Part shown: piece by piece, positions 1 to 63,523 of the stretch
Position numbering within the stretch: the stretch's first letter is position 1
Layout of the letters: every line of letters starts with the position of its first letter
Source: Pseudomonadota bacterium
GTDB lineage: Bacteria; Pseudomonadota; Gammaproteobacteria; Steroidobacterales; Steroidobacteraceae
NCBI GenBank assembly: GCA_021779535.1
Contig: JAJYAM010000002.1
Span: 15,926-79,448 of the forward strand
Length of the DNA: 63,523 bases
Direction: 5' to 3'
The notes under the pieces: generated by a model
What the model was told of the DNA's origin: nothing
Databases searched by the model: none
Seen by the model: the letters and a program-made list of their open reading frames with translations, nothing else
Program-made: the position numbers and the translations under genes

Positions 1-140
1 GCAGCGCGTGCTCGGCAGCTATTGCCGTGGTGAATTCACGGAACGCTCCCGGCACGGCGAGATCCGCCATCGCTTTCGCAGCTGCGCCGCCAAACCGGCC
101 GTTTGAACCGCGCCGTGCCGCTGCGCGACGGATGCGCGAC

Positions 141-1334
141 TCAGCGGGTGGCGCGCAAGATCGCCTGTGCCAAGCGCTCGACGCTCGACGGCGCCAGACC
201 GGCGAGATTCATCCGGCCATCCGCGGTCATGTACACGTGGAATTCCTCGCGCAAGCGCTCGACGACCGCCGGCGGTGCTCCGAGCAGCGAGAACATCCCT
301 CGCTGACGTTCGAAGTAGTCGTAATCGCCGTCGCCGCCGAGGCGCCGTAGCGCGTCCGCGAGCAGGCGGCGCATCGCTTGCACCCGCTCCCGCATCGTCG
401 CGAGCTCCGCGATCCAGGTTCGCCGCAACGCGGGATCGGTAAAGATCTCGACTGCGATCGCCGCACCGTGGTCCGGAGGCATCGAATAGATGCTCCGGGC
501 GATTTGCAGTACGTGGCTGCGAACCGCCGCGGCCCGCGCCTCGCTCGCACCCACCGCCAGCAGGGCGCCGACGCGCTCACGATACAGGCCCAGATTCTTC
601 GAGAAGGACGTCGCGATCAGGCATTCCGGCACCCGACTCGCGATCAACCGGACGCCCTGGGCGTCAGCGTCGAGGTCGGCGCCGAAGCCCTGATACGCCA
701 GATCCAGGTAGGGCAACAAGCCTCGCCGGGACACGAGGTCGGCGACGGTGCGCCATTGATCGGCGTCCAGGTCGGCGCCGGTCGGGTTGTGGCAACACCC
801 GTGGAGCAGCACCACGTCGCCCGTCGGCGCGCGCTCGAGCCGTTCGATCATCGCGTCGAAGTCCAGCCGGCGTGCCGCGGCCTCGTAATACGGATAGCGT
901 TGCAGCCGCAAACCGGCACCGCCGAGCAACGGCAGGTGATTCGCCCAGGTCGGATCGCTGACGTGGATCGAGGCGTCCGGCGCGGCCGCGCGCAGCAATT
1001 CGGCGCCGACGCGCAGCGCACCGCAGCCGCCGGGGGTCTGCACCGCGATCACCCGCCGCTCGCCGACCGCCCGATGCTCGCGGCCGAGGACGAGATCGAC
1101 CACGGCCGCGTTGAATTCCTCCCGCCCGGCCGGTGCCACGTAGGCCTTCGTGACTTGTGCGGCGACGATCCGCCGTTCGGCGGTCCGAACGCATTCGAGC
1201 ACCGGCGTGTGGCCCTCGGCGTCGCGGTACACGCCGACGCCGAGATCGATCTTCAGCGGCGAGGGATCCTCACGGTATTTCGCCATCACGCCGAGGATGG
1301 CGTCGTCGCTCAAACGGTTCAGGGTCTCGAACAC
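141..1334 (-). CDS. Aromatic/aspartate aminotransferase (class I, PLP)
   Basis: PLP-dependent class I aminotransferase of the AspC/TyrB group, exchanging the amino group between aromatic or dicarboxylic amino acids and 2-oxoglutarate in the cytoplasm. The protein opens with FETLNRL followed by the LGVGVY region, carries the NPTGAD motif in its middle and the Schiff-base lysine in SFSKNLGLY. I chose the GTG at 1334 because it gives 397 residues, the usual family length; an ATG 33 codons upstream would add an unlike N-terminus. The stop is at 141. It is divergent from the outer-membrane protein gene at 1511. A role in making phenylpyruvate for the iorAB enzyme further along is possible but is inference. 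Confidence 0.88.
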   Translation of the reverse strand: MFETLNRLSDDAILGVMAKYREDPSPLKIDLGVGVYRDAEGHTPVLECVRTAERRIVAAQVTKAYVAPAGREEFNAAVVDLVLGREHRAVGERRVIAVQTPGGCGALRVGAELLRAAAPDASIHVSDPTWANHLPLLGGAGLRLQRYPYYEAAARRLDFDAMIERLERAPTGDVVLLHGCCHNPTGADLDADQWRTVADLVSRRGLLPYLDLAYQGFGADLDADAQGVRLIASRVPECLIATSFSKNLGLYRERVGALLAVGASEARAAAVRSHVLQIARSIYSMPPDHGAAIAVEIFTDPALRRTWIAELATMRERVQAMRRLLADALRRLGGDGDYDYFERQRGMFSLLGAPPAVVERLREEFHVYMTADGRMNLAGLAPSSVERLAQAILRATR

Positions 1335-1510
1335 GGGGGAGGGTCCGCGAATGACTGAAAGGTCCGCAATTATATCGATGAACCCTGCGCGATGCGGTGC
1401 TTCGCCATCGGCGCCGGAGGTCGCTTCGAGCACTTCGAGCCGCCGCCCGCTGCGATCCAGGCCGGAAAATTGTTAAGCTCGCAGCCCTGGAACGGCGAGG
1501 AGCGACCGCC

Positions 1511-2764
1511 TTGAAGAAAGTCCCGGCCGCGTGGCTCGCAGCGATCGGCCTCTCCAGCCTGATCGGCGCCGGCCGGGCGCAGGCGGCGCTGCCGCCGTGG
1601 CTCGCGCGGTGGCTGGACCCGGCCACCGCGCCGTTCATCCCGGTGCCCGAGATCGACGTCGATCCGAACAGCGGCACGACGCTCGGCCTGATTCCGACGT
1701 GGCTCGCCACGGACAGCCAGGGCCAGATTCGCAAGATCATCGCACCGGACGTGATCTACAACCCCTACTTCGGCTGGGGCGCGCGCGGGCGGATATTCGC
1801 GTACCCGTCCGACGATACCCAATGGTCCGTGGTCGCGGGCGCGAAGCAGCGTGTCGAAAGCGAGTTCGACTTCGAATATCAGACCGGACGGCTGCGCCGC
1901 AGCCGTTGGTCGTTCGACGCGAGCGTGGTGTACGACCGCAGCGGGACGCCGCGTTTCTACGGGATCGGCAACAACTCGCCGGTCATCGACGAGACGAACT
2001 ACACGAAACAGCAGAAATACGCCGAGACCACCCTCGGCTGGAACCTCACCCAAGCATGGCAGATCGCCTGGACGATGCGGGTTCGCGAAGTCGCGATCCA
2101 GCCCGGGTCGTTGGCCAAGATCGCGTCGATCCAGACACGCTTCGCCGGATTGCTCGGGATCGGTGCGAACCACGAAATCTTGAACCGTGTCGAACTCGCC
2201 TACGATACGCGCAACGACCTGACCATCCCGACCCGCGGCGGCGCCTACGTGGTATTCGGCGGAATCGCCGCGAGCCATGGTGCGGTCAACGATTCGCTCT
2301 ACAGCGTCGTCGGTCTCGACGCCCGGCAGTTCTGGTCCTTGAACTCCAAGACGGTGCTCGCGGCGCACCTTGCGCTCCGGTATATGCCCGGTGAGGAAAA
2401 CGTGCCGTTCTGGAGCCTGTCGAGCATCGGCGGCGACAGCAGCGTGCTCGGGGAGGAGCAGCCCCTGCGCGGCTATGGGGCCGGCCGTTTCTACGGACGC
2501 AATTCGTTCTCGACCAGCATCGAGTACCGGCGGCGAGTCCTGTCGCTCGACACGGCGTCGACCCACATCGACATCGAACTCACGCCGTTCATCGACCTGG
2601 GCGAGGTGTTCGCGAACTCCCGTACACTGCCGTTCACGCACTTGCACCACGTGTTCGGACTCGGCTTTCGGGGTATCGCGCCTCCGTTCGTCGTCGGCTA
2701 CGTCGACGTCGGCGTCGGCAGCGAGGGCCCGGCGGTGTTCACCGGAATCAACTATCCATTCTAG
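1511..2764 (+). CDS. Omp85/BamA-like surface antigen, outer-membrane beta barrel
   Basis: 417-residue predicted outer-membrane barrel of the bacterial surface antigen (Omp85 C-terminal) family. It starts with a typical signal peptide ending in an A-Q-A cleavage site, then shows alternating aromatic/polar strands, a DTRND strand motif, and ends in a terminal phenylalanine (INYPF), the usual signal for barrel assembly. It is short and has no POTRA domains, so it is not BamA itself. The TTG at 1511 is chosen because GAGGAG lies at 1497-1502 and the signal peptide begins there; upstream in-frame sequence is Arg-rich and unlike protein. Its stop lies 16 nt before the RND transporter gene, suggesting one operon and a joint export role. 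Substrate unknown. Confidence 0.75.
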   Translation: MKKVPAAWLAAIGLSSLIGAGRAQAALPPWLARWLDPATAPFIPVPEIDVDPNSGTTLGLIPTWLATDSQGQIRKIIAPDVIYNPYFGWGARGRIFAYPSDDTQWSVVAGAKQRVESEFDFEYQTGRLRRSRWSFDASVVYDRSGTPRFYGIGNNSPVIDETNYTKQQKYAETTLGWNLTQAWQIAWTMRVREVAIQPGSLAKIASIQTRFAGLLGIGANHEILNRVELAYDTRNDLTIPTRGGAYVVFGGIAASHGAVNDSLYSVVGLDARQFWSLNSKTVLAAHLALRYMPGEENVPFWSLSSIGGDSSVLGEEQPLRGYGAGRFYGRNSFSTSIEYRRRVLSLDTASTHIDIELTPFIDLGEVFANSRTLPFTHLHHVFGLGFRGIAPPFVVGYVDVGVGSEGPAVFTGINYPF

Positions 2765-2780
2765 CTGGCGGCCATCGTCG

Positions 2781-5000
2781 ATGAGATCCTCGCTCCTGTC
2801 TTTCGGTCGCGCCGTCGCGCGACACCCGATCCTCGTGATCTCGCTCTGGGTGATCGCGATCGCGTTCGGCGCCTGGGGAGCGGTCGAATTCCCGCAGGTC
2901 GCGATCGGCGGTGCCGCGACCGTCGCCGGCAGTGCATCGCAGCGCGTCGACGCGACCTTGCGCCGGGATTTCCGCAACCCGTTCCTCGATCCCCTGATCG
3001 TCGCGGTCGCAAGTCCGCATCGCTCGATCACCGATCCGAAGTTCGCGGCCTGGGATCGAAGCGCGGCCGCCCGGCTGCGTTCGCTGCCGGAAGTGAGCGC
3101 CGTCCTGAGTTACGGCGACCATGGCGACCCGTCGCTGCGCTCGGTGGACGGGCGATCCACGATGCTGCTCGTCGGGCTGAAGCCGCTGAACGAGACGGGG
3201 CAGCATCGCGCCGTGGAGCGCGTCCGCGCCGCTCTCGCGCCGCTGCGTCGCGAACTGCGGCAGCTCGATCCGGACGCGAAGGTGGCGGTCACCGGCGGCC
3301 CGGCGGTCGATTACGACATCAACACGAGCAGCGCGCAGGGTGGCGATCATGCCGAGAAGCGTGCATTGCCGCTGACCCTCGCGATCCTGTTGATCGCCTT
3401 CGGGACGGTGGTCGCGGCGGCCTTGCCGTTCCTGATGGGTCTCGCCGCGACGATGGTCGCGTTCGGCGCCGCGTTCCTGCTGGCGCGTGCGATGCCGGTG
3501 TCGAACCTGCTGGGTAACGTCGTCACGATGATCGGCCTCGCGGTCGGAATCGACTATTCGTTGTTGATGGTCAAGGATTTCCGGGAGCATCTCGACGGTG
3601 CGGACATCGTCGAGTCGGTTGCGCGGACGGTCGCGGAGGCCGGCCGGACGATCGGTTGGTCCGGTTCGACCGTCGCGATCGGGCTGCTCGGACTGCTGTT
3701 CAGTCCGATCCTGGAGACTCGCAGCGTCGGGATCGGCGGTGCGCTGGTCGTGGTCGTCGCGGTGCTCGCGGCCCTCACCCTGTTGCCCGCGTGCCTGGCG
3801 CTCCTCGGGCGACGGATCGAGCGCTGGCCGGTCGGCGTCGGTGCGTTCAAACGCGCCGGTCGCGCGACGGTCTGGCGGCGCCTTGCCCGCTGGACGACCC
3901 GGCGTCCGGTGCAGAGCCTCGCGTTCTCCGGCCTGATGCTCGCCGCGTTCGCGTCACCCATCCTGGGCGCGCACAGCGGCTTCTCCAACGAACCGTGGTT
4001 CCTGCCGAAGGGGATGGAGTCGCGGGTCGGCATGCAGATGCTCACCGCGCTCAACTACGACGATTCGGGGCTCGACTTGCGGGTCATCGTTCGCCGGACC
4101 GACGGCGCACCGTTGCTCGCCGCGTCGCATCGAGAGGCGCTCGCCGCGTACGCGCGCCGCCTCGCGGCGATCCCCGGTGTCGCCGCGGTTGCCTCGCCGT
4201 TGTCGGTGTCCGAGCCGGCCGCGCGTGCCGCGTATCTCAGTCGCGACGGCCGCGCCGGCCTGTTCGACGTCTCGCCGGTGCGCGGCGTCTCCCTGACGCA
4301 GGCGCAGGCGCTCGCGCGCGTGCTGCAACGGATGCAGCCGTCCGGCCCGTTCCGCGCGATCGTCGGTGGCACGCCCGTGTATTACAACGAATTCGACTCG
4401 GCGATGTGGCACAGCTTCCCGAAAGTGTTTGGATTCGTGGTTGCGGCGACGCTCGTGTTGCTGTTCGCCGCGTTTCGTTCCGTGGTGCTCCCGGTCAAGG
4501 CGGTCGTCGCGAACCTGCTCGCGATCGCTGCGGGTTACGGCGCGGTCGTCGCGATCTTCCAGTTCGGCTGGTTCGGCGGTCTGGTCGGGCTCGAGCGACC
4601 GTTCGCCGCGATCGCGCTCGAGGTTCCGTTGATGATCTTCTGCCTCAGCTTCGGGCTTTCGATGGATTACGAACTGTTCCTGCTGTTCCGGATCCAGCGC
4701 GAATATCTCGCGCACGGTGACAACGAGCGGGCGACCGTCGACGGCCTGGCCGCGGTCGCGCCGGTGATCACGGGTGCGGGCCTGATCATGGCGGTCGTGT
4801 TCGGGGCCTTCGCCGGCGCGGCGCTGCCGGCGCTCAAGATGATCGGCGTCGGCCTGTGCGTCTCGGTGCTGGTCGACGCGACCGTGATCCGTGGGGTGGT
4901 CGTGCCGGCATTCATGAGCGTGGCCGGGCGCTGGAACTGGTATCCGGGCGCGCACCGGCGCGGGTCGTCGCCAATCAAAGACACTGGGGTTGGATCATGA
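2781..5000 (+). CDS. RND superfamily transporter, MMPL type
   Basis: 739-residue inner-membrane exporter built as two repeats, each with one N-terminal helix, a periplasmic domain and a block of five to six membrane segments. The conserved helix motifs GIDYSLLMVKDFREH in the first half and LSMDYELFLLFRIQ in the second are typical of MMPL/hydrophobe-exporter RND proteins, which use the proton gradient to move lipids or hydrophobic compounds. The ATG at 2781 opens with a basic stretch and the first membrane helix. The open frame extends upstream, but that part lies over the barrel gene and reads as Arg/Ser-rich shadow. Pairing with the outer-membrane barrel suggests a two-part export path; the cargo cannot be read from sequence. 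Confidence 0.85.
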   Translation: MRSSLLSFGRAVARHPILVISLWVIAIAFGAWGAVEFPQVAIGGAATVAGSASQRVDATLRRDFRNPFLDPLIVAVASPHRSITDPKFAAWDRSAAARLRSLPEVSAVLSYGDHGDPSLRSVDGRSTMLLVGLKPLNETGQHRAVERVRAALAPLRRELRQLDPDAKVAVTGGPAVDYDINTSSAQGGDHAEKRALPLTLAILLIAFGTVVAAALPFLMGLAATMVAFGAAFLLARAMPVSNLLGNVVTMIGLAVGIDYSLLMVKDFREHLDGADIVESVARTVAEAGRTIGWSGSTVAIGLLGLLFSPILETRSVGIGGALVVVVAVLAALTLLPACLALLGRRIERWPVGVGAFKRAGRATVWRRLARWTTRRPVQSLAFSGLMLAAFASPILGAHSGFSNEPWFLPKGMESRVGMQMLTALNYDDSGLDLRVIVRRTDGAPLLAASHREALAAYARRLAAIPGVAAVASPLSVSEPAARAAYLSRDGRAGLFDVSPVRGVSLTQAQALARVLQRMQPSGPFRAIVGGTPVYYNEFDSAMWHSFPKVFGFVVAATLVLLFAAFRSVVLPVKAVVANLLAIAAGYGAVVAIFQFGWFGGLVGLERPFAAIALEVPLMIFCLSFGLSMDYELFLLFRIQREYLAHGDNERATVDGLAAVAPVITGAGLIMAVVFGAFAGAALPALKMIGVGLCVSVLVDATVIRGVVVPAFMSVAGRWNWYPGAHRRGSSPIKDTGVGS

Positions 5001-5058
5001 ACCACGGTTAATCTGTGTTTTTTCGTCACGTTCACCGTTACCGGAGGGAGGCAACGCG

Positions 5059-5547
5059 ATGGCGCTCTGGAAGGAAATCACTACACCGGGCCCGACTGGC
5101 CACTCCTCGAGTCCGTCCCCGTCGATCGATCGGCCGACGCCCGAGCCGTCTCCGTCACCGCCGCCCGCGGCGCGCAAGGCGCGCGAACCGGCCGACGGCG
5201 GCGATTCGATGATCGCCGCGAACATCACGATCGAGGGCAAGATCGAGGGATCGGGCAACGTCCGCATCGCGGGCCGGTTCAAAGGCGACGTGCGGATCGA
5301 TGGGAATTTCAACATCGAGCCGGGCGCGCACCTGACCGGTCAGGTGCTTGCGGGGGTCGTGGTCGTCGGCGGCGAATTGCAAGGCAACATCGAATCCGCA
5401 AAACGGGTCGACGTGCTCGATGGCGGGGTGATCGTCGGCGACGTGAAAGCCGGCTCGATCACGGTCGCGGCCGGTTCGCGGATGCGCGGACACGTCGAGT
5501 TCGGTTGGGGAGACGAGAAGCCGCCGAAGCTCGACAGCGGCCGATGA
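5059..5547 (+). CDS. Bactofilin (polymer-forming cytoskeletal protein)
   Basis: 162-residue bactofilin. Residues from about 50 onward form the repetitive beta-helix typical of the family (short hydrophobic repeats around NITIEGKIEGSGNVRIAG and later VVVGGELQGN), preceded by a proline/serine-rich flexible N-terminus. Bactofilins self-assemble into filaments without nucleotide and act as scaffolds for cell shape or envelope enzymes. The ATG at 5059 is chosen because GGAGGGAGG lies directly upstream at 5043-5051. The stop overlaps the start of the next gene (ATGA), so the two are translationally coupled. Confidence 0.88.
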   Translation: MALWKEITTPGPTGHSSSPSPSIDRPTPEPSPSPPPAARKAREPADGGDSMIAANITIEGKIEGSGNVRIAGRFKGDVRIDGNFNIEPGAHLTGQVLAGVVVVGGELQGNIESAKRVDVLDGGVIVGDVKAGSITVAAGSRMRGHVEFGWGDEKPPKLDSGR

Positions 5548-5960
5548 GCGCCGCGCGCCAGGGATCGACCGGCGCGACGCGAGTCTGTCCTCATTGCAAG
5601 GCCACGATCCTCGCGAGCGCGAGCGTGTGCCCCGCTTGCCAGCACCATCTACGGTTCAACCCGTCGGCCGGCGGGCCGTCCGCCGGCGGGGAGCGGCCGG
5701 CCGGGCGGATCGCGATGCGCATCGAGGGCACGATCGGCCACGAATCGGTCGAGCAAGGCTGCGAGTACTGCGTGGTCGTGTCGATCACCAATCGGGTCGG
5801 CGAGCGGATCGCCCGGCACGTCGTCGGGGTCGGCGCGCTCGCGCCGGGCGAGCGGCACGGCTACAGCCTGTCGGTCGAGTTGATCCCCGCCACCGAGGGT
5901 ACGCCGGGCGGCCCGGCGGCCTCGAACGCGCCGCATTCCGCGGCCGACCGCCGCCGCTAG
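5544..5960 (+). CDS. Zinc-ribbon conserved protein, coupled to bactofilin
   Basis: 138-residue protein with a CPHC...CPAC zinc ribbon at about residues 13-30, then a linker and a small globular domain with two further cysteines (GCEYC). I do not recognise a named family. Its start overlaps the bactofilin stop by four bases, and small zinc-ribbon proteins are often found next to bactofilins, so a part in the same scaffold is plausible. It converges on folE and overlaps its 3' end by 4 bp. Confidence 0.7.
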
Positions 5961-6640
5961 GCGGTGCCCTTGCGCTCGATGTCGATGAAGCGCAAGAACT
6001 CGGCCCGCGTGCTGCCATCCTTGCGGAACGTCCCCAGCATGCTGCTCGTGACCATGGATACGCCCCGCTTGTGCACCCCGCGTGTCGTCATGCACTGATG
6101 GACGGCGTCGATCACGACGCCGACGCCGCGTGGCTTCAGCACGTCGTTGATGCAGGCCGCGATCTGCGCCGTGAGCTTCTCCTGGACCTGGAAACGCCGC
6201 GCGAAGCCGTCGACCACCCGCGCGAGCTTGCTGATCCCGACGACCCGGTCGGTCGGCAGGTAGCCGATGTGCGCCCGACCGATGATCGGCGCCATGTGGT
6301 GCTCGCAAAACGATTCGAACGCGATGTCGCGCAGCACGACCATCTCGTCATAGCCTTCGACCTCTTCGAACGTGCGCCGCAAATACGCGCCCGGATCGAC
6401 CAAGTAGCCGGAGAACCAGTCCGCGTACGCGCTCACCACGCGTTTCGGCGTGTCCCGCAGTCCTTCCCGGCCCGGGTCCTCGCCGGCCCAACGCAGCAGG
6501 GTACGGATGGCCTCTTCGGCGTCGCGGCGGCCGACGCGGAGCCGCGTCTTCACGGAGGTTCGTTGGCTCAAGGTCTGCCCCTCGGAATGCGTTGAATCCG
6601 GATCGGTACGATAACACCGGGCGCGTTCATTCACCGCCAC
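5957..6640 (-). CDS. folE: GTP cyclohydrolase I
   Basis: Converts GTP to 7,8-dihydroneopterin triphosphate, the first step of tetrahydrofolate synthesis. The zinc site is visible as FCEHHMAP and the later HQCM cysteine, followed by TTRGV and the conserved STRAEFL end. The open frame begins with ATG at 6640, overlapping the end of pyrD by 14 bp. A TTG at 6571, preceded by GAGGGG, is an equally possible start and would give about 204 residues. It lies directly behind pyrD on the same strand, probably co-transcribed. Confidence 0.93.
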
Positions 6641-7691
6641 CGGTCGCGCGGCGTTCGAGTGCGTCGAGGATCTCCTCGACCAACGCGGGCCCGCGATAGG
6701 CGAATCCGGTGTAGACCTGGATCAGGTTCGCGCCGGCCTCGAGCGTTGCGAGCGCCGATCGGGCGTCGAAAATCCCGCCGACGCCGACGATCGGAAAATC
6801 GCGCGGCAGCCGCGAACGCAGCCGCGCGATCGCCGCGAGCGATTTCTCGTGCAAGGGCGCGCCACTCAGTCCGCCGGTGGTCCCCGGGGGCAGCGCCGCA
6901 CCGAACCGCTGCAACTGGTTCGAGGTGTTCGTCGCGACCACGCCGTCGACCGCGAGCGCGGGGAGCTCGTCGGCCAGGCGATCGATCGCTTCCGCGTCGA
7001 GATCGGGTGCGATCTTCACGAATATCGGCACGCGCCGGGCGCCGCGGCGGACGAGTTCCGTCCGGGCGTCCACGAGCGGGGAGACGACCCGTGCCAGCGC
7101 GTCCCGATCCTGCAGCTCGCGCAATCTCGCGGTGTTCGGCGAGGAGACGTTCACCGCGAAGTAGTCGGCGTAGCTGAAGAGCCTGCGGAAGACCGCGAGA
7201 TAGTCGTCGCCGGCGCGCTCGATCGGGGTATCGAAGTTCTTGCCGATGCTGATTCCGACGATGCCCCGGTACGAGCGGCGTTCGAGGCGGGCGGCGACGT
7301 ACTCGGCGCCCTTGTTGTTGAATCCCATCCGGTTCACGAGCGCGCGCTCGGCGCTCAGACGGAACATCCGCGGCCGCGGGTTTCCGGGTTGCGGGCGCGG
7401 CGTCACCGTGCCGATCTCGACGTGGCTGAATCCGAGTGCGCCGAGCGCATCGAGATAATCGGCGTTCTTGTCGAAGCCGGCGGCGAGCCCGAGCGGATGC
7501 TCGAAGCGCAGTCCGGCGCAGTCGAGCGCGAGCGCGCGGCGCGGCCCGGCGCCCGGCCAGATCGGCCGCAGACACTTCAGTCCGACGAGCCCGAGCGTAT
7601 GCGCTCGTTCCGGTTCCAGACGTCGCAGCAGTGGCAGCGCCGCGCCGATCGCCGCGAGCTCCATCGTTCGAATCATTCGGCGCATCGTCAT
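6627..7691 (-). CDS. pyrD: Dihydroorotate dehydrogenase (quinone), class 2
   Basis: Membrane-associated FMN enzyme oxidising dihydroorotate to orotate with quinone as acceptor, in pyrimidine synthesis. Class 2 features are present: an N-terminal amphipathic helix ([18 protein letters not shown]), then [11 protein letters not shown], the NRMGFNN segment, the active-site serine in NVSSPNT, and VATNTS. The ATG at 7691 gives 354 residues; the upstream extension of the open frame is shadow sequence. A GGGAG lies a few bases upstream. The 3' end overlaps folE. Confidence 0.93.
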
Positions 7692-7740
7692 CCGCGGCTC
7701 CCATCGGGATCGGGCCGGCCACGACCGGCGACCCGTCGAT

Positions 7741-8307
7741 TCAGCGATTCGAGTATTCCAGGCGCCAGCCGCCGGTTGAATCCGACAGCTTCGTGATGCC
7801 CCCATGGTCGAGGTGCACCCGTACGAAGGTTTCCGGCGGCAAATCGAGTGCGATCGTCAGCAACGCCCGCAGCGGCCCGATCGGTCCGACGACCGCGAGC
7901 GTCTCGGCGGTGCGCGACAGCATCGCGTCCCACGCCGCGCCGACCCGGGCGTGCATTGCCGCGTACGACTCCCCGTCCGGCGGTGGGTGGTTCCAAAACT
8001 CGCGGCTCCACGCGTCGGTCTCCGCGCGGGGAATGTCGCGCCAGCGGCGGCCTTCCCAGCGACCGAAGTCCATTTCCCGCAGGCGGTCGTCGACGCTGGC
8101 GTTCGAGCCGAGGGCCTGGGCCAGATGGTCGGCGAGCCGGCGGCAGCGACACGCCGCCGCCGTGACGATCGGGGTGCCGGCCGCCAGTACCGGGAGGATG
8201 CGCTCCGCGCCGGCGGGAAAATCGGCGGCCGGAGGCACGTCGAGACGGCCGTGACAGACCTCCGGGTCGACGTCGGGTCGGGTGTGGCGGATCAAATAGA
8301 CGTCCAT
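7741..8307 (-). CDS. Histidine phosphatase family protein
   Basis: 188-residue cytoplasmic phosphatase of the phosphoglycerate-mutase-like superfamily. The catalytic LIRHTRP motif sits at residues 5-11, with ESYAAMHARV and a later HLDHGGI segment supplying the other active-site residues. Similar proteins include alpha-ribazole phosphatase (CobC), but nothing around it concerns cobalamin, so I leave it unnamed. The ATG at 8307 places the RHG motif at the usual distance from the N-terminus. It follows uvrA on the same strand by 17 bp. Confidence 0.8.
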   Translation of the reverse strand: MDVYLIRHTRPDVDPEVCHGRLDVPPAADFPAGAERILPVLAAGTPIVTAAACRCRRLADHLAQALGSNASVDDRLREMDFGRWEGRRWRDIPRAETDAWSREFWNHPPPDGESYAAMHARVGAAWDAMLSRTAETLAVVGPIGPLRALLTIALDLPPETFVRVHLDHGGITKLSDSTGGWRLEYSNR

Positions 8308-8324
8308 GCGGGTTCTGCCCGGCG

Positions 8325-11201
8325 TCAGGCGCGGCGTCGTCGCGACGGCCGGCCTTCGGGGCACTCGGCCGCCGCTGCGCGCTCGAGCGGTCCTTTCAGG
8401 TAATGCCCGGTGATCGACGCGGGATCGCCGGCGATCGTCTCGGGAGTGCCCGTCGCGACGATCCGTCCGCCGCCGTCGCCGCCCTCGGGGCCGAGGTCGA
8501 CGACCCAATCGGCGGTCTTGATCACGTCGAGATTGTGCTCGATCACGATCACGGTGTTGCCCTCGTCCCTCAGCCGCTGCAGGACCTTCAGCAGCAGCGC
8601 GATGTCCGAGAAATGCAGGCCGGTCGTCGGCTCGTCGAGGATGTAGAGCGTTCGTCCGGTCGCCCGCTTGGACAGTTCGCGCGAGAGTTTCACGCGCTGC
8701 GCCTCGCCGCCGGACAACGTCGTCGCGCTCTGGCCGAGCCGCACGTAGGACAAGCCGACGTCGACCATCGTCTGCAGCTTCGGATGCACGGTCGGCACCG
8801 CCGCGAAGAACGGTGCCGCTTCCTCGATCGTCATCTCGAGCACCTCGTGGATGTTCTTTCCCTTGAAGCGCACCTCGAGCGTCTCGCGGTTGTACCGCTG
8901 GCCGCGGCAGACGTCGCAGGGCACGTAGACGTCCGCGAGGAAATGCATCTCGACCTTGATCACGCCGTCGCCCTGGCAGGCCTCGCAGCGACCTCCCTTC
9001 ACGTTGAAGCTGAAGCGCCCGGACCCGTAGCCGCGTGCGCGGGCCTCGGGCATCGTCGCGAAGATCTCGCGGATCGGCGCGAAGAGCCCGGTGTAGGTCG
9101 CCGGGTTCGAGCGCGGCGTCCGGCCGATCGGGCTCTGGTCGATCTCGATCACCCGGTCGATGTGCTCGAGTCCGTCGATCCGCTCGAAGTGCGCCCCCGA
9201 CGTCGCACCGTGGCTCAGCCGCGCCGCCGCCGCCCGATACAGCGTGTCGTTGATCAGCGTCGATTTCCCGGACCCGGATACGCCGGTGACGCAGGTGAGC
9301 AGGCCGATCGGGAACTCCGCGGTCACGGACTTCAGGTTGTTTGCGCGCGCGCCGACGACGCGCAGCAGGCGCTTCGGGTCGGCGCGGCGCCGTTCGCGCG
9401 GTACTTCGATCCGCAGCGCCCCGCTGAGGTACCGGCCCGTGATCGATTCCGGATGGGCCGCCACTTCCTCCGCCGTGCCTTGCGCGACCACGCGTCCGCC
9501 GTGCATCCCCGCGCCGGGGCCGAGATCGACGACGTGGTCGGCCTGGCGGATCGCATCCTCGTCGTGCTCCACGACGATCACGGTGTTGCCGAGATCGCGG
9601 AGCTTCGCGAGCGTGTCGAGCAGGCGCTGGTTGTCGCGCTGGTGCAGGCCGATCGAGGGTTCGTCGAGGATGTACATCACCCCGACGAGTCCGGAGCCGA
9701 TCTGGCTCGCGAGGCGGATGCGCTGCGCTTCCCCTCCGGACAGGGTGTCCGCGCTGCGATCGAGCGTCAGGTACCCGAGTCCGACGTTCGCGAGGAACGC
9801 GAGGCGATCGCCGATCTCCTTGATGATCTTCGCGGCGATCTCGCCGCGCCAGCCGCTGATCGCGACCGTCTCGAAGAATCGGCGCGCGTCATCGACCGAG
9901 AGCGCGGCGATCTGCGGGAGGTTGCGGCTCGCGAAAAACACGTGCCGCGCCGCGCGGTTCAGCCGTGTCCCGCGACACTGCGGGCATGCGCGCGAGGATC
10001 GGTATCTCGCGAGTTCCTCGCGCACCGCGGCCGACTCGGTCTCCGCGTAGCGGCGCTCGAGGTTGTTCACGATCCCCTCGAACGCGTGACGGCGGCGCAC
10101 CGCGCCGCCGTGGCCGTCGAGGTACTTGAATTCGATCTGTTCCTCGCCGCTGCCGTAGAGCAGCAGCTGCTTGACCGCGTCGGTCAAGGATGCGAACGGC
10201 GCTTCGACGTCGAAATGGGCGTGCCGCGCGAGCGATTGGATCATCTGGAAATAGTGGGAATTGCGTCGATCCCAGCCGCGGACCGCGCCGGCGGCGAGCG
10301 ACAGGCGGGGATTCGCGATGATCTTCGCCGGATCGAAGAACGCCTGGGTCCCGAGGCCGTCGCAGCCTTGACAGGCGCCTGCGGGACTGTTGAACGAGAA
10401 CAATCGCGGCTCGAGCTCACCGAGCGCGTACCCGCAGACCGGGCACGCGAACCGGTCGGAGAACACGATCTCGGCGCGCCCGGGCTCGTCGGCGAACGCG
10501 ACCGTCGCGAGCCCCCCGCCGATGCGCAGTGCGGTCTCGAAGGACTCGGCGAGACGCTGCGCGAGGTCCGCGCGGACCTTGAAGCGGTCGACGATCGCCT
10601 CGACGTCGTGCTTGCGCCGCGGGTCGAGCTTCGGCGCGGCGTCGAGTTCGACGACCGTGCCGTCGATCCGCGCACGCAAGAAGCCGGCGGACTGCAACTC
10701 CTCGATCACCCCGGCGTGCTCGCCCTTGCGGGCGGCGACCGCGGGTGCGAGCAACAGCAGCGGGGTGCCCGGCGGATTCGCGAGCACCGCGTCGACCATC
10801 TGGCTCACGGTCTGGGCGGAGAGGTCGATCCCGTGGTCGGGGCAGCGCGGCGTGCCGGCACGCGCATACAGGAGCCGCAGGTAGTCGTAGATCTCGGTGA
10901 CGGTCCCGACCGTCGAGCGGGGATTGTGCGACGTCGACTTCTGTTCGATCGCGATCGCGGGCGACAGGCCGTCGATCGAGTCGACGTCGGGCTTCCCCAT
11001 CATCGAGAGGAACTGCCGCGCATAGGTCGACAACGACTCGACGTAGCGGCGCTGTCCTTCCGCGTAGATCGTGTCGAACGCGAGCGAGGACTTGCCCGAG
11101 CCGGAGGGCCCGGTCAGCACGATCAGCCGGCCCCGAGGCAGATCGAGGTCGATGTTCTTGAGGTTGTGGGTCCGGGCGCCCCGGATGCATATCTCGTGCA
11201 T
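8325..11201 (-). CDS. uvrA: Excinuclease ABC subunit A
   Basis: 958-residue DNA-damage recognition ATPase of nucleotide excision repair. Both ABC modules are present: a first Walker A ([12 protein letters not shown]) near residue 30 and a second ([13 protein letters not shown]), each with its LSGGEAQR signature, plus zinc-finger cysteine pairs ([14 protein letters not shown]). The ATG at 11201 matches the conserved N-terminus [14 protein letters not shown]; the open frame continues upstream without support. It is divergent from ssb with 77 bp between the starts. No clear LexA box was seen there. Confidence 0.96.
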
Positions 11202-11240
11202 CGGACCCGATATCATACCCCGCCTAGGCCCCGCGAGCGG

Positions 11241-11248
11241 TGTACAAT
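11241..11248 (+). promoter_or_regulatory. Possible -10 element of ssb
   Basis: An extended -10 of the form TG-TACAAT lies 31 bp before the ssb start, in the short divergent gap with uvrA. No good -35 is seen 17 bp further upstream, as can be the case for extended -10 promoters. Read by eye only. Confidence 0.3.
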
Positions 11249-11278
11249 CGCGCCGGCGCCCACCAACCGGAGCTAGCG

Positions 11279-11743
11279 ATGGCACGCGGAATCAACAAAG
11301 TGATCCTGATCGGCAACCTCGGCGCGGATCCCGAGACCCGCTCGATGCCGAGCGGAATGACGGTCACGAACGTGCGAATTGCGACCAGCGAATCCTGGAA
11401 GGACAAGGCGACCGGCGCCCAGCAGGAGCGGACCGAGTGGCACAACGTCGCGTTCTTCGGCCGGCTCGCGGAGATCGCGGCCGAGTACCTGCGCAAAGGC
11501 TCGCAGGTGTTCGTCGAAGGGCGCCTGCGCACCCGCAAGTGGCAGGACAAGCAAGGCAACGATCGCTACACGACCGAGATCGTCGCCGACAACATGCAGA
11601 TGCTGGGCGGTCGCGGTGGCGCGGGCGCGGGCGCGGGCGCGGGCGAGCGCGGGTCGGCGGGTGCGCCGGCGCGCGACGAGTTCGATCAGTCACCGGCGCC
11701 GGTCGCCGGGAAAGAGGACTTCGACGACGACATTCCGTTCTAG
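11279..11743 (+). CDS. ssb: Single-stranded DNA-binding protein
   Basis: 154-residue SSB. The OB fold occupies roughly residues 1-112 ([15 protein letters not shown] at the start, KTRT-type strands later). A glycine/alanine-rich linker follows, and the conserved acidic tip DFDDDIPF recruits partner proteins such as exonuclease I and PriA. GGAG at 11269-11272 supports this ATG. The linker contains a run of GAGAGAGA-type codons, a short simple repeat in the DNA near 11620-11645. Confidence 0.95.
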
Positions 11744-11756
11744 AACGCCCGCCGGC

Positions 11757-12290
11757 TCAATCGTCGGCGAGGGCGTCTCCGGGGAATAACGCGTCCGTGA
11801 ATCCGAACCGGGTCAAATCGCGGATGCGGCGGGGATACAGGATGCCGTCGAGGTGATCGACTTCGTGCTGGACGACGCGCGCATGGAAGCCGCCGACCGT
11901 ACGGTCGATCCGGGATCCGTCGGGGCCGAACCCGACGTACCGGAGCCGGCGATACCGGGGCACGAGGCCGCGCAATCCCGGGACCGACAGGCATCCTTCC
12001 CATCCGTCCTCCTGGTCTTCGCCGATCGGGGTCAGCACCGGGTTGATCAATACCGTCGCGGGCACGGATTCGGCGTCCGGATAGCGCGGGTTGCGATCGA
12101 CCGCGTAGACCACGACGCGCAGGCCGACGCCGATTTGCGGTGCGGCGAGACCGGCTCCGTCCAGGTGGTGCATCGTGTCCCACAGGTCGGCGACCAGCGC
12201 CTCGAGCGCCGGCGTGCCGAAGTCCCCGACCGGCGCCGCAATGGCCAGGAGCCGGGGGTCGCCCATTTTCAGAACGTCGCGAATCGCCAT
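11757..12290 (-). CDS. def: Peptide deformylase
   Basis: 177-residue iron/zinc hydrolase removing the formyl group from nascent proteins. All three family motifs are present: [18 protein letters not shown] with the metal-binding cysteine, and QHEVDHLDG with the HExxH metal site. Length is typical. It converges on ssb with 13 bp between the stops and is divergent from miaB. It is not next to fmt here. Confidence 0.94.
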
Positions 12291-12328
12291 GGTTGCGGGT
12301 ATCTTATCGACCTTTTCACGACCAGCCT

Positions 12329-13678
12329 ATGCCGGGACTCCTCTACATAAAGACGTTCGGTTGCCAGATGAACGAGTACGATTCCGACAAGATGCGGGAC
12401 GTGCTCGCGGCCGCCGACGGCATGCGCATCACCGGCGATCCGGCCGCGGCGGACGTGCTGCTCGTCAATACCTGCTCCGTCCGCGAGAAGGCACAGGAAA
12501 AAGTGTTCTCGCTGCTCGGCGAGTGGCGGCTGATGAAGCAGGAGCGGCCGCAGCTCATCATCGGTGTCGGCGGCTGCGTCGCGAGCCAGGAGGGCGAGGG
12601 GATCATCGCGCGAGCCCCGTTCGTCGACCTGGTGTTCGGGCCGCAGACGCTGCACCGGCTGCCCGACATGATCCGCCAGCTGAAGCGCAGCGGCCGGTCC
12701 CAGATCGACGTGAGCTTTCCCGAGATCGAGAAATTCGACCGGCTGCCCGAGCCGCGCGCCGAGCGCGCGACCGCATTCGTCTCGATCATGGAAGGGTGCA
12801 GCAAGTATTGCAGCTTCTGCGTCGTCCCCTATACGCGAGGCGAGGAGATCAGTCGCCCGTTCGATCAAGTGGTAGCCGAGGTGTCCCGGCTCGCGACGCA
12901 TGGGGTCCGGGAAGTCACCTTGCTCGGGCAGAACGTCAACGCCTACCGCGGAGTCGCCGCGGACGGCGCCGCGACCGATCTGGCGACGCTGATCCACTAC
13001 GTCGCGGCGATCGACGGCATCGAGCGGATCCGGTTCACGACGTCCCATCCGCTGGATTTCGACGACAGCCTGATCGAGGCGTACGCGAACGTGCCGAAGC
13101 TCACCCAGGCGTTGCACCTCCCGGTCCAGAGCGGTTCGGACCGGATCCTGGCGGCGATGAAGCGCGGTCACACGGTGCTGGAATACAAGCAGAAGCTGCG
13201 CAAGCTTCGCGCGGTTCGTCCCGACATCAGCGTCTCCACGGATCTCATCGTCGGCTTCCCCGGGGAGACGGACGCGGATTTCGAGGCGACGATGCAGCTC
13301 GTCGTGGATGCGGGATTCGACCAGAGTTTCAGCTTTCTCTACAGCCGGCGGCCCGGGACGCCGGCGGCCGCGCTGCCGGACGAAGTGCCGGCCGACGTCA
13401 AGCAGCGGCGCCTGATCGCATTGCAGCGGCGGTTGTCCGAGCAAGCCTACGCGATCTCGGCGCGGATGGTCGGCACTCGGCAGCGGCTGCTCGTCGAGCG
13501 TCCGTCCAAACGGGATGGCCGGCAGCTGGCGGGCCGCACCGACAACAACCGCTGGGTGAACTTCGATCCCCCGCCGGGTCGCGCGAGCGGGTTGATCGAC
13601 CGCTTCGTCGACGTCGTGATCACCGAAGCATTGCCGAATTCCCTCCGCGGCCGGCTGGTCGGAGATCCGGCGCCATGA
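12329..13678 (+). CDS. miaB: tRNA-2-methylthio-N6-dimethylallyladenosine synthase
   Basis: 449-residue radical-SAM methylthiotransferase modifying A37 of tRNAs that read UNN codons. The N-terminal cluster cysteines are in [22 protein letters not shown] and VGGCVA; the radical-SAM cluster is in [16 protein letters not shown]; a TRAM RNA-binding domain closes the protein. The ATG at 12329 begins the conserved [12 protein letters not shown] sequence. It is the first gene of a tight run with phoH (ATGA overlap) and ybeY. Confidence 0.95.
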
Positions 13679-14667
13679 GTTCCGATCCGCCGATTCACGA
13701 GGTGCTCCTCGAGCCGTCGGACAACATCCGGCTCGCCGAACTGTGCGGACCGCTCGATGCCCACCTGCACGAGATCGAACACCGTCTCGGCGTCGAGATC
13801 CGCCGGCGGGCCAACCGGTTCCAGATCGCCGGCGAGGAGACCGCGGCGCGGCGCGCCGAGGCGGTGCTGCGGACCCTGTACGCCCGATCGCAACGCGAGC
13901 CGGTCGATCCCGAGCGCGTGCACATGGCCCTGCAGGAACTCGCGATGGGCGAGGAGCACCTTTCGGGCGGCGCGACGTCCGCGCCGGGCGAACTGAAAGT
14001 GCGCACCGCACGCGGCGCGGTCCGCACCCGTGGACGCAGCCAACTCGAGTACCTGCACAACGTGCGCACGCACGACCTGACGTTCGGCATCGGGCCCGCG
14101 GGCACCGGCAAGACCTATCTCGCGGTCGCCTGCGCGGTCGAAGCGCTCCAGGACGAGCGGGTTCGCCGGATCGTGCTCGTCCGTCCGGCGGTCGAGGCCG
14201 GCGAGCGCCTCGGCTTCCTCCCGGGTGATTTGACCCAGAAGGTCGATCCGTACCTGCGCCCGATGTACGACGCGCTGTACGAGATGATGGGATTCGAGCG
14301 GGTCGCGAAGCTGATCGAGCGCAACGTGATCGAGGTCGCCCCGCTCGCATTCATGCGCGGACGGAGCCTGAACGACTCGTTCGTGATCCTCGACGAGGCG
14401 CAGAACACCACCAACGAGCAGATGAAGATGTTCCTCACGCGCATCGGCTTCGGTTCGAAGGCGGTCGTGACCGGAGACATCACCCAGACCGACTTGCCGA
14501 CCGCGAAGCAGTCCGGCCTGCGGACCGTGATCGACATCCTGCGGGACGTGCCCGGGATCGCATTCACGATGTTCAGTTCGCGCGACGTGGTTCGCCACCC
14601 CTTGGTACAGCGTATCGTCCAGGCGTATGAATCGAGTGCCGCGGCGCCGAGTCCCGACCCCCCGTGA
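13675..14667 (+). CDS. phoH: PhoH-like ATPase (YbeZ)
   Basis: 330-residue PhoH family ATPase associated with RNA metabolism, normally partnered with YbeY. The Walker A GPAGTGKT is at residues 140-147 and the Walker B DEAQN follows in [11 protein letters not shown]. An N-terminal KH-like region precedes the ATPase core. The start overlaps the miaB stop by four bases; the 3' end overlaps ybeY by about 41 bp. Confidence 0.93.
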
Positions 14668-15118
14668 ACGGCGGTTCGCGCTCGCGGTGAGCTACGCGGC
14701 GCGCCGTCCGTGGGTCCCCCGCCGCGCGGATCTGGAGCGCTGGGCGGCCGCGGCGCTACCGACGGCGGGGCCGCCGGTCGACCTGTCGATCCATGTCGTC
14801 GGCAGCGTCGCGAGCCGCCGCCTGAACCAGCACTACCGCGGCAAGCCGAAGCCGACCAACGTGCTGTCGTTCGCCGGCGCCGGCCGAACGCCCGACGATC
14901 GATGGGATCTCGGTGAACTCGTGATCTGTGCGCCGCTCGTCGCGCGGGAAGCGCGGGCCGCGCACCGGTCGGTCCGGGCCCACTGGGCCCACCTCACGGT
15001 GCACGGCGTCCTGCACCTGCGCGGATTCGACCACGAGCGCGACCGCGATGCCCGCCGGATGACCGCGAGGGAAGTCCAAATTCTTGATCGCATTGGCTTT
15101 TCCGATCCGTATCGCTGA
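14627..15118 (+). CDS. ybeY: Endoribonuclease YbeY
   Basis: Zinc-dependent RNase for 16S rRNA maturation and ribosome quality control. The metal site HGVLHLRGFDH is present near the C-terminus and TNVLSF in the middle. As written it has 163 residues and overlaps phoH by 41 bp. A GTG at 14687 would remove the overlap and give 143 residues, so the true start is uncertain. Confidence 0.9.
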   Translation: MNRVPRRRVPTPRERRFALAVSYAARRPWVPRRADLERWAAAALPTAGPPVDLSIHVVGSVASRRLNQHYRGKPKPTNVLSFAGAGRTPDDRWDLGELVICAPLVAREARAAHRSVRAHWAHLTVHGVLHLRGFDHERDRDARRMTAREVQILDRIGFSDPYR

Positions 15119-15138
15119 TCGAGTATCCTTGCACCGCG

Positions 15139-16011
15139 ATGTCCGAGCAGTCACAAGGCGGCACTGGCCGCTGGCTCAAACGAATCACCAAGTCGATGGC
15201 GGGCGAACCCCGCGATCTCGCCGAGTTGATCGAGGCGCTGCGCGCCGCGAGCGATCGGGGGTTGTTCGACGGCGATGCGCTCACGATGCTCGAGGGCGTG
15301 CTGTCGGTCGCCGACACGCAGGTCCGGGACATCATGATCCCGCGCTCGCAGATCGTATTCGTCGAACACGACGAATCACCCGATCGCATCGTCGCGCACG
15401 TCGTGGACTCGGGTCACTCGCGTTTCCCGGTGATCGGCGAGGACCGCGACGAGATCGTCGGGATCCTGCTCGCGAAAGACCTGTTGCGCCTGCAGATCGC
15501 CGACGCGGAGGAGTTCGCGATCCGCGAATACATGCGGCCGGCGGTGTTCGTCCCGGAGAGCAAACGGGTCAACGTGCTGCTGAAGGAATTTCGCCGGAGC
15601 CACAATCACATCGCGATCGTCGTCGACGAATACGGCGGCGTGTCCGGTCTCGTGACGATCGAGGACGTGATCGAGCAGATCGTCGGAGAAATCGACGACG
15701 AGCACGACGTCGAAGACGATCAACCGATACGCCGGGACGGACCGCGGGAGTTCTCGGTGCGCGCGTTGACGCCGATCGACGAGTTCAATCGATATTTCGG
15801 CACGGAATTCTCCGACGAGAACTTCGATACGATCGGGGGCTTGCTGATGCAGCAGTTCGGGAGACTGCCGCGCCGCGGAGAGAGCGTGCGGGTCGGCGAG
15901 CTGGATTTCCGGGTGCTGCGGGCCGACCGGCGCCGGATCGAGATGCTGCGCGTCGCAACCCCGACCGACCACGTGCCCCCGCGGGAGGAGGACCGCGGCG
16001 TCTCCGGCTAG
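15139..16011 (+). CDS. corC: CorC/HlyC family CBS-domain protein
   Basis: 290-residue cytoplasmic protein with two CBS domains (about residues 60-185, [13 protein letters not shown] at the start) and a C-terminal CorC_HlyC FAD-like domain. Family members are linked to magnesium/cobalt efflux and sit beside ybeY. In most Gammaproteobacteria the next gene would be lnt; here leuS follows after 46 bp. Confidence 0.9.
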
Positions 16012-16057
16012 GCCTGATCGCGGCTCGCGCCGATCTCGGGTATTCTCACGGGCCACC

Positions 16058-18652
16058 ATGCAAGAACGATACGAACCGGCCGCGATCGAGGCCGAGGCGC
16101 AGAAATACTGGGAAGAACGGCGCTGTTTCGCGGCCACCGAGGACCGGTCCCGCGAGAAGTACTACTGCTTGTCGATGTTCCCCTATCCGAGCGGCCGGTG
16201 CCACATGGGCCACGTCCGCAACTACACGATCGGCGACGTGCTCGCCCGCTTCATGCGGATGCAGGGCCGCAATGTGCTGCAGCCGATGGGTTGGGACGCG
16301 TTCGGTCTGCCCGCGGAGAACGCCGCGATCGCGAACGGCGTGCCGCCCGCGAAATGGACGTACGACAACATTGCGACCATGCGGGGACAGCTCAAGTCCC
16401 TGGGGCTCGCGATCGACTGGCGCCGGGAGGTCGCGACCTGCCGCCCGGACTATTACCGTTGGAACCAGTGGCTGTTCCTGCGGATGCTCGAGCGCGGGAT
16501 CGCGTATCGCAAGACCGGTGTCGTGAACTGGGATCCGGTCGATCGAACGGTGCTCGCGAACGAACAAGTCATCGACGGTCGCGGCTGGCGCACCGGCGCG
16601 CCGGTCGAGAGACGCGAAATCCCGATGTATTACCTCGCGATCACGCGATACGCAGAGCCGTTGCTCGAGGCGCTCGCGCACCTGCCGGGCTGGCCGGACC
16701 GGGTGCGCACGATGCAGGCGAACTGGATCGGCCGCAGCGAAGGCGTGAACGTCGGATTCCCGTACGATATCGCCGGCACGCGAGGCGTGTTGCGCGTGTT
16801 CACGACCCGTGCGGACACCCTGATGGGCGTGACGTTCTGCGCGGTCGCGGCCGAGCATCCGCTCGCGACGCTCGCGGCGCAGGCCGACCCGGCGCTCGCG
16901 GCGTTCGTCGAGGAGTGCCAACGCCGCCCCGCGGTCGAGGCGGAACTCGCGACGCAGGAGAAGAAGGGAATGCCGACCGGATTCTCGGTGCGGCATCCGC
17001 TCAGCGGCGAGGCGATCCCCGTCTGGGTCGGCAACTACGTGCTGATGAGCTACGGCGAGGGCGCGGTGATGGGCGTGCCCGCGCACGACGAGCGGGATTT
17101 CGAGTTCGCGAAGAAATACGGCTTGCCGATCCGTCGGGTGATCGACGTCGACGGCCGTCCGTATTCGACGCAGGCCTGGGAGCCGTGGTACGCCGAGCTC
17201 GGCCGCTGCGTCGATTCCGGCCGCTACGACGGGATGGCGACCGCGGCCGCGGTCGCCGCGATCGCCGCCGACCTCGCGGGCGCGGGGCTGGGGGAGCGAC
17301 GGACCGTCTGGCGACTGCGCGACTGGGGGATCTCGCGGCAACGGTACTGGGGTTGCCCGATCCCGATCATCCAGTGCGCACACTGCGGACCGGTGCCGGT
17401 GGCCGACTCGGACCTGCCGGTGTTGCTCCCCGAGGACCTCGTGCCGGACGGCAGCGGCAATCCGCTGACGAAGCACGCCGCGTTCCTCGCCTGCCGCTGC
17501 CCGCGCTGCGGCGCGGCCGCACAGCGCGAGACCGACACGATGGACACGTTCGTCGACTCGTCGTGGTACTTCCTGCGCTACGCGTGCAACGACAATGGCG
17601 CCGCGATGGTCGATTCACGGGTCGACTATTGGTTGCCGGTCGACCAGTACATCGGCGGGATCGAGCACGCGATCCTGCATCTGCTGTACTCGAGGTTCTG
17701 GACCCGGGTGATGCACGACCTCGGGCTGGTGTCGTTCGAGGAGCCGTTCACGAACCTGTTCACGCAGGGCATGGTGCTCAACGAGGTCTTCTACCGCAAG
17801 CCCGCGTCGGGGCGGATCGAGTATTTCAATCCCGCGGACGTCGAGGTCCGGATCGACCCGCACGACAAGCGCCGCACCGCGACCTTGCGCGCCGACGGGC
17901 GCGAGGTGATCTCGGGTGGCGTCGTCACGATGTCGAAGTCGAAGCACAACGGGGTCGATCCGCAGACGCTCGTCGAGGCGTACGGCGCAGATACCGCGCG
18001 GCTGTTCACGATGTTCGCCGCGCCGCCGGAGCAGACGCTCGAGTGGTCGGACGAGGGCGTGCAGGGCGCCTACCGCTTCCTCAAGCGGTTGTGGAAGGCC
18101 GTGCACGACCACGTAAGCGCCGGGCCGGCCGCGCCGCTCGAGCGCACGAGCCTCGACGAGGCGCAGCGAACGATCCGGCGACTGGCGCATCACACGCTCG
18201 CGAAGGTCAGTGACGACCTCGGCCGCCGGCGCACGTTCAACACCGCGATCGCCGCGGTCATGGAGTTGATGAACGCGCTCGCGCGGTTCGAGCCCCGCGC
18301 CGCGCAGGACCGGGCGGTGCTGCAGGAGGGGCTGCAGATCGCGGTCCTGTGCCTGTCGCCGATCGTCCCGCACATCACCCACGCGCTGTGGCGCGCACTG
18401 GGCCACGAGACCGCGATAGTCGACGAGCGCTGGCCGCAGGTCGACGCCGCGGCGCTCGAGCAGTCGATGGTCGAGGTCGTCGTGCAGGTCAACGGCAAGC
18501 TGCGCGGCCGGGTCGCGGTGCCGTCGGGCGCCGACGCCGATGCGGTGCGCGCCGCCGCGCTCGCGGATCCGGCGGTGCGCCGGTTCGTCGGCGATGCCGC
18601 GATCCGCAAGGTCGTCGTCGTTCCCGGGAAACTCGTGAATGTGGTCGTCTGA
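16058..18652 (+). CDS. leuS: Leucyl-tRNA synthetase
   Basis: 864-residue class I aminoacyl-tRNA synthetase, close to the E. coli length. The HIGH-type motif appears as HMGH in the [13 protein letters not shown] segment, the editing domain follows ([12 protein letters not shown]), and the KMSKS loop reads MSKSKHNG. The C-terminal domain is complete. lptE begins 14 bp before the leuS stop, so the two are probably co-translated. Confidence 0.96.
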
Positions 18653-19160
18653 GCGATCCGCAGCCCTGCGCCGCCCGGTATCGCGCTGGATCGCGATCGC
18701 CGCCGGCGCCGTGCTCGCCGCGGGATGCGGATTCCGATTGGCCGGGACCGCGCCGTTGCCGGCCGTGCTCGCGCGTCCCCATCTGTCGTTCAGCGATCCG
18801 TACTCGGACTTCGCGCGGATCTTCGGCCAACAACTGCGCGACGCGGGCGCAACCCTCGAGAGCAGCGACGCCACCGCGACCGCGACCGTCGACGTGAGCC
18901 GCGATTCGGTCGAACAACGCGTGCTGTCGGTGTCGGCGCGCAACATCCCCACCGAATACCTGCTGGTCTACACGGTCACGTATTCGGTTCGGCATGCGGG
19001 CAAGGAGTTGCTCGCCCCGCAGACGATCGGCCTGTCGCAGGACTACAGCTTCTCCGAGCAGGCGGTGCTCGCGAAACAGCACGAAGCGGACCGGCTGCGC
19101 CGGCAGATGGCCCGCGAGCTCGCCGCGATCGCGATGCGGCGCATCGCGAGCTTGAAATAA
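18639..19160 (+). CDS. lptE: LPS-assembly lipoprotein LptE
   Basis: 173-residue outer-membrane lipoprotein that plugs and assembles the LPS translocon LptD. A signal peptide ends in a lipobox around LAAGC with the following GFRLAG typical of LptE. The rest is a small alpha/beta fold with the conserved [10 protein letters not shown] strand and a C-terminal helix. Location after leuS supports the call. Confidence 0.88.
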
Positions 19161-19162
19161 GG

Positions 19163-19663
19163 ATGCCTGCGGCCGACGCCGGCGTGCGGTCGTTCGGCGA
19201 GGTCGACCCGGCCGGCCTCGCGGTGCTGCTCGGGCGTTACGGACTGCAGATCGAACGCGTCGCGGCGGGCGCACCGGTCCCCGGCTCCTACTGGGGTGAC
19301 TCGGAGGCGGGGCTCCGCGGCGATCGGCTCTACGTTCGAGCGGACACGCCCGTGCATTCCGTGTTGCACGAGGCCTGCCACTACGTGTGCATGAGCGCGG
19401 AACGGCGAATCGGCCTCGACACCGACGCGGGCGGCGATTTCGCCGAGGAGAACGCGGTCTGTTACCTGCAGGTCGTGCTCGCGGATCACGTCCCGGGGTT
19501 CGGCCGAACCCGGATGCTCCGGGACATGGACGCGTGGGGATACACCTTCCGGCTGGGCAGCGCGTCCGCCTGGTTCACCGAGGACGCGAGCGACGCGCGG
19601 CGGACGCTGGTCGATTGGGGGCTCCTCGAGCCGGGCGGTCTACCGACCTTCCGCTGCCGGTGA
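19163..19663 (+). CDS. Small HExxH putative metallopeptidase-like protein
   Basis: 166-residue soluble protein of unknown function. It contains HEACH at residues 69-73 (HExxH zinc motif) followed about 22 residues later by an acidic pair E95-E96, in the manner of a gluzincin site, and several cysteines near it. There is no signal peptide, so it would act in the cytoplasm. It starts two bases after the lptE stop, in the slot where holA (DNA polymerase III delta) commonly stands. I do not recognise a named family, and protease activity is not shown. Confidence 0.7.
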   Translation: MPAADAGVRSFGEVDPAGLAVLLGRYGLQIERVAAGAPVPGSYWGDSEAGLRGDRLYVRADTPVHSVLHEACHYVCMSAERRIGLDTDAGGDFAEENAVCYLQVVLADHVPGFGRTRMLRDMDAWGYTFRLGSASAWFTEDASDARRTLVDWGLLEPGGLPTFRCR

Positions 19664-19674
19664 GCGGCGCGGCG

Positions 19675-20610
19675 ATGCGTCGGCCGACCTGGGTGCAACG
19701 AATCGCCGGCCTCGCCGAAGCGGCGGGCTCCCGTGCCGCGTTCGCGGCGGCGAACCTGCCGGCGGCCCTCGGTGCGTACACGCGTCGCCGCGACGTGCCC
19801 TATGGCCTCGATCCGCGACAGCGCGTGGACGTGTACGTGCCGGACGCGGCGCCGGCGGGGCCGCGTCCGGTGGTCGTGTTCTGGCACGGCGGTCGCTGGT
19901 CGAATGGCGACAAGCGCGACTATCGCTTCGTCGGCGCCGCGCTCGCCGAGATCGGCTGCGTCGCGGTCGTTCCGAACTATCGTCTGTATCCGCAGGTCCG
20001 GATGGCGGGCTTCATGCAGGATGCAGCGCTCGCCGCGTCCTGGGCGGCGGCGTATGCCCGGGAATTTCACGATCCCGACCGGCTCGTGCTGATGGGGCAT
20101 TCGGCCGGCGCGCTGCTCGCCGCGCTGGTCGCGCTCGACGCCCGGCACTTCGCGGCAGCGGGACGGGATTATCCGCGGATCGCGGGCGTGATCGGGTTGT
20201 CCGGTCCGTACGATTTCCTGCCGCTCGTCGATGCGGACCTCGTCGACATCTTCGGTCCCGACGATGCACTGCCGGCCTCGCAGGCGATCCACTTCGTGCG
20301 TCCGGGCGCGCCGCCGATGCTGCTCCTGCACGGCGGCACCGACGAGACCGTCTGGCCGAAGAACTCGCGCAACCTGGCCGCCGCGCTGCATGCCTGCGGG
20401 GTCGAGGCGACCTTGCGGATCTTGCCTGGCCTGCGACACGCCGACACGGTCGCGGCGTTGAGCCTGCCGGCGCGCGGGCGCGCACCGGTGCTGCGCGAGA
20501 TCGACCGATTCATCCGCGGGCTGGGCGCGCGCTGCGATCGAGCCCTGCGGCGCGCCGAACGCCTCCCTCAGGCGCCGGGTGCCGGGTCCTCGGCGCGGTT
20601 GACCGAATAG
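19675..20610 (+). CDS. Alpha/beta hydrolase, HGG esterase type
   Basis: 311-residue alpha/beta hydrolase. An oxyanion-hole HGGRWSNGD motif lies near residue 75, the nucleophile serine in GHSAGALLAAL, and later Asp (GGTDETVW) and His (LRHADTV) complete a triad. It resembles the hormone-sensitive-lipase/kynurenine-formamidase group of carboxylesterases. The ATG at 19675 is chosen; an in-frame GTG at 19660 overlaps the previous stop and is possible. The 3' end overlaps the convergent dehydrogenase gene by 43 bp. Substrate unknown. Confidence 0.75.
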   Translation: MRRPTWVQRIAGLAEAAGSRAAFAAANLPAALGAYTRRRDVPYGLDPRQRVDVYVPDAAPAGPRPVVVFWHGGRWSNGDKRDYRFVGAALAEIGCVAVVPNYRLYPQVRMAGFMQDAALAASWAAAYAREFHDPDRLVLMGHSAGALLAALVALDARHFAAAGRDYPRIAGVIGLSGPYDFLPLVDADLVDIFGPDDALPASQAIHFVRPGAPPMLLLHGGTDETVWPKNSRNLAAALHACGVEATLRILPGLRHADTVAALSLPARGRAPVLREIDRFIRGLGARCDRALRRAERLPQAPGAGSSARLTE

Positions 20611-21674
20611 ACGCGGCCGAACCGGTTCCCGAGGAATTTTGGCAGTGCGATCTCCTCTTGCCGCACGAGACCCGCCTGCGGCAACTCGCCGGCGGCGAGC
20701 AGGTCGAGCACGGTGCAGATGCCCGCCGCGGTCGTGATCTGGATCGCGCTGCGCACGCGCCCGCCGACCGGCGCCGAGTAGATCTTGTTCGCGTAGGTCT
20801 CCTGGTGCAACTGGCCGCCGCGCAGGCCGGTCACCGTGACGAAGACGATCACCACGTCCTGCAGGGTCGCCGGTATCGCGTTCTCCAGGATCTCCTTCAG
20901 CCACTCGCGACGGTCGCGCAGCCGCAGGTCGTTCAACAGGACTTTCATCAGCGCGGCGTGCCCGGGATAGCGGATCGTCCGATAGTTCAGATTGCGCACC
21001 TTGCCGGCGAGCGTCTCGCACATCGTGCCGAGACCTCCGGAGGTGTTGAACGCTTCGTAACGGTCGCCGTCGAGGGAGAACTCCTCGAGTTCCTCGAGCG
21101 GTTGCGTCTCGCGGCGCTCGCCGTTCACGATCGCCTCGCACGGCTGACAGTACTCGTTGATCACCCCGTCCGTGCTCCACGTGAGGTTGTAGTTCAGCGC
21201 GTTCGACGGGAATTTCGGCAACGCACCGACCCTCATCCGCACGTCGTGCAGCTCGTCGAATCGGGAGGCGAGGTCCGCGGCCACGATCGTGATGAATCCC
21301 GGCGCGAGACCGCATTGCGGAATGAACGCGGTGCGCGCGCCGTCCGCGAGCTGCTTGACCGCGCGCGTGCTCGCGACGTCCTCGGTCAGGTCGAGATAAT
21401 GGGCGCCACCCGCCTTCGCCGCCTCCGCGATCGCCCGGGTCGCGTGATAGGGGGCCGCGCTCAGGACCGCAAACTGTCCGGCCGTCGCGCGCCGCAGCCC
21501 GGCCGCGTCCTCGATGTCGACCGCGAGCTTGGTCACGGGCCGCGTGGTCTCGAGCCGTTCGAGCTGCGCGCTCGAGCGATCCACGATCGTGACCGAATAA
21601 TCGCCCGATCCCGCGAGGAGTTCGGCGATCATCGCGCCGATCTTGCCCGCACCGACCACGACCACGTTTTTCAT
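20568..21674 (-). CDS. Saccharopine dehydrogenase / lysine 6-dehydrogenase-like protein
   Basis: 368-residue NAD(P)-dependent oxidoreductase of the saccharopine dehydrogenase family. It begins with a Rossmann motif VVVGAGKIGAMIAELL and retains the ECYDLTED-like region (AHYLDLTED) and the C-terminal catalytic domain. The ATG at 21674 has GGAGG seven bases upstream. It is divergent from an Lrp-type regulator, which suggests amino-acid-responsive control and a role in lysine or related amino-acid breakdown. The exact reaction is not certain. Confidence 0.75.
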   Translation of the reverse strand: MKNVVVVGAGKIGAMIAELLAGSGDYSVTIVDRSSAQLERLETTRPVTKLAVDIEDAAGLRRATAGQFAVLSAAPYHATRAIAEAAKAGGAHYLDLTEDVASTRAVKQLADGARTAFIPQCGLAPGFITIVAADLASRFDELHDVRMRVGALPKFPSNALNYNLTWSTDGVINEYCQPCEAIVNGERRETQPLEELEEFSLDGDRYEAFNTSGGLGTMCETLAGKVRNLNYRTIRYPGHAALMKVLLNDLRLRDRREWLKEILENAIPATLQDVVIVFVTVTGLRGGQLHQETYANKIYSAPVGGRVRSAIQITTAAGICTVLDLLAAGELPQAGLVRQEEIALPKFLGNRFGRVYSVNRAEDPAPGA

Positions 21675-21765
21675 GTTGCCTCCGGATTCGAAACCGCTGC
21701 TGGAATGGTGCTCATTCTTGGCCAGCGCGCGGCCGATGGGTACCGGCGAATGCGCTAAAATGACG

Positions 21766-21792
21766 TACAATGCTATTCGTTTTGACTATTCG
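21766..21792. promoter_or_regulatory. Divergent control region with repeated CTATTCG half-sites
   Basis: The 128-bp gap between the dehydrogenase and the Lrp gene is AT-richer than its surroundings. It holds a TACAAT (21766-21771) and two direct copies of CTATTCG at 21773-21779 and 21786-21792, thirteen bases apart, ending 10 bp before the Lrp start. This could be an Lrp operator for both genes. Inference by eye. Confidence 0.35.
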
Positions 21793-21802
21793 ATTGGTCT
21801 AA

Positions 21803-22231
21803 ATGTCCGACCCGATCGATGAGAAGTTGCTCGCGGTGCTGCGCGAGGACGGTCGCGCGTCGATCGCCGCGCTCGCGCGCGCGGTCGGGCGTTCGCGCAC
21901 GAGCGTGCAGAGCCGCTTGCGCCGCCTCGAGCGCCAGGGCGTGATCCGCGGCTACGCGGTGCGCATCGCGCCCGAGCATGCGCAGGGCGCGGTGCGCGCG
22001 CACGTGTCGATCAAGGCGGGTCCCAAGGAGGCGCGCGGCGTGATCGCCGAGCTGCGCCGGATCAAGGCGGTCCGGGTGCTGCATTCGGTCAGCGGCGAAC
22101 TCGACTTGATCGCGGTCGCCGCGACCGCGAGCGTCGCGGAAATGGACGAGGTCATCGACCGCATCGGGGCGATCGCCGGCGTCGAGCGGACCATCTCCTC
22201 GATCATCCTGTCCACGAAGTTCGATCGTTGA
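21803..22231 (+). CDS. Lrp/AsnC family transcriptional regulator
   Basis: 142-residue feast/famine regulator: an N-terminal helix-turn-helix (residues about 5-55, ALARAVGRSRTSVQSRLRRL) and a C-terminal RAM ligand-binding domain with the GELDLIAVA strand. Such proteins sense amino acids as octamers. The divergent saccharopine-dehydrogenase-like gene is the obvious target. Confidence 0.88.
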   Translation: MSDPIDEKLLAVLREDGRASIAALARAVGRSRTSVQSRLRRLERQGVIRGYAVRIAPEHAQGAVRAHVSIKAGPKEARGVIAELRRIKAVRVLHSVSGELDLIAVAATASVAEMDEVIDRIGAIAGVERTISSIILSTKFDR

Positions 22232-22326
22232 GGGCGCGGTCCGGCCGCGGTCGCGGCACCGTCAACCGTTCGTCATCCGGGTTTGCTAGTCTGGGCGCCT
22301 CCTCGAACGACTCCGGAGGTTCGTCG

Positions 22327-23430
22327 ATGAAGTTGCCGCTGCGCCTCGCCGCCATGCTCTGTGGATGGATCTCGCTGTCGATGGGCGCGGCGTCCGCCGC
22401 GTCCGCGGTGCCCGCGCGCGGCGCGGTGCCGCCGATCCGCCACGTCTTCGTGATCGTCCTCGAGAACGAGCCGTTCCACGCGACGTTCGGACCCGGTTCC
22501 GCGGCCCCCTACCTGGCCCGCACGCTGCCTCGCCGCGGCGCGTTGCTCACGCAGTACTACGGCATCGGCCACTTCAGTCTCGACAACTACATCGCGATGG
22601 TGAGCGGCCAGGCGCCGAACCCCGATACGCAGCAGGATTGCCCGATCTACCGGGAGTTCGTCGCGACCGGTCCGGTCGGCGCCCACGGGCAATTGCCGGG
22701 GCGCGGCTGCGTCTATCCGGCGAGCGTCAAGACGATCGCCGACCAGCTCGAGGCCGCCGGGCTGCGCTGGAAAGGCTACATGGAGGACATGGGACGCGAC
22801 CCGGCGCGCGAGCGGGCGACCTGCGGTCATGCGGCGCTCGGGACCCCGGATCCGACCGAAACCGCGACGCGGACCGACCAGTACGCTGCGAAGCACGATC
22901 CGTTCGTGTATTTCCACTCGATCATCGACGATGCGGTGCGATGCGACGCGCACGTCGTCAATCTCGATCGGCTGCGCGTGGATCTGCGCGCCGTGGCGAC
23001 GACGCCGAATTTCTCGTTCATCACCCCGAATCTCTGCCACGACGGTCACAATTCGCTTTGTGCCGACGGCAAGCCGGGCGGACTCCCGGCGATCGATCGT
23101 TTCCTGAAGGTCTGGGTGCCGCGGATCACCGGCTCGGCGGCCTTCCGCAAGGACGGCCTGCTGGTGATCACGTTCGACGAAGGATCGACCGGCAACGCGT
23201 GTTGCGGGCTGCGTCGCTTGCCCGACGGACCCGTCCCCGGCCAATTCGGGCCCGGCGGCGGCCGCGTCGGCGCGGTGCTGCTGTCGCCGTTCATTCACCC
23301 CGGCACCGTCTCCGCGAAGCCGTACGATCACTACGCGTTGCTGCGCAGCGTCGAGGGATATTTCGGCCTGCCCGCGCTCGGCTATGCGGGCGCTCCCGGG
23401 GTGCGCGTGTTCGGTCCCGACATATTCTGA
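22327..23430 (+). CDS. Secreted phosphoesterase (acid phosphatase / phospholipase C-like)
   Basis: 367-residue exported protein of the phosphoesterase family related to AcpA and phospholipase C. A signal peptide ends near GAASAASA. The metal/nucleophile region VIVLENEPFHATFG, the HFSLDNYIAMVSGQ block, CHDGHN and ITFDEG are visible. GGAGG lies at 22314-22320, upstream of this ATG. Its last 49 bp overlap the convergent ligase gene. Likely periplasmic; substrate not deducible. Confidence 0.8.
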   Translation: MKLPLRLAAMLCGWISLSMGAASAASAVPARGAVPPIRHVFVIVLENEPFHATFGPGSAAPYLARTLPRRGALLTQYYGIGHFSLDNYIAMVSGQAPNPDTQQDCPIYREFVATGPVGAHGQLPGRGCVYPASVKTIADQLEAAGLRWKGYMEDMGRDPARERATCGHAALGTPDPTETATRTDQYAAKHDPFVYFHSIIDDAVRCDAHVVNLDRLRVDLRAVATTPNFSFITPNLCHDGHNSLCADGKPGGLPAIDRFLKVWVPRITGSAAFRKDGLLVITFDEGSTGNACCGLRRLPDGPVPGQFGPGGGRVGAVLLSPFIHPGTVSAKPYDHYALLRSVEGYFGLPALGYAGAPGVRVFGPDIF

Positions 23431-25097
23431 GGCTCGGGGCGCGCGGGCGGGTCGGCGTCCTCGCTTGAGCCCGCGATCAGCCCGCGCCGCCACAGCTTGC
23501 CGACCGCGGTCTTCGGCAGCGCTGCGCGAATCTCCAGCGCGGTCGGCAGCTCGTGACGGCCGAGCTTGTCGCTCAGGAAGTCGCGCAGCGCCTCGAGCGT
23601 GAGCGGCGGCGCGTCGGCGCGCAGCTTCACGAACGCCTTCGCGGACTGTCCGCGATACCCATCGGGGATCCCGATCACCAGCGCCTCCTCGACCGCGGGA
23701 TGCTCGTAGATCGCCTGCTCGATCATCGTCGGATAGACGTTGAAACCGCCGGAGACGATCATGTCGTCCTTGCGATCGACGAGGTAGAACGCGCCCCGTT
23801 CGTCCCGATAGCCGACGTCCCCGGTCAGCAGGAAGCCGTCGACGTAACTGGCGGCGCTCTGCGCCGGCTGGCGCCAGTAACCGCCGGCGACGTTCGGACC
23901 GCGTACGCGGATCTCGCCGATCGCACCCGCGGCGAGCACGCGGCGCGGATCGTCGAGCGCGACGATCTGCATCTCGACGCCGGGCAGCGGCACGCCGATC
24001 AGGCCGGGCGCGTGTGCTTGATCCGGCAGCAAGCGTGTTCCGGCGGGCGCGGTCTCGGTCATGCCCCAGCCGCCGCCGAGCTGGCGGCCGGTGCGCCGAT
24101 GGATCATCGCGGCGATCTCGGTCGGCAGCGGCGCGCCCCCGGAACTCATCACGCGCAGTGATGACAGGTCGCGCCGCTCGATCGTCGGATGATTCGCGAT
24201 CGCGACCCACATCGTCGGCACGCCCGCGAAGAACGTCGCGCGGCCGACCTCGATGTCCCGCAGCGTCGCCTCGACGTCGAAGCGCGGCCGCAACAGCACG
24301 GTCGCGCCCCGATCCAGGCCGAGCAACAGGATCGTGGTCAGCGCGTAGATGTGGAACAACGGCAGCGCGCAGATCAGCCGGTCGTCGGGTCCCATCGGGG
24401 TGCCGGTGCCGGCGAACCACGCCCGATACGCCGCGACCGCCGCGGTCAGATTCGCATGCGTCAGCATGGCGCCTTTCGGCAGGCCCGTCGTGCCGCCGGT
24501 GTATTGCAGCAGCGCCAGCGCGTCCGGGTCGATCGATGGCGAACGCGCGGCCGATGCGCCGGCGCCGAGGCGCGAGCACGGGATCGCACCGGCCGGGAGC
24601 GGGCATGCGCGCGCGTGCGGGTCGAAATCACGCGCCTCGGCGACGATCAACCGATCGATCACGCGTTCCTCGAGCAATTTCGCCGCTCGATCGAGCAGTG
24701 CCGGGTCGTCGCTCGTGACCAGGATCCGGGTCTCGCTGTCCTCGAGCTTGAAACGCAGCCGGCGCGGCGGATCGAGCGGACTCAGGTGAACGACGTGTCC
24801 CCCGACGCGCAGCGTCGCGAAGAACGCGATCGGATGGAACGGCGTGTTCGGCAGGTAGAGGCCCACGGACACGCCGCGGCTCACGCCGAGCGCGGCGAGA
24901 CCCGCGGCGGCCGCGCCTGCCCGCGCGTGCAATTCACGATAAGGGATCGGCCGACCCAGAAATTCGATCGCAACCCGGTCGGGATCGCGTGCCGCGGCCG
25001 CATCCAGCAGCGCGGGTACGCTCGTCGGCGGGTCCTGCAGATCCCATCGGAGGGTCGGCGGGTACGCCGCCTCCCAGGGGAAGGGTCGGCCGCTCAT
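23382..25097 (-). CDS. AMP-forming acyl-CoA ligase, PimA-like
   Basis: 571-residue acyl-adenylate-forming CoA ligase. The AMP signature YTGGTTGLPKGA is in the middle, the WGMTET motif and LTGDVGYRDERG follow, and the catalytic lysine is in PKTAVGKLWRR. The N-terminus (FPWEAAYPPTLRWD, then SVPALLDAA) resembles dicarboxylate-CoA ligases of the PimA type as I remember them, so a C7-C14 dicarboxylate or fatty acid is a likely substrate. Pimelate would connect to the benzoyl-CoA pathway, but this is inference. The start overlaps the upstream cupin gene by four bases (ATGA). Confidence 0.78.
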   Translation of the reverse strand: MSGRPFPWEAAYPPTLRWDLQDPPTSVPALLDAAAARDPDRVAIEFLGRPIPYRELHARAGAAAAGLAALGVSRGVSVGLYLPNTPFHPIAFFATLRVGGHVVHLSPLDPPRRLRFKLEDSETRILVTSDDPALLDRAAKLLEERVIDRLIVAEARDFDPHARACPLPAGAIPCSRLGAGASAARSPSIDPDALALLQYTGGTTGLPKGAMLTHANLTAAVAAYRAWFAGTGTPMGPDDRLICALPLFHIYALTTILLLGLDRGATVLLRPRFDVEATLRDIEVGRATFFAGVPTMWVAIANHPTIERRDLSSLRVMSSGGAPLPTEIAAMIHRRTGRQLGGGWGMTETAPAGTRLLPDQAHAPGLIGVPLPGVEMQIVALDDPRRVLAAGAIGEIRVRGPNVAGGYWRQPAQSAASYVDGFLLTGDVGYRDERGAFYLVDRKDDMIVSGGFNVYPTMIEQAIYEHPAVEEALVIGIPDGYRGQSAKAFVKLRADAPPLTLEALRDFLSDKLGRHELPTALEIRAALPKTAVGKLWRRGLIAGSSEDADPPARPEPQNMSGPNTRTPGAPA

Positions 25098-25771
25098 GCC
25101 GTTGCGGGTCGAGTGCCTCGCGCGAGGTGTCCGCTCTTGCGATACAGCAGCGCGTGGTCGGGGGTGCGGATCTGCACCGTCGCGCCGGGCGGGAATCGCA
25201 TCCACGTCCCCGTCCGATGCACGACGCCGTCGACCTCGATCGAGCCTTCGACGACGAACCACTCGACGCCACCCGGCCAGGTCTCGCGGATCGTGCGGTG
25301 CCCGTGAGCGAGCCGCAGCATCGCGACGTGTTCCCACGGGGCCTCGAAGAGCAGCGCCTGCTCGACGCCGGGTCCGGCGCTCGTCCAGAGGGCGGGGTCG
25401 CGCGTGCAGACCCTCGGCGCCAGCGTTTCCTCCGGAGGCATCTGCCTCAGCTTCACGAAGATCACGGCGCCGGGCGCGCTCGCCGGCGCGTGGCGGGAGC
25501 CGGGCGGATTGCGTACGTAGAACCCGGCCGGAAAATCGCCGGTCTCGTCGGAGAACACGCCGTCGAGGACCAGGAATTCCTCGCCGGCGCCGTGCACGTG
25601 CGCGGAGAACGCGGAACCCGGTGCGTAGCGCACCAGGGACGTCGCGCGCGCGACCTCGTCGCCGTCGCGCTCGAGCATCCGCCGTTCGACGCCGGCAACC
25701 GGCGAGCGGACCCATTCCAGCGCGCCGCCATCGACGATCGCCGGCAACGAGAGATCCGCGTGCAGCCGCAT
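25094..25771 (-). CDS. Double-cupin protein, ChrR-type
   Basis: 225-residue bicupin. The first cupin half has HVHGAGEEFLVLDG and GFYVRNPPGSRHAP, the layout of the ChrR cupin domain; the second has EWFVVEGSIEVDG and a proline-rich metal loop. No zinc-binding anti-sigma N-terminus is present, so it is not a full ChrR. It may be an enzyme or a small-molecule sensor. The ATG at 25771 removes an Arg/His-rich upstream shadow. Coupled to the ligase gene by overlap, so probably in its pathway. Confidence 0.7.
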   Translation of the reverse strand: MRLHADLSLPAIVDGGALEWVRSPVAGVERRMLERDGDEVARATSLVRYAPGSAFSAHVHGAGEEFLVLDGVFSDETGDFPAGFYVRNPPGSRHAPASAPGAVIFVKLRQMPPEETLAPRVCTRDPALWTSAGPGVEQALLFEAPWEHVAMLRLAHGHRTIRETWPGGVEWFVVEGSIEVDGVVHRTGTWMRFPPGATVQIRTPDHALLYRKSGHLARGTRPATA

Positions 25772-25791
25772 GATCCGCCGCCGGTCGGCGC

Positions 25792-26283
25792 TTACTTCGC
25801 GGGCCCGCAGGGGCCGATGCGTTCGCCGGTGGTGTGCAGGCTCATCACGCTCGACGGCAGCGCGACCGGGCCACCGCTGAAACTCTGGTGCACGGTCCCG
25901 TCGATCACCACCCGGCGATTGTCCGCCGACGGCGTGATCACGAACCGGTCGACCATCTTCGTGACCATTCCTTGGCTCTCGGCCGTGCAACTCAAGGTGG
26001 TGTGCCATGCGCCGCCGGCGACCACGAGGGTCGGCGGGTCACAATGGACGCCGGGCGCGTGCGGGATGGGCATCGGCGGCTGGGTGTCCTGCGGCTTCAC
26101 GCAGACCTTCCAGTCATTGTGCATCGACCGGCCGTTCATCATCCCGCTCCGGTAAGTCACCTGCGATTCATAGTGCCATTCACCCGGGGCGAGGACCGGC
26201 GTCGCGGCGTGCACCGCGACGCTCAGGCCGGCGCCCGCCATCGCGAGCGTCAGTGCGAGCAGCTGCAGGGTTCGAGTGCGCAT
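25792..26283 (-). CDS. DUF3617-type exported protein
   Basis: 163-residue protein with a clear signal peptide (MRTRTLQLLALTLAMAGAG, cleavage after a V-H-A-type site) and a mature part starting PGEWHYESQV, with paired cysteines (VCVKP, HCDPP, LSCTAE, PCGPAK) and a C-terminal FSGGPVALPSSV segment. This fits the DUF3617 family of periplasmic proteins of unknown function. The gene lies 20 bp upstream of the cupin gene on the same strand. Confidence 0.7.
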   Translation of the reverse strand: MRTRTLQLLALTLAMAGAGLSVAVHAATPVLAPGEWHYESQVTYRSGMMNGRSMHNDWKVCVKPQDTQPPMPIPHAPGVHCDPPTLVVAGGAWHTTLSCTAESQGMVTKMVDRFVITPSADNRRVVIDGTVHQSFSGGPVALPSSVMSLHTTGERIGPCGPAK

Positions 26284-26294
26284 GGGACCTCCGA

Positions 26295-26495
26295 TCATCG
26301 TCGCAACCACCAGATGATCGCCGACAGCAGAATCGACAGCAAGATCGACGTCGTGATCGGCAAATAGAACGTGACGTGGGGGCGTTGGATCACGACATCG
26401 CCGGGGAGCCTCCCGAGGTGCAGGCGCCGCACCCAGGGCCAGGCGAGGCCGAGCGCGAGCGAGACGAGGCCGATGGCGACGAGGAGTTTTCGCAA
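26295..26495 (-). CDS. DUF2905-type small membrane protein
   Basis: 66-residue protein with two membrane helices (about residues 4-22 and 45-64) separated by a GRLPGDVVIQRP loop that is the hallmark of DUF2905. Function unknown. The length and loop are typical of complete members of the family. It lies 11 bp upstream of the DUF3617 gene on the same strand. Confidence 0.85.
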   Translation of the reverse strand: MRKLLVAIGLVSLALGLAWPWVRRLHLGRLPGDVVIQRPHVTFYLPITTSILLSILLSAIIWWLRR

Positions 26496-26623
26496 CGCTT
26501 CTCCCGGGCGAGGTCACTTGCGCCGAGGCGCGGCTGCATGTCAGCATTGCAGCCGCCGAAACGCAAGCCGCGCATGCGCCGCCGGGGCGGTCGGCGCGAC
26601 CGCGACCTGAAGTTTTCCGTCAC

Positions 26624-27490
26624 ATGATCGAATCCGACGAATCCTCGTTCGAGCGCGACGCCGTCGACGCCTCGCGCGTGCAACCCGTGTTGGTCGATTT
26701 CTGGGCGTCGTGGTGCGCGCCCTGTCGAGCGCTCGGACCGCTCCTCGAGCGGCTGGAGACGGAGTACGGCGGCCGGTTTCGGCTCGTGAAGGTCGATTCC
26801 GACGCGAATCCCGAGCTCTCCGCACGCTATCGCGTCCGCAGTATTCCCTACGTGATCGCGTTCATCGACGGGGAGGTGAGCGATTCGTTCGTCGGCGCGT
26901 TGCCGGAAGGACAGCTGCGGGCGTTCATCGACCGGGCGATCCCCGGCCCGGCGGAGCGGGAGCGACGCCGGGCGCGCGCACTCCTCGACGCGGGTGATCG
27001 GACCGCCGCCGCCGGGGCCTTGCGTGCGGCGATCGCGCTGCAACCGGAGCTTGCGGCGGCGCGGCTCGAGCTGGCGGACGTGCTGCTCGAGGGCATGCCG
27101 CCGGTCGACGATACCCGCCTCGCCGAGGTGAGCACCGTCCTCGAGCCGCTCGGGCCCGCGGATCGCGGTGACGAGCGGCATCGGGCACTCGGCGCGCGCC
27201 TCGAGGCGCTGCGCGCCACCGCGGGCGCGGCGCCGCCCGACGTGCTGCGCGCGCGCGTCGCCGAAGCGCCCGGCGATCTCGCGGCGAAATACGCGCTCGC
27301 ACAGCGTCTCGTCGCCGAGCGCGCCTACGCGGACGCGCTCGAGCAGCTGATCGAGATCATCGCCCGCGATCGGCGCTACGGGGACGATGCCGCGCGCCGC
27401 TTGATGCTGTCCGTGTTCGAACTCGCCGCGGCCGATGCGCCGCTGGTGTCCGCCTACCGTCGCCGCCTGTCGGCGGTGCTGAATCGCTGA
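26624..27490 (+). CDS. Thioredoxin-TPR co-chaperone, CnoX/YbbN-like
   Basis: 288-residue fusion of an N-terminal thioredoxin domain and C-terminal TPR-like helices. The active site WCAPC at residues 30-34 keeps both cysteines. E. coli CnoX has lost one or both, so this homologue could be redox active. Proteins of this type hand substrates to GroEL and DnaK under oxidative stress. The start codon follows the convergent upstream gene by 128 bp. Confidence 0.85.
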   Translation: MIESDESSFERDAVDASRVQPVLVDFWASWCAPCRALGPLLERLETEYGGRFRLVKVDSDANPELSARYRVRSIPYVIAFIDGEVSDSFVGALPEGQLRAFIDRAIPGPAERERRRARALLDAGDRTAAAGALRAAIALQPELAAARLELADVLLEGMPPVDDTRLAEVSTVLEPLGPADRGDERHRALGARLEALRATAGAAPPDVLRARVAEAPGDLAAKYALAQRLVAERAYADALEQLIEIIARDRRYGDDAARRLMLSVFELAAADAPLVSAYRRRLSAVLNR

Positions 27491-27642
27491 CAGCGCGCTC
27501 CCGCGCGGATCGCCCGGACGCTGCGCGCGTCTAGGTAAATTCACTCATTGAGCGCCCGAGTCGTCGCGCACACGATGCTCGCATCACGCCGCTCGGGACG
27601 ACCCGGCGCGCGGGAGATCCCCGTCACACGGAGGTTGGAACC

Positions 27643-28716
27643 ATGATGTGCTCTGCGAAGACGAATTCGAAACCGCGGTGGTCGGCGTCGTTCGGCGCGC
27701 GGCTCGCGGTCACGGCCCTCACGCTTGGACTCGGCATCGCGGCGCGGGCGCAACCGTGGCAGGCGTTGCCGAGTGTCGCGCCGGCACCGGCAGACAATCC
27801 GACGACCCCGGCGAAGGTCGAACTCGGCAAGACGTTGTTCTTCGACACGCGATTCTCGTCGACCGGCACCGTCTCGTGTTTTTCCTGCCATAACGTGATG
27901 GAGGGGGGCGACGACCATCGGCCGACGTCGATCGGCGTGCACGGCCAGAAAGGCGGGCGGAACGCGCCGACGGTGTGGAATGCGGCGTTCAAGTCCGCGC
28001 AGTTCTGGGACGGACGCGCGCCGACGCTCGAGGAACAGGCGAAGGGTCCGCCGGTCAATCCGGTCGAGATGGGGATGCCCACGCTGACCGAGACCGTGCA
28101 GCGGATCCGCGCGATCCCGGGTTACCGGCCGTTGTTCGCCGCGGTCTTCGGTCCGGGCGACGTGATCACGATGGACAACGCGGCGAAGGCGATCGCGGCG
28201 TATGAGCGGACCTTGATCACGCCGGGCAGCGCCTACGATCGGTACGTCGAAGGCGATCACGGCGCGCTCACCGCGCAGCAGGTCCGGGGCATGCAGACCT
28301 TCGCGAAGGTCGGTTGCACGTCCTGCCATCAGGGACCGAACTTCAGCGGCCCGAAGCTGCCGGTCGGCACGCCGTTCCTGATGAAGTTCCCGGTGTATCC
28401 GGGCAGCCCCTACGTGAAGACCGACGATTTGACCGCGGACGGCGGCCGGTACGAGGTCACGCACCGCAACCGGGACCGGAATCTGTGGGAGGTGCCGACG
28501 CTGCGCAATCTCGTGTACACGGCGCCGTACATGCACAACGGCTCCGTGAAGACCCTGCACGATGCGGTGCAGGTGATGGCGAGCACGCAGCTGAATCGGA
28601 CGCTCGACGAGGCGGACGTGGACGACATCGTCGCGTTTCTCGACTCGCTGACCGGGCCGTTTCCGACGCAGACGATGCCGCACTTGCCGCCGACACCGGG
28701 CCGCCTGTTGCAGTGA
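27643..28716 (+). CDS. Di-heme cytochrome c peroxidase family protein
   Basis: 357-residue periplasmic protein with signal peptide (cleavage near AARAQ) and two c-type heme sites, C79-x2-C82-H83 and C225-x2-C228-H229, in the CcpA/MauG layout. The family reduces hydrogen peroxide with electrons from small cytochromes or azurin. A distal conserved YEVTHRNRDRNLWEVPTL segment and the MHNGSVKTL loop are present. It lies upstream of the anaerobic island, where peroxide removal would be useful; regulation is not evident. Confidence 0.88.
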   Translation: MMCSAKTNSKPRWSASFGARLAVTALTLGLGIAARAQPWQALPSVAPAPADNPTTPAKVELGKTLFFDTRFSSTGTVSCFSCHNVMEGGDDHRPTSIGVHGQKGGRNAPTVWNAAFKSAQFWDGRAPTLEEQAKGPPVNPVEMGMPTLTETVQRIRAIPGYRPLFAAVFGPGDVITMDNAAKAIAAYERTLITPGSAYDRYVEGDHGALTAQQVRGMQTFAKVGCTSCHQGPNFSGPKLPVGTPFLMKFPVYPGSPYVKTDDLTADGGRYEVTHRNRDRNLWEVPTLRNLVYTAPYMHNGSVKTLHDAVQVMASTQLNRTLDEADVDDIVAFLDSLTGPFPTQTMPHLPPTPGRLLQ

Positions 28717-28743
28717 CCGCGTCGGGAGGGGGCAGCGCCTGTC

Positions 28744-28769
28744 GGCGCGCGGCGACATCGCCGCGCGCC
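28744..28769 (+). terminator. GC-rich hairpin after peroxidase gene
   Basis: A perfect 9-bp stem (GGCGCGCGG / CCGCGCGCC) with an 8-base loop, 27 bp after the peroxidase stop. There is no T tract, so intrinsic termination is only likely, not shown. Confidence 0.4.
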
Positions 28770-28811
28770 CGGAGACCGCGACTAGAATTTCGCTCCGAGG
28801 AGGTACGACGC

Positions 28812-29342
28812 ATGAACCAATCAATGCTCGTCGGCGCGGTATTCGGGGCGGTCGCGGCGACCGCCGGAGCGGCCGTCGCCGGTTATCATTACCTCGGGCC
28901 CCCCGCAGAGAGCGCCAAGGTCGTCGCCGTCGTCGCGCTGCAGAAGACGCTGCGGACGCCGCGGCAGGTGTGCCATGACGAGGCGGTCACCCGCGTGGCT
29001 CCGCCCCGCGACCAGGAGCGCCTGGCCGGCACCGGCATCGGCGCCGTGGTCGGCGGCTTGCTCGGCAATCGCATCGGCGGCGGCAGCGGCCAGGTTCTCG
29101 CGACCGTCGCGGGTGCGGCCGCGGGCGGCTACGCGGGCAATCGGATCGAGCAGCGGATGCAGCAAGGCAACACCTACACGACGACCGAACGGCGCTGCGT
29201 GACGGTATACGACGTCACCCGCGAACCGGCCGGCTACGAAGTGACCTATCTGTTCGACGGTCGGCGGCACCGCATCCGGATGGCGCACGATCCGGGCAAG
29301 ACGCTCCCGGTCCGTCACGGGCAGGTCCTCACCACGACCTAA
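28812..29342 (+). CDS. Glycine-zipper 2TM domain protein
   Basis: 176-residue envelope protein. An N-terminal signal/anchor helix is followed by a glycine-zipper pair (GTGIGAVVGGLLGNRIGG and AGAAAGGYAGNRIEQ) of the Rick_17kDa type, then a small C-terminal domain with a YEVTYLFDG strand. Such proteins are outer-membrane or envelope stress proteins. GAGGAGG directly upstream supports the ATG at 28812. Confidence 0.82.
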   Translation: MNQSMLVGAVFGAVAATAGAAVAGYHYLGPPAESAKVVAVVALQKTLRTPRQVCHDEAVTRVAPPRDQERLAGTGIGAVVGGLLGNRIGGGSGQVLATVAGAAAGGYAGNRIEQRMQQGNTYTTTERRCVTVYDVTREPAGYEVTYLFDGRRHRIRMAHDPGKTLPVRHGQVLTTT

Positions 29343-29363
29343 CCCGCAAAAGGGCCGACGGGC

Positions 29364-29382
29364 CGCGGGTGGGCGACCCGCG
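29364..29382 (+). terminator. Short hairpin before the paaK promoter
   Basis: A 7-bp stem CGCGGGT/ACCCGCG with a 5-base loop, 22 bp after the glycine-zipper gene and just before the -35 of the next promoter. No T tract. Confidence 0.3.
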
Positions 29383-29385
29383 CGC

Positions 29386-29414
29386 TTGACAGCGGCCGCT
29401 GCGGCTAATATGGT
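29386..29414 (+). promoter_or_regulatory. Sigma70-type promoter of the paaK-padCD operon
   Basis: TTGACA at 29386-29391, a 17-bp spacer and TATGGT at 29409-29414. The -10 runs into the 20-bp island operator that begins at 29413, so bound repressor would block RNA polymerase. The same -35/-10 pair and geometry occur at the kor promoter. Confidence 0.7.
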
Positions 29415-29432
29415 ATTACAGTACCATAATAC
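29413..29432. promoter_or_regulatory. Island operator site A (paaK operon)
   Basis: Sequence GTATTACAGTACCATAATAC: GTATT and AATAC arms around a central GTAC dyad. One of five copies in the window, all at aromatic-operon promoters. Confidence 0.75.
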
Positions 29433-29510
29433 GATATTGGCTGAAGCTGGCCCTGGGGTCGACCGCCGCACGAGGCGGTGCGGCCGGGTCCCGAGGACTC
29501 GGGAGGGACG

Positions 29511-30839
29511 ATGTCGAGCACGTCGCGGATCTCAATCGCTTCGCGAGACGGAGGCGAAACCGATGCGGCGATCCGGTTCGGCGTCGACGAACTGCGCAGT
29601 CTCCAGCTTGGCCGTCTGAAGTGGTCGCTGCGCTATACCTACGACCGGGTCGAGCATTTTCGCCGTCGCTGCGTCGATGCGGGGGTCCATCCCGAGGACT
29701 TGCGCACGCTCGAGGATCTCGCGAAGTTCCCGTTGATGACGAAGGCCGATCTGCGGGACCACTATCCGTTCGGGCTCCTCGCGGTGCCGCGCACCGAATT
29801 GCGGCGCGTGCACGCGTCGAGCGGAACGACCGGACGGCCGACGGTGGTCGCCTATACGCGCCGCGACCTCGACCACTGGAGCGACCTCGTCGCGCGCTCA
29901 CTGCGGGTCGCGGGCGCGCGGCCCGGAGAGCTCGTGCACGTCGCGTTCGGGTACGGCTTGTTCACCGGCGGTCTCGGCGCACACTACGGCGCGGAGCGCC
30001 TCGGATGCGCCGTCGTCCCGATGTCCGGCGGCCAGACCGAGCGTCAGGTGCAGCTGATCGCGGATTTCAAGCCCGACATCCTGATGGCGACGCCGTCGTA
30101 CGCGCTCACGATAGCCGAGGAATTTGCGCGGCAAGGAATCGACGCGCGCGAATGCTCGCTGCGCGTCGGGTGCTTCGGCGCCGAGCCCTGGAGCGAACCG
30201 ATGCGCGCCGAGATCGAACGGGCGTTCGGGATCGACGCGGTCGACCTTTACGGGCTGTCGGAGTTGATGGGGCCCGGCGTCGCCTGCGAAAACGTCGAGA
30301 CGAAAGACGGGCCGATCCTGTGGGAGGACCACTTCTATCCCGAGATCATCGATCCGCAGACCGGCGCGCCGGTTCCCGACGGGCAGGAAGGCGAGCTGGT
30401 ATTGACGACGCTGACGAAGGAGGCGTTGCCGGTGATCCGATACCGGACCCGGGACCGCAGCCGCCTGTTGCCGCCGACGACCGGCGCGATGCGCCGGATC
30501 GCGAGGATCCGTGCGCGCACCGACGACATGATGATCGTGCGGGGCGTGAACGTCTTCCCGAGCCAGATCGAGGAACTGATCTTGAAGGTCCCGGGCCTTG
30601 CGCCGCATTACCTGATCGACCTGTCGCGCGACGGCCATCTCGACGTGATGCGCATCGAGGTCGAGATGACGGCGGACGCCGACGCCGGTGACGCCGAACG
30701 CACCCGGCGGGCCCAGGAGCTGCATCACCACGTGCGCACGTTCGTCGGGCTCGGCGCCGTGATCGAGGTTCGCCCGCCGGGAACGCTCGAGCGATCGGCC
30801 GGCAAGGCGCGCCGCGTTCGTGATCGGCGGCAGATTTGA
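29511..30839 (+). CDS. paaK: Phenylacetate-CoA ligase
   Basis: 442-residue AMP-forming ligase of the PaaK family, converting phenylacetate, ATP and CoA to phenylacetyl-CoA in the cytoplasm. The ATP-binding loop is HASSGTTGRPTVVAY, the mid motif GLSELMGPGVACE and the hinge YRTRDRSRLL are typical, and it ends in a PaaK-type C-terminal domain. GGGAGGG precedes the ATG at 29511. It heads an operon with a thioesterase and padCD, so it feeds anaerobic alpha-oxidation of phenylacetyl-CoA; no aerobic paaABCDE genes are present. Other aryl acids as substrate cannot be excluded. Confidence 0.88.
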   Translation: MSSTSRISIASRDGGETDAAIRFGVDELRSLQLGRLKWSLRYTYDRVEHFRRRCVDAGVHPEDLRTLEDLAKFPLMTKADLRDHYPFGLLAVPRTELRRVHASSGTTGRPTVVAYTRRDLDHWSDLVARSLRVAGARPGELVHVAFGYGLFTGGLGAHYGAERLGCAVVPMSGGQTERQVQLIADFKPDILMATPSYALTIAEEFARQGIDARECSLRVGCFGAEPWSEPMRAEIERAFGIDAVDLYGLSELMGPGVACENVETKDGPILWEDHFYPEIIDPQTGAPVPDGQEGELVLTTLTKEALPVIRYRTRDRSRLLPPTTGAMRRIARIRARTDDMMIVRGVNVFPSQIEELILKVPGLAPHYLIDLSRDGHLDVMRIEVEMTADADAGDAERTRRAQELHHHVRTFVGLGAVIEVRPPGTLERSAGKARRVRDRRQI

Positions 30840-30876
30840 TCGAGCGACCATCACCGGATCGAGCGAGGATACGCGC

Positions 30877-31284
30877 ATGAAGAACACGCTGAAGGCTGGA
30901 GTCACCAAACAGATCTCGCTGTCGATCGACGTGCCGCGCACGATCGACTTCCTCGGCGAGGCGCTGCGGGTGTACGCGACTCCGGCGCTGGTGCGGGATT
31001 TCGAGATCTTGTGCCGGGACTTGCTGCTCGAGCACTGCGATTCCGGCGAGGACTCGGTCGGCACGGGGATCTGCATCAGCCATACCGGCGCGACGCTGCT
31101 CGGGATGACCGTCGAACTGCGCGCCGAGGTGAAGGAAATCGACCGCCGACTCGTGAAGTTCGCGCTCTCGGCGCGCGACGGCGTGGAATCGGTGTCCGTC
31201 GGCGAGCATACGCGCGCGGTCGTCGAGGTGGAGAAGCTGCGCACGCGGCTCGCGGCGAAAGCCGCGGCGGCGAAGGCCGGCTGA
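30877..31284 (+). CDS. FlK-like acyl-CoA thioesterase
   Basis: 135-residue hot-dog-fold thioesterase resembling the fluoroacetyl-CoA thioesterase FlK group. The catalytic Thr, Glu and His typical of that group appear to align with YATPAL, DFEIL and ISHTGAT, with GMTVELRAEV after them. It stands between paaK and padC in the phenylacetate operon. A likely job is hydrolysis of phenylacetyl-CoA or another aryl-CoA to avoid trapping CoA, or removal of an inhibitory analogue; this is inference. The ATG at 30877 gives the normal family length. Confidence 0.75.
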   Translation: MKNTLKAGVTKQISLSIDVPRTIDFLGEALRVYATPALVRDFEILCRDLLLEHCDSGEDSVGTGICISHTGATLLGMTVELRAEVKEIDRRLVKFALSARDGVESVSVGEHTRAVVEVEKLRTRLAAKAAAAKAG

Positions 31285-31300
31285 GGAACGGTTCCCGGTC

Positions 31301-31951
31301 ATGACCCGTTACGTGATGGTCGTCGATCTTCGCCGGTGCACCGGCTGCCAGACCTGCACGGCCGCGTGCAAGCACGCGAACGGCACCCCGCCGGGCGTGC
31401 AGTGGCGCCGGGTCCTCGACATCGAATCCGGCGTCTTTCCGAACGTGCGGCGTACGTTCGTCCCGGTGAGCTGCATGCATTGCGGATCGCCGCCGTGCCT
31501 CGACGTGTGCCCGACCGGCGCGACGTTCAAGCGAGACGACGGACGGGTTGCGATCAACTACGACGTGTGCATCGGGTGCGCGTATTGCGCGGTCGCCTGT
31601 CCGTACCAGCAGCGCTTCAAGACGCAGCATGCGCAGTTCGCGTACGGTGCGGATCCGACCGCTCCCGAGGAGCGGCAGTTCGACCCGGCGCGGCTCGGCG
31701 TCTCGACCAAGTGCACGTTCTGCAGCGACCGGATCGACCTTGCGCGCGAGACCGGGCAAGTGCCGGGCGTCGACCCGGACGTGACGCCCGCGTGCGTGAA
31801 CTCCTGCATCGCCAGCGCGCTGCACTTCGGCGACCGTGACGATCCGCAGAGCAACGTGTCGGCGCTGCTGCGCGAGAACCGGCATTTCCGGATGCACGAG
31901 GAGCTCGGGACCGACCCGGGCATCTATTACCTGACCGACACGGATGGTTGA
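31301..31951 (+). CDS. padC: Phenylacetyl-CoA:acceptor oxidoreductase, Fe-S subunit PadC
   Basis: 216-residue electron-transfer subunit of the DMSO-reductase family type with sixteen cysteines in four cluster motifs (C13-C16-C19-C23; C58-C61-C66-C70; C90-C93-C96-C100; C138-C141 with C165-C169). It passes electrons from the molybdenum subunit PadB to the membrane subunit PadD. No Tat signal is present. padC is 16 bp after the thioesterase and 3 bp before padD. The assignment to Pad, rather than another molybdoenzyme, rests on paaK, padD and the convergent padB. Confidence 0.85.
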   Translation: MTRYVMVVDLRRCTGCQTCTAACKHANGTPPGVQWRRVLDIESGVFPNVRRTFVPVSCMHCGSPPCLDVCPTGATFKRDDGRVAINYDVCIGCAYCAVACPYQQRFKTQHAQFAYGADPTAPEERQFDPARLGVSTKCTFCSDRIDLARETGQVPGVDPDVTPACVNSCIASALHFGDRDDPQSNVSALLRENRHFRMHEELGTDPGIYYLTDTDG

Positions 31952-31954
31952 TCG

Positions 31955-32833
31955 ATGAGCGTTCCCAATTCCAGCCGGATCGCGCCGTGGCGACAGACCT
32001 ACTGGGACTGGCGCGCGGCCGGCAACTTCATCTTCGGCGGCACCGGCAGCGGGGCGCTGGTCTACGCCGCCGTGATCCCCGGGGCGGCGCCGATCCTCGG
32101 ACCGCTCGGCGCCGCCTTCGTCGTCTGCGGCTTGCTGTGCGTGTGGTTCGAGATCGGCCGGCCGTGGCGCGCGCTCAACGTGTTCAGCCGACCGCGCAGC
32201 TCGTGGATGTCGCGGGAGGCGCTGATCGCGCCGTGGCTGATCGCGACCGGTTCGCTCGCCGTGGTGCCGCGGCTCGCCGAGTTGCGCGTCGTCGCCGGCG
32301 CGTTCGCGCTCGCTTACGTCTACTGCCAGGCGCGGATGCTGAACGCCGCCCGCGGGATCCCCGCGTGGCGCCACCCGCGGGCGGTTCCGCTGCTGGTCGT
32401 GACCGGGCTCGCGGAGGGTGCGGGCGTCGGCGTGCTCGCCGGCTCCCTGTCCGCGCCGGCGATCGCCACGGCGAGCTGGATCGCATGGCCGCTGGCTGGA
32501 TTGATCGCGTTGCGGATCGCCGCGGTGATCGCGTATCGCCACGGCTTGGATCGCGACGGCGCGCCGCAAAACCTGCTGCGCGATCTGGCACGGGGCGCGC
32601 CGAAGCGCCTCGCCGTCGAGGTTGGCGCGATCGTCGCCGCGCTCGCGCAACTCGCGTGGCCGCGGGGGGGGAATCTGCCGATCGACGCCGCCGCGCTGCT
32701 CGCGGTCGCGGCCGGCTGGTCGTGGAAATACGCGATCGTCGTGCGCTGGTCCTACAACCAGGGCTTCGCACTGCCGCTGACGCCGGTGCGCGGCGTCGGC
32801 GTCAGCGGGCCGGGCGCGCGGCCCGGCTGGTGA
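31955..32833 (+). CDS. padD: Phenylacetyl-CoA:acceptor oxidoreductase, membrane subunit PadD
   Basis: 292-residue integral membrane protein with about eight hydrophobic helices, NrfD/PsrC-like in layout, starting YWDWRAAGNFIFGGTGSG. It would anchor the complex and deliver electrons to quinone. The last 32 bp overlap the end of padB on the other strand, a convergent arrangement. Confidence 0.82.
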   Translation: MSVPNSSRIAPWRQTYWDWRAAGNFIFGGTGSGALVYAAVIPGAAPILGPLGAAFVVCGLLCVWFEIGRPWRALNVFSRPRSSWMSREALIAPWLIATGSLAVVPRLAELRVVAGAFALAYVYCQARMLNAARGIPAWRHPRAVPLLVVTGLAEGAGVGVLAGSLSAPAIATASWIAWPLAGLIALRIAAVIAYRHGLDRDGAPQNLLRDLARGAPKRLAVEVGAIVAALAQLAWPRGGNLPIDAAALLAVAAGWSWKYAIVVRWSYNQGFALPLTPVRGVGVSGPGARPGW

Positions 32834-35561
32834 CCGGCGCCAGCCGGCGCAGCGCGACCCGGACGAGGTCCGAGCCCGAGCCCGTCGCGTCCGTCAGGGT
32901 CAGCGACATCGGCGCCACGGTGTTCAGACTCGGCGCGTGCAGGTCCTTCGCGTACGGCGTCGCCCAGTGGTCGAACTGGCCCACGATCACCAGCACGTCG
33001 GGTCGCACGCCCTGAACCACGATCGCCGGGCCCGAGGTCGTGCCCGTCGGCGATGCAACTTCGACCGGGTCGCCGTCCGCGATGCCGAGGCGCGCCGCGG
33101 TCGCGGCGTTGATCACGACGCCACGATGGCCGCGCACGTTCTGCGCGACCTCGTCCATCAGCTGGATCATCACGTTGCCGCCGGCGTGGTATTGCATGCT
33201 CTTGGTCGTGATCAGCCAGAACGGAAAGTCGTCCGGCGAGTAACCGCGCTGCCGCAGGTCCTCGTCCCAGATTCCGGGAAAGTCATGCCAGGTCGGCAGG
33301 AACCCGTATTCGGTGAGCTGCCGATCCCACCAGTGCACGCCGGTTTCGTGCAGGCGATTGCCGAGCTCCTTCCCCGAGCGGTTCAATCGTTCCTGATAGG
33401 GCAGCTCGAAACGCAAACCCAGCTTCGCGAGCGTCGGGTAGAGGTACCAGGCGCTCTGCGGGAACGGGCGCGTCATGAAGCCGTTCGCCTTGAACCAGTC
33501 GAGGTCGTGGCGTTCCTCGCCGCCGCTGAGCTCGGCGCTCGCGGCGAGACAGGTCGCGTTCCAGATCGCGTCGACCGAATTCGGCTCGTCGACCGGGAGC
33601 GAGTAGTCCCAGTTCGCGCCTTTCAGGCGAACCCCGCAGGTGCCGCGATTGATCGCGGCGTTGTACCCCTCGAGCACTCCCGTCCGGCGCGCCAGCTCGG
33701 TCGCGATCCAGGTGAAGTCGCGCGTGTCGCCGCGCGGCGCGACCGCCGGCTGGCGCAGCGCGAAGCCTTCGTGACGCCAGAACTGCTCGACGAATTTCGT
33801 CCGGCCGACCCGGATCAGCTGGGTGCTCTCGAGATCGGTCGCCTCCGGCAGCAGGATGTCCGCCATGTGGTTGGTTTCATCCGGCGTGTACGCGAAGCAC
33901 ACCGTGAACGGGAACGTCGCCATGGTGTCGGCGACCGAGCGGGTGTCCCAGAACGAGATCGCCGGGTTCGTCCGGTACGCGATCCAGACCTCGGGCTTGG
34001 TCGCCTTCGGCCAATGATCGACGTTGTGCTTCTGGAACATCCAGCTCAAGTGCGTGGGCCCCAGCGCCTGGCTCCATGCGCCGCTGTTGCCGGACAGCGG
34101 GACCAGGGTCCGGTGCGCGTTGCGCACGTGCGGGGTCTTCTCCCAATGGGCCGCGTCGGTCGCGTTCAGCGTGTGCTGCATGAAGCCGTCGGCGCCGGGC
34201 TGCACGCTCTTGTGGCGATCCTCGTGGAACTTGTTGATGCGCACCGTGGTGCCGAGCGTCCCACCGGGAACCTCGAGCGCGCCGACCAGCACCGCGAGCA
34301 CCGTCCGGGCCCACACGCACTCGTACGCGCCCCAGCCGTTGTTCACCGTCTTGCCGAGGGTCACCGACACCGGGCGGAACGGCATGGTCTCGCCGTCGAT
34401 CTCGATCGTGCGGCCGATGCAGGCCTCGTCGAGGTATTCGTTCGCGATCCGGCGGATCGTCGCCGCGCTCACGTCGCAAATCGCGCTGGCCCACTCCGGC
34501 GTGTACTCGCGCAGGTGCGCGAGCAACCGTTCGAACGCGGTCTCGGCCGCGATGCCGGTGTGCTCCCAGCGCTCCTCGTCGGCGCCGACCTCGACCGCGG
34601 CGGTGACGCGCGCCGGCCCCTCGAGCGCCGGCTCGGCCGCGGCGTCGTCGAACGGGACCGCGACCTGCCGCCGTGCGTCGAAGACCAGCGGCTTCAGGGT
34701 CGCCGGATCCCGCAGATAATAGCCATGCGGCCCGACGAGATACGGCGACGAGGTCATCTTCGCGAGGAACGGCAGATCCAGCCGGGAATGCGGGTGCTCG
34801 TGCAGCAGCACGTGGATCATCGCGAACATGAACGCGGGATCGGTCTTCGGCCTGATCGGGATCCATTCGGCCGAGGCCGCGCCGGAGATCGACAGGTGCG
34901 GCTCGATCTGGACGCGCCGCGCGCCGCGCGCACGCGCCGCCGCATGCCGCGCGGCCGCGCTCACGCCGCCGCTGACCTCGTTGTTCGCGCCGAACGAGAC
35001 GATGTAGTTGCTGAGCGGAGTGTCCGCGGATACGGTGAACGCCCGATGCCAGAATTCGCCGTACAGATGCTCCGAGTGGACGCACTTCACGCCTTGTCCG
35101 GAGCCGAAGCTGAAGTCGACCGGACCGAATGCGGACAGGAACGCGGGGAACGTGCCCATGTAGTTCGCCGGCGTGCCGCCGTGGCCGAAGGTCACCGCGA
35201 CGCGCGGCATCCCCGCTTCGTCCGTGAGGCCGCGCTGCCGGATCTCGGCGAGTTTCGCGGCGACGAGGTCGAGCGCGTCGTCCCAGGTAATCGGCACGAA
35301 CCCGGGGTCCTCGTCGCGGCCCTTGCGCGGATTCGTGCGTCGCATCGGCGTCAGGATCCGCGCCGGATGATAGGTCTTCTGGACGAGGCCGTAGGCCTTC
35401 ACGCACGGCTTGCCGTCACCGGGATGGATCCCCTTCGCGGCGAAATTCGGGCCGACCTCGGTTGCGACTCCGTCGACGACCTTCACCGTGAGCAGGTCGG
35501 GGCCGGCCACACAGTTGTAGCAATACGTGGGAACGGTACGCGCGGCGGGCGATCGCGTCAT
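32802..35561 (-). CDS. padB: Phenylacetyl-CoA:acceptor oxidoreductase, molybdenum subunit PadB
   Basis: 919-residue molybdopterin oxidoreductase carrying out the alpha-oxidation of phenylacetyl-CoA to phenylglyoxylate. The N-terminus has CYNC and then KPCVKAYG for an iron-sulfur cluster; the usual third cysteine of a CxxCxxxC motif is not seen, an Asp (GPD) stands near that place. Domain order (4Fe-4S, MGD-binding domains, C-terminal dinucleotide-binding domain with HAGGNVMIQ) is complete. No twin-arginine signal, fitting a cytoplasmic active site. GGGGAG precedes the ATG at 35561. It is transcribed toward padCD and apart from iorA. Confidence 0.85.
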   Translation of the reverse strand: MTRSPAARTVPTYCYNCVAGPDLLTVKVVDGVATEVGPNFAAKGIHPGDGKPCVKAYGLVQKTYHPARILTPMRRTNPRKGRDEDPGFVPITWDDALDLVAAKLAEIRQRGLTDEAGMPRVAVTFGHGGTPANYMGTFPAFLSAFGPVDFSFGSGQGVKCVHSEHLYGEFWHRAFTVSADTPLSNYIVSFGANNEVSGGVSAAARHAAARARGARRVQIEPHLSISGAASAEWIPIRPKTDPAFMFAMIHVLLHEHPHSRLDLPFLAKMTSSPYLVGPHGYYLRDPATLKPLVFDARRQVAVPFDDAAAEPALEGPARVTAAVEVGADEERWEHTGIAAETAFERLLAHLREYTPEWASAICDVSAATIRRIANEYLDEACIGRTIEIDGETMPFRPVSVTLGKTVNNGWGAYECVWARTVLAVLVGALEVPGGTLGTTVRINKFHEDRHKSVQPGADGFMQHTLNATDAAHWEKTPHVRNAHRTLVPLSGNSGAWSQALGPTHLSWMFQKHNVDHWPKATKPEVWIAYRTNPAISFWDTRSVADTMATFPFTVCFAYTPDETNHMADILLPEATDLESTQLIRVGRTKFVEQFWRHEGFALRQPAVAPRGDTRDFTWIATELARRTGVLEGYNAAINRGTCGVRLKGANWDYSLPVDEPNSVDAIWNATCLAASAELSGGEERHDLDWFKANGFMTRPFPQSAWYLYPTLAKLGLRFELPYQERLNRSGKELGNRLHETGVHWWDRQLTEYGFLPTWHDFPGIWDEDLRQRGYSPDDFPFWLITTKSMQYHAGGNVMIQLMDEVAQNVRGHRGVVINAATAARLGIADGDPVEVASPTGTTSGPAIVVQGVRPDVLVIVGQFDHWATPYAKDLHAPSLNTVAPMSLTLTDATGSGSDLVRVALRRLAPVTSRAARPAR

Positions 35562-35595
35562 CGGTGACTCCCCAATGCGCCTGGAACCTAAAGAT

Positions 35596-35615
35596 GTAAT
35601 TCGGTACAATAATAC
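35596..35615. promoter_or_regulatory. Island operator site B (padB / iorA divergent region)
   Basis: Sequence GTAATTCGGTACAATAATAC, the most diverged of the five copies (one arm base changed). It lies 34 bp upstream of padB and 74 bp upstream of iorA. A -10-like TATTAT on the minus strand (35609-35614) and TACAAT on the plus strand (35605-35610) fall inside it, so one site could control both directions. No good -35 was found. Confidence 0.6.
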
Positions 35616-35689
35616 ATGAATTAGCATCGGAGTGAAATTGCCGCCCCCGGAAGGGTCGGTGGCGGACTCCCGCGAGGGTGGCGTCGGCT

Positions 35690-37828
35690 ATGGCGGAACG
35701 ATCGTTTTCCAAGGAAATCGAGAAGCTGCGTCTCGGTGACGGCGAGGAGTTCCGCGGGGAAGGCATCCTCGCGGTCACCAAGGCGCTGCTGCAGTCGGGG
35801 GTTGGTTACGTCGGCGGCTACCCGGGCGCACCGATCTCCCACTTGATGGACGTGCTCTCCGAAGCGCACGGCCTGCTCGACGATCTCGGCGTGCAATTCG
35901 TCGCCAACGCGTCCGAAGCCGCCGCGGCCGCGATGCTCGCGGCATCCGTGAATTACCCCATCCGCGGCGCGGTGACCTGGAAGTCGACCGTCGGCACGAA
36001 CGTGGCCTCCGATGCGCTCGCGAACCTCGCGTCCGGCGGGGTCACCGGCGGCGCCCTGATCATCGTCGGCGAGGACTACGGCGAGGGCTCCTCGATCCTG
36101 CAGGAGCGCTCGCACGCGTTCGCGATGAAATCGCAGATGTGGCTGCTGGATCCGCGGCCGCGGCTGCCGAGCATCGTCGAGGCCGTCGAGCGCGGCTTCG
36201 AGCTGTCGGAGGCCTCGCACACGCCGGTGATGCTCGAGCTCAGAATCCGCGCGTGCCACGTCTACGGGCGATTCCGCGCGAAGGCGAACCGGTCGCCGGC
36301 GTTCTCGGTCCAGGACGCGCTCGATCACGTCCGTCGCGACGCCTCGCGGATCGTGCTGCCCCCGGCGAGCTTCGAGCACGAGCGCGAGAAGGTCGAGCGA
36401 CGCTGGCCGGCGGCCCTCGAATTCATCCGCTCGCGGCGGATGAACGAATTCATCGACGGCCCGCGCGAGGACCTCGGGGTCATCGTCCAAGGGGGCTTGA
36501 CCAACGCGCTGCTCCGCGCACTCGAACTCGCCGGGGTCGCCCGGCCCGACGGGTCGACCGACCTGCCGATCTACGTGCTCAACGTGACCTATCCGCTGCT
36601 GGAAGACGAGGTCGTGCGTTTTTGCGCCGGGAAGCGCGCGGTGCTCGTCGTCGAAGAGGGGCAGCCGGAATTCATCGAGCAAGCCTTGAACTCGATCCTC
36701 CGCCACGCCGACTCGCCGACCAAGCTGGTCGGCAAGGCGGTGCTGCCCCGGGCGGGCGAATACACCGGCCCGGCGTTGCTGAGCGGCATCGAACGCTTCC
36801 TCGGCGAGCACGCGCCGGCCGCGCCGCGCGCGCACGCCGCCTCGGGCACGGCCGGCAGGATCTCGAGCGAGGCGGCGGCGCTCGCGCCCGCGATCCCGCC
36901 GCGACCCGTGGGCTTCTGCACCGGCTGTCCGGAGCGGCCGATCTTCGCCGCGATGAAGCTCCTGCAGCGCGACATCGGCCCGCTGCACGTCAGCTGCGAC
37001 ATCGGCTGTCATCTGTTCTCGATCCTGCCGCCGTTCAACATCGGCAACACGACGATGGGCTACGGCCTCGGCGCCGCCGGCGCGGCCGCGCTGCGCTCGG
37101 ATCGCGGCAAGCGACCCGTCGCGGTCATGGGCGACGGGGGCTTCTGGCACAACGGGCTCACGTCCGGCGTCGGCAACGCGGTGTTCAACCGGTCCGACCC
37201 GGTGCTCGTCGTCGTCGACAACGGCTATGCGGCCGCGACCGGCGGACAGGACGTGCCGTCGACGCGCACGCCGAGCAAGACCCGCAGTACCCGCCATCCG
37301 ATCGCGACCGCCGTGCAGGGCGTCGGGGTCGACTGGGTCCGGGTCGTCGAGCACACCTACGACGTCGCGAAGATGCGCGACACGCTGCGCGAGGCGATTG
37401 CGAGTCCGGGCACCGGGCCGAAGGTCGTGGTCGCGGCGTCCGAGTGCATGCTCAATCGACAGCGCCGCGAGAATCCGCAGCGCAAGCGGAGAATCGCCGG
37501 GGGCGAGCGCGTCGCGCTGGACCGCTTCGGTGTCGATTCGGACGTGTGCACCGGCGATCACTCGTGCATCCGGCTGTCCGGCTGCCCGTCGCTCACGATC
37601 AAGCCCCGCGTCGGCCGGCCGCCGGCGGCGACCGTCGATCGCAGCTGCGTCGGCTGCGGATTGTGCGGCGAACTCGCGGACACGGCGGCGCTGTGTCCGT
37701 CGTTCTACCGCATGCGGGTGCTCCACAACCCGACGCGCTGGGAGCGGCTGCGCGCCGGCGTGAGCGGCGCGATCATCGGCTGGCTCCAGCGGCGTGCCGC
37801 GACCCGAAGGCTGCGCCATGCATTCTGA
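35690..37828 (+). CDS. iorA: Indolepyruvate/arylpyruvate:ferredoxin oxidoreductase, alpha subunit
   Basis: 712-residue TPP-dependent 2-oxoacid oxidoreductase subunit that converts aryl pyruvates (indolepyruvate, phenylpyruvate) to arylacetyl-CoA. The pyrimidine-binding domain begins GYPGAPISHLMDVL, the TPP motif is GDGGFWHNG...N, a CTGCPERPIF cluster motif is in the middle and a ferredoxin-like tail has DRSCVGCGLC. GAGGG precedes the ATG at 35690; an ATG 12 bp upstream is in frame. It would feed phenylacetyl-CoA from phenylalanine into PadBCD. Confidence 0.82.
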   Translation: MAERSFSKEIEKLRLGDGEEFRGEGILAVTKALLQSGVGYVGGYPGAPISHLMDVLSEAHGLLDDLGVQFVANASEAAAAAMLAASVNYPIRGAVTWKSTVGTNVASDALANLASGGVTGGALIIVGEDYGEGSSILQERSHAFAMKSQMWLLDPRPRLPSIVEAVERGFELSEASHTPVMLELRIRACHVYGRFRAKANRSPAFSVQDALDHVRRDASRIVLPPASFEHEREKVERRWPAALEFIRSRRMNEFIDGPREDLGVIVQGGLTNALLRALELAGVARPDGSTDLPIYVLNVTYPLLEDEVVRFCAGKRAVLVVEEGQPEFIEQALNSILRHADSPTKLVGKAVLPRAGEYTGPALLSGIERFLGEHAPAAPRAHAASGTAGRISSEAAALAPAIPPRPVGFCTGCPERPIFAAMKLLQRDIGPLHVSCDIGCHLFSILPPFNIGNTTMGYGLGAAGAAALRSDRGKRPVAVMGDGGFWHNGLTSGVGNAVFNRSDPVLVVVDNGYAAATGGQDVPSTRTPSKTRSTRHPIATAVQGVGVDWVRVVEHTYDVAKMRDTLREAIASPGTGPKVVVAASECMLNRQRRENPQRKRRIAGGERVALDRFGVDSDVCTGDHSCIRLSGCPSLTIKPRVGRPPAATVDRSCVGCGLCGELADTAALCPSFYRMRVLHNPTRWERLRAGVSGAIIGWLQRRAATRRLRHAF

Positions 37829-39317
37829 GTCGGCGCCGGCGCCGGCGCCGCCGACGCGTCAGCGCTTGTCGATCGCGATCGTCGCGCTCGGCGGCCAAGG
37901 CGGCGGCGTGCTCGCCGACTGGCTGGTCGACGTCGCGGAAGCCTACGGCTGGATCGTCCAGTCCTCATCGGTCCCTGGCGTCGCGCAACGTACCGGCAGC
38001 ACGGTGTATTACCTCGAAGCCGCTGCGCCGATCGCCGGAGCGGGCCACGAGCCGGTCCTCGCGCTGATGCCCGTGCCCGGTGACGTCGACCTGGTCGTCG
38101 CACCGGAACTCATGGAGGCGGGCCGGGCGATCGCGCGCGGTTTGGTGACGCCGGATCGCACCACGCTGATCGCGTCCAGTCACCGGATCTATGGGATCAC
38201 CGAGAAATCGGCGGCGTTCGACGGCATCGCCGATCCGCAGCCGGTGCTCGCCGCGATGCGGCGCGAGGCACGCCGGCTCGTGCTGTTCGATATGGAACGC
38301 GCCTGTGCGCAGACCGGCAGCGTCGTGAGCTCGGTGCTCTGCGGCGCGATCGCCGCCGCGGACGCGCTGCCGTTCCCGCGCGAGCTGTACGAGGAAGCGA
38401 TCCGTCGCGGCGGCGTCGCGGTCGAAGCGAATCTCGCCGGTTTCGCCGCGGGCTGGCAGCGCGCGCGAGACCCCGAAGCCGCCGCGCCCGGCGTGGCGGC
38501 CGCCGCGGCGCCGTCGGACGGACCGACGACCGAGATCGGCCGGCGGCTCGACGCGCGAGTGCGCGCGGAGTTTCCCGAGGCGCTTCACCCGGCGATCCGC
38601 GACGGCGTGCGGACGATGGTCGAGTATCAGGACGCGCGCTACGCCGGCGAGTATCTCGACCGGGTTGGCGCGACGCTGCGCAGCGACGCCGCCGCGGGCG
38701 GTGCCGCGCGGGACTTCGCGCTCACCGGGGCGTTCGCTCGGCGTCTCGCGACCTGGATGGCGTACGAAGATGCGATCCGCGTCGCGGAATTGAAGACGAC
38801 CTCGGAGCGATTCGACCGGGTGCGGGCCGATGCGGACGCGGGCTCGACGCAGGTCCTGCAACTGACCGACTACCTGCATCCGCGGTTCGAGGATTTCTGC
38901 GAGATGCTGCCCGCGCCGATCGGCGAGCGTCTCGCGCGCAGCCCGGCCGCCGCACGCCGGCTCGGGCCGCTGTTCCGGCGCGGCCGCCGGATCGAAACCA
39001 ATCGTTTGCGGGGATTCTTGCTGCTGCGGTTGATCGCGCGGCTACGCCGCTGGCGGCGCGCCAGCTGGCGCCATCGGCGGGAGATGCAGGGGATCGAGGC
39101 GTGGTGCGAGCGGATTCGGCGCATCGCCGCGATGCCCGACGCGGCGCTCGAGCTCATCGAGTCCCAGGGCGTGGTCACCGGGTACGGTGACACCCGCGAA
39201 CGGGGTCTGCGCCGGTTCGAATCGATCCTGCAGCTCGTCGATCGCGACGCAAGCGCGCCCGATCTCGCGGCGCGCGTCCGCCGGCTGCGCACCGCCGCGG
39301 ATCCCGACGAATCGTGA
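37818..39317 (+). CDS. iorB: Indolepyruvate:ferredoxin oxidoreductase, beta subunit with extended C-terminus
   Basis: 499-residue subunit. Residues about 15-215 form the usual gamma-type domain (VALGGQGGGVLADWL, then SSVPGVAQRTGSTVYYLE). A second half of about 280 residues is helical and Arg-rich, matching the long IorB form rather than the roughly 200-residue archaeal one. The start overlaps iorA by 11 bp, showing coupling. Followed by a strong hairpin. Confidence 0.8.
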   Translation: MHSESAPAPAPPTRQRLSIAIVALGGQGGGVLADWLVDVAEAYGWIVQSSSVPGVAQRTGSTVYYLEAAAPIAGAGHEPVLALMPVPGDVDLVVAPELMEAGRAIARGLVTPDRTTLIASSHRIYGITEKSAAFDGIADPQPVLAAMRREARRLVLFDMERACAQTGSVVSSVLCGAIAAADALPFPRELYEEAIRRGGVAVEANLAGFAAGWQRARDPEAAAPGVAAAAAPSDGPTTEIGRRLDARVRAEFPEALHPAIRDGVRTMVEYQDARYAGEYLDRVGATLRSDAAAGGAARDFALTGAFARRLATWMAYEDAIRVAELKTTSERFDRVRADADAGSTQVLQLTDYLHPRFEDFCEMLPAPIGERLARSPAAARRLGPLFRRGRRIETNRLRGFLLLRLIARLRRWRRASWRHRREMQGIEAWCERIRRIAAMPDAALELIESQGVVTGYGDTRERGLRRFESILQLVDRDASAPDLAARVRRLRTAADPDES

Positions 39318-39320
39318 TCC

Positions 39321-39349
39321 GCCGCGCGCGCTGATCATCCGCGCGCGGC
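39321..39349. terminator. Hairpin between convergent iorB and ferritin-like gene
   Basis: A perfect 10-bp stem GCCGCGCGCG/CGCGCGCGGC with a 9-base loop, three bases after the iorB stop and in the gap of two converging operons. No T tract; could serve both directions. Confidence 0.45.
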
Positions 39350-39423
39350 GAGCGTCCCCGGGTGCGGTCCCCCGGGCCCGCGGTCGCGCCTGCGACCGGT
39401 TTGGGCCGCCGTGCGGGGCAGAC

Positions 39424-39945
39424 TCAGCGGTCGCCCGGCGCGTCGGGATCGCCGGGACGGGCCGCGCTCGCTGGGGGGTAACGCTCCAGCAACCGGTGGC
39501 ACAGCGCGACGTGCTCGCGCTCCTCCGCGGCGAAGCTCGTCGCCAGGTCGCGCACGGTCCGGTCGACCTTCGACGCCGCGAGGTCGGTGTAGAACGCGAG
39601 CGCGCGTTCCTCGGCCGCGAGCGCCATGCGCAACGCCTCGTGCGGCGACATGTCGTAGCGCGCCGCGTACAGATCCACGGACTCCGGGCTGTCGGCCTTC
39701 CAGGGACCGATCGGGCCGCCATCGTCGCCGACGCCGATCGCGCCGGCGAGTTCCCGGATCTTGTCCGCGTGCAAGCGCTCGGCCCGGGCGAGGTCGCGGA
39801 ACATCCGCGCGAGATCGAGGTTGTTGTGCGTCTCCATCTGGTCGGCGAGCATCGCGTAACGCTCCGCCGCGTCGGCCTCGATCCGATGGGCGATCCCGTA
39901 GAGCGCCGCCACCGAGGTCACCGGCGGTACGTTCGCGCCGCTCAT
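39424..39945 (-). CDS. Ferritin-like / rubrerythrin-type di-iron protein
   Basis: 173-residue four-helix protein with repeated ExxH or E...H pairs (RIEADAAERY, ERLHADKI, AAEERALAFY, EEREHVALCH) as in the ferritin-like di-iron fold. No rubredoxin domain. It would handle peroxide or oxygen, or store iron. It is the last gene of the korAB operon, overlapping korB by four bases, which suggests protection of the oxygen-sensitive oxidoreductase. Confidence 0.75.
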   Translation of the reverse strand: MSGANVPPVTSVAALYGIAHRIEADAAERYAMLADQMETHNNLDLARMFRDLARAERLHADKIRELAGAIGVGDDGGPIGPWKADSPESVDLYAARYDMSPHEALRMALAAEERALAFYTDLAASKVDRTVRDLATSFAAEEREHVALCHRLLERYPPASAARPGDPDAPGDR

Positions 39946-40775
39946 ACTTCGAACTCCTCTTCCAGGCTCTCGGGCGCGACCATCGCGGCCGCCGTCGGCG
40001 GCGTGTAGGGCGCGCGATGACCTCGGTAGAGCACGCCGAGATTGAAGCCGTCGTCGGTCATCAAGCGGCGCGCGGCCCGTGCCGGGTCGTCGGTCGGCGT
40101 GACCGGCGCCGGATGCACGCGATCCTTCCACGAGCGTTGGTCGGGGCGATAGGTCACGCAGGGACTCAGGATCTCGACGAACGAGAAGCCCGGGTGCTTG
40201 ATCGCGTCGACGATCAACTCGGCGGTCTCGTTCGGATTCCCCGAGTAGGCGCGCGCGACGAAGTTCGCGCCCGACGCGAGCGCGACCACCAGCGGGTTGA
40301 ACGGCCGCAGCCCGGTGCCGCCGGGCGCGAGGGCCGTGTCGAAGTCCGGTTCCGTGGTCGGCGACGGCTGTCCCTTCGTCATCCCGTAGATGTGGTTGTC
40401 CATCACGATGTAAGCGAGGTCGACGTTACGGCGGCACGCGTGCAGGAAATGGTTGCCGCCGATCGAGTAGCCGTCGCCGTCGCCGCTCGCGCAGATCACG
40501 GTGATGTCCGGACGCGCGATCTTCAGTCCGGTCGCGACCGCGAGCGAGCGGCCGTGGACGCCGTGGAAGCCGTAGCAGTTGGTGTACGCGGGAATCCGCG
40601 AGGAGCAGCCGATGCCGGACACGACCGCGATGCGCTCGGGCGGCAAGCCGAGCGCCGCCATCGCGCGCGTCAGCGCCATCAGCACGTGGTAGTCACCGCA
40701 ACCGGGACACCAGATCGGCTTGACTTCCGACTTGTAGTCCGAGGGCCGGCACTTCAGGGGTTCGGCGGCGTTCAT
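39942..40775 (-). CDS. korB: 2-oxoglutarate:ferredoxin oxidoreductase, beta subunit
   Basis: 277-residue TPP-binding subunit. Cluster cysteines are in WCPGCGDYHV and GIGCSSR with a further one in SPCVTY; the TPP motif is GDGDGYSIGGNH. Together with KorA it oxidises 2-oxoglutarate to succinyl-CoA and CO2 and reduces ferredoxin. In Thauera aromatica this enzyme is taken to recharge the ferredoxin of benzoyl-CoA reductase. GGGAGGA precedes the ATG. Start overlaps korA by four bases. Confidence 0.87.
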   Translation of the reverse strand: MNAAEPLKCRPSDYKSEVKPIWCPGCGDYHVLMALTRAMAALGLPPERIAVVSGIGCSSRIPAYTNCYGFHGVHGRSLAVATGLKIARPDITVICASGDGDGYSIGGNHFLHACRRNVDLAYIVMDNHIYGMTKGQPSPTTEPDFDTALAPGGTGLRPFNPLVVALASGANFVARAYSGNPNETAELIVDAIKHPGFSFVEILSPCVTYRPDQRSWKDRVHPAPVTPTDDPARAARRLMTDDGFNLGVLYRGHRAPYTPPTAAAMVAPESLEEEFEV

Positions 40776-42496
40776 CGGGATCCTCCCTCGATCAAGCGTT
40801 GACGTACCTCGTGCGGCCGGATCGGCAGCGGGCCGGGTCGGTGCAGCACGGAGACCTCGGCGGGCAGGTCGTAGTGCGCGCGCAGGTACTTCAGGAATTG
40901 CATTCCGTGGGTCTGCTCCACCACCAGCACCCGCTTCACCCCGGCGAGCGCGGCGCTCATCTCGGCCGGCCGGGTCGGCAACAGCAGCCGCGGTGCGATC
41001 AGCTTCGCCGACACCCCGTCGGCGCGGGCTTGAGCGATGCCCTCGCGAACCACGCCGGTCAGCGACCCCCAGGCGAGCACCGCGGTCTCGCTGTCGCCCT
41101 CGATCGTCGCCCACAGCGGACCGTACTCGTGGCCGTCGAGCTTGTCGCGGCGCTTGTCCAGCTGGGCGACGTGATCATGGGCGCCGCTCGTCGGCGTGCC
41201 GCGCTCGGTGTGGGTCAAGCCGTCGGCGGTGTACGCGCAGCGTGCGGTTCCGGGGATCGCCATCGGCGACACGCCGTCGCCGCCGGCCGCGTAGCGCGCG
41301 TACGGAAGGTTCGCGCCGTCGGCGACCCGGCGTTTGCCGGTCGGGGGCCGCTCGACGGGTCGAGTGATCGCGGTCTGGGCCTGGCCGAGGAATTGGTCGG
41401 AGAGGACGATCGCCGGGGCTTGCAACGCCTCGGCGAGACCGGTCGCCCATTGGGCCGAGAGCCAGCAGTCGCCGACCGATTGCGGCGCGATCACGAGGTG
41501 CGGCGCATCGCCGTGCATCCCGTAGATCGCGATGTTCAGGTCGGATTGCTCCGATTTGGTCGGGATCCCGGTCGACGGACCGCCGCGCATCACGTCGACG
41601 ATCACGATCGGCACTTCCGCGGCGGTCGCGAGCCCGAGCGACTCGATCATCAGCGACAAACCGGGGCCCGAGGTCGCGGTGAGCGACGGGACTCCCCCGT
41701 AGGAGGCGCCAATGATCATGTTGACCGACGCGAGTTCGTCCTCCGCCTGCACCAGCGTGCCGCCGACTTTCGTGAGGTTCGGCGCGAGCCACTCCAGGAT
41801 GTCTGAAGCAGGCGTGATCGGATACGCGGCCGCGAAGCGGACGCCGCCCAGCAGCGCGCCGAGCGCGACGGCCTCGTTGCCGGTGATCAGCCAGCGTTTC
41901 GCGGCCGCCTGCGCGACGGGCGCGAGCGCGACCCGGCCGCGCTCGGTGTCGACTGCGCGGGCGCCGGCCGCCGCGGCGGCGACGTTGGCCGCGACCACCT
42001 CGCTGCCCTTCGCCGCGAATCGCTTCGCGATCACCCCGTGGAGCGCCGACTCGTCGAGCCCGAGCAGGTGACCCGCGGCGCCGAGCGCGAGCATGTTCGC
42101 GCGCCACGCCGGATGGGCCTTCGTGATCTCGGCGATCGGCAGCTCGATCACGCGCTTCGCGTTCGCGGCCATCGGCGGCGGAGCGCCGGCCGCGGGATCG
42201 CACACCAGCACGCTGGACTCGCCGAGCGGTATCTCGTCGCCGAACCGGCCGGCGTTCACCCAGTCGATGCCGACGAGCAGGTCGAATTGATCCGCCATGC
42301 ACTCGACCGGCGAGCGGGCGAGCCGCAGCAGCGAGGCGGCTTCGCCCCCGCGAATCTGCGGCCCGACCGAGCGGGTCAACAAGCCATTCCACCCCGCCGC
42401 GCAGGCGGCCTCGAGGAGCATTTCGCCGGTGGTCAATACGCCGGCGCCACCGCTGCCGACCATCGCCACCGAAACGCTGTTCGCGCCCGCTGTCAT
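40772..42496 (-). CDS. korA: 2-oxoglutarate:ferredoxin oxidoreductase, gamma-alpha fusion subunit
   Basis: 574-residue fused subunit: gamma domain at about residues 8-180 (MVGSGGAGVLTTGE, SVGPQIRGGEAAS) and alpha domain from about 200 (GNEAVALGALLGGVRF, YPITPASDIL). The alpha part holds the CoA/oxoacid site, KorB the TPP. The ATG at 42496 has a GGGAGG upstream. A TTG 27 codons further up would read through the operator and is unlikely. First gene of its operon; promoter and operator lie at 42541-42588. Confidence 0.86.
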   Translation of the reverse strand: MTAGANSVSVAMVGSGGAGVLTTGEMLLEAACAAGWNGLLTRSVGPQIRGGEAASLLRLARSPVECMADQFDLLVGIDWVNAGRFGDEIPLGESSVLVCDPAAGAPPPMAANAKRVIELPIAEITKAHPAWRANMLALGAAGHLLGLDESALHGVIAKRFAAKGSEVVAANVAAAAAGARAVDTERGRVALAPVAQAAAKRWLITGNEAVALGALLGGVRFAAAYPITPASDILEWLAPNLTKVGGTLVQAEDELASVNMIIGASYGGVPSLTATSGPGLSLMIESLGLATAAEVPIVIVDVMRGGPSTGIPTKSEQSDLNIAIYGMHGDAPHLVIAPQSVGDCWLSAQWATGLAEALQAPAIVLSDQFLGQAQTAITRPVERPPTGKRRVADGANLPYARYAAGGDGVSPMAIPGTARCAYTADGLTHTERGTPTSGAHDHVAQLDKRRDKLDGHEYGPLWATIEGDSETAVLAWGSLTGVVREGIAQARADGVSAKLIAPRLLLPTRPAEMSAALAGVKRVLVVEQTHGMQFLKYLRAHYDLPAEVSVLHRPGPLPIRPHEVRQRLIEGGSR

Positions 42497-42540
42497 CGTG
42501 AACCTCCCGCCTCGCCGTGCTCCGCGATGGAGCAACTTAA

Positions 42541-42562
42541 GGTATTCTAGTACCAGAATACC
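42541..42562. promoter_or_regulatory. Island operator site C (kor operon)
   Basis: A 22-bp almost perfect palindrome with the 20-base core GTATTCTAGTACCAGAATAC at 42542-42561 and one mismatched pair. It lies 45 bp upstream of korA and abuts the -10. Confidence 0.78.
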
Positions 42563-42588
42563 ATAAAACCCGGCCAAGGGACTGTCAA
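42560..42588 (-). promoter_or_regulatory. Sigma70-type promoter of the korAB operon
   Basis: On the minus strand TTGACA (42588-42583), 17-bp spacer, TATGGT (42565-42560). Both hexamers, the spacing and the overlap with the operator are identical to the paaK promoter. Confidence 0.72.
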
Positions 42589-42695
42589 CCCCGGCGCGCG
42601 GGCCGGCCCGCGGGCGTCGGTTCGCGGGCGCCCGCGGCGCGGCGGCGGGGGATCTCCCGCAGGCGAGGCGCCGCCGCGCGGGGACGCGGCAGGCG

Positions 42696-42724
42696 TTGAC
42701 GTGATTGGATCATTCGCGTATTCT
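42696..42724 (+). promoter_or_regulatory. Sigma70-type promoter of the had-bcr operon
   Basis: TTGACG at 42696-42701, 17-bp spacer, TATTCT at 42719-42724, the latter inside operator D. Expected to drive had-oah-dch-bcrCBAD-fdx. Confidence 0.7.
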
Positions 42725-42737
42725 GGTACCCTAATAC
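42718..42737. promoter_or_regulatory. Island operator site D (had-bcr operon)
   Basis: Sequence GTATTCTGGTACCCTAATAC, 55 bp before the had start and lying over the -10. A second arm-like ACCAGAATA follows at 42736-42744. Confidence 0.78.
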
Positions 42738-42792
42738 CAGAATAGCCGTCGCGATGGTCCGGACGAGGGTCGCGCGGCAGAGGCGAAGGTCG

Positions 42793-43896
42793 ATGGAAGC
42801 GATGCGTTGGGTGATGACCGGAATCGGCGAACCCCTGGTGCCGGAGAGCGTCGTGCTGAGCGCCGGTCCCGGCGAGGTCGTCGTCGAGGTGGCGGGCTGC
42901 GGTGTCTGCCATACGGACCTCGGCTTCTACTACGACGGCGTGCGGACCAATCACGCGATGCCGCTGTGTCTCGGCCACGAGATCAGCGGCCGCGTGGTCG
43001 CCGCGGGCGAGGGCGCCGGCGACTGGGTCGGCCAGGCGGTGATCGTCGCCGCGGTCATTCCCTGCGGCCAGTGCGATGCCTGTCGCCGCGGCAAGCCGAC
43101 CATCTGCCCGAACCAGATCATGCCGGGAAACGACGTCCACGGAGGGTTCGCCACCCACGTCGTCGTGCCGGCGCGCGGCCTGTGCCCCGTCGAGGAGCCT
43201 CGGCTGGCCGGCGTCGGACTCGCGCTCGCCGACGTGTGCGTCGTCGCGGACGCGGTGACCACACCGTACCAGGCGGTCGTCCAGGCCGGCGTCGCCGCGG
43301 GAGATCTCGTGGTCGTGAACGGCGTCGGCGGCGTCGGCGGCTACTGCGCACAGATCGCGCGGACCTTCGGCGCGACGGTCGTGGCGATCGACGTCAACGA
43401 CACGAAGCTCGCGGCGCTGCCGGACGAGGCGGTCGGTCTGCGTCTGAACGCGCGCCAGCTCGCGCCGCGTGACCTGAAAGCCGCGATCCAGGGCTTTGCG
43501 AAATCGCAGGGTCTGCGCGACAAGTCCGACTGGACGATCTTCGAGTGCTCCGGCACCCGCGCCGGCCAGGAGAGCGCGTTCGGACTCCTGAACCGCGGCG
43601 GCACGCTCGCGGTGGTCGGCTTCACGACCGACAAGGTCGAGATCCGCCTGTCGAATCTGATGGCATTCCACGCCCGCGCGCTCGGCAACTGGGGCTGTCC
43701 GCCGGCGCTGTACCCGCCGGCGCTGAGCTTGGTGCTCGACGGTCGGGTCAAGATCGCGCCGTTCATCGAGCGGCACCCGCTCGCGCAGATCAACGAGGTC
43801 TTCGATGCGGTGCACCGGGGGGCGATCACGCGCCGCGCCGTGATGATGCCGCCGGCATCGTCCAACCAGTCGTCCAGCCAGGAGAAACGCCCATGA
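42793..43896 (+). CDS. had: 6-hydroxycyclohex-1-ene-1-carbonyl-CoA dehydrogenase
   Basis: 367-residue zinc-type medium-chain alcohol dehydrogenase. Catalytic zinc residues are in [10 protein letters not shown] and GHEISG, the structural zinc cysteines in [15 protein letters not shown], and the NAD motif is [11 protein letters not shown]. In the Thauera-type route it oxidises 6-hydroxycyclohex-1-ene-1-carbonyl-CoA to the 6-oxo compound with NAD+. The name rests on the company of oah, dch and bcr. GAAGG precedes the ATG at 42793; an ATG at 42754 is in frame but has no ribosome site. The stop overlaps oah (ATGA). Confidence 0.9.
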
Positions 43897-45032
43897 ATGC
43901 GAAAGCCGCCGTGCCGTCCGCGCCGATCGCCGCGAACCACGCCCTGGTGTCCGAGGAAGCCCGCGCGGCCGTCAGCGCCGGCGTGCGCTACGAGAAGCGA
44001 GCGGCGCGGGGCTTCGACGGCCAGGTCGTGCCGGATCTCTACAACGCCTGGATCACGCTCGACAATCCGGGACAGCTCAATTCCTACACGACCGAAATGG
44101 TCAAGGGCGTGATTCTCGCGTTCCGCGCCGCGAGCGTCGCCCGCGACGTCGTCGCGGTGGTCTTCACCGGCGCGGGCGATCGGGCGTTCTGCACCGGCGG
44201 CAACACCCAGGAGTACGCCGAGTACTACGCCGGCAAGCCGCAGGAGTACCGCGCGTACATGCGGTTGTTCAACGACATGGTGAGCGCGATCCTCGCCTGC
44301 GACAAACCGGTCCTGTGCCGCGTCAACGGCATGCGCATCGGCGGTGGCCAGGAAATCGGCATGGCCTGCGACTTCAGCATCGCGCAGGACCTCGCGCGCT
44401 TCGGTCAGGCCGGCCCGAAACACGGCTCCGCGCCGATCGGCGGCAGCACGGACTTCCTCCCGGTGCTCATCGGCGTCGAGCGGGCGATGAGCGCAGGCGT
44501 GCTGTGCGAGCCGTTTTCGGCGCACGAGGCGCTCGCGATGGGATTGATCACCGACGTCGTGCCCGCACTCAAGGTGGACGGGCAGTTCGTCGCGAACCCG
44601 ACCGTCGAGCTCTCCCGCACGCACGATGCCTGGGGTCGCCCGGCGTACGGCAAGCCGAAGACCGGCGCCGATCTCGCCAATGGACGCGCGCTGATGCAGC
44701 GCGGAGCGATCGATCTGTCGCTGCTCGATGCGAAGATCGAGGAGTACTGCACCAAGCTCCTCTACATGTTTCCCGATTGCACGACCAAGACGCTCGAAGA
44801 GCTGCGCAAGCCGAAGCTCGATGCGTGGAACCGCAACAAGGAGAACTCCCGCGCGTGGCTCGCGCTCAACATGATGACCGAGGCCCGCGCCGGGTTCCGG
44901 GCGTTCAACGAAGGCACGAAGGAGACGGGCCGGGAAGTGGACTTCATCGCGCTGCGCCGGGCGCTCGCGATGAACGCCCCCTGGAGCGACGAGCTGACCG
45001 ACCGCATCCAGCCGGGGGCGCGCAGCGCATGA
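43893..45032 (+). CDS. oah: 6-oxocyclohex-1-ene-1-carbonyl-CoA hydrolase
   Basis: 379-residue crotonase-superfamily ring-opening hydrolase. It adds two water molecules and cleaves the ring to give 3-hydroxypimelyl-CoA. The length, the oxyanion regions [15 protein letters not shown] and [17 protein letters not shown], and the C-terminal extension are typical of Oah/BamA rather than an ordinary enoyl-CoA hydratase of about 260 residues. AGGAG lies at the right distance. Overlaps had and dch by four bases each. Confidence 0.93.
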
Positions 45033-45793
45033 GCGCGCCGCTGGAAATCGGCTTCGAGGCCGAGCGCCGCCTGCTGCGCTTGCGCCTCGCGCGCCCGAAA
45101 GCGAATCTGATCGACGCCGCGATGATCGCGGCGCTCGACGCGGCGCTCGCGGCACCGCTGCCGGCGGAGCTGACCGCGATCCTCCTCGAGGCCGACGGTC
45201 CGCACTTCAGCTTCGGCGCGAGCGTGGCCGAGCATTTGCCGGGGGAATGCCGCGCGATGCTCACCGCGTTGCATCGGCTCATCGGCCGCCTCCTCGGCGC
45301 ACCGGTGCCGGTGCTGGTCGCGGTCCGCGGCAAGTGCCTCGGCGCCGGGCTGGAGGTGGCCCTGGCCGGGCACCTGCTGTTCGTCGCGCCGGATGCGGAA
45401 CTCGGGCAGCCGGAGATCAAGCTCGGCGTGTTCGCGCCGGCCGCCTCGTGTCTCCTGCCGGAAGCGATCGGCACCGCGGCCGCGACCGACCTGCTGCTGT
45501 CGGGCCGCAGCCTCAGCGGACTCGATGCGGTCCGGCTCGGCCTCGCGGTCGAGGCGACCCCCGACCCGGCCGCCGCCGCACGCCGGTACTTCGAGGAACA
45601 ACTGCTGCCGAAGAGCGCGTCGAGCCTGCGGTTCGCGCTGCAGGCCGCGCGCGCGGACTTCACCGCGCGCGTCCGCGAGAAACTCGCGGTCGTGGAGCGG
45701 CTCTATCTCGATGAACTGATGAACACCCGGGACGCGACCGAGGGGCTGCGTGCATTTCTCGAGAAGCGTTCCGCCACGTGGGAGCACCGATGA
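45029..45793 (+). CDS. dch: Cyclohexa-1,5-diene-1-carbonyl-CoA hydratase
   Basis: 254-residue crotonase-fold hydratase that adds water to the dienoyl-CoA made by benzoyl-CoA reductase. The first oxyanion loop reads HFSFGASVAEHLPG and the second GKCLGAGLEVALAGH. Identification depends on its place between oah and bcrC as well as on fold. Stop overlaps the bcrC start (ATGA). Confidence 0.9.
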   Translation: MSAPLEIGFEAERRLLRLRLARPKANLIDAAMIAALDAALAAPLPAELTAILLEADGPHFSFGASVAEHLPGECRAMLTALHRLIGRLLGAPVPVLVAVRGKCLGAGLEVALAGHLLFVAPDAELGQPEIKLGVFAPAASCLLPEAIGTAAATDLLLSGRSLSGLDAVRLGLAVEATPDPAAAARRYFEEQLLPKSASSLRFALQAARADFTARVREKLAVVERLYLDELMNTRDATEGLRAFLEKRSATWEHR

Positions 45794-46965
45794 CCATGCC
45801 AGACACCGCCACCATAGTCGCCAGGGCCTCGGCATTGTTCGAGGACCTGCATTTCTCCTCCGCGCGCGAGTGGAAGTCCGCCGTGCCGGGCCGCAAGGTG
45901 ATCGGCTACATGCCGATCTACGTGCCGCGCGAGATCATCCACGCGGCGGGCATGCTGCCGCTCGGGATCGTCGGCGGCGGCGATCAGCTCGAGGTGATCC
46001 ACGGCGACGCCTACTACCAAAGCTATATCTGCCGCATCCCCCGCTCGACGATCGAGCTCGGCGTGTCGGGCCGCCTCGACTTCGTCGACGGCATGCTGTT
46101 CCCCTCGATCTGCGACGTGATCCGCAACCTCTCGGGCATGTGGAAGTTGATGTTCCCGAACGTCTATTCGCGATATTTCGACGTGCCGCAAAACTATCGC
46201 GACGACATCGGTGGCAACTACTACGCCCAGGAACTCGCGGAGCTGCGCGACGCGCTCGGCGAGCTGGGCGGCGCGCCGATCACCGACGATGCCCTGCGGG
46301 CATCGATCGCCGCCTACAACGAGAACCGCCGGCTGGTCCGCGAGCTCTACGATTACCGGATCGCGCAGCCGTGGCAGGCGCCGGCCGCGGAAGTGTATCT
46401 GCTGATGCGCGCGGGGCTCGCCCTGCCGGTCGAGCAGCACACCGAGCTGTTGCGCGACTATCTCGCCGCCGCACGCGCGGTCGAGCGGCCGCGCCGCGAC
46501 AACTGCCGCGTCGTGGTCACCGGGGTCTTCTGCGAGCAGCCGCCGTTGAACCTGATCAAGTCGCTCGAGCTCGCCGGCTGCTACGTCGTCGACGACGACC
46601 TGCTGCTCGTGACCCGCTGGCTGACCGCCGACGTCGCAACCGACGGCGACCCGCTGCAGAACCTCGCGCGCGCGTTCCTGCACCACTCGGAGTCGACCGC
46701 CGCGAAGTACGAGCCGAACGCGCGCGAGAAGGGCCAGCACCTGGTCCGTGCCGTGCAACGCTCGAAGGCCGAGGGCGTGATCTTCGCCTCGCCGAGCTTC
46801 TGCGATCCGGCGCTCCTCGATCGACCGATGCTGCAGCATGCGTTGAGCGGAGCCGGCATCCCCTACGTGTCTTTCAAGTACGCCGAGAACTCCGGGCAAA
46901 TGCAGCCGATCCGCGAGCAGGCCGGAACCTTTGCCGACTCGATCAAACTATGGAGCGGACAGTGA
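45790..46965 (+). CDS. bcrC: Benzoyl-CoA reductase subunit C
   Basis: 391-residue subunit of the ATP-dependent (class I) benzoyl-CoA reductase, homologous to 2-hydroxyacyl-CoA dehydratase subunits. With BcrB it holds the substrate and Fe-S cluster. Cysteines at YICRIP, SICDV, VFCEQPP and SFCDP are candidate ligands. Start by ATGA overlap with dch, preceded by GGGAG. In-frame upstream ATG would lie inside dch. Confidence 0.93.
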
Positions 46966-48275
46966 ACACCAACGTCGCGACGATGAAGGGCAAGACCGCA
47001 GACGTCGAGAAAGACGCGTCCATGCGCAAGCAAAAGGAGATGATGGCCGCGCATTACGACCGCCTCACGGCCGTACCCCAGACCGGCGAGAAGGTCTGCA
47101 GCACCTTCGTTCCCGGGAACCTGAACGAGCTCATCGGCTGCTTCGATCTGCTGAACAACCTGCCCGAAGTGAATGCGATCCAGAACGGCTTGCGGCGCAC
47201 CTCGGGGCAATACGTGCTGGAGGCCGAGAAGATCGGTCACTCCGAGGACGTCTGCACCTACGTGAAGTCGGACATCGGGATGATCGCGAAGGGCAACATC
47301 GCCCCGAACGGCAAGCCGTTCCCGAACCCGGACGTGCTGCTGCTCTCGTACACCGGCTGCTTCACGTTCATGAAGTGGTTCGAGCTGCTGCGCGAGCAAT
47401 ACCAGTGCGAGACGATCATGCTGCACACGCCCTACATGGGCGACGGCAAGATCACGCCGAACATGATCCAGTACATGGTCAAGCAGCTGCGCGAGGAAGT
47501 CATTCCGAAGCTCGAGCGCGTGTCCGGCGTGAAGTTCGACATCGATCGTCTCCGCGAGCGGCTCGCGCGATCCGCGCAGGCCGAAGAGAACCTCGTGCAC
47601 GTTCTGCAGTCGGCGCGCCGGCGCCCGTCGCCGATCGATGCGTATTTCGGCGGGATCTACTACATCGGACCGATCTTCGGCGCATTCCGCGGAACCGAGG
47701 ACGCGATCCAGTACTACCGATTCCTGCGCGAGGAGATCGATGCGCGGGTCGCCGCGGGGACCGGCCCGATCACGCCCGAGGGCGACATGGGCCCCGAGAA
47801 GTACCGGCTGGTCGTCGAGGGACCGCCGAACTACACGAACTTCCGGCAGTTCTGGAAGATGTTCTACGACGAGGGCGCGGTGGTCGTCGCGTCGAGCTAC
47901 ACCAAGGTCGGCGGCGTGTACGACCTCGGCTTCCGCCACGATCCGCAACGGCCGCTCGAGACGCTCGCCGAGTACTGCCTCGGCGTGTACACGAACCGGA
48001 GCCTGCCGATGCGCATCGAGATGCTGAGCAACTACATCGAGGAGTACGGCGCGGACGGGCTGCTGATCAACTCGATCAAGAGCTGCAACAGCTTCTCGGC
48101 CGGGCAGCTGCTGATGATGCGCGAGATCGAGAAGCGCACCGGCAAGCCGGCGGCGTTCATCGAATCGGACCTGGTCGATCCGCGGTACTTCTCGGCCGCG
48201 AACATCAAGAATCGGCTCGAGAGCTACTTCCAGATGGTCGAACAACGGCGCGCGGGCGCGAGGAGTGCCGCGTGA
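46962..48275 (+). CDS. bcrB: Benzoyl-CoA reductase subunit B
   Basis: 437-residue subunit, partner of BcrC in the dearomatising module. Conserved stretches include [15 protein letters not shown] and the C-terminal [16 protein letters not shown]. The GTG at 46962 overlaps the bcrC stop (GTGA) and has GGAG six bases upstream; an ATG at 46950 is in frame but has no ribosome site. Length agrees with the Thauera protein. Confidence 0.93.
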
Positions 48276-49627
48276 ACGCACAGGCGATGAAGACCTTCGT
48301 CGGCATCGATCTCGGGTCGACCACGACGAAGTCGGTGCTGCTCGACGAGAGCCAGCGGGTGATCGGCCGCGGCATCACCAATTCGCGCTCCAATTACGCG
48401 ACCGCGGCGCGGGTCGCGGGCGAGGAGGCGAGAGTCGACGGACGCTTCACCCTGATCCGCCGGACGCTCACCGAGGGCGGGCTGCTCGGCGAGGGGCTCG
48501 AGGACTTCCTCGCGGACCTCGAGCGCTCGTTCCGTCTCGAGCAGTTCATCGAACGCCTCGACGACCTCGAGTCCACCTGCATCGGCCAGCTGAAGGGCGG
48601 CCGGTTCGCGGCGCTGGAGGATCGGCTGCGCGAGGCGCTCGTGGAGACCTTCCGGCGGCTGCGGGGCGAGGCGCCGGAGATGTTCGCGCCGGGCGCGAAG
48701 CGCAAGTCCGACTTCTTCCGCGACATCGCCGGCGCGCGGTTCTACGCCAACGCCGAGACCGTCGCGCGCGAGGGCGCGTTCCCGTACGAGGTCCTGCTGA
48801 ACGCATACGACAAGGCGATCATCGACGTCGAGAACCGGCCGCCGTCCGGGGGCTTGAACGATCATTTCCGGCGCGCGCTCGCGCGGGTGCTGGCGTCGGC
48901 CGACGGGGTCGGGGCCGGCGCGGCCGACGGGATCCGGGCGGGCGTCGAGTCGTCGATCGGAATCGATCTCGAGGAGACCTATCTCGTCGGCACCGGCTAC
49001 GGCCGCGTGACCCTGCCGTTCTCGAAGGAGCACATCCGATCCGAGATCCTGTGCCACGGACTCGGCGCACACCTGATGTATCCGCGCACGCGGACCGTGC
49101 TCGACATCGGCGGCCAGGACACCAAGGGCATCCAGGTCGACGACCACGGCATCGTCACCAGCTTCCAGATGAACGATCGGTGCGCGGCGGGTTGCGGCCG
49201 CTATCTCGGCTACATCGCCGACGAGATGAACATGGGTCTGCACGAGCTCGGTCCGATGGCGATGAAATCCGACCGGCCGGCGAGGATCAACTCGACCTGC
49301 ACGGTGTTCGCCGGCGCGGAGTTGCGCGACCGCCTGTCGCTCGGCGAGAAGCGCGAGGACATCGTCGCGGGACTGCATCGGGCGATCATCCTGCGCGCGA
49401 TCTCGATCATCTCGAGATCCGGCGGCGTCACCAACGAATTCACGTTCACCGGCGGGGTGGCGAAGAATCAGGCGGCGGTACGCGAACTGCGGCAGGTCGT
49501 GAACGAGAACTACGGCGAGGTTGCGATCAACATCAATCCCGACTCGATCTATACGGGCGCACTCGGTGCAGCCGAATTCGCGCGACGGGCATACGAAGGC
49601 GGGGCGAGACCGGAGGGCAGAGCATGA
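48272..49627 (+). CDS. bcrA: Benzoyl-CoA reductase ATPase subunit A
   Basis: 451-residue ATPase/electron-activating subunit of the BadF/BcrA/HgdC family. The phosphate-1 motif [13 protein letters not shown] is at the N-terminus, the interface cluster cysteines are in [13 protein letters not shown], and adenosine-binding [10 protein letters not shown] is near the C-terminus. An insertion of about 170 residues after the first motif separates it from BcrD. GTG at 48272 with AGGAG upstream overlaps the bcrB stop; ATG at 48287 is the alternative. Confidence 0.94.
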
Positions 49628-50472
49628 CGACGATCACGGCAGGCATCGATGTGGGCACCGGCGCCGTGAAGGCGGTGCTGATGCGGGTGCAGGACGGCAA
49701 CACCGAGTGGCTGTCGCGCTCCACGCTGAGGATCCGGCAGCGCGATCCGATCGAACTCGCGCGCCTGTGTTTCGACCAGGTGCTCGAGGACGCCAAGATC
49801 GGCGAGAAGCAGGTCAACTACGTCGCGACGACCGGCGAGGGCGAGAGCGTGCCGTTCCACACCGGGCACTTCTATTCGATGACGACCCACGCCCGGGGAG
49901 CGATCTATCTCGATCCCGAGGCGCGCGCGGCGCTCGACGTCGGTGCGCTGCACGGCCGCGCGATCTCGATGGACGAACGCGGCAAGGTGTTGAAATACAA
50001 GATGACGAGCCAGTGCGCGTCCGGATCGGGGCAGTTCCTCGAGAACATCGCGCGCTATCTCGGAATCGCGCAGGACGAGATCGGCGGCCTGTCGAAACAG
50101 GCGGACAACCCGGAGGTCGTCTCGTCGATCTGCGCGGTGCTCGCGGAGACCGACGTGATCAACATGGTCTCGCGGGGGATCTCGCCGCAGAACATCGTCA
50201 AGGGCATTCACCTGTCGATGGCCAGCCGGCTCGTGAAGCTGCTCAAATCGATCGACGCCAGCACCGGCGTCGTGCTCGCCACCGGGGGCCTCGCGCTCGA
50301 TGCGGGACTCGTCGATGCGCTCAACGAGGAAACCGGTAACATGAAGGGCATGTCGGCGAGGATCCGCGCCCACGCGGATTCGCCCTTCGCCGGCGCGCTC
50401 GGCGCGGCACTCTGGGGTGCCTATCGCTACGATCGACTGGTCGAACGCGGCGAGATCGCGCGCGCGGCTTGA
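49624..50472 (+). CDS. bcrD: Benzoyl-CoA reductase ATPase subunit D
   Basis: 282-residue second ATPase subunit, shorter than BcrA. It shows [13 protein letters not shown], the cluster motif [12 protein letters not shown] with a further conserved [11 protein letters not shown] cysteine, and [10 protein letters not shown]. BcrA and BcrD share a [4Fe-4S] cluster at their interface and couple hydrolysis of two ATP to electron transfer. ATGA overlap with bcrA. Confidence 0.94.
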
Positions 50473-50496
50473 TGCATTGGACGGAGGATTTGCGAC

Positions 50497-50742
50497 ATGG
50501 CATTGATGATCATCGAAAGCTGCACGGCCTGCGACGCCTGCGAGCCGGTATGCCCGAACCAGGCGATCACCGCGGGACGGCCGATCTACGTGATCGACCC
50601 GATGAAGTGCACCGAATGCGTCGGCGCCGAGGACGAGCCGCAATGCAAGCTCGCGTGCCCGGCCGACTGCATCGTCCCGAACCCGGACTTCGCCGAGTCG
50701 CAGGACGAGCTGCTCGCGAAGTACCAGCAGCTGCACGGTTGA
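50497..50742 (+). CDS. fdx: 2[4Fe-4S] ferredoxin, electron donor to benzoyl-CoA reductase
   Basis: 81-residue ferredoxin with clusters C9-C12-C15-C19 and C38-C41-C50-C54. The second motif has eight residues between its second and third cysteine, the Allochromatium-type low-potential ferredoxin known as donor in Thauera. An extra cysteine follows at 58. A GGAGG precedes the ATG. Last gene of the had-bcr operon, and the probable electron link from KorAB. Confidence 0.93.
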   Translation: MALMIIESCTACDACEPVCPNQAITAGRPIYVIDPMKCTECVGAEDEPQCKLACPADCIVPNPDFAESQDELLAKYQQLHG

Positions 50743-50807
50743 GCGGCCGCCCGGTCGAGCGGCGGCACGGCTGATCACGGCGGGTCGCCCGCGCCACCCG
50801 CGCGGAA

Positions 50808-50831
50808 CCGCCCCGGCGCGTCCCGGGGCGG
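50808..50831. terminator. Hairpin between fdx and the convergent GNAT gene
   Basis: A 9-bp perfect stem CCGCCCCGG/CCGGGGCGG with a 6-base loop in the 129-bp gap of the two converging operons. No T tract. Confidence 0.45.
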
Positions 50832-50871
50832 AGGTCGGCCGGGCGCGCGTCGCGCTCCCGGCGTACCGCGC

Positions 50872-51411
50872 CTAGAGGACCCGATCGAACGCGAGCGTCC
50901 GCGACGGCGCGAAACCGCAGTGGCCGAAGAACGCGAGCATGTCGTGGTCGCTCCAGTCGACCTCGGTCACGACGCGTTCCACGCGCAACGACGCCAGGTT
51001 CGCGAACAGCTGCGCCAGGAGCGCGCGGCCGACGCCGCGCGAACGATACTCCGGCGAGACGCCGAGGGTGTCGATCTCGGCGGCGGGATCGGTCCGGCCG
51101 AACTCGCCGAGACCGACGCGCGCGGTCACGAACCCGACCACGCGCCCGTCGAGCTCCGCGACCAGCGACACACGCAGGTCCGACTCCTCGAGCGTCTCGG
51201 AGAACTTGGCGGCGAGGTAGGCGCCGCGATCGCGCCCGGTGATCTCGCGATCGATCGCGGTCATCGCAGTCACGTCGTCGTCGCGGATCGTGCGGATCGG
51301 TATGCGGTCGCGGGCGAGCGGACCGTAATCCGGCGCGGGCGGGCGGCCGTAGTCGACCTCGGTGGGCTCGCCGACGCGTTGTGGAATTCCGGCGTTCGTG
51401 TTCTTCGGCAT
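50872..51411 (-). CDS. GNAT family N-acetyltransferase (paralogue 1)
   Basis: 179-residue GNAT. A 37-residue polar N-terminus precedes the fold (IPIRTIRDDDVTAMTAID); the acetyl-CoA loop is in SPEYRSRGVGRALL. It shares the segment GEFGRTDP before the core strand with paralogue 2 and, less exactly, with paralogue 3. Last gene of the hcr operon. By analogy with BadL of Rhodopseudomonas palustris it may acetylate an aromatic amine or acid analogue, but protein acetylation is an alternative. AGGAG precedes the ATG. Confidence 0.78.
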   Translation of the reverse strand: MPKNTNAGIPQRVGEPTEVDYGRPPAPDYGPLARDRIPIRTIRDDDVTAMTAIDREITGRDRGAYLAAKFSETLEESDLRVSLVAELDGRVVGFVTARVGLGEFGRTDPAAEIDTLGVSPEYRSRGVGRALLAQLFANLASLRVERVVTEVDWSDHDMLAFFGHCGFAPSRTLAFDRVL

Positions 51412-51428
51412 CGTGACCCGCTCCTGGT

Positions 51429-51920
51429 TCAAATCTCGTCGGGATTCTCGTCGAAGGGCACCGCGACGGGCCGCTCGATCACCAGGCGGCTCGAGAGCTC
51501 GAAGCCCGCGCCCGCGAAGAAGCGCAGCAACTCGTCCATCGTCCAGTCCGCTTGCGAGTGCAGGCGGGGCAGGCCCCGAGTGCGCGCTTCGGCCGTGATC
51601 GCCTCCATCAGCGCCCGTCCGCAACCCTGGCCGCGGCTCGCGGGATCGACGCCGAGCACATCGATCACGGCGCTCGAATCGGTTCGTCCGAACTCGCCGC
51701 GCTGCACGCTCGCGAGCACGAAGCCCGCGAGGCGTCCATCGACCTCGGCGCCGAACTGCAGGAACTCGGCGGGATCCGCCGCGTGCATCCCGAGCCGCTT
51801 CTCCAGGAAGCGCCGGCGCGATCGTCCGACGTGAAGGCGATCGATCTCGACCAGGCGATCGAGGTCCGCGTCGCGCAGCGCGCGGACGCGGGTCTTAACG
51901 GGCGCGGGATTGGCGGTCAT
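51429..51920 (-). CDS. GNAT family N-acetyltransferase (paralogue 2)
   Basis: 163-residue GNAT without the N-terminal extension of paralogue 1. Core motifs: VRALRDADLDRLVEID, then GEFGRTDSSAVIDVLGV and the acetyl-CoA loop ASRGQGCGRALM. It stands 9 bp after the hemerythrin gene and 17 bp before paralogue 1, so a tandem duplication followed by divergence is likely. GAGG precedes the start. Substrate not known. Confidence 0.78.
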   Translation of the reverse strand: MTANPAPVKTRVRALRDADLDRLVEIDRLHVGRSRRRFLEKRLGMHAADPAEFLQFGAEVDGRLAGFVLASVQRGEFGRTDSSAVIDVLGVDPASRGQGCGRALMEAITAEARTRGLPRLHSQADWTMDELLRFFAGAGFELSSRLVIERPVAVPFDENPDEI

Positions 51921-51929
51921 CGGCGGACC

Positions 51930-52421
51930 TCAAAGGTTACCAGCGTATTCGGCTTGCAGCCGCGCATCGGTCTCGGTGTCCAGAGACTCCTCGAGCAGCG
52001 GCAACAACATCTGTTCCTCGATCTCGACGTGCGCGCGCAACAACGCGCACAGCTCGGCGGCGAGGATCCGGTACTCGGCCCACGCGGCCGGGGTGAATCC
52101 ACTGCGTTGCGCGGTGCGGCCGAGCGTCGCGAGCTGCGCGGCGACCGGTCGGATCGCGGCGTGCTCTGCCAGGAGTTGCGCGACGATCTCCTCCTCGCCA
52201 TCGTCCGCGAGACGCTCGAACAGGGGTCGCTCCTCGAAATCGAAGTGCCGGCCGAGCTCGCCGCCGAGCGCGGCGGTCGCGTCGCGGAGCAGCCGCGCGG
52301 TCGCAGGGTCCTGTGCGGCGGGCAGCGGTGCCGCCCCGGTGGTCGCTTGCGCCAGCCGATCGATGAACGCGACGGTCGCGACGTGTTCCTCGTGCAGTAC
52401 CTCGACGATCCGACTGTTCAC
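51930..52421 (-). CDS. Hemerythrin-domain protein
   Basis: 163-residue four-helix di-iron protein. Candidate ligands are in VLHEEHV, RHFDFEERPLF, AEHAAI and AHVEIEEQMLLPLL, the H...HxxxE...H...HxxxE/D pattern of hemerythrins. It may bind oxygen or handle reactive species beside the oxygen-sensitive HcrCAB. GTG start overlaps the hcrB stop and has GGAGG five bases upstream. Confidence 0.82.
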   Translation of the reverse strand: MNSRIVEVLHEEHVATVAFIDRLAQATTGAAPLPAAQDPATARLLRDATAALGGELGRHFDFEERPLFERLADDGEEEIVAQLLAEHAAIRPVAAQLATLGRTAQRSGFTPAAWAEYRILAAELCALLRAHVEIEEQMLLPLLEESLDTETDARLQAEYAGNL

Positions 52422-53437
52422 GGGGCCTCCGTTGGGGGTGCGCCGACCTCGGCGGCCGCCGGCGCGGCGAGCGCGCCCAGCAGCCGGCGGGTGAGTGCGG
52501 CGGCGATCGAACGCCGATGATTCGCCGGGAACAGGGTCGTGCGCATCGGGCGCACCTGCTTCGCGACCAGCTTCTCGGCCGCGGTCAGCACGGACTCGTC
52601 GACGCGACGGCCGAGGAGCGCGGCGGTGCCATCGATCAGCAGCGGCCGCGAGTTCGTGCCGGTGACCGAGATTCGCAGCGCGTTCAATCGTCCGCCCTCG
52701 GTCCGGCAGGCGATCGCGACGCCCGCGAGCGGAAAGTCGAACGAGCGCCGAATGCGCTCCTTCAAGTATCCCGAGCGCGCGGCCGACGCCGGTACCTCGA
52801 TCGCGGTCACGAGCTCGTCGGCAGCGAGGCGCAGGTGTGCGCGCCCTTCCTCGTGGTACAGGTCGGCGCAGGCGACGCGACGACGACCCCCGGGGCCGGC
52901 GATTTCGATCTCGGCGTCGAGTGCGATCAAGGCCGGCGCGAGGTCGCCGCTGAAGGCGGCGTGACAGCGTTCGCCTTCGGGGGCGACGTGACACACCTCG
53001 CCGCCGCTCTTCAGGCACGCGCCGTTCGCGGCGCGCCACCATGCGCTTTGATTGAAATAGATGCAGCGCGTCTGCAGGCACAGGTTGCCGCCGACCGTCC
53101 CGAGCCGGCGGTGTCCGGGCGCGGCGACCGAGGCCGCCGCCGCGTGCAAGGCCGCGTGGCGGCTCGCGATCGCGGGATCCTCCGCGAGCCGCGCGAGGCG
53201 CACCAGCGCGCCGATGCGCGTGCGATCGCCGGTCGTGCGAATTTCCTCGAGCTCGGCGATGCCGGTGATGTCGATCAGCACCGTTGGCGCGAGCAGGCCG
53301 CGGCGCAGGTTCACCAGCAGATCGGTGCCGCCGGCGAGAACCTCGTGCTGCGGGCATTCGGCGCGCGCGGCGATCGCGGCCTCGACCGTCGCCGGTCGGA
53401 TCACGCGCACGCGCGGCAGCGGCAACGGCGCGGTCAT
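52418..53437 (-). CDS. hcrB: 4-hydroxybenzoyl-CoA reductase, FAD / 4Fe-4S subunit
   Basis: 339-residue FAD-binding subunit of the xanthine-oxidase family. It carries the extra [4Fe-4S] loop special to this enzyme: C125, C141, C149 and C158 have spacings 16, 8 and 9, the same as the ligands I recall for Thauera HcrB (122, 138, 146, 155). FAD motifs AGGTDLL and TVGGNLC are present. The start overlaps hcrA by four bases. This loop is the best evidence that the complex is HCR and not another hydroxylase. Confidence 0.92.
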   Translation of the reverse strand: MTAPLPLPRVRVIRPATVEAAIAARAECPQHEVLAGGTDLLVNLRRGLLAPTVLIDITGIAELEEIRTTGDRTRIGALVRLARLAEDPAIASRHAALHAAAASVAAPGHRRLGTVGGNLCLQTRCIYFNQSAWWRAANGACLKSGGEVCHVAPEGERCHAAFSGDLAPALIALDAEIEIAGPGGRRRVACADLYHEEGRAHLRLAADELVTAIEVPASAARSGYLKERIRRSFDFPLAGVAIACRTEGGRLNALRISVTGTNSRPLLIDGTAALLGRRVDESVLTAAEKLVAKQVRPMRTTLFPANHRRSIAAALTRRLLGALAAPAAAEVGAPPTEAP

Positions 53438-55755
53438 CGTCCGCCGCCCGCCAAGGCGTCGAGTCGCTCGCGACGCCGGCGGGCGACCACGGCGTCGAGC
53501 ACCCGGTCGGGAGTCGCCGGCAACACGTCGAGATCGACCCCGATCGCGTCCGCGATCGCCGCGACCAGCGCCGGCGCGAACGAGGCCAGCGCGCCCTCGC
53601 TCGCCTCCTTCGCGCCGAACGGCCCGTTCGGATCGATGCTTTCGACGATCTGCGCGTCGATCGGCGGCGAGTCCAAGCTCGTCGGCATGCGGTATTCGAG
53701 GAAGCTCGCGTGCGCGGGCATCCCGTCCAGGTAGCGAGTCTCTTCCATCAGCGCCTGACCCATGCCCATCCAGACCGCGCCTTCGATCTGGCCGCGGACC
53801 GCGAGCGGGTTGATCGCGAAGCCGCAGTCGAGCGCGACCCAGACGCGGTCGACCGAGATCCGTCCGGTGTCTTCGTCGACGCTGACCTCGACGACCTGGG
53901 CCGCGTAGCTGAAGCCCATCGTCGAACCGACCGCGCCGCCGCGATGCTTGCCACCCTGCGCGTCCGGTGGACAGGTGAAGGTGCCCTTCACGGTCAGGGT
54001 GCCTTGGTCGACGAGCGCGGCCTTGACCGCCTCCCCGAACGAGATCTCCCGGCCGGCCGCGCTCAGCGAGCGGAACCGGCCGTCCGCGCAGTCGATGTCC
54101 GCCGGGTCGCGTTCGAGACGGCGCGCGGCGGCTTCGGTCAACAGGCGGCGCAGGCGCCGGGCGGCGTCGATCGCCGCGTTGCCGACCATGAACGTGATGC
54201 GCGAGGAGTACGCGCCGTTGTCCTTCGGCGTGGTCGCGCTGTCGGCGGCGATCACCCGGACCTGCTCGATGGGCAGACCGAGCGTCTCCGCGACCGCGAT
54301 CGCGACCATCGTCGACGAGCCCTGGCCGATGTCGGCGGCTCCGGTGAACGCGGTCACCGATCCGTCCCAGTCGACCTTCACGTTCACGACCGCGTGCGGT
54401 TCGCCGGTCCAGTGGATCGGTTTCGCCGCGCCGCTCACGTAGTGGGAACACGCCATGCCGAGACCCTTGCCGCGCGGGAGCCGGCCGCGGCGTGTCCTCC
54501 ACCCGCTGGCGGCCTCGACGCGATCGAGGCACTCGGCGAGCCCGTAGCTGTTGATCGCGAGCTCGTTCAGCGTCCGGGTCGGGGCGTGCAGCAGGTTTCG
54601 ACGACGCACCTCGAACGGGTCGAGCCCGAGCTCCCGCGCCATCCGGTCGAGCAGCACCTCGAACGCGTGGCGGGTGTCGACGCTGCCGTGGCCGCGCATC
54701 GCGCCGCAGGGCGGGAGGTTCGCATATACGCGATAGCCGTCGTACTTGACCGCGGGCAGGTCGTACAGGCCGTGCAGCAGCGATCCGGCGTACAGGATCG
54801 TGATCACGCCGTACCCGGCGTATGCGCCGCCGCGCTGCACGACCTCGCATTCGCAGGCGCGCAGCCGTCCGTCACGGCCGAGGCCGAGCTTCACGCGGAT
54901 CCGCGTCTGCGGCCGGGCGCGGTGGGTGATGAACGTCTCCTCGCGCGAGAGCTCCATCGAGACCTTGCCGCCGGCGGCGCGCGCGAGCATCGCGGTCACG
55001 AGCTCGAAATTCAGGACCTCCACGCGGGCGCCGAAGCCGCCGCCGACGAACGGCTTGATCACGCGGATCCGCGACTCGTCCATTTCCAGGCAGCGCGCGA
55101 GCATCATGTGCAGGTAGAACGTCACCTGCGAGACGCTCTGCATCGTCAGCCGCCCGGTGGACGGATCGAATTCGGCGAGCGCCGCATGCGGCTCGATCTG
55201 CGCGTGGTTGACCTCCGCACAATCGATCACCTCCTCGCGCACGAGGTCCGCGGTCGCGAAGCCGGCGGCGACGTCACCGAAGGTGTGATGGACCTCGCGC
55301 TCGAGATTGCCGGGCTTGTCGTCGTGGATCCGGACCGCGTCCGCCGCGCGAGCCTGGTCCGCCTCGTAGTAGGCGGGCAGCTCGCGGACCTCGAATTCGA
55401 TCAGCGACAGCGCGCGTGCGGCCGTTTCGGCGTCGATCGCCGCGACCGCGGCGACGGGTTCGCCTCGATAACGGACTTTGCCGCGCGCGAGCGGGTATTC
55501 GTTCATCGCGATCGGCAATACGCCGTACGGCACCCGGCAATCCTCACCGGTCAGGATCGCGACCACCCCGGGCAGTCGTCGCGCCCGCTCGACGTCGACC
55601 CGCAGGATCTGCGCGTGGCTGCAGGGGCTGCGGAGGATCCGTCCGACGAACGCGCCGCGATGGTCGAGATCGGCGGTATAGCGTGCCCGACCGGTCACTT
55701 TGTCGATCCCGTCGATCAACGGGACGCCATCGCGGGTTCCGGCGAGCTTCGTCAT
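53434..55755 (-). CDS. hcrA: 4-hydroxybenzoyl-CoA reductase, molybdenum subunit
   Basis: 773-residue molybdopterin subunit that removes the para hydroxyl group of 4-hydroxybenzoyl-CoA to give benzoyl-CoA. Seen are GGGFGARVE near the middle, the pterin segment [12 protein letters not shown], and the catalytic glutamate region [10 protein letters not shown] close to the C-terminus. The ATG at 55755 is chosen; a GTG two codons upstream is also in frame. Only a weak ribosome site is visible. Central gene of hcrCAB. Confidence 0.92.
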
Positions 55756-55764
55756 CGGCACCGC

Positions 55765-56256
55765 CTACGCGCCGGCTTCCACGGCCGCACGCACCGATTC
55801 GACGATCTTCACGTATCCGGTGCAGCGGCACAGATTGCCGGCGAGTGCCTCGCGGATCTCCGCCTCGCTCGGATCCGGACGCCGGCGCAGCAGTCCTTCG
55901 GCCGCCATGATCATGCCGGGCGTGCAATAGCCGCATTGGGCGCCGAGCTTCTCGTGAAACGCCCGCTGCAACCGATGCAGCCGTCCGCCCGCGCCGAGCC
56001 CTTCGATCGTTTCGACCGAGCGACCCTCGCAGCGGACCGCGAGCGTGAGGCAGGACGGAACGGGCTCATCGTCCACCAGGACCGTGCAGGCCCCGCACTC
56101 CCCGCCGTCGCATCCGGTCTTGGTGCCGGTCAAGCCGGCGGTCTCGCGCAGGTAATCGACGAGCAGCTGATCGTCCGCGACCGCGTCTTCGCGCCAGCGC
56201 CCATTCACGCGGATTCGTACCAGGCGTTTCCCTGGAACCGGCCCAGACTCGAACAT
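55765..56256 (-). CDS. hcrC: 4-hydroxybenzoyl-CoA reductase, 2Fe-2S subunit
   Basis: 163-residue subunit with two [2Fe-2S] sites: plant-type C49, C54, C57, C69 and the helical C108, C111, C143, C145. GAGGTG lies before the ATG at 56256. First gene of a six-gene operon (hcrC, hcrA, hcrB, hemerythrin, two GNATs) that starts downstream of operator E. Confidence 0.92.
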
Positions 56257-56319
56257 ATGATGCACCTCGCGCCAGCGGCGTGCGGTCCCTCGGAATCTGG
56301 TGTCCCGCAAGCTTCTAGG

Positions 56320-56339
56320 GTATTATAGTACCGGAATAC
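56320..56339. promoter_or_regulatory. Island operator site E (hcr / GNAT-Rrf2 divergent region)
   Basis: Sequence GTATTATAGTACCGGAATAC. Inside it lie a consensus TATAAT on the minus strand (56327-56322, toward hcrC) and TATTAT on the plus strand (56321-56326, toward the GNAT-Rrf2 operon). The -35 regions are poor in both directions. The regulator gene lies in the operon controlled, which suggests autoregulation. Confidence 0.75.
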
Positions 56340-56431
56340 TTGTTTTACGTCTACCGAGACTTTCGCGCCGGCGGACCCCTCTCGTCCGGAGCGGCGCTCG
56401 ACATGGCGATCAAGGAAGGGCAGGGCCTGAT

Positions 56432-56962
56432 GTGAAGCAAGCAACGACCGAGATACGAAAGAAGCGCTCTGGACGTGCGCCGGCGCCGCCCGCAGCGCCA
56501 CCGGCCAGCGAACCGGCGATCGTGATCCGCGCCGCGGAACGGCGCGACGTCGTCGAAGTGACCGCGCTCGATGCGCAAATCACCGGATTGCCGAAACCCG
56601 AGCACTGGATGGAACTGTTCCGGCGTCAACGGTCGGGCGGCGGCGCACCGGCAGGCATCTTCCTGGTGGCCGCCGCGCCCGCGGAGCCCGAACGCGTGCT
56701 CGGCTTCATCGTCGGCGAGATTCGGGCGTGGGAATTCGGCTCCGATCCTTGCGGGTGGGTGTACGCGCTGTCGGTTCGTCCCGACGCGCGCGAACGCGGC
56801 GTCGGCGAAGCGTTGCTCGAGGCGATTGCGGGGGCGTTCCGCCAGGCCGGCATGGGCAAGATGCGCACGATGGTCGCGCGCGACGCGATCTTGCCGATGC
56901 AGTTCTTCCGCGGCGAGGGCTTGATGGCGGGACCGTACATCCAATTGGAGAAGGACCTCTAG
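56432..56962 (+). CDS. GNAT N-acetyltransferase, BadL-like (paralogue 3)
   Basis: 176-residue GNAT with a basic, Pro/Ala-rich 30-residue N-terminus, then the fold (IVIRAAERRDVVEVTALD), the segment WEFGSDPCGWVYALSVRPDA and the acetyl-CoA loop RERGVGEALL. The GTG at 56432 follows CAGGG; no in-frame ATG is well placed. It lies 1 nt before the Rrf2 gene, the same pairing as BadL and BadM in R. palustris, where BadL acetylates aminobenzoates and the products relieve BadM repression, as I recall. That role here is inference. Confidence 0.78.
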   Translation: MKQATTEIRKKRSGRAPAPPAAPPASEPAIVIRAAERRDVVEVTALDAQITGLPKPEHWMELFRRQRSGGGAPAGIFLVAAAPAEPERVLGFIVGEIRAWEFGSDPCGWVYALSVRPDARERGVGEALLEAIAGAFRQAGMGKMRTMVARDAILPMQFFRGEGLMAGPYIQLEKDL

Positions 56963-56963
56963 C

Positions 56964-57395
56964 ATGAAACTCCAGGTCGCCAGCCAGCTCGCGGTGTTCT
57001 CGATCCTCGAGCTCGTCGCGGAGCCGAACCGGCAGATCACGGTCGCGGACATCGGCGCGAAATACGGGATATCGACGAATCACCTCGCGAAGGTGATGAA
57101 CGTGCTCGGGCGCGCCGGTTTGGTGCGCTCGGTGCGTGGTGCGGGCGGCGGATTCCAGTTCAGCGGCAACGCGCGCCGGACGACCCTGCTCGACGTCATC
57201 GACTTGTTCGAGCCGCGGGGCGTGCGAGCGCCCGAGACCGGCGAGCCGGGCCGGCATACCGCCGAGACGGTGGCCCTCGGCATGGTGCTCCGTGAAATCG
57301 ACGATACCGTGAGGGCGACGCTCGGTTCGATCACCATCGCGACCTTGCGCGACCTGGCGAACCGGCAGCGCGCCAAGGCCGCGCTCGCGACCTGA
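56964..57395 (+). CDS. Rrf2 family transcriptional regulator, BadM-like
   Basis: 143-residue Rrf2 regulator: winged helix at residues 1-80 (QITVADIGAKYGISTNHLAKVM, then the basic wing VRSVRGAGGGFQ) and a C-terminal dimerisation helix. It has no cysteine at all, so it cannot hold a Cys-ligated Fe-S cluster like IscR or NsrR and probably senses a small ligand. It is the only regulator gene inside the island and lies behind operator E. I take it as the likely repressor of the five-site regulon; binding is unproven. Confidence 0.85.
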   Translation: MKLQVASQLAVFSILELVAEPNRQITVADIGAKYGISTNHLAKVMNVLGRAGLVRSVRGAGGGFQFSGNARRTTLLDVIDLFEPRGVRAPETGEPGRHTAETVALGMVLREIDDTVRATLGSITIATLRDLANRQRAKAALAT

Positions 57396-57429
57396 GCGCA
57401 TCGACGCCGTTCACCCCGGAGGAGCGACC

Positions 57430-58155
57430 GTGTCCATCACCGAATCCCGGTTCCACTGCGATTTCCACGGTCATTTCGCGCTCGTCACCGGTGGCGCCAG
57501 GGGCATCGGCAACACGATCGCCGATGCGCTCGCATCCGCCGGCGCGGCGGTGCACGTGTTCGACGTCGGCGAACCGGGGGGCGCGCCGCACGCGTTCAGC
57601 GCGGTCGACGTCTCGCGATCGGACTCGGTGGAGAGCGCCGTCTCGCGCCTGCCGCGCACGCCGACGCTGCTGGTGAACAACGCCGGCATCACCCGGGATC
57701 GCACGCTCGCGAAGATGAGCGACGAGGAGTGGGCGGCGGTGCTGGCGGTCAATTTGACCGGCGCGTTCCACCTGATCCGCGCGATCGCGCCGCGAATGGC
57801 GGCGCAAGGCTACGGGCGGATCGTGAACATCACGTCGATCAACGGGATGCGCGGCAAGTTCGGGCAGGGCAACTATGCGGCCTCGAAGGCGGGGTTGATC
57901 GGCCTGACCAAGACGGCGGCGAAGGAATTCGGACGCAAAGGCGTCACCGTGAACGCGGTCGCGCCCGGCATGGTGCTCACCGAGATGGCGCTCGCGGCGC
58001 CGCCGGAGACGACCGATCGTGCTCGCGCGGAAGCCGCCTTGCCCTCGCTCGCGAGTCCGGGGGACATCGCCGCCGCGGTGCTGTTCCTGCTGTCCGACGC
58101 GGCCCGGATGATCACCGGCGAAGTGCTGCGCGTCGACGCCGGGCAGTATATCTAG
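57430..58155 (+). CDS. Short-chain dehydrogenase/reductase
   Basis: 241-residue SDR with the cofactor motif TGGARGIG, NNAG, and the Ser/Tyr/Lys triad in ITSINGM...NYAASKAG. It resembles 3-oxoacyl-ACP or acetoacetyl-CoA reductases. In this setting it could act on a hydroxyacyl-CoA of the lower pathway, for example 3-hydroxypimelyl-CoA, but sequence alone does not say. It starts with GTG at 57430 after CGGAGGAG and is 34 bp behind the Rrf2 gene. Confidence 0.8.
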   Translation: MSITESRFHCDFHGHFALVTGGARGIGNTIADALASAGAAVHVFDVGEPGGAPHAFSAVDVSRSDSVESAVSRLPRTPTLLVNNAGITRDRTLAKMSDEEWAAVLAVNLTGAFHLIRAIAPRMAAQGYGRIVNITSINGMRGKFGQGNYAASKAGLIGLTKTAAKEFGRKGVTVNAVAPGMVLTEMALAAPPETTDRARAEAALPSLASPGDIAAAVLFLLSDAARMITGEVLRVDAGQYI

Positions 58156-58162
58156 CGGCCGG

Positions 58163-58849
58163 TCAGCGCTTGCCCCGGTCCTCGCGGGCGGCGGCGATCA
58201 AACGCAACAGCTCGGCACGCCCGACGACCCCGGCGACGAGCGTTCGTCCGATCAACAAGCCCGGCGTGCCTTGCAACTCGAGCGCGCGCGCCTCGTCGTC
58301 GTTGCGATCGAGGACCCGGTTGATCTCGGTCGCGTGTCCCTGCAAGTCGCGCAACATCCGCGCGACGTCGATCCCGGCGCGGCTCAGCACCTGCCGGACC
58401 TCGGCGTCGCTCGTGAGGCGCGGGCCGCCGAGCAGCGCGTCGTGCGCCTGCAGGTACTTGCCCTGGTATCCGGCGGCGAGCGCGCAACGCGCGGCGTACA
58501 CCGAAGCCGGTCCGAGCACCGGCCAGTCCTTGTAGATCAACGCGAGCCGCGGGCCGGCCGCGACCACCTGCCGCAGCATCGGCGTGATGCGCCGGCAGAA
58601 CGGGCAGTTGTAGTCGAAGTACTCGACGATCGTGACCTCGGGGTCGCGCGAGCCGATCCGCGCCGGACCCGGGTCGCGCGTGATCGCGATCTCGGCCGAG
58701 CGGGTCACCTGCGGGTACGTCTGGGCCGCCGCGGCGCCGCCGCAGGCGACCGTCGCGACTAGCACCATCAGCGATACCCAGGGGGCCCCGAGGCCCCGCG
58801 CGAAGTGCCACGGCCGTTGCCGCGGCAGCGGCGTCAAGAACTTCGACAT
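58163..58849 (-). CDS. DsbA-family thiol oxidoreductase, exported
   Basis: 228-residue protein with an N-terminal signal sequence (hydrophobic residues about 22-42, cleavage near AAAAQ) and a thioredoxin fold with the CPFC active site in YFDYNCPFCRR, followed by a cis-Pro region GTPGLLI. It resembles the ScsC/BdbD-like group of periplasmic disulfide proteins. It converges on the SDR gene with 7 bp between the stops. Confidence 0.83.
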   Translation of the reverse strand: MSKFLTPLPRQRPWHFARGLGAPWVSLMVLVATVACGGAAAAQTYPQVTRSAEIAITRDPGPARIGSRDPEVTIVEYFDYNCPFCRRITPMLRQVVAAGPRLALIYKDWPVLGPASVYAARCALAAGYQGKYLQAHDALLGGPRLTSDAEVRQVLSRAGIDVARMLRDLQGHATEINRVLDRNDDEARALELQGTPGLLIGRTLVAGVVGRAELLRLIAAAREDRGKR

Positions 58850-59228
58850 GGGGGGCTCCGTCGATCACGATCCGGCCGCGGAATGGCCGTATCCGCGCAT
58901 TATCGCAGAAAGCGCGCCTTCGCCGGTCACCCTCGCGATCGTCGGCGCGTTGCCGCAGATCCGCCGCCGGGCGGGTCCGGGAGGCCGCGACGGCAATTCG
59001 AGCCGGAAAAAATTCGGCGCGAGACGATTGAGCGCTCGCGCCGATGGATGTTCGCGCCGACGGGGGGAGTTGGCTGGCTTGCCGGGGCGAATGGATCCTA
59101 AACCTGTTTCGTCCCGCGCGTCGTGCCTCGGGAACGCCGCCATGATGCCAAAACCGCCCGGATCGATGGCGTATTCTTTCTCACTGTCAATGAAATAATT
59201 TTCAACCAAACCGCCGTCGTGCCGCCGT
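58850..59228. other. 379-bp stretch without a supported gene
   Basis: Upstream of the DsbA-like gene and downstream of the permease genes. It contains an AT-richer patch at about 59170-59215 with a minus-strand TTGACA (59190-59185) but no convincing -10 at the right distance. An open frame of 114 codons on the minus strand (58865-59209) has no ribosome site and no recognisable feature. Probably the DsbA upstream region. Confidence 0.5.
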
Positions 59229-60659
59229 TCAACCCACCGGACGGCGCTCCTCGGCGCGCCGCCGCCTTCCGTGGATCAGCCAATAGGCAGCGATCGCGAC
59301 CGCGAGCGTCAGGCAGCTGGTATAGAAATCCCGTTGCATCCCGCGCGTGAACGCCATCGCGATCAAAACGCCCGCCATCGCCCCGAGCGCGGCGTAGCTG
59401 AGCCACGGGAAGAGCCACATCTGGATCACGGGGCGCGGCTCCCCCGCCCGCTCGCGCCGCCTGCGCAGTGCGATCTGCGCCAACGCGATGACCATGTAGA
59501 CGAAGACGATCAAGGCGCCCGAGGAACTCACCAAGAAGTCGAACACGGCCTGGGGCGTCTCGGTCGCGGCGACGATGCCGAGAAACCCGGCGAGCGCACC
59601 GATCAATACCGATCCGGTCGGCACCCGGCGCCGGTTGAGACGGACCAGCCGCTGTGGCGCATCACCGCGCTCCGCGAGCACGAACAGCACGCGCGAACTC
59701 ACGTAGAACGCGGAATTCAGGCAGGAGAGCACCGCGGTGAGGATGATCATGCTCATCAGCGAACCGGCCAGCGGGATTCCCATCGAATCGAGCGCGAGCG
59801 TGAACGGGGATTCGCCCGAGCGGACCTGCGTCCAGGATGCCACGCTCACGATGAAGAAGATCGACATCACGTAGAAGAACAGGATCCGCCAGATCACCGT
59901 GACGCTCATCCTCGCGACCGCCTTGCCCGGCTCCGACGATTCCGCCGCCGCGATCGTGGTGATCTCGGCCCCGGTCATCGCGAAGAACACCGTGGGCACG
60001 GTCGCGAGCACCGCGATCCAGCCGTGCGGCGCGAAGCCCCCGTGAGCGACGAGGTTGCCGAACGTCTCCCCGGCCGGTGAGGTCCAGCCGAATGCGTAAG
60101 AGGCCGCCGTCGCGATGAACACCAGGATCGCCGCAACCTTGATCGACGCGAACCAGAACTCGAACTCCGCGTACGAGCGGGCCGACATCAGATTCACGCC
60201 GGTCATGATCGACATCAGGCCGACGCCGATCTCGAGCGGCGTGAACGGCAGCCAGTGATGCAGGATCTTCGCGCCGGCGATCGCTTCGACCGGGACCACC
60301 AGCACCCAGAAGTACCAGTAGAGCCAGCCGACCACGAAGCCGGCGCCGTCGCCGAGCCCGGCCCGCGCGAACTCGGTGAAGCTGCGCACGTTCGGCAAGC
60401 TGGTCGCCATCTCGCCGAGCATGCGCATCATCACGAGGATCAGCACGCCGGTGATCAGGTAGCTCAGGAAACTCGCGGGACCGGCGGCGATGATCGCGGT
60501 GCTGCTGCCGACGAACAGCCCCGCGCCGATGATCCCGCCGATCGAGATCATCGTGAGGTGCCGGGCCTTCAGCGTACGGCTCAGGCCGCCGTGCGGCGCG
60601 TCGGGCGAGGAACCTCCGGCGGCGGCGGTCTCGGCGACGGTCGGGTCATGAATGCTCAT
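59229..60659 (-). CDS. Amino-acid permease, APC family (GabP-like)
   Basis: 476-residue inner-membrane transporter with about twelve helices. The N-terminal LKARHLTMISIGGIIGAGLFVGS and the following GPASFLSYLITG are typical of the amino-acid transporter (AAT) branch including GabP and proline/aromatic permeases; it also keeps the GAEITTIAAAES segment. It lies directly behind a second APC permease (1 bp between stop and start). Substrate not deducible. Confidence 0.88.
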   Translation of the reverse strand: MSIHDPTVAETAAAGGSSPDAPHGGLSRTLKARHLTMISIGGIIGAGLFVGSSTAIIAAGPASFLSYLITGVLILVMMRMLGEMATSLPNVRSFTEFARAGLGDGAGFVVGWLYWYFWVLVVPVEAIAGAKILHHWLPFTPLEIGVGLMSIMTGVNLMSARSYAEFEFWFASIKVAAILVFIATAASYAFGWTSPAGETFGNLVAHGGFAPHGWIAVLATVPTVFFAMTGAEITTIAAAESSEPGKAVARMSVTVIWRILFFYVMSIFFIVSVASWTQVRSGESPFTLALDSMGIPLAGSLMSMIILTAVLSCLNSAFYVSSRVLFVLAERGDAPQRLVRLNRRRVPTGSVLIGALAGFLGIVAATETPQAVFDFLVSSSGALIVFVYMVIALAQIALRRRRERAGEPRPVIQMWLFPWLSYAALGAMAGVLIAMAFTRGMQRDFYTSCLTLAVAIAAYWLIHGRRRRAEERRPVG

Positions 60660-60660
60660 C

Positions 60661-62190
60661 TCACGCGGCCTCCGAACTCAACAGGTGCGCATCGCCGGCC
60701 GGCGTCGTGCCCCGCTCGTACGGACGCGCGCAGATCATGTAAAGGAGGCCGAGCGCGAGCACGCCGGATGTGGTGACGATCATCGCGTAGTTTGCATACC
60801 ACGGTTGACCCGGATTGCGCGGCCACAGGATGTTCGCGATCGCCGAGACGCCGTACGCGAGCGCGAGCACGTTCACGATCCAGCCCTTGCGCCCGAGGCG
60901 GAACGGCCCGGCCGGACGCCATCCGCGGGTGCGCGCGAACAGCGCGCCGAGCACGATCATCTGGAATGCGACGTAGATGCCGATGGCCGCGAAGCTGATG
61001 ATCGTCGCGATCGCGTCCTGCACCCAGAGCCCGGCGAGCGCGATCACCGCCGGGATCGCGCCCATCACGAGCAGCGCGTTCGAGGGTACGCGCCTCCCGG
61101 GCGAGAGCCGGCCGAGGAACCCGCTTCCCGCGATCATCCGGTCACGCGCGTACGCATAGATCAAGCGGCTCGCCGCCGCCTGCAGGCTCAGCAGGCAGGA
61201 CACGAACGAGATCAGCACCACGCCGATCACGGCCCGGAAGCCCGCTTCCCCCATCGCGAGCCGCAGCAGGGTCGCGATCGGGTCCGGGTCCGCGCCGGAG
61301 ATCGCGGCCGGCACGTTCGGGATCGCCAGCACGAACGCGAGACAGACCCAGCAGGCGGCCGCGCCGCCGATGTAGATCGTCATGCGCATCGCTTTCGGGA
61401 TCATCCGACTCGCGTCGGGCGTCTCCTCGGCGACGTCGCCACAGGCCTCGAATCCGTAATAACAGAACATCGCCGCGAGCGACGACGCGAGGAACGCCGG
61501 CCAATAAGGTCCATGCGGCGCGACGAAGCGGGTGTCGAGCAGGATCGACAGCGGTTGGCGCCGCGCGAACAGCAGCAGGTAGCCGCCGACCACGAGCGCG
61601 CCGACCAGTTCGCAGATGAACCCGATCAGCGCCACGCGCGCGAGCAGACGGGTACCGCTCAGGTTCAACGCGGTCGTCGCGGCGAGCAGCACGAGCGCGA
61701 TCGCGGTCGCGGCGACCGGCGTGACCGCGAGGCCGAACGCTTGCGCAACGAAGGGCGCGGCGCCGGTCGCGACGCCGGCCATCGTGCAACACAGCGCCCA
61801 GCCATACACCCAGCCGGCCATCCAGGCCCAGCGCTTGCCCACCAGCCGGCGGGCCCATGGATAGAGGCCACCGGAGATCGGGAACTGCGAGACGATCTCG
61901 CCGAACACGAGGGTCACGAGCCACTGGCCGACGCCGACCAGCACGTAGGTCCACCACATCGGCGGACCCCCCGTCGCGAACGCGCTCGCGAAGATCGTGT
62001 AGACGCCGACGACCGGCGACAAATAAGTGAAGCCGAGCGAGAAATTCTCCCACTTCGACATCGTCCGGTCGAAGTGCGACTCGTAGCCCAGTGCGCGAAG
62101 CTGGGCGTCGTCCCGATCGGACTGGCGCGTCCCATCCCCGATTTCCAGACGCTCTCTCCCCTGCGGCGGCGCGGTACGCGCGAGGATCAT
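60661..62190 (-). CDS. Amino-acid/polyamine permease, APC superfamily
   Basis: 509-residue APC transporter with about twelve helices, beginning RMLRALGYESHFDRTMSKWENF-like cytosolic residues and FSLGFTYLSPVVGVYTIF in the first helix, then GEIVSQFPISGGLYPWAR. This matches the amino acid/choline (ACT, UGA4-like) branch, distinct from the AAT-type neighbour. The true start may lie some codons inside the frame, near the LRALGYES segment. Co-transcribed with the downstream permease. Confidence 0.82.
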   Translation of the reverse strand: MILARTAPPQGRERLEIGDGTRQSDRDDAQLRALGYESHFDRTMSKWENFSLGFTYLSPVVGVYTIFASAFATGGPPMWWTYVLVGVGQWLVTLVFGEIVSQFPISGGLYPWARRLVGKRWAWMAGWVYGWALCCTMAGVATGAAPFVAQAFGLAVTPVAATAIALVLLAATTALNLSGTRLLARVALIGFICELVGALVVGGYLLLFARRQPLSILLDTRFVAPHGPYWPAFLASSLAAMFCYYGFEACGDVAEETPDASRMIPKAMRMTIYIGGAAACWVCLAFVLAIPNVPAAISGADPDPIATLLRLAMGEAGFRAVIGVVLISFVSCLLSLQAAASRLIYAYARDRMIAGSGFLGRLSPGRRVPSNALLVMGAIPAVIALAGLWVQDAIATIISFAAIGIYVAFQMIVLGALFARTRGWRPAGPFRLGRKGWIVNVLALAYGVSAIANILWPRNPGQPWYANYAMIVTTSGVLALGLLYMICARPYERGTTPAGDAHLLSSEAA

Positions 62191-62232
62191 ACGGGATTTG
62201 CGCGGCGCACGGCGAGCGCGAGGTCCCCGGCC

Positions 62233-63447
62233 TCAGCGACTGCGATAGCGATCCGTCGCCAGCACGAGCTCGTGCGTGATCCCCGGCTCGAACGCCGAGT
62301 GGCCGGCGTCCGCGACGATCCGCAAGTCCGCTTCCGGCCAGGCGCGATGCAAGTCCCATGCGCTCGTCGCGGGGCAGACCACGTCGTAACGGCCTTGCAC
62401 GATCGTCGCGGGGACGTGCCGGATCCTCGGCACGTCGTCGAGGAGCTGGGTCTCGCTGCGCAGAAAGCCGCGATTCACGAAATAATGGCACTCGATCCGG
62501 GCGATCGCGAGCGCGAACTCGGCCTCCGACCAGCGGGCGATGTTGTCGGCATTGCTGCGCAGGAAGCTCGTCGACGCTTCCCAGACCGACCAGGCGCGCG
62601 CCGCGGCGACCGCCGCGCGATGATCGGTGCCGGTCAGCCGCCGGTGGTAGGCGCCGAGGAAATCATCGCGCTCGTCCTCGGGTATCGCGTCCCGATACGC
62701 TTCCCAGCGGTCTGGAAAGAGCGACGAGGCTCCTTGCTGGTACATCCAACGAATCTCCGACTGGCGCAGCAGGAAGATCCCGCGCAGCACGAGCTCGGTG
62801 ACCCGCTCCGGGTGCGTCTCGGCATATGCGAGCGCGAGCGTGCTACCCCACGAACCGCCGAACACCAGCCATCGATCGATCCCGAGGTACTTGCGCAAGC
62901 GCTCGACGTCGGCGACCAAGTGCCAGGTCGTGTTCTCGACCAGGTTCGCGCTCGGCCGGCTGCGCCCGCAGCCGCGCTGATCGAACACGACGACGCGATA
63001 GTGGCGCGGATCGAAGAACTGGCGTGCACGGGCATCCGCGCCCGCCCCGGGGCCGCCGTGCAGGAATACCGCGGGTTTGCCGGCCGGGTTGCCGCTTTCC
63101 TCGAAATAAAGCTCGTGCAGGTCCGAGACGCGCAGGTAACCGCGCCGATACGGCTCGATCGCCGGATACAGGCCGCGGCGCGCGGCCGGGTCGCCGACCC
63201 CACGCGCCGTCGGCGCGACCGCGGGGGGTCTTTGGGCGGATCGCGCGGCGGCCTTCGGGACCGGCTTCGCGGCAGCCTTCGGGACCGGCTTCGCGGCAGC
63301 CTTCGGGACCGGCTTCGCGGCAGCCTTCGGCGCCGACGTCTTCGTCGTCGGCTTGCCGGCGGCGCGCGTCGTGGCGGCTTGCGTCTGGCGCGCGCGTCGT
63401 GCCGGAGTCGTGGATCGCTGGGTGGCCGTCTTTTTCTTGTTCGACAT
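62233..63447 (-). CDS. pip: Proline iminopeptidase with repetitive Lys/Ala N-terminus
   Basis: 404-residue alpha/beta hydrolase releasing N-terminal proline. The core shows the oxyanion HGGPGAGAD, the nucleophile GGSWGSTLAL, QRGCGRS, and the late GRYDVVCP and AGHSAFEP for Asp and His. It is about 85 residues longer than usual at the N-terminus: residues 41-68 are three and a half copies of KAAAKPVP, giving a histone H1-like basic tail. GAGGA precedes the ATG at 63447. Tail function unknown. Confidence 0.85.
   Translation of the reverse strand: MSNKKKTATQRSTTPARRARQTQAATTRAAGKPTTKTSAPKAAAKPVPKAAAKPVPKAAAKPVPKAAARSAQRPPAVAPTARGVGDPAARRGLYPAIEPYRRGYLRVSDLHELYFEESGNPAGKPAVFLHGGPGAGADARARQFFDPRHYRVVVFDQRGCGRSRPSANLVENTTWHLVADVERLRKYLGIDRWLVFGGSWGSTLALAYAETHPERVTELVLRGIFLLRQSEIRWMYQQGASSLFPDRWEAYRDAIPEDERDDFLGAYHRRLTGTDHRAAVAAARAWSVWEASTSFLRSNADNIARWSEAEFALAIARIECHYFVNRGFLRSETQLLDDVPRIRHVPATIVQGRYDVVCPATSAWDLHRAWPEADLRIVADAGHSAFEPGITHELVLATDRYRSR
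63244..63327 (-). repeat. 24-bp tandem repeat inside pip (3.5 copies)
   Basis: Three identical 24-base units plus a partial one encode KAAAKPVP repeats in the N-terminal tail of the iminopeptidase. Identity at the DNA level points to recent slippage expansion. Confidence 0.85.
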
Positions 63448-63467
63448 CGCCTGTTCCTCGGGCATGC

Positions 63468-63523
63468 TTAAGGCTGCGCGACCATCCGTCCGAGCGGACG
63501 ACCACCGATCAGGTGCAGGTGCA
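63468..63523 (-). CDS. HIT family (HinT-like) protein, C-terminal end only
   Basis: The last 18 codons before a TAA at 63468 read HLHLIGGRPLGRMVAQP, matching the C-terminus of HinT-type purine nucleoside phosphoramidases, where the final histidines of the triad precede GGRPLG. The rest lies beyond the window. Short, so the call rests on this motif alone. Confidence 0.7.
   Translation of the reverse strand, partial: HLHLIGGRPLGRMVAQP

Follow-up and report, generated by a model that had tools for sequence, protein, structure and literature searches.

BadM-type regulators and related systems

The description of BadM from Rhodopseudomonas palustris is reportedly owed to Peres and Harwood in 2006, and Hirakawa in 2015 is said to have assigned two operons jointly to BadR and BadM. 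According to excerpts of VanDrisse & Escalante-Semerena 2018 (PMC6191541), a study of R. palustris BadM and BadL, BadM is a repressor; the purified protein binds the interval between badC and badD and is released by acetamidobenzoates. BzdR/BoxR, MbdR, BgeR, and BamVW likewise control benzoyl-CoA-type pathways, with MbdR responding to 3-methylbenzoyl-CoA (excerpts of PMC4424350); going by their names and descriptions, we took them to be distinct from BadM.

The locus described here resembles that of R. palustris in having an Rrf2-type predicted repressor without the Fe-S triad, an adjoining GNAT gene, and a benzoyl-CoA reductase operon as the putative target. It differs in scope. R. palustris BadM is described on badDEFGAB, whereas eight transcription units have sites here, including those for phenylacetate, 4-hydroxybenzoate, benzoate-CoA ligase, and badLM itself. 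Judged from sequence, this BadM appears to govern a far larger set of genes than the one operon that BadM is known to control.

Palindromic sites at the promoters of the aromatic island

The window, that is the whole stretch of 63,523 nt analysed, contains GTAWT-N3-GTAC-N3-AATAC at 29413, 35596, 42542, 42718, and 56320, with no mismatch at any site. These are the five sites of the preliminary description, and our recount agrees with it that 13 of the 20 bp of the palindrome (positions 1, 2, 3, 5, 9–12, and 16–20) are invariant among them. By eye, no other copy had been noticed; pattern matching with mismatch limits throughout the 2.93-Mb genome returned no further exact match, so that exact sites are not scattered but are all located inside one 27-kb island. 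At three or fewer mismatches, the window has 14 matches versus 0.52 expected, a number reached in 0 of 100 shuffles. Two-mismatch matches occur at three further places in the genome, and the reversed-pattern control gives seven matches at two or fewer mismatches; two mismatches alone are therefore background. A sixth, off-island site of this grade is located ~70 bp upstream of the genome's best benzoate-CoA ligase, one of the other aromatic genes before which sites had been suggested to occur. When scored with a matrix built from other genomes, the five window sites take the top places (28.6–36.8), and the next score in the window is 14.2, an overlap shifted by 8 bp.

Annotation covered selected ORFs of about 22–63 kb of the window. 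Putative operator 1 (29413..29432), identical in relatives G006 and G019, overlaps the last two bases of the -10 box of the paaK promoter (29386..29414, plus strand; TTGACA-17-TATGGT), the hexamers of which are kept in both relatives while the spacer varies. The phenylacetate-CoA ligase gene paaK (29511..30839; TIGR02155, 654.9 bits, above cut-off; start inferred) heads a plus-strand series comprising an FlK-like thioesterase (30820..31284; PF22636), a padC/D-like 4Fe-4S protein (31301..31951; Pfam Fer4 families), and an NrfD-like membrane subunit (31955..32833; PF03916, E = 1e-4, below the curated cut-off). Operator 2 (35596..35615), identical in G019 and different by one base in G006, lies between the divergent padB (minus) and iorAB (plus). 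The padB-like molybdopterin oxidoreductase (32802..35561; start inferred) matches PF00384 and PF01568, and the plus frame has no matches. Plus-strand genes at 31948–33012 and 32937–35564 were discarded as wrong frames, the real genes being the NrfD-like one on the plus strand and the padB-like one on the minus strand. The iorA-like TPP enzyme (35690..37828) scores 276 bits with TIGR03336, below cut-off, and the iorB-like protein (37794..39317) 599.5 bits with NF006179, above cut-off.

Operator 3 (42542..42561) is situated at the -10 box of the kor promoter (42560..42588, minus; TTGACA-17-TATGGT), and in G019 and G058, which keep the -35 box, it differs at N3 positions only. It precedes korA-like (40772..42496; TIGR03710, 533.5 bits; start inferred) and korB-like (39942..40778; TIGR02177, 265.9 bits; start approximate) genes, both on the minus strand and above cut-off. 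The paaK and kor promoters have the same boxes and spacing, and in each the operator begins at base 5 of the -10 box; that the start is at the same base in both had been noted earlier. Operator 4 (42718..42737), with an additional half-site extending to 42745, covers the -10 box of the had-oah-dch-bcr promoter, for which the boxes reported before, TTGACG-17-TATTCT, were seen at 42696..42724 (plus). TTGAC is kept in G019 and G058, and both have the site, G019 with one arm base changed. The operon encodes 6-hydroxycyclohex-1-ene-1-carbonyl-CoA dehydrogenase (had, 42793..43896; TIGR03201, 534.8 bits; start inferred), 6-oxocyclohex-1-ene-1-carbonyl-CoA hydratase (oah, 43932..45032; TIGR03200, 607.7 bits), cyclohexa-1,5-dienecarbonyl-CoA hydratase (dch, 45050..45793; TIGR03189, 354.4 bits), and benzoyl-CoA reductase (bcrCBAD, 45810..50472), all on the plus strand. 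While bcrB, bcrA, and bcrD match TIGR02260, TIGR02259, and TIGR02261 above cut-off, we infer bcrC from its position, a 48% homologue preceding bcrB in the Rhodopseudomonas-like locus L186; the Pfam scan of the bcrC frame tried gave no match.

Operator 5 (56320..56339), identical in the three relatives aligned (G006, G019, and G022), lies between the divergent hcrCAB (minus) and badL-badM (plus). The genes for 4-hydroxybenzoyl-CoA reductase (hcrCAB, 52418..56250; TIGR03193, TIGR03194, and TIGR03195, above cut-off; hcrC start approximate) are accompanied on the minus strand by a hemerythrin-like protein (HHE; 51930..52420; PF01814), homologues of which have operator sites, and by GNAT genes that close the hcr operon (50872..51920; PF00583). 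Since sites 35596 and 56320 are each placed between divergent operons, five sites would serve seven transcription units, and benzoate-CoA ligase makes eight units with sites.

The operators cover or touch the -10 boxes at four promoters, namely paaK, kor, had, and padB. A sigma-70-like promoter was sought at 56320 and none was found, hence the argument from -10 overlap fails there. Near the five sites, no convincing FNR/AadR-like box was found, the single match being one with two mismatches at 56427, so the search gave no sign of a second activator like that of R. palustris. Alignments with close relatives, which are MAGs named Steroidobacteraceae, Gammaproteobacteria, or Proteobacteria, demonstrate that the operator sites are conserved while the flanking spacers diverge. 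Absence of the motif from orthologous promoters in relatives keeping the genes had been named as evidence against a regulatory role; it is present there.

The regulator pair and the distribution of sites

The badM-like gene (56964..57395, plus), the product of which is the putative binder, encodes an Rrf2 domain over its full length (PF02082, 81.6 bits; TIGR00738, 94.0 bits; above cut-off). Its protein is 45% identical over 139 aa to the Rhodopseudomonas-like BadM, versus 37% over 83 aa for the genome's next-best Rrf2 protein; the reference for BadM and BadL identities was assigned by gene order. Preceding it is a badL-like GNAT acetyltransferase gene (56432..56962, plus; PF00583; start inferred), whose product and the Rhodopseudomonas-like BadL from L186 are 43% identical. 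The two genes thus correspond to badM and badL as paired in Rhodopseudomonas-like genomes. Membership in the BadM subfamily calls for an adjoining BadL-type GNAT, which is present, and for a site at the benzoyl-CoA reductase promoter, where putative operator 4 is found (had-oah-dch-bcrCBAD). The names BadM and BadL did not appear in the preliminary description. An SDR dehydrogenase gene (57430..58155, plus) possibly belongs to the badLM operon, as a homologue follows badM in G006, G019, G022, and G058.

IscR, RsrR, NsrR, and CymR, which have solved structures, belong to the same Rrf2 family, with profile matches of 23.7–48.9 bits; one of the matched structures we take to be RsrR. IscR/NsrR-type proteins differ in their Fe-S cysteine triad, which is missing in the BadM group, and the known IscR and NsrR sites differ from the 20-bp GTA-centred palindrome. 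The badM-like protein has no cysteine, and a CX2-8CX3-8C triad within residues 81–120 was found in 0 of 59 usable homologues (from 75 loci), making Fe-S sensing unlikely; sensing of the IscR/NsrR type was rejected for this BadM on cysteine count.

Among 117 other genomes, exact sites are present in 6 of the 7 with a BadM orthologue versus 1 of the 110 without (Fisher p = 1.6e-8). The earlier claim that one repressor, probably the Rrf2 protein, acts on all island operons and on itself is supported by this co-occurrence as a prediction. In the seven BadM genomes, 21 of 25 sites with at most one mismatch are at island-type promoters. Of the other four, the one in G009 precedes a glutamate-synthase/ferredoxin-reductase-like gene, that in G058 has an IclR-type regulator nearby, and two belong to G048, which has BadM, no exact site, and one-mismatch sites at no island-type gene. 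Both genomes with bcrB and without BadM are devoid of sites at one or fewer mismatches. In G005, two benzoate-CoA ligase operons have sites, with BadM, hcrA, and bcrB not detected; incompleteness of the assembly (91% complete) may be the cause. The 75 named loci that encode a BadM homologue have 85 sites (two or fewer mismatches); 73 of these precede an island-type gene at a distance of -60 to 400 bp, and none is inside one. The reversed motif has zero matches at this limit in 80 loci (973 kb). A badL homologue is on the same strand in 73 of the 75 BadM loci. Loci from both Alpha- and Gammaproteobacteria have a site at badL's own promoter, although for 11 of the 71 homologous badL promoters the closest match is no better than in shuffles (5–7 mismatches). 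In the Rhodopseudomonas-like loci L186 and L187 (19.9 kb), the sole match at three or fewer mismatches precedes badD (2042–2061 in L186), within the stretch between badC and badD to which R. palustris BadM has been shown to bind, and is a three-mismatch variant of the operator, and the badL and hba promoters lack a site; L188 has no match at this limit.

Proposed mechanism and alternatives

The five palindromes are very probably docking sites of one BadM-related repressor. We propose, with a probability of roughly 0.88, that they are operators at which the BadM-type protein would block RNA polymerase, switching the aromatic operons off together. Bound to the 20-bp site as a dimer, BadM would cover the -10 box and the start region. 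It would repress the phenylacetate genes (paaK, padB, and probably ior and kor), jointly with those for 4-hydroxybenzoate (hcr) and benzoate (benzoate-CoA ligase and had-oah-dch-bcr), as well as badLM, the source of BadM itself. By homology with R. palustris, the only organism for which release by acetamidobenzoates is known, BadL would acetylate an aminobenzoate, and the acetamidobenzoate formed would release BadM. The overlap of operator and -10 box at four promoters makes steric repression, combined with autoregulation, the most likely mode.

Origin of the palindromes by chance or from a repeat family unrelated to regulation has nothing but the background of two-mismatch matches in its favour; it is refuted by the match excess, the conservation over diverged spacers, and the empty reversed-motif control, and its probability is negligible. 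That a different transcription factor encoded elsewhere binds the sites, BadM merely sharing the neighbourhood, gains from G005 and from binding by BadM being itself a prediction here. We consider this improbable, given that site presence follows BadM across the other genomes, that the two bcr genomes without BadM have no site, that badL's own promoter has one in two classes, and that a scan of selected ORFs in the 22–63 kb region turned up no further DNA-binding family. Marginally less improbable is that BadM binds but activates, or represses some promoters and activates others. Some Rrf2 proteins do both, and the lack of a sigma-70 box found at 56320 fits such a role, but the operators at paaK, kor, had, and padB are in a repressor's position, and R. 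palustris BadM represses.

Release of BadM by a pathway intermediate (e.g. benzoyl-CoA) or a redox signal is a less likely but appreciable alternative. Other anaerobic aromatic regulators answer to acyl-CoAs, as MbdR does (excerpts of PMC4424350), and in vitro 2-acetamidobenzoate released R. palustris BadM at 10 mM, not at 5 mM (excerpts of PMC6191541). The same-strand linkage of badL to badM and the operator shared by badL argue for the BadL product instead, and the missing cysteines argue against Fe-S sensing.

Significance of the predicted regulon

This type of regulator is already known. What appears new within the literature searched is the definition of the operator, the greater size of the regulon, and the occurrence in Gammaproteobacteria. 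That search, which included excerpts of PMC6191541, PMC4424350, PMC9795900, PMC13194489, PMC10803450, and PMC13289028, found no published BadM operator sequence among the papers listed; the original BadM descriptions were outside its scope, and a published operator is possible. Tentatively, BadL-BadM might have long served Alpha- and Gammaproteobacteria as a master switch of anaerobic aromatic catabolism, with one private acetylated aminobenzoate opening the phenylacetate, 4-hydroxybenzoate, and benzoate pathways together via a conserved 20-bp operator in which two GTA-N6-TAC palindromes overlap; the control of one operon in Rhodopseudomonas could then be a reduced remnant.

The analysis provides a concrete candidate BadM operator and, for uncultured Gammaproteobacteria, predicts a regulon of eight transcription units that would join three peripheral aromatic pathways under one switch. 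The motif can be used to find anaerobic aromatic genes in assemblies, and the BadL idea, an acetylated side molecule as inducer, becomes testable beyond Rhodopseudomonas.

Probable operators and transcription units

The five sites that the preliminary description placed at 29413, 35596, 42542, 42718 and 56320 (operators 1 to 5) each match GTAWT-N3-GTAC-N3-AATAC exactly, and the 13 of 20 positions said to be common to all five are indeed invariant. Six to nine of the ten symmetric pairs match in each site. At up to three mismatches the window contains 14 matches versus 0.52 in shuffles, and none of 100 shuffles attained 14. In the own genome (2,931,490 bases, 127 contigs, 98.97% complete), exact matches are confined to these five; three additional places have two mismatches, and the reversed pattern, used as control, yields seven at up to two. 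The proposed look upstream of benzoate-CoA ligase genes revealed that one of the three two-mismatch places is a sixth site, GTATTATAGGAGCAGAATAC at C80:46561, 55 bp upstream of the ligase ORF start and ~70 bp upstream of the TIGR02262-matched region (757 bits). The protein is the best benzoate-CoA ligase and the only one of 16 matches above the family cut-off. As the core of this site is GGAG rather than GTAC, it would be weaker.

A matrix trained on 23 sites from other genomes scored the window sites at 28.6-36.8 and the ligase site at 25.0; since the training set includes orthologous promoters (the G006 paaK sequence equals operator 1), this test is free of window sequence but not of shared descent. 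The next window score, 14.2, is an 8-bp-shifted overlap of operator 1, and the reversed window tops out at 3.1. Weak matrix matches overlap operators at exactly this shift (29405-29424, 42726-42745, 42550-42569 and 56312-56331), and tandem sites with an 8-bp shift occur near 13213-13226 in two other loci, L084 and L085. The 20-mer can be read as a pair of GTA-N6-TAC palindromes that overlap in GTAC, and an extra half-site (TATTCTGGTA-N6-TACCAGAATA, 42719-42744) accompanies operator 4. Such overlapping or tandem sites possibly accommodate two dimers.

Scanning selected ORFs against Pfam and NCBIfam identified paaK with thioesterase, Fe-S protein and NrfD-like protein genes (+ strand), a padB-like gene (-), iorAB (+), korAB (-), had-oah-dch-bcrCBAD (+), hcrCAB-hemerythrin-GNAT genes (-) and GNAT-Rrf2-SDR (+). 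By this layout the five operators serve seven units, namely paaK, padB, ior, kor, had-bcr, hcr and GNAT-Rrf2; the benzoate-CoA ligase unit makes eight. The hemerythrin-like gene (51930-52420, -) and one or two GNAT genes (50872-51920, -) are recurrent regulon members, and such genes have their own operator in several alphaproteobacterial loci.

The promoters have the geometry previously described: paaK and kor share TTGACA-17-TATGGT, and in both the operator begins at the fifth base of the -10; had has TTGACG-17-TATTCT with the -10 under the operator. At padB (TTCACT-16-TATTAT) the operator contains the -10. No sigma-70-like pair was found at 56320.

The Rrf2 regulator and BadM

The Rrf2 protein P0001 (56964-57395, +) is encoded directly after a GNAT gene (56432-56962, +), and the two are the badL-badM gene pair of Rhodopseudomonas. 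There, a published account describes release of the repressor BadM from the badDEFGAB promoter by BadL-made acetamidobenzoates (PMC6191541). P0001 is 45% identical to BadM of two Rhodopseudomonas-like genomes, assigned as such by gene order (ADH-like gene, badDEFG, badA, then badM and badL, hba/hcr), and is the closest to it among four Rrf2 matches in the own genome. P0001 has no cysteine, and an IscR-type triad, sought in residues 81-120, was present in 0 of 59 usable homologues. A second, weak Rrf2-like match (37 bits) lies beyond the window on the same contig (G000:C125:100529-100879); the operator motif is absent, at up to two mismatches, from the surrounding 13 kb (L047).

In two mutually close Rhodopseudomonas-like loci (L186 and L187, 19.9 kb each), the sole match at up to three mismatches is GCATTCYAATACTAGATTAC, upstream of badD. 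It starts ~10 bp past an FNR/AadR-like box, TTTGATCCGCATCAAA, and ~75-94 bp upstream of the badD ATG as read here. In the published work the BadM probe ran between badC and badD, from -191 to +21 relative to badD (PMC6191541). Though imperfect, the match ties the motif to a promoter with demonstrated BadM binding. A third such locus, L188, whose badD promoter lies outside the examined stretch, has no match at up to three mismatches. A search of part of the relevant literature found no printed BadM operator sequence.

Conservation and co-occurrence

Among 118 genomes including the own, eight have a BadM orthologue at at least 63% identity. Exact sites (T at position 4) occur in seven of these eight versus 1 of 110 others, or 6/7 versus 1/110 with the own genome excluded (Fisher p = 1.6e-8, uncorrected for relatedness). 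At up to one mismatch, sites occur in all eight versus 8 of 110; the reversed pattern occurs in 11 of 118, so matches outside BadM genomes are near the reversed-pattern level. The exception, G005 (91% complete), has exact and one-mismatch sites upstream of two benzoate-CoA ligases, and BadM, hcrA and bcrB were not detected in it. All seven genomes with hcrA have BadM and an exact site. Of five genomes with bcrB, BadM and sites are both present in three and both absent from two (G029, G065), so only three of the eight BadM genomes have a detected bcrB. Other bcr genes are close to contig ends in G009, G022 and G048, and none was seen in the examined stretches of G006 and G013.

The motif, expected by the preliminary description at orthologous promoters of relatives, was found there: 21 of 25 sites at up to one mismatch in the seven other BadM genomes lie at promoters of island-type aromatic-catabolic genes. 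These are hcrC/badL (G006, G009, G013, G019, G022), had and kor (G009, G019, G058), paaK (G006, G019), padB/ior (G019), padB (G058, whose examined stretch ends before any ior), benzoate-CoA ligase (G006, G019), hemerythrin and ligase (G009), and badL and hemerythrin (G058). An additional two-mismatch site is at padB/ior of G006. The other four sites are in G048 (two), G009 (upstream of a glutamate-synthase/ferredoxin-reductase-like gene) and G058 (near an IclR-type regulator).

In alignments of close relatives, the hcr-badL operator is identical in the own genome, G006, G019 and G022, and the paaK operator in the own genome, G006 and G019. The padB-ior operator of G006 has one changed base, kor differences among three genomes are confined to N3 positions, and an arm base is changed at had in G019. 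The -35 is invariant at paaK and at kor, as is TTGAC at had. The kor-had spacer diverges strongly; the relatives are alike throughout hcr-badL and padB-ior, so the site-versus-spacer contrast is modest there.

Scanning a genome collection with an alignment of eight BadM proteins gave 80 named loci (973 kb), seven of which apparently duplicate genomes already in the set and are not independent. Across these loci the motif occurs exactly at 10 places, with one mismatch at 38 and with two at 47; its reversed form is absent at up to two mismatches. With five distant Bacteroidales loci excluded, 85 places remain, of which 73 lie -60 to 400 bp upstream of homologues of island-type genes (hcrC, badL, benzoate-CoA ligase, HHE, GNAT, oah, korA, FlK and SDR), a count in which the queries were window proteins plus the own ligase, a few assignments use weak homologues and two depend solely on a 29% korA match. 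The other 12 do not, and none of the places is inside any tested gene. Of 71 usable loci, 31 have a badL-promoter match within two mismatches and 60 have one within four (four of 75 dropped, two without a badL hit and two at a contig edge; the row for L148 is not reliable). In mononucleotide shuffles (20 per locus) the best match averaged 5.7 mismatches, and the best of 20 mostly had 3-5, which leaves only the 0-2 group distinct in individual loci. Eleven of the 71 have 5-7 mismatches and no recognisable site. A divergent form, ATAAATCGGTACCACAATGC, recurs in L096, L097, L101, L119 and L121.

Of five Bacteroidales/Bacteroidetes loci with a distant Rrf2 gene, four (L154:7911, L155:7935, L156:1471, L157:1398; 30-35% identity) have a related palindrome, ATATTTGCGTATTCAAATAC, just upstream of that gene. 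Xanthobacteraceae-group loci have operator-like sites with 2-3 mismatches near badL (L189:11125, L190:2178, L191:9262), and badLM is there beside a different molybdenum hydroxylase, 29-30% identical to HcrA.

Proposed regulation

Sites, conservation, geometry and co-occurrence are observed; BadM binding, its regulatory sign and the inducer we infer. Most likely, a BadM dimer on the 20-bp site would occlude the -10 and the start. Upon induction BadM binding would be lost and all units would open together, and autoregulation of badLM would make the switch fast. The inducer is the weakest step of this proposal. The kind of regulator is already known; the regulon is wider here, the gammaproteobacterial one being an extension.
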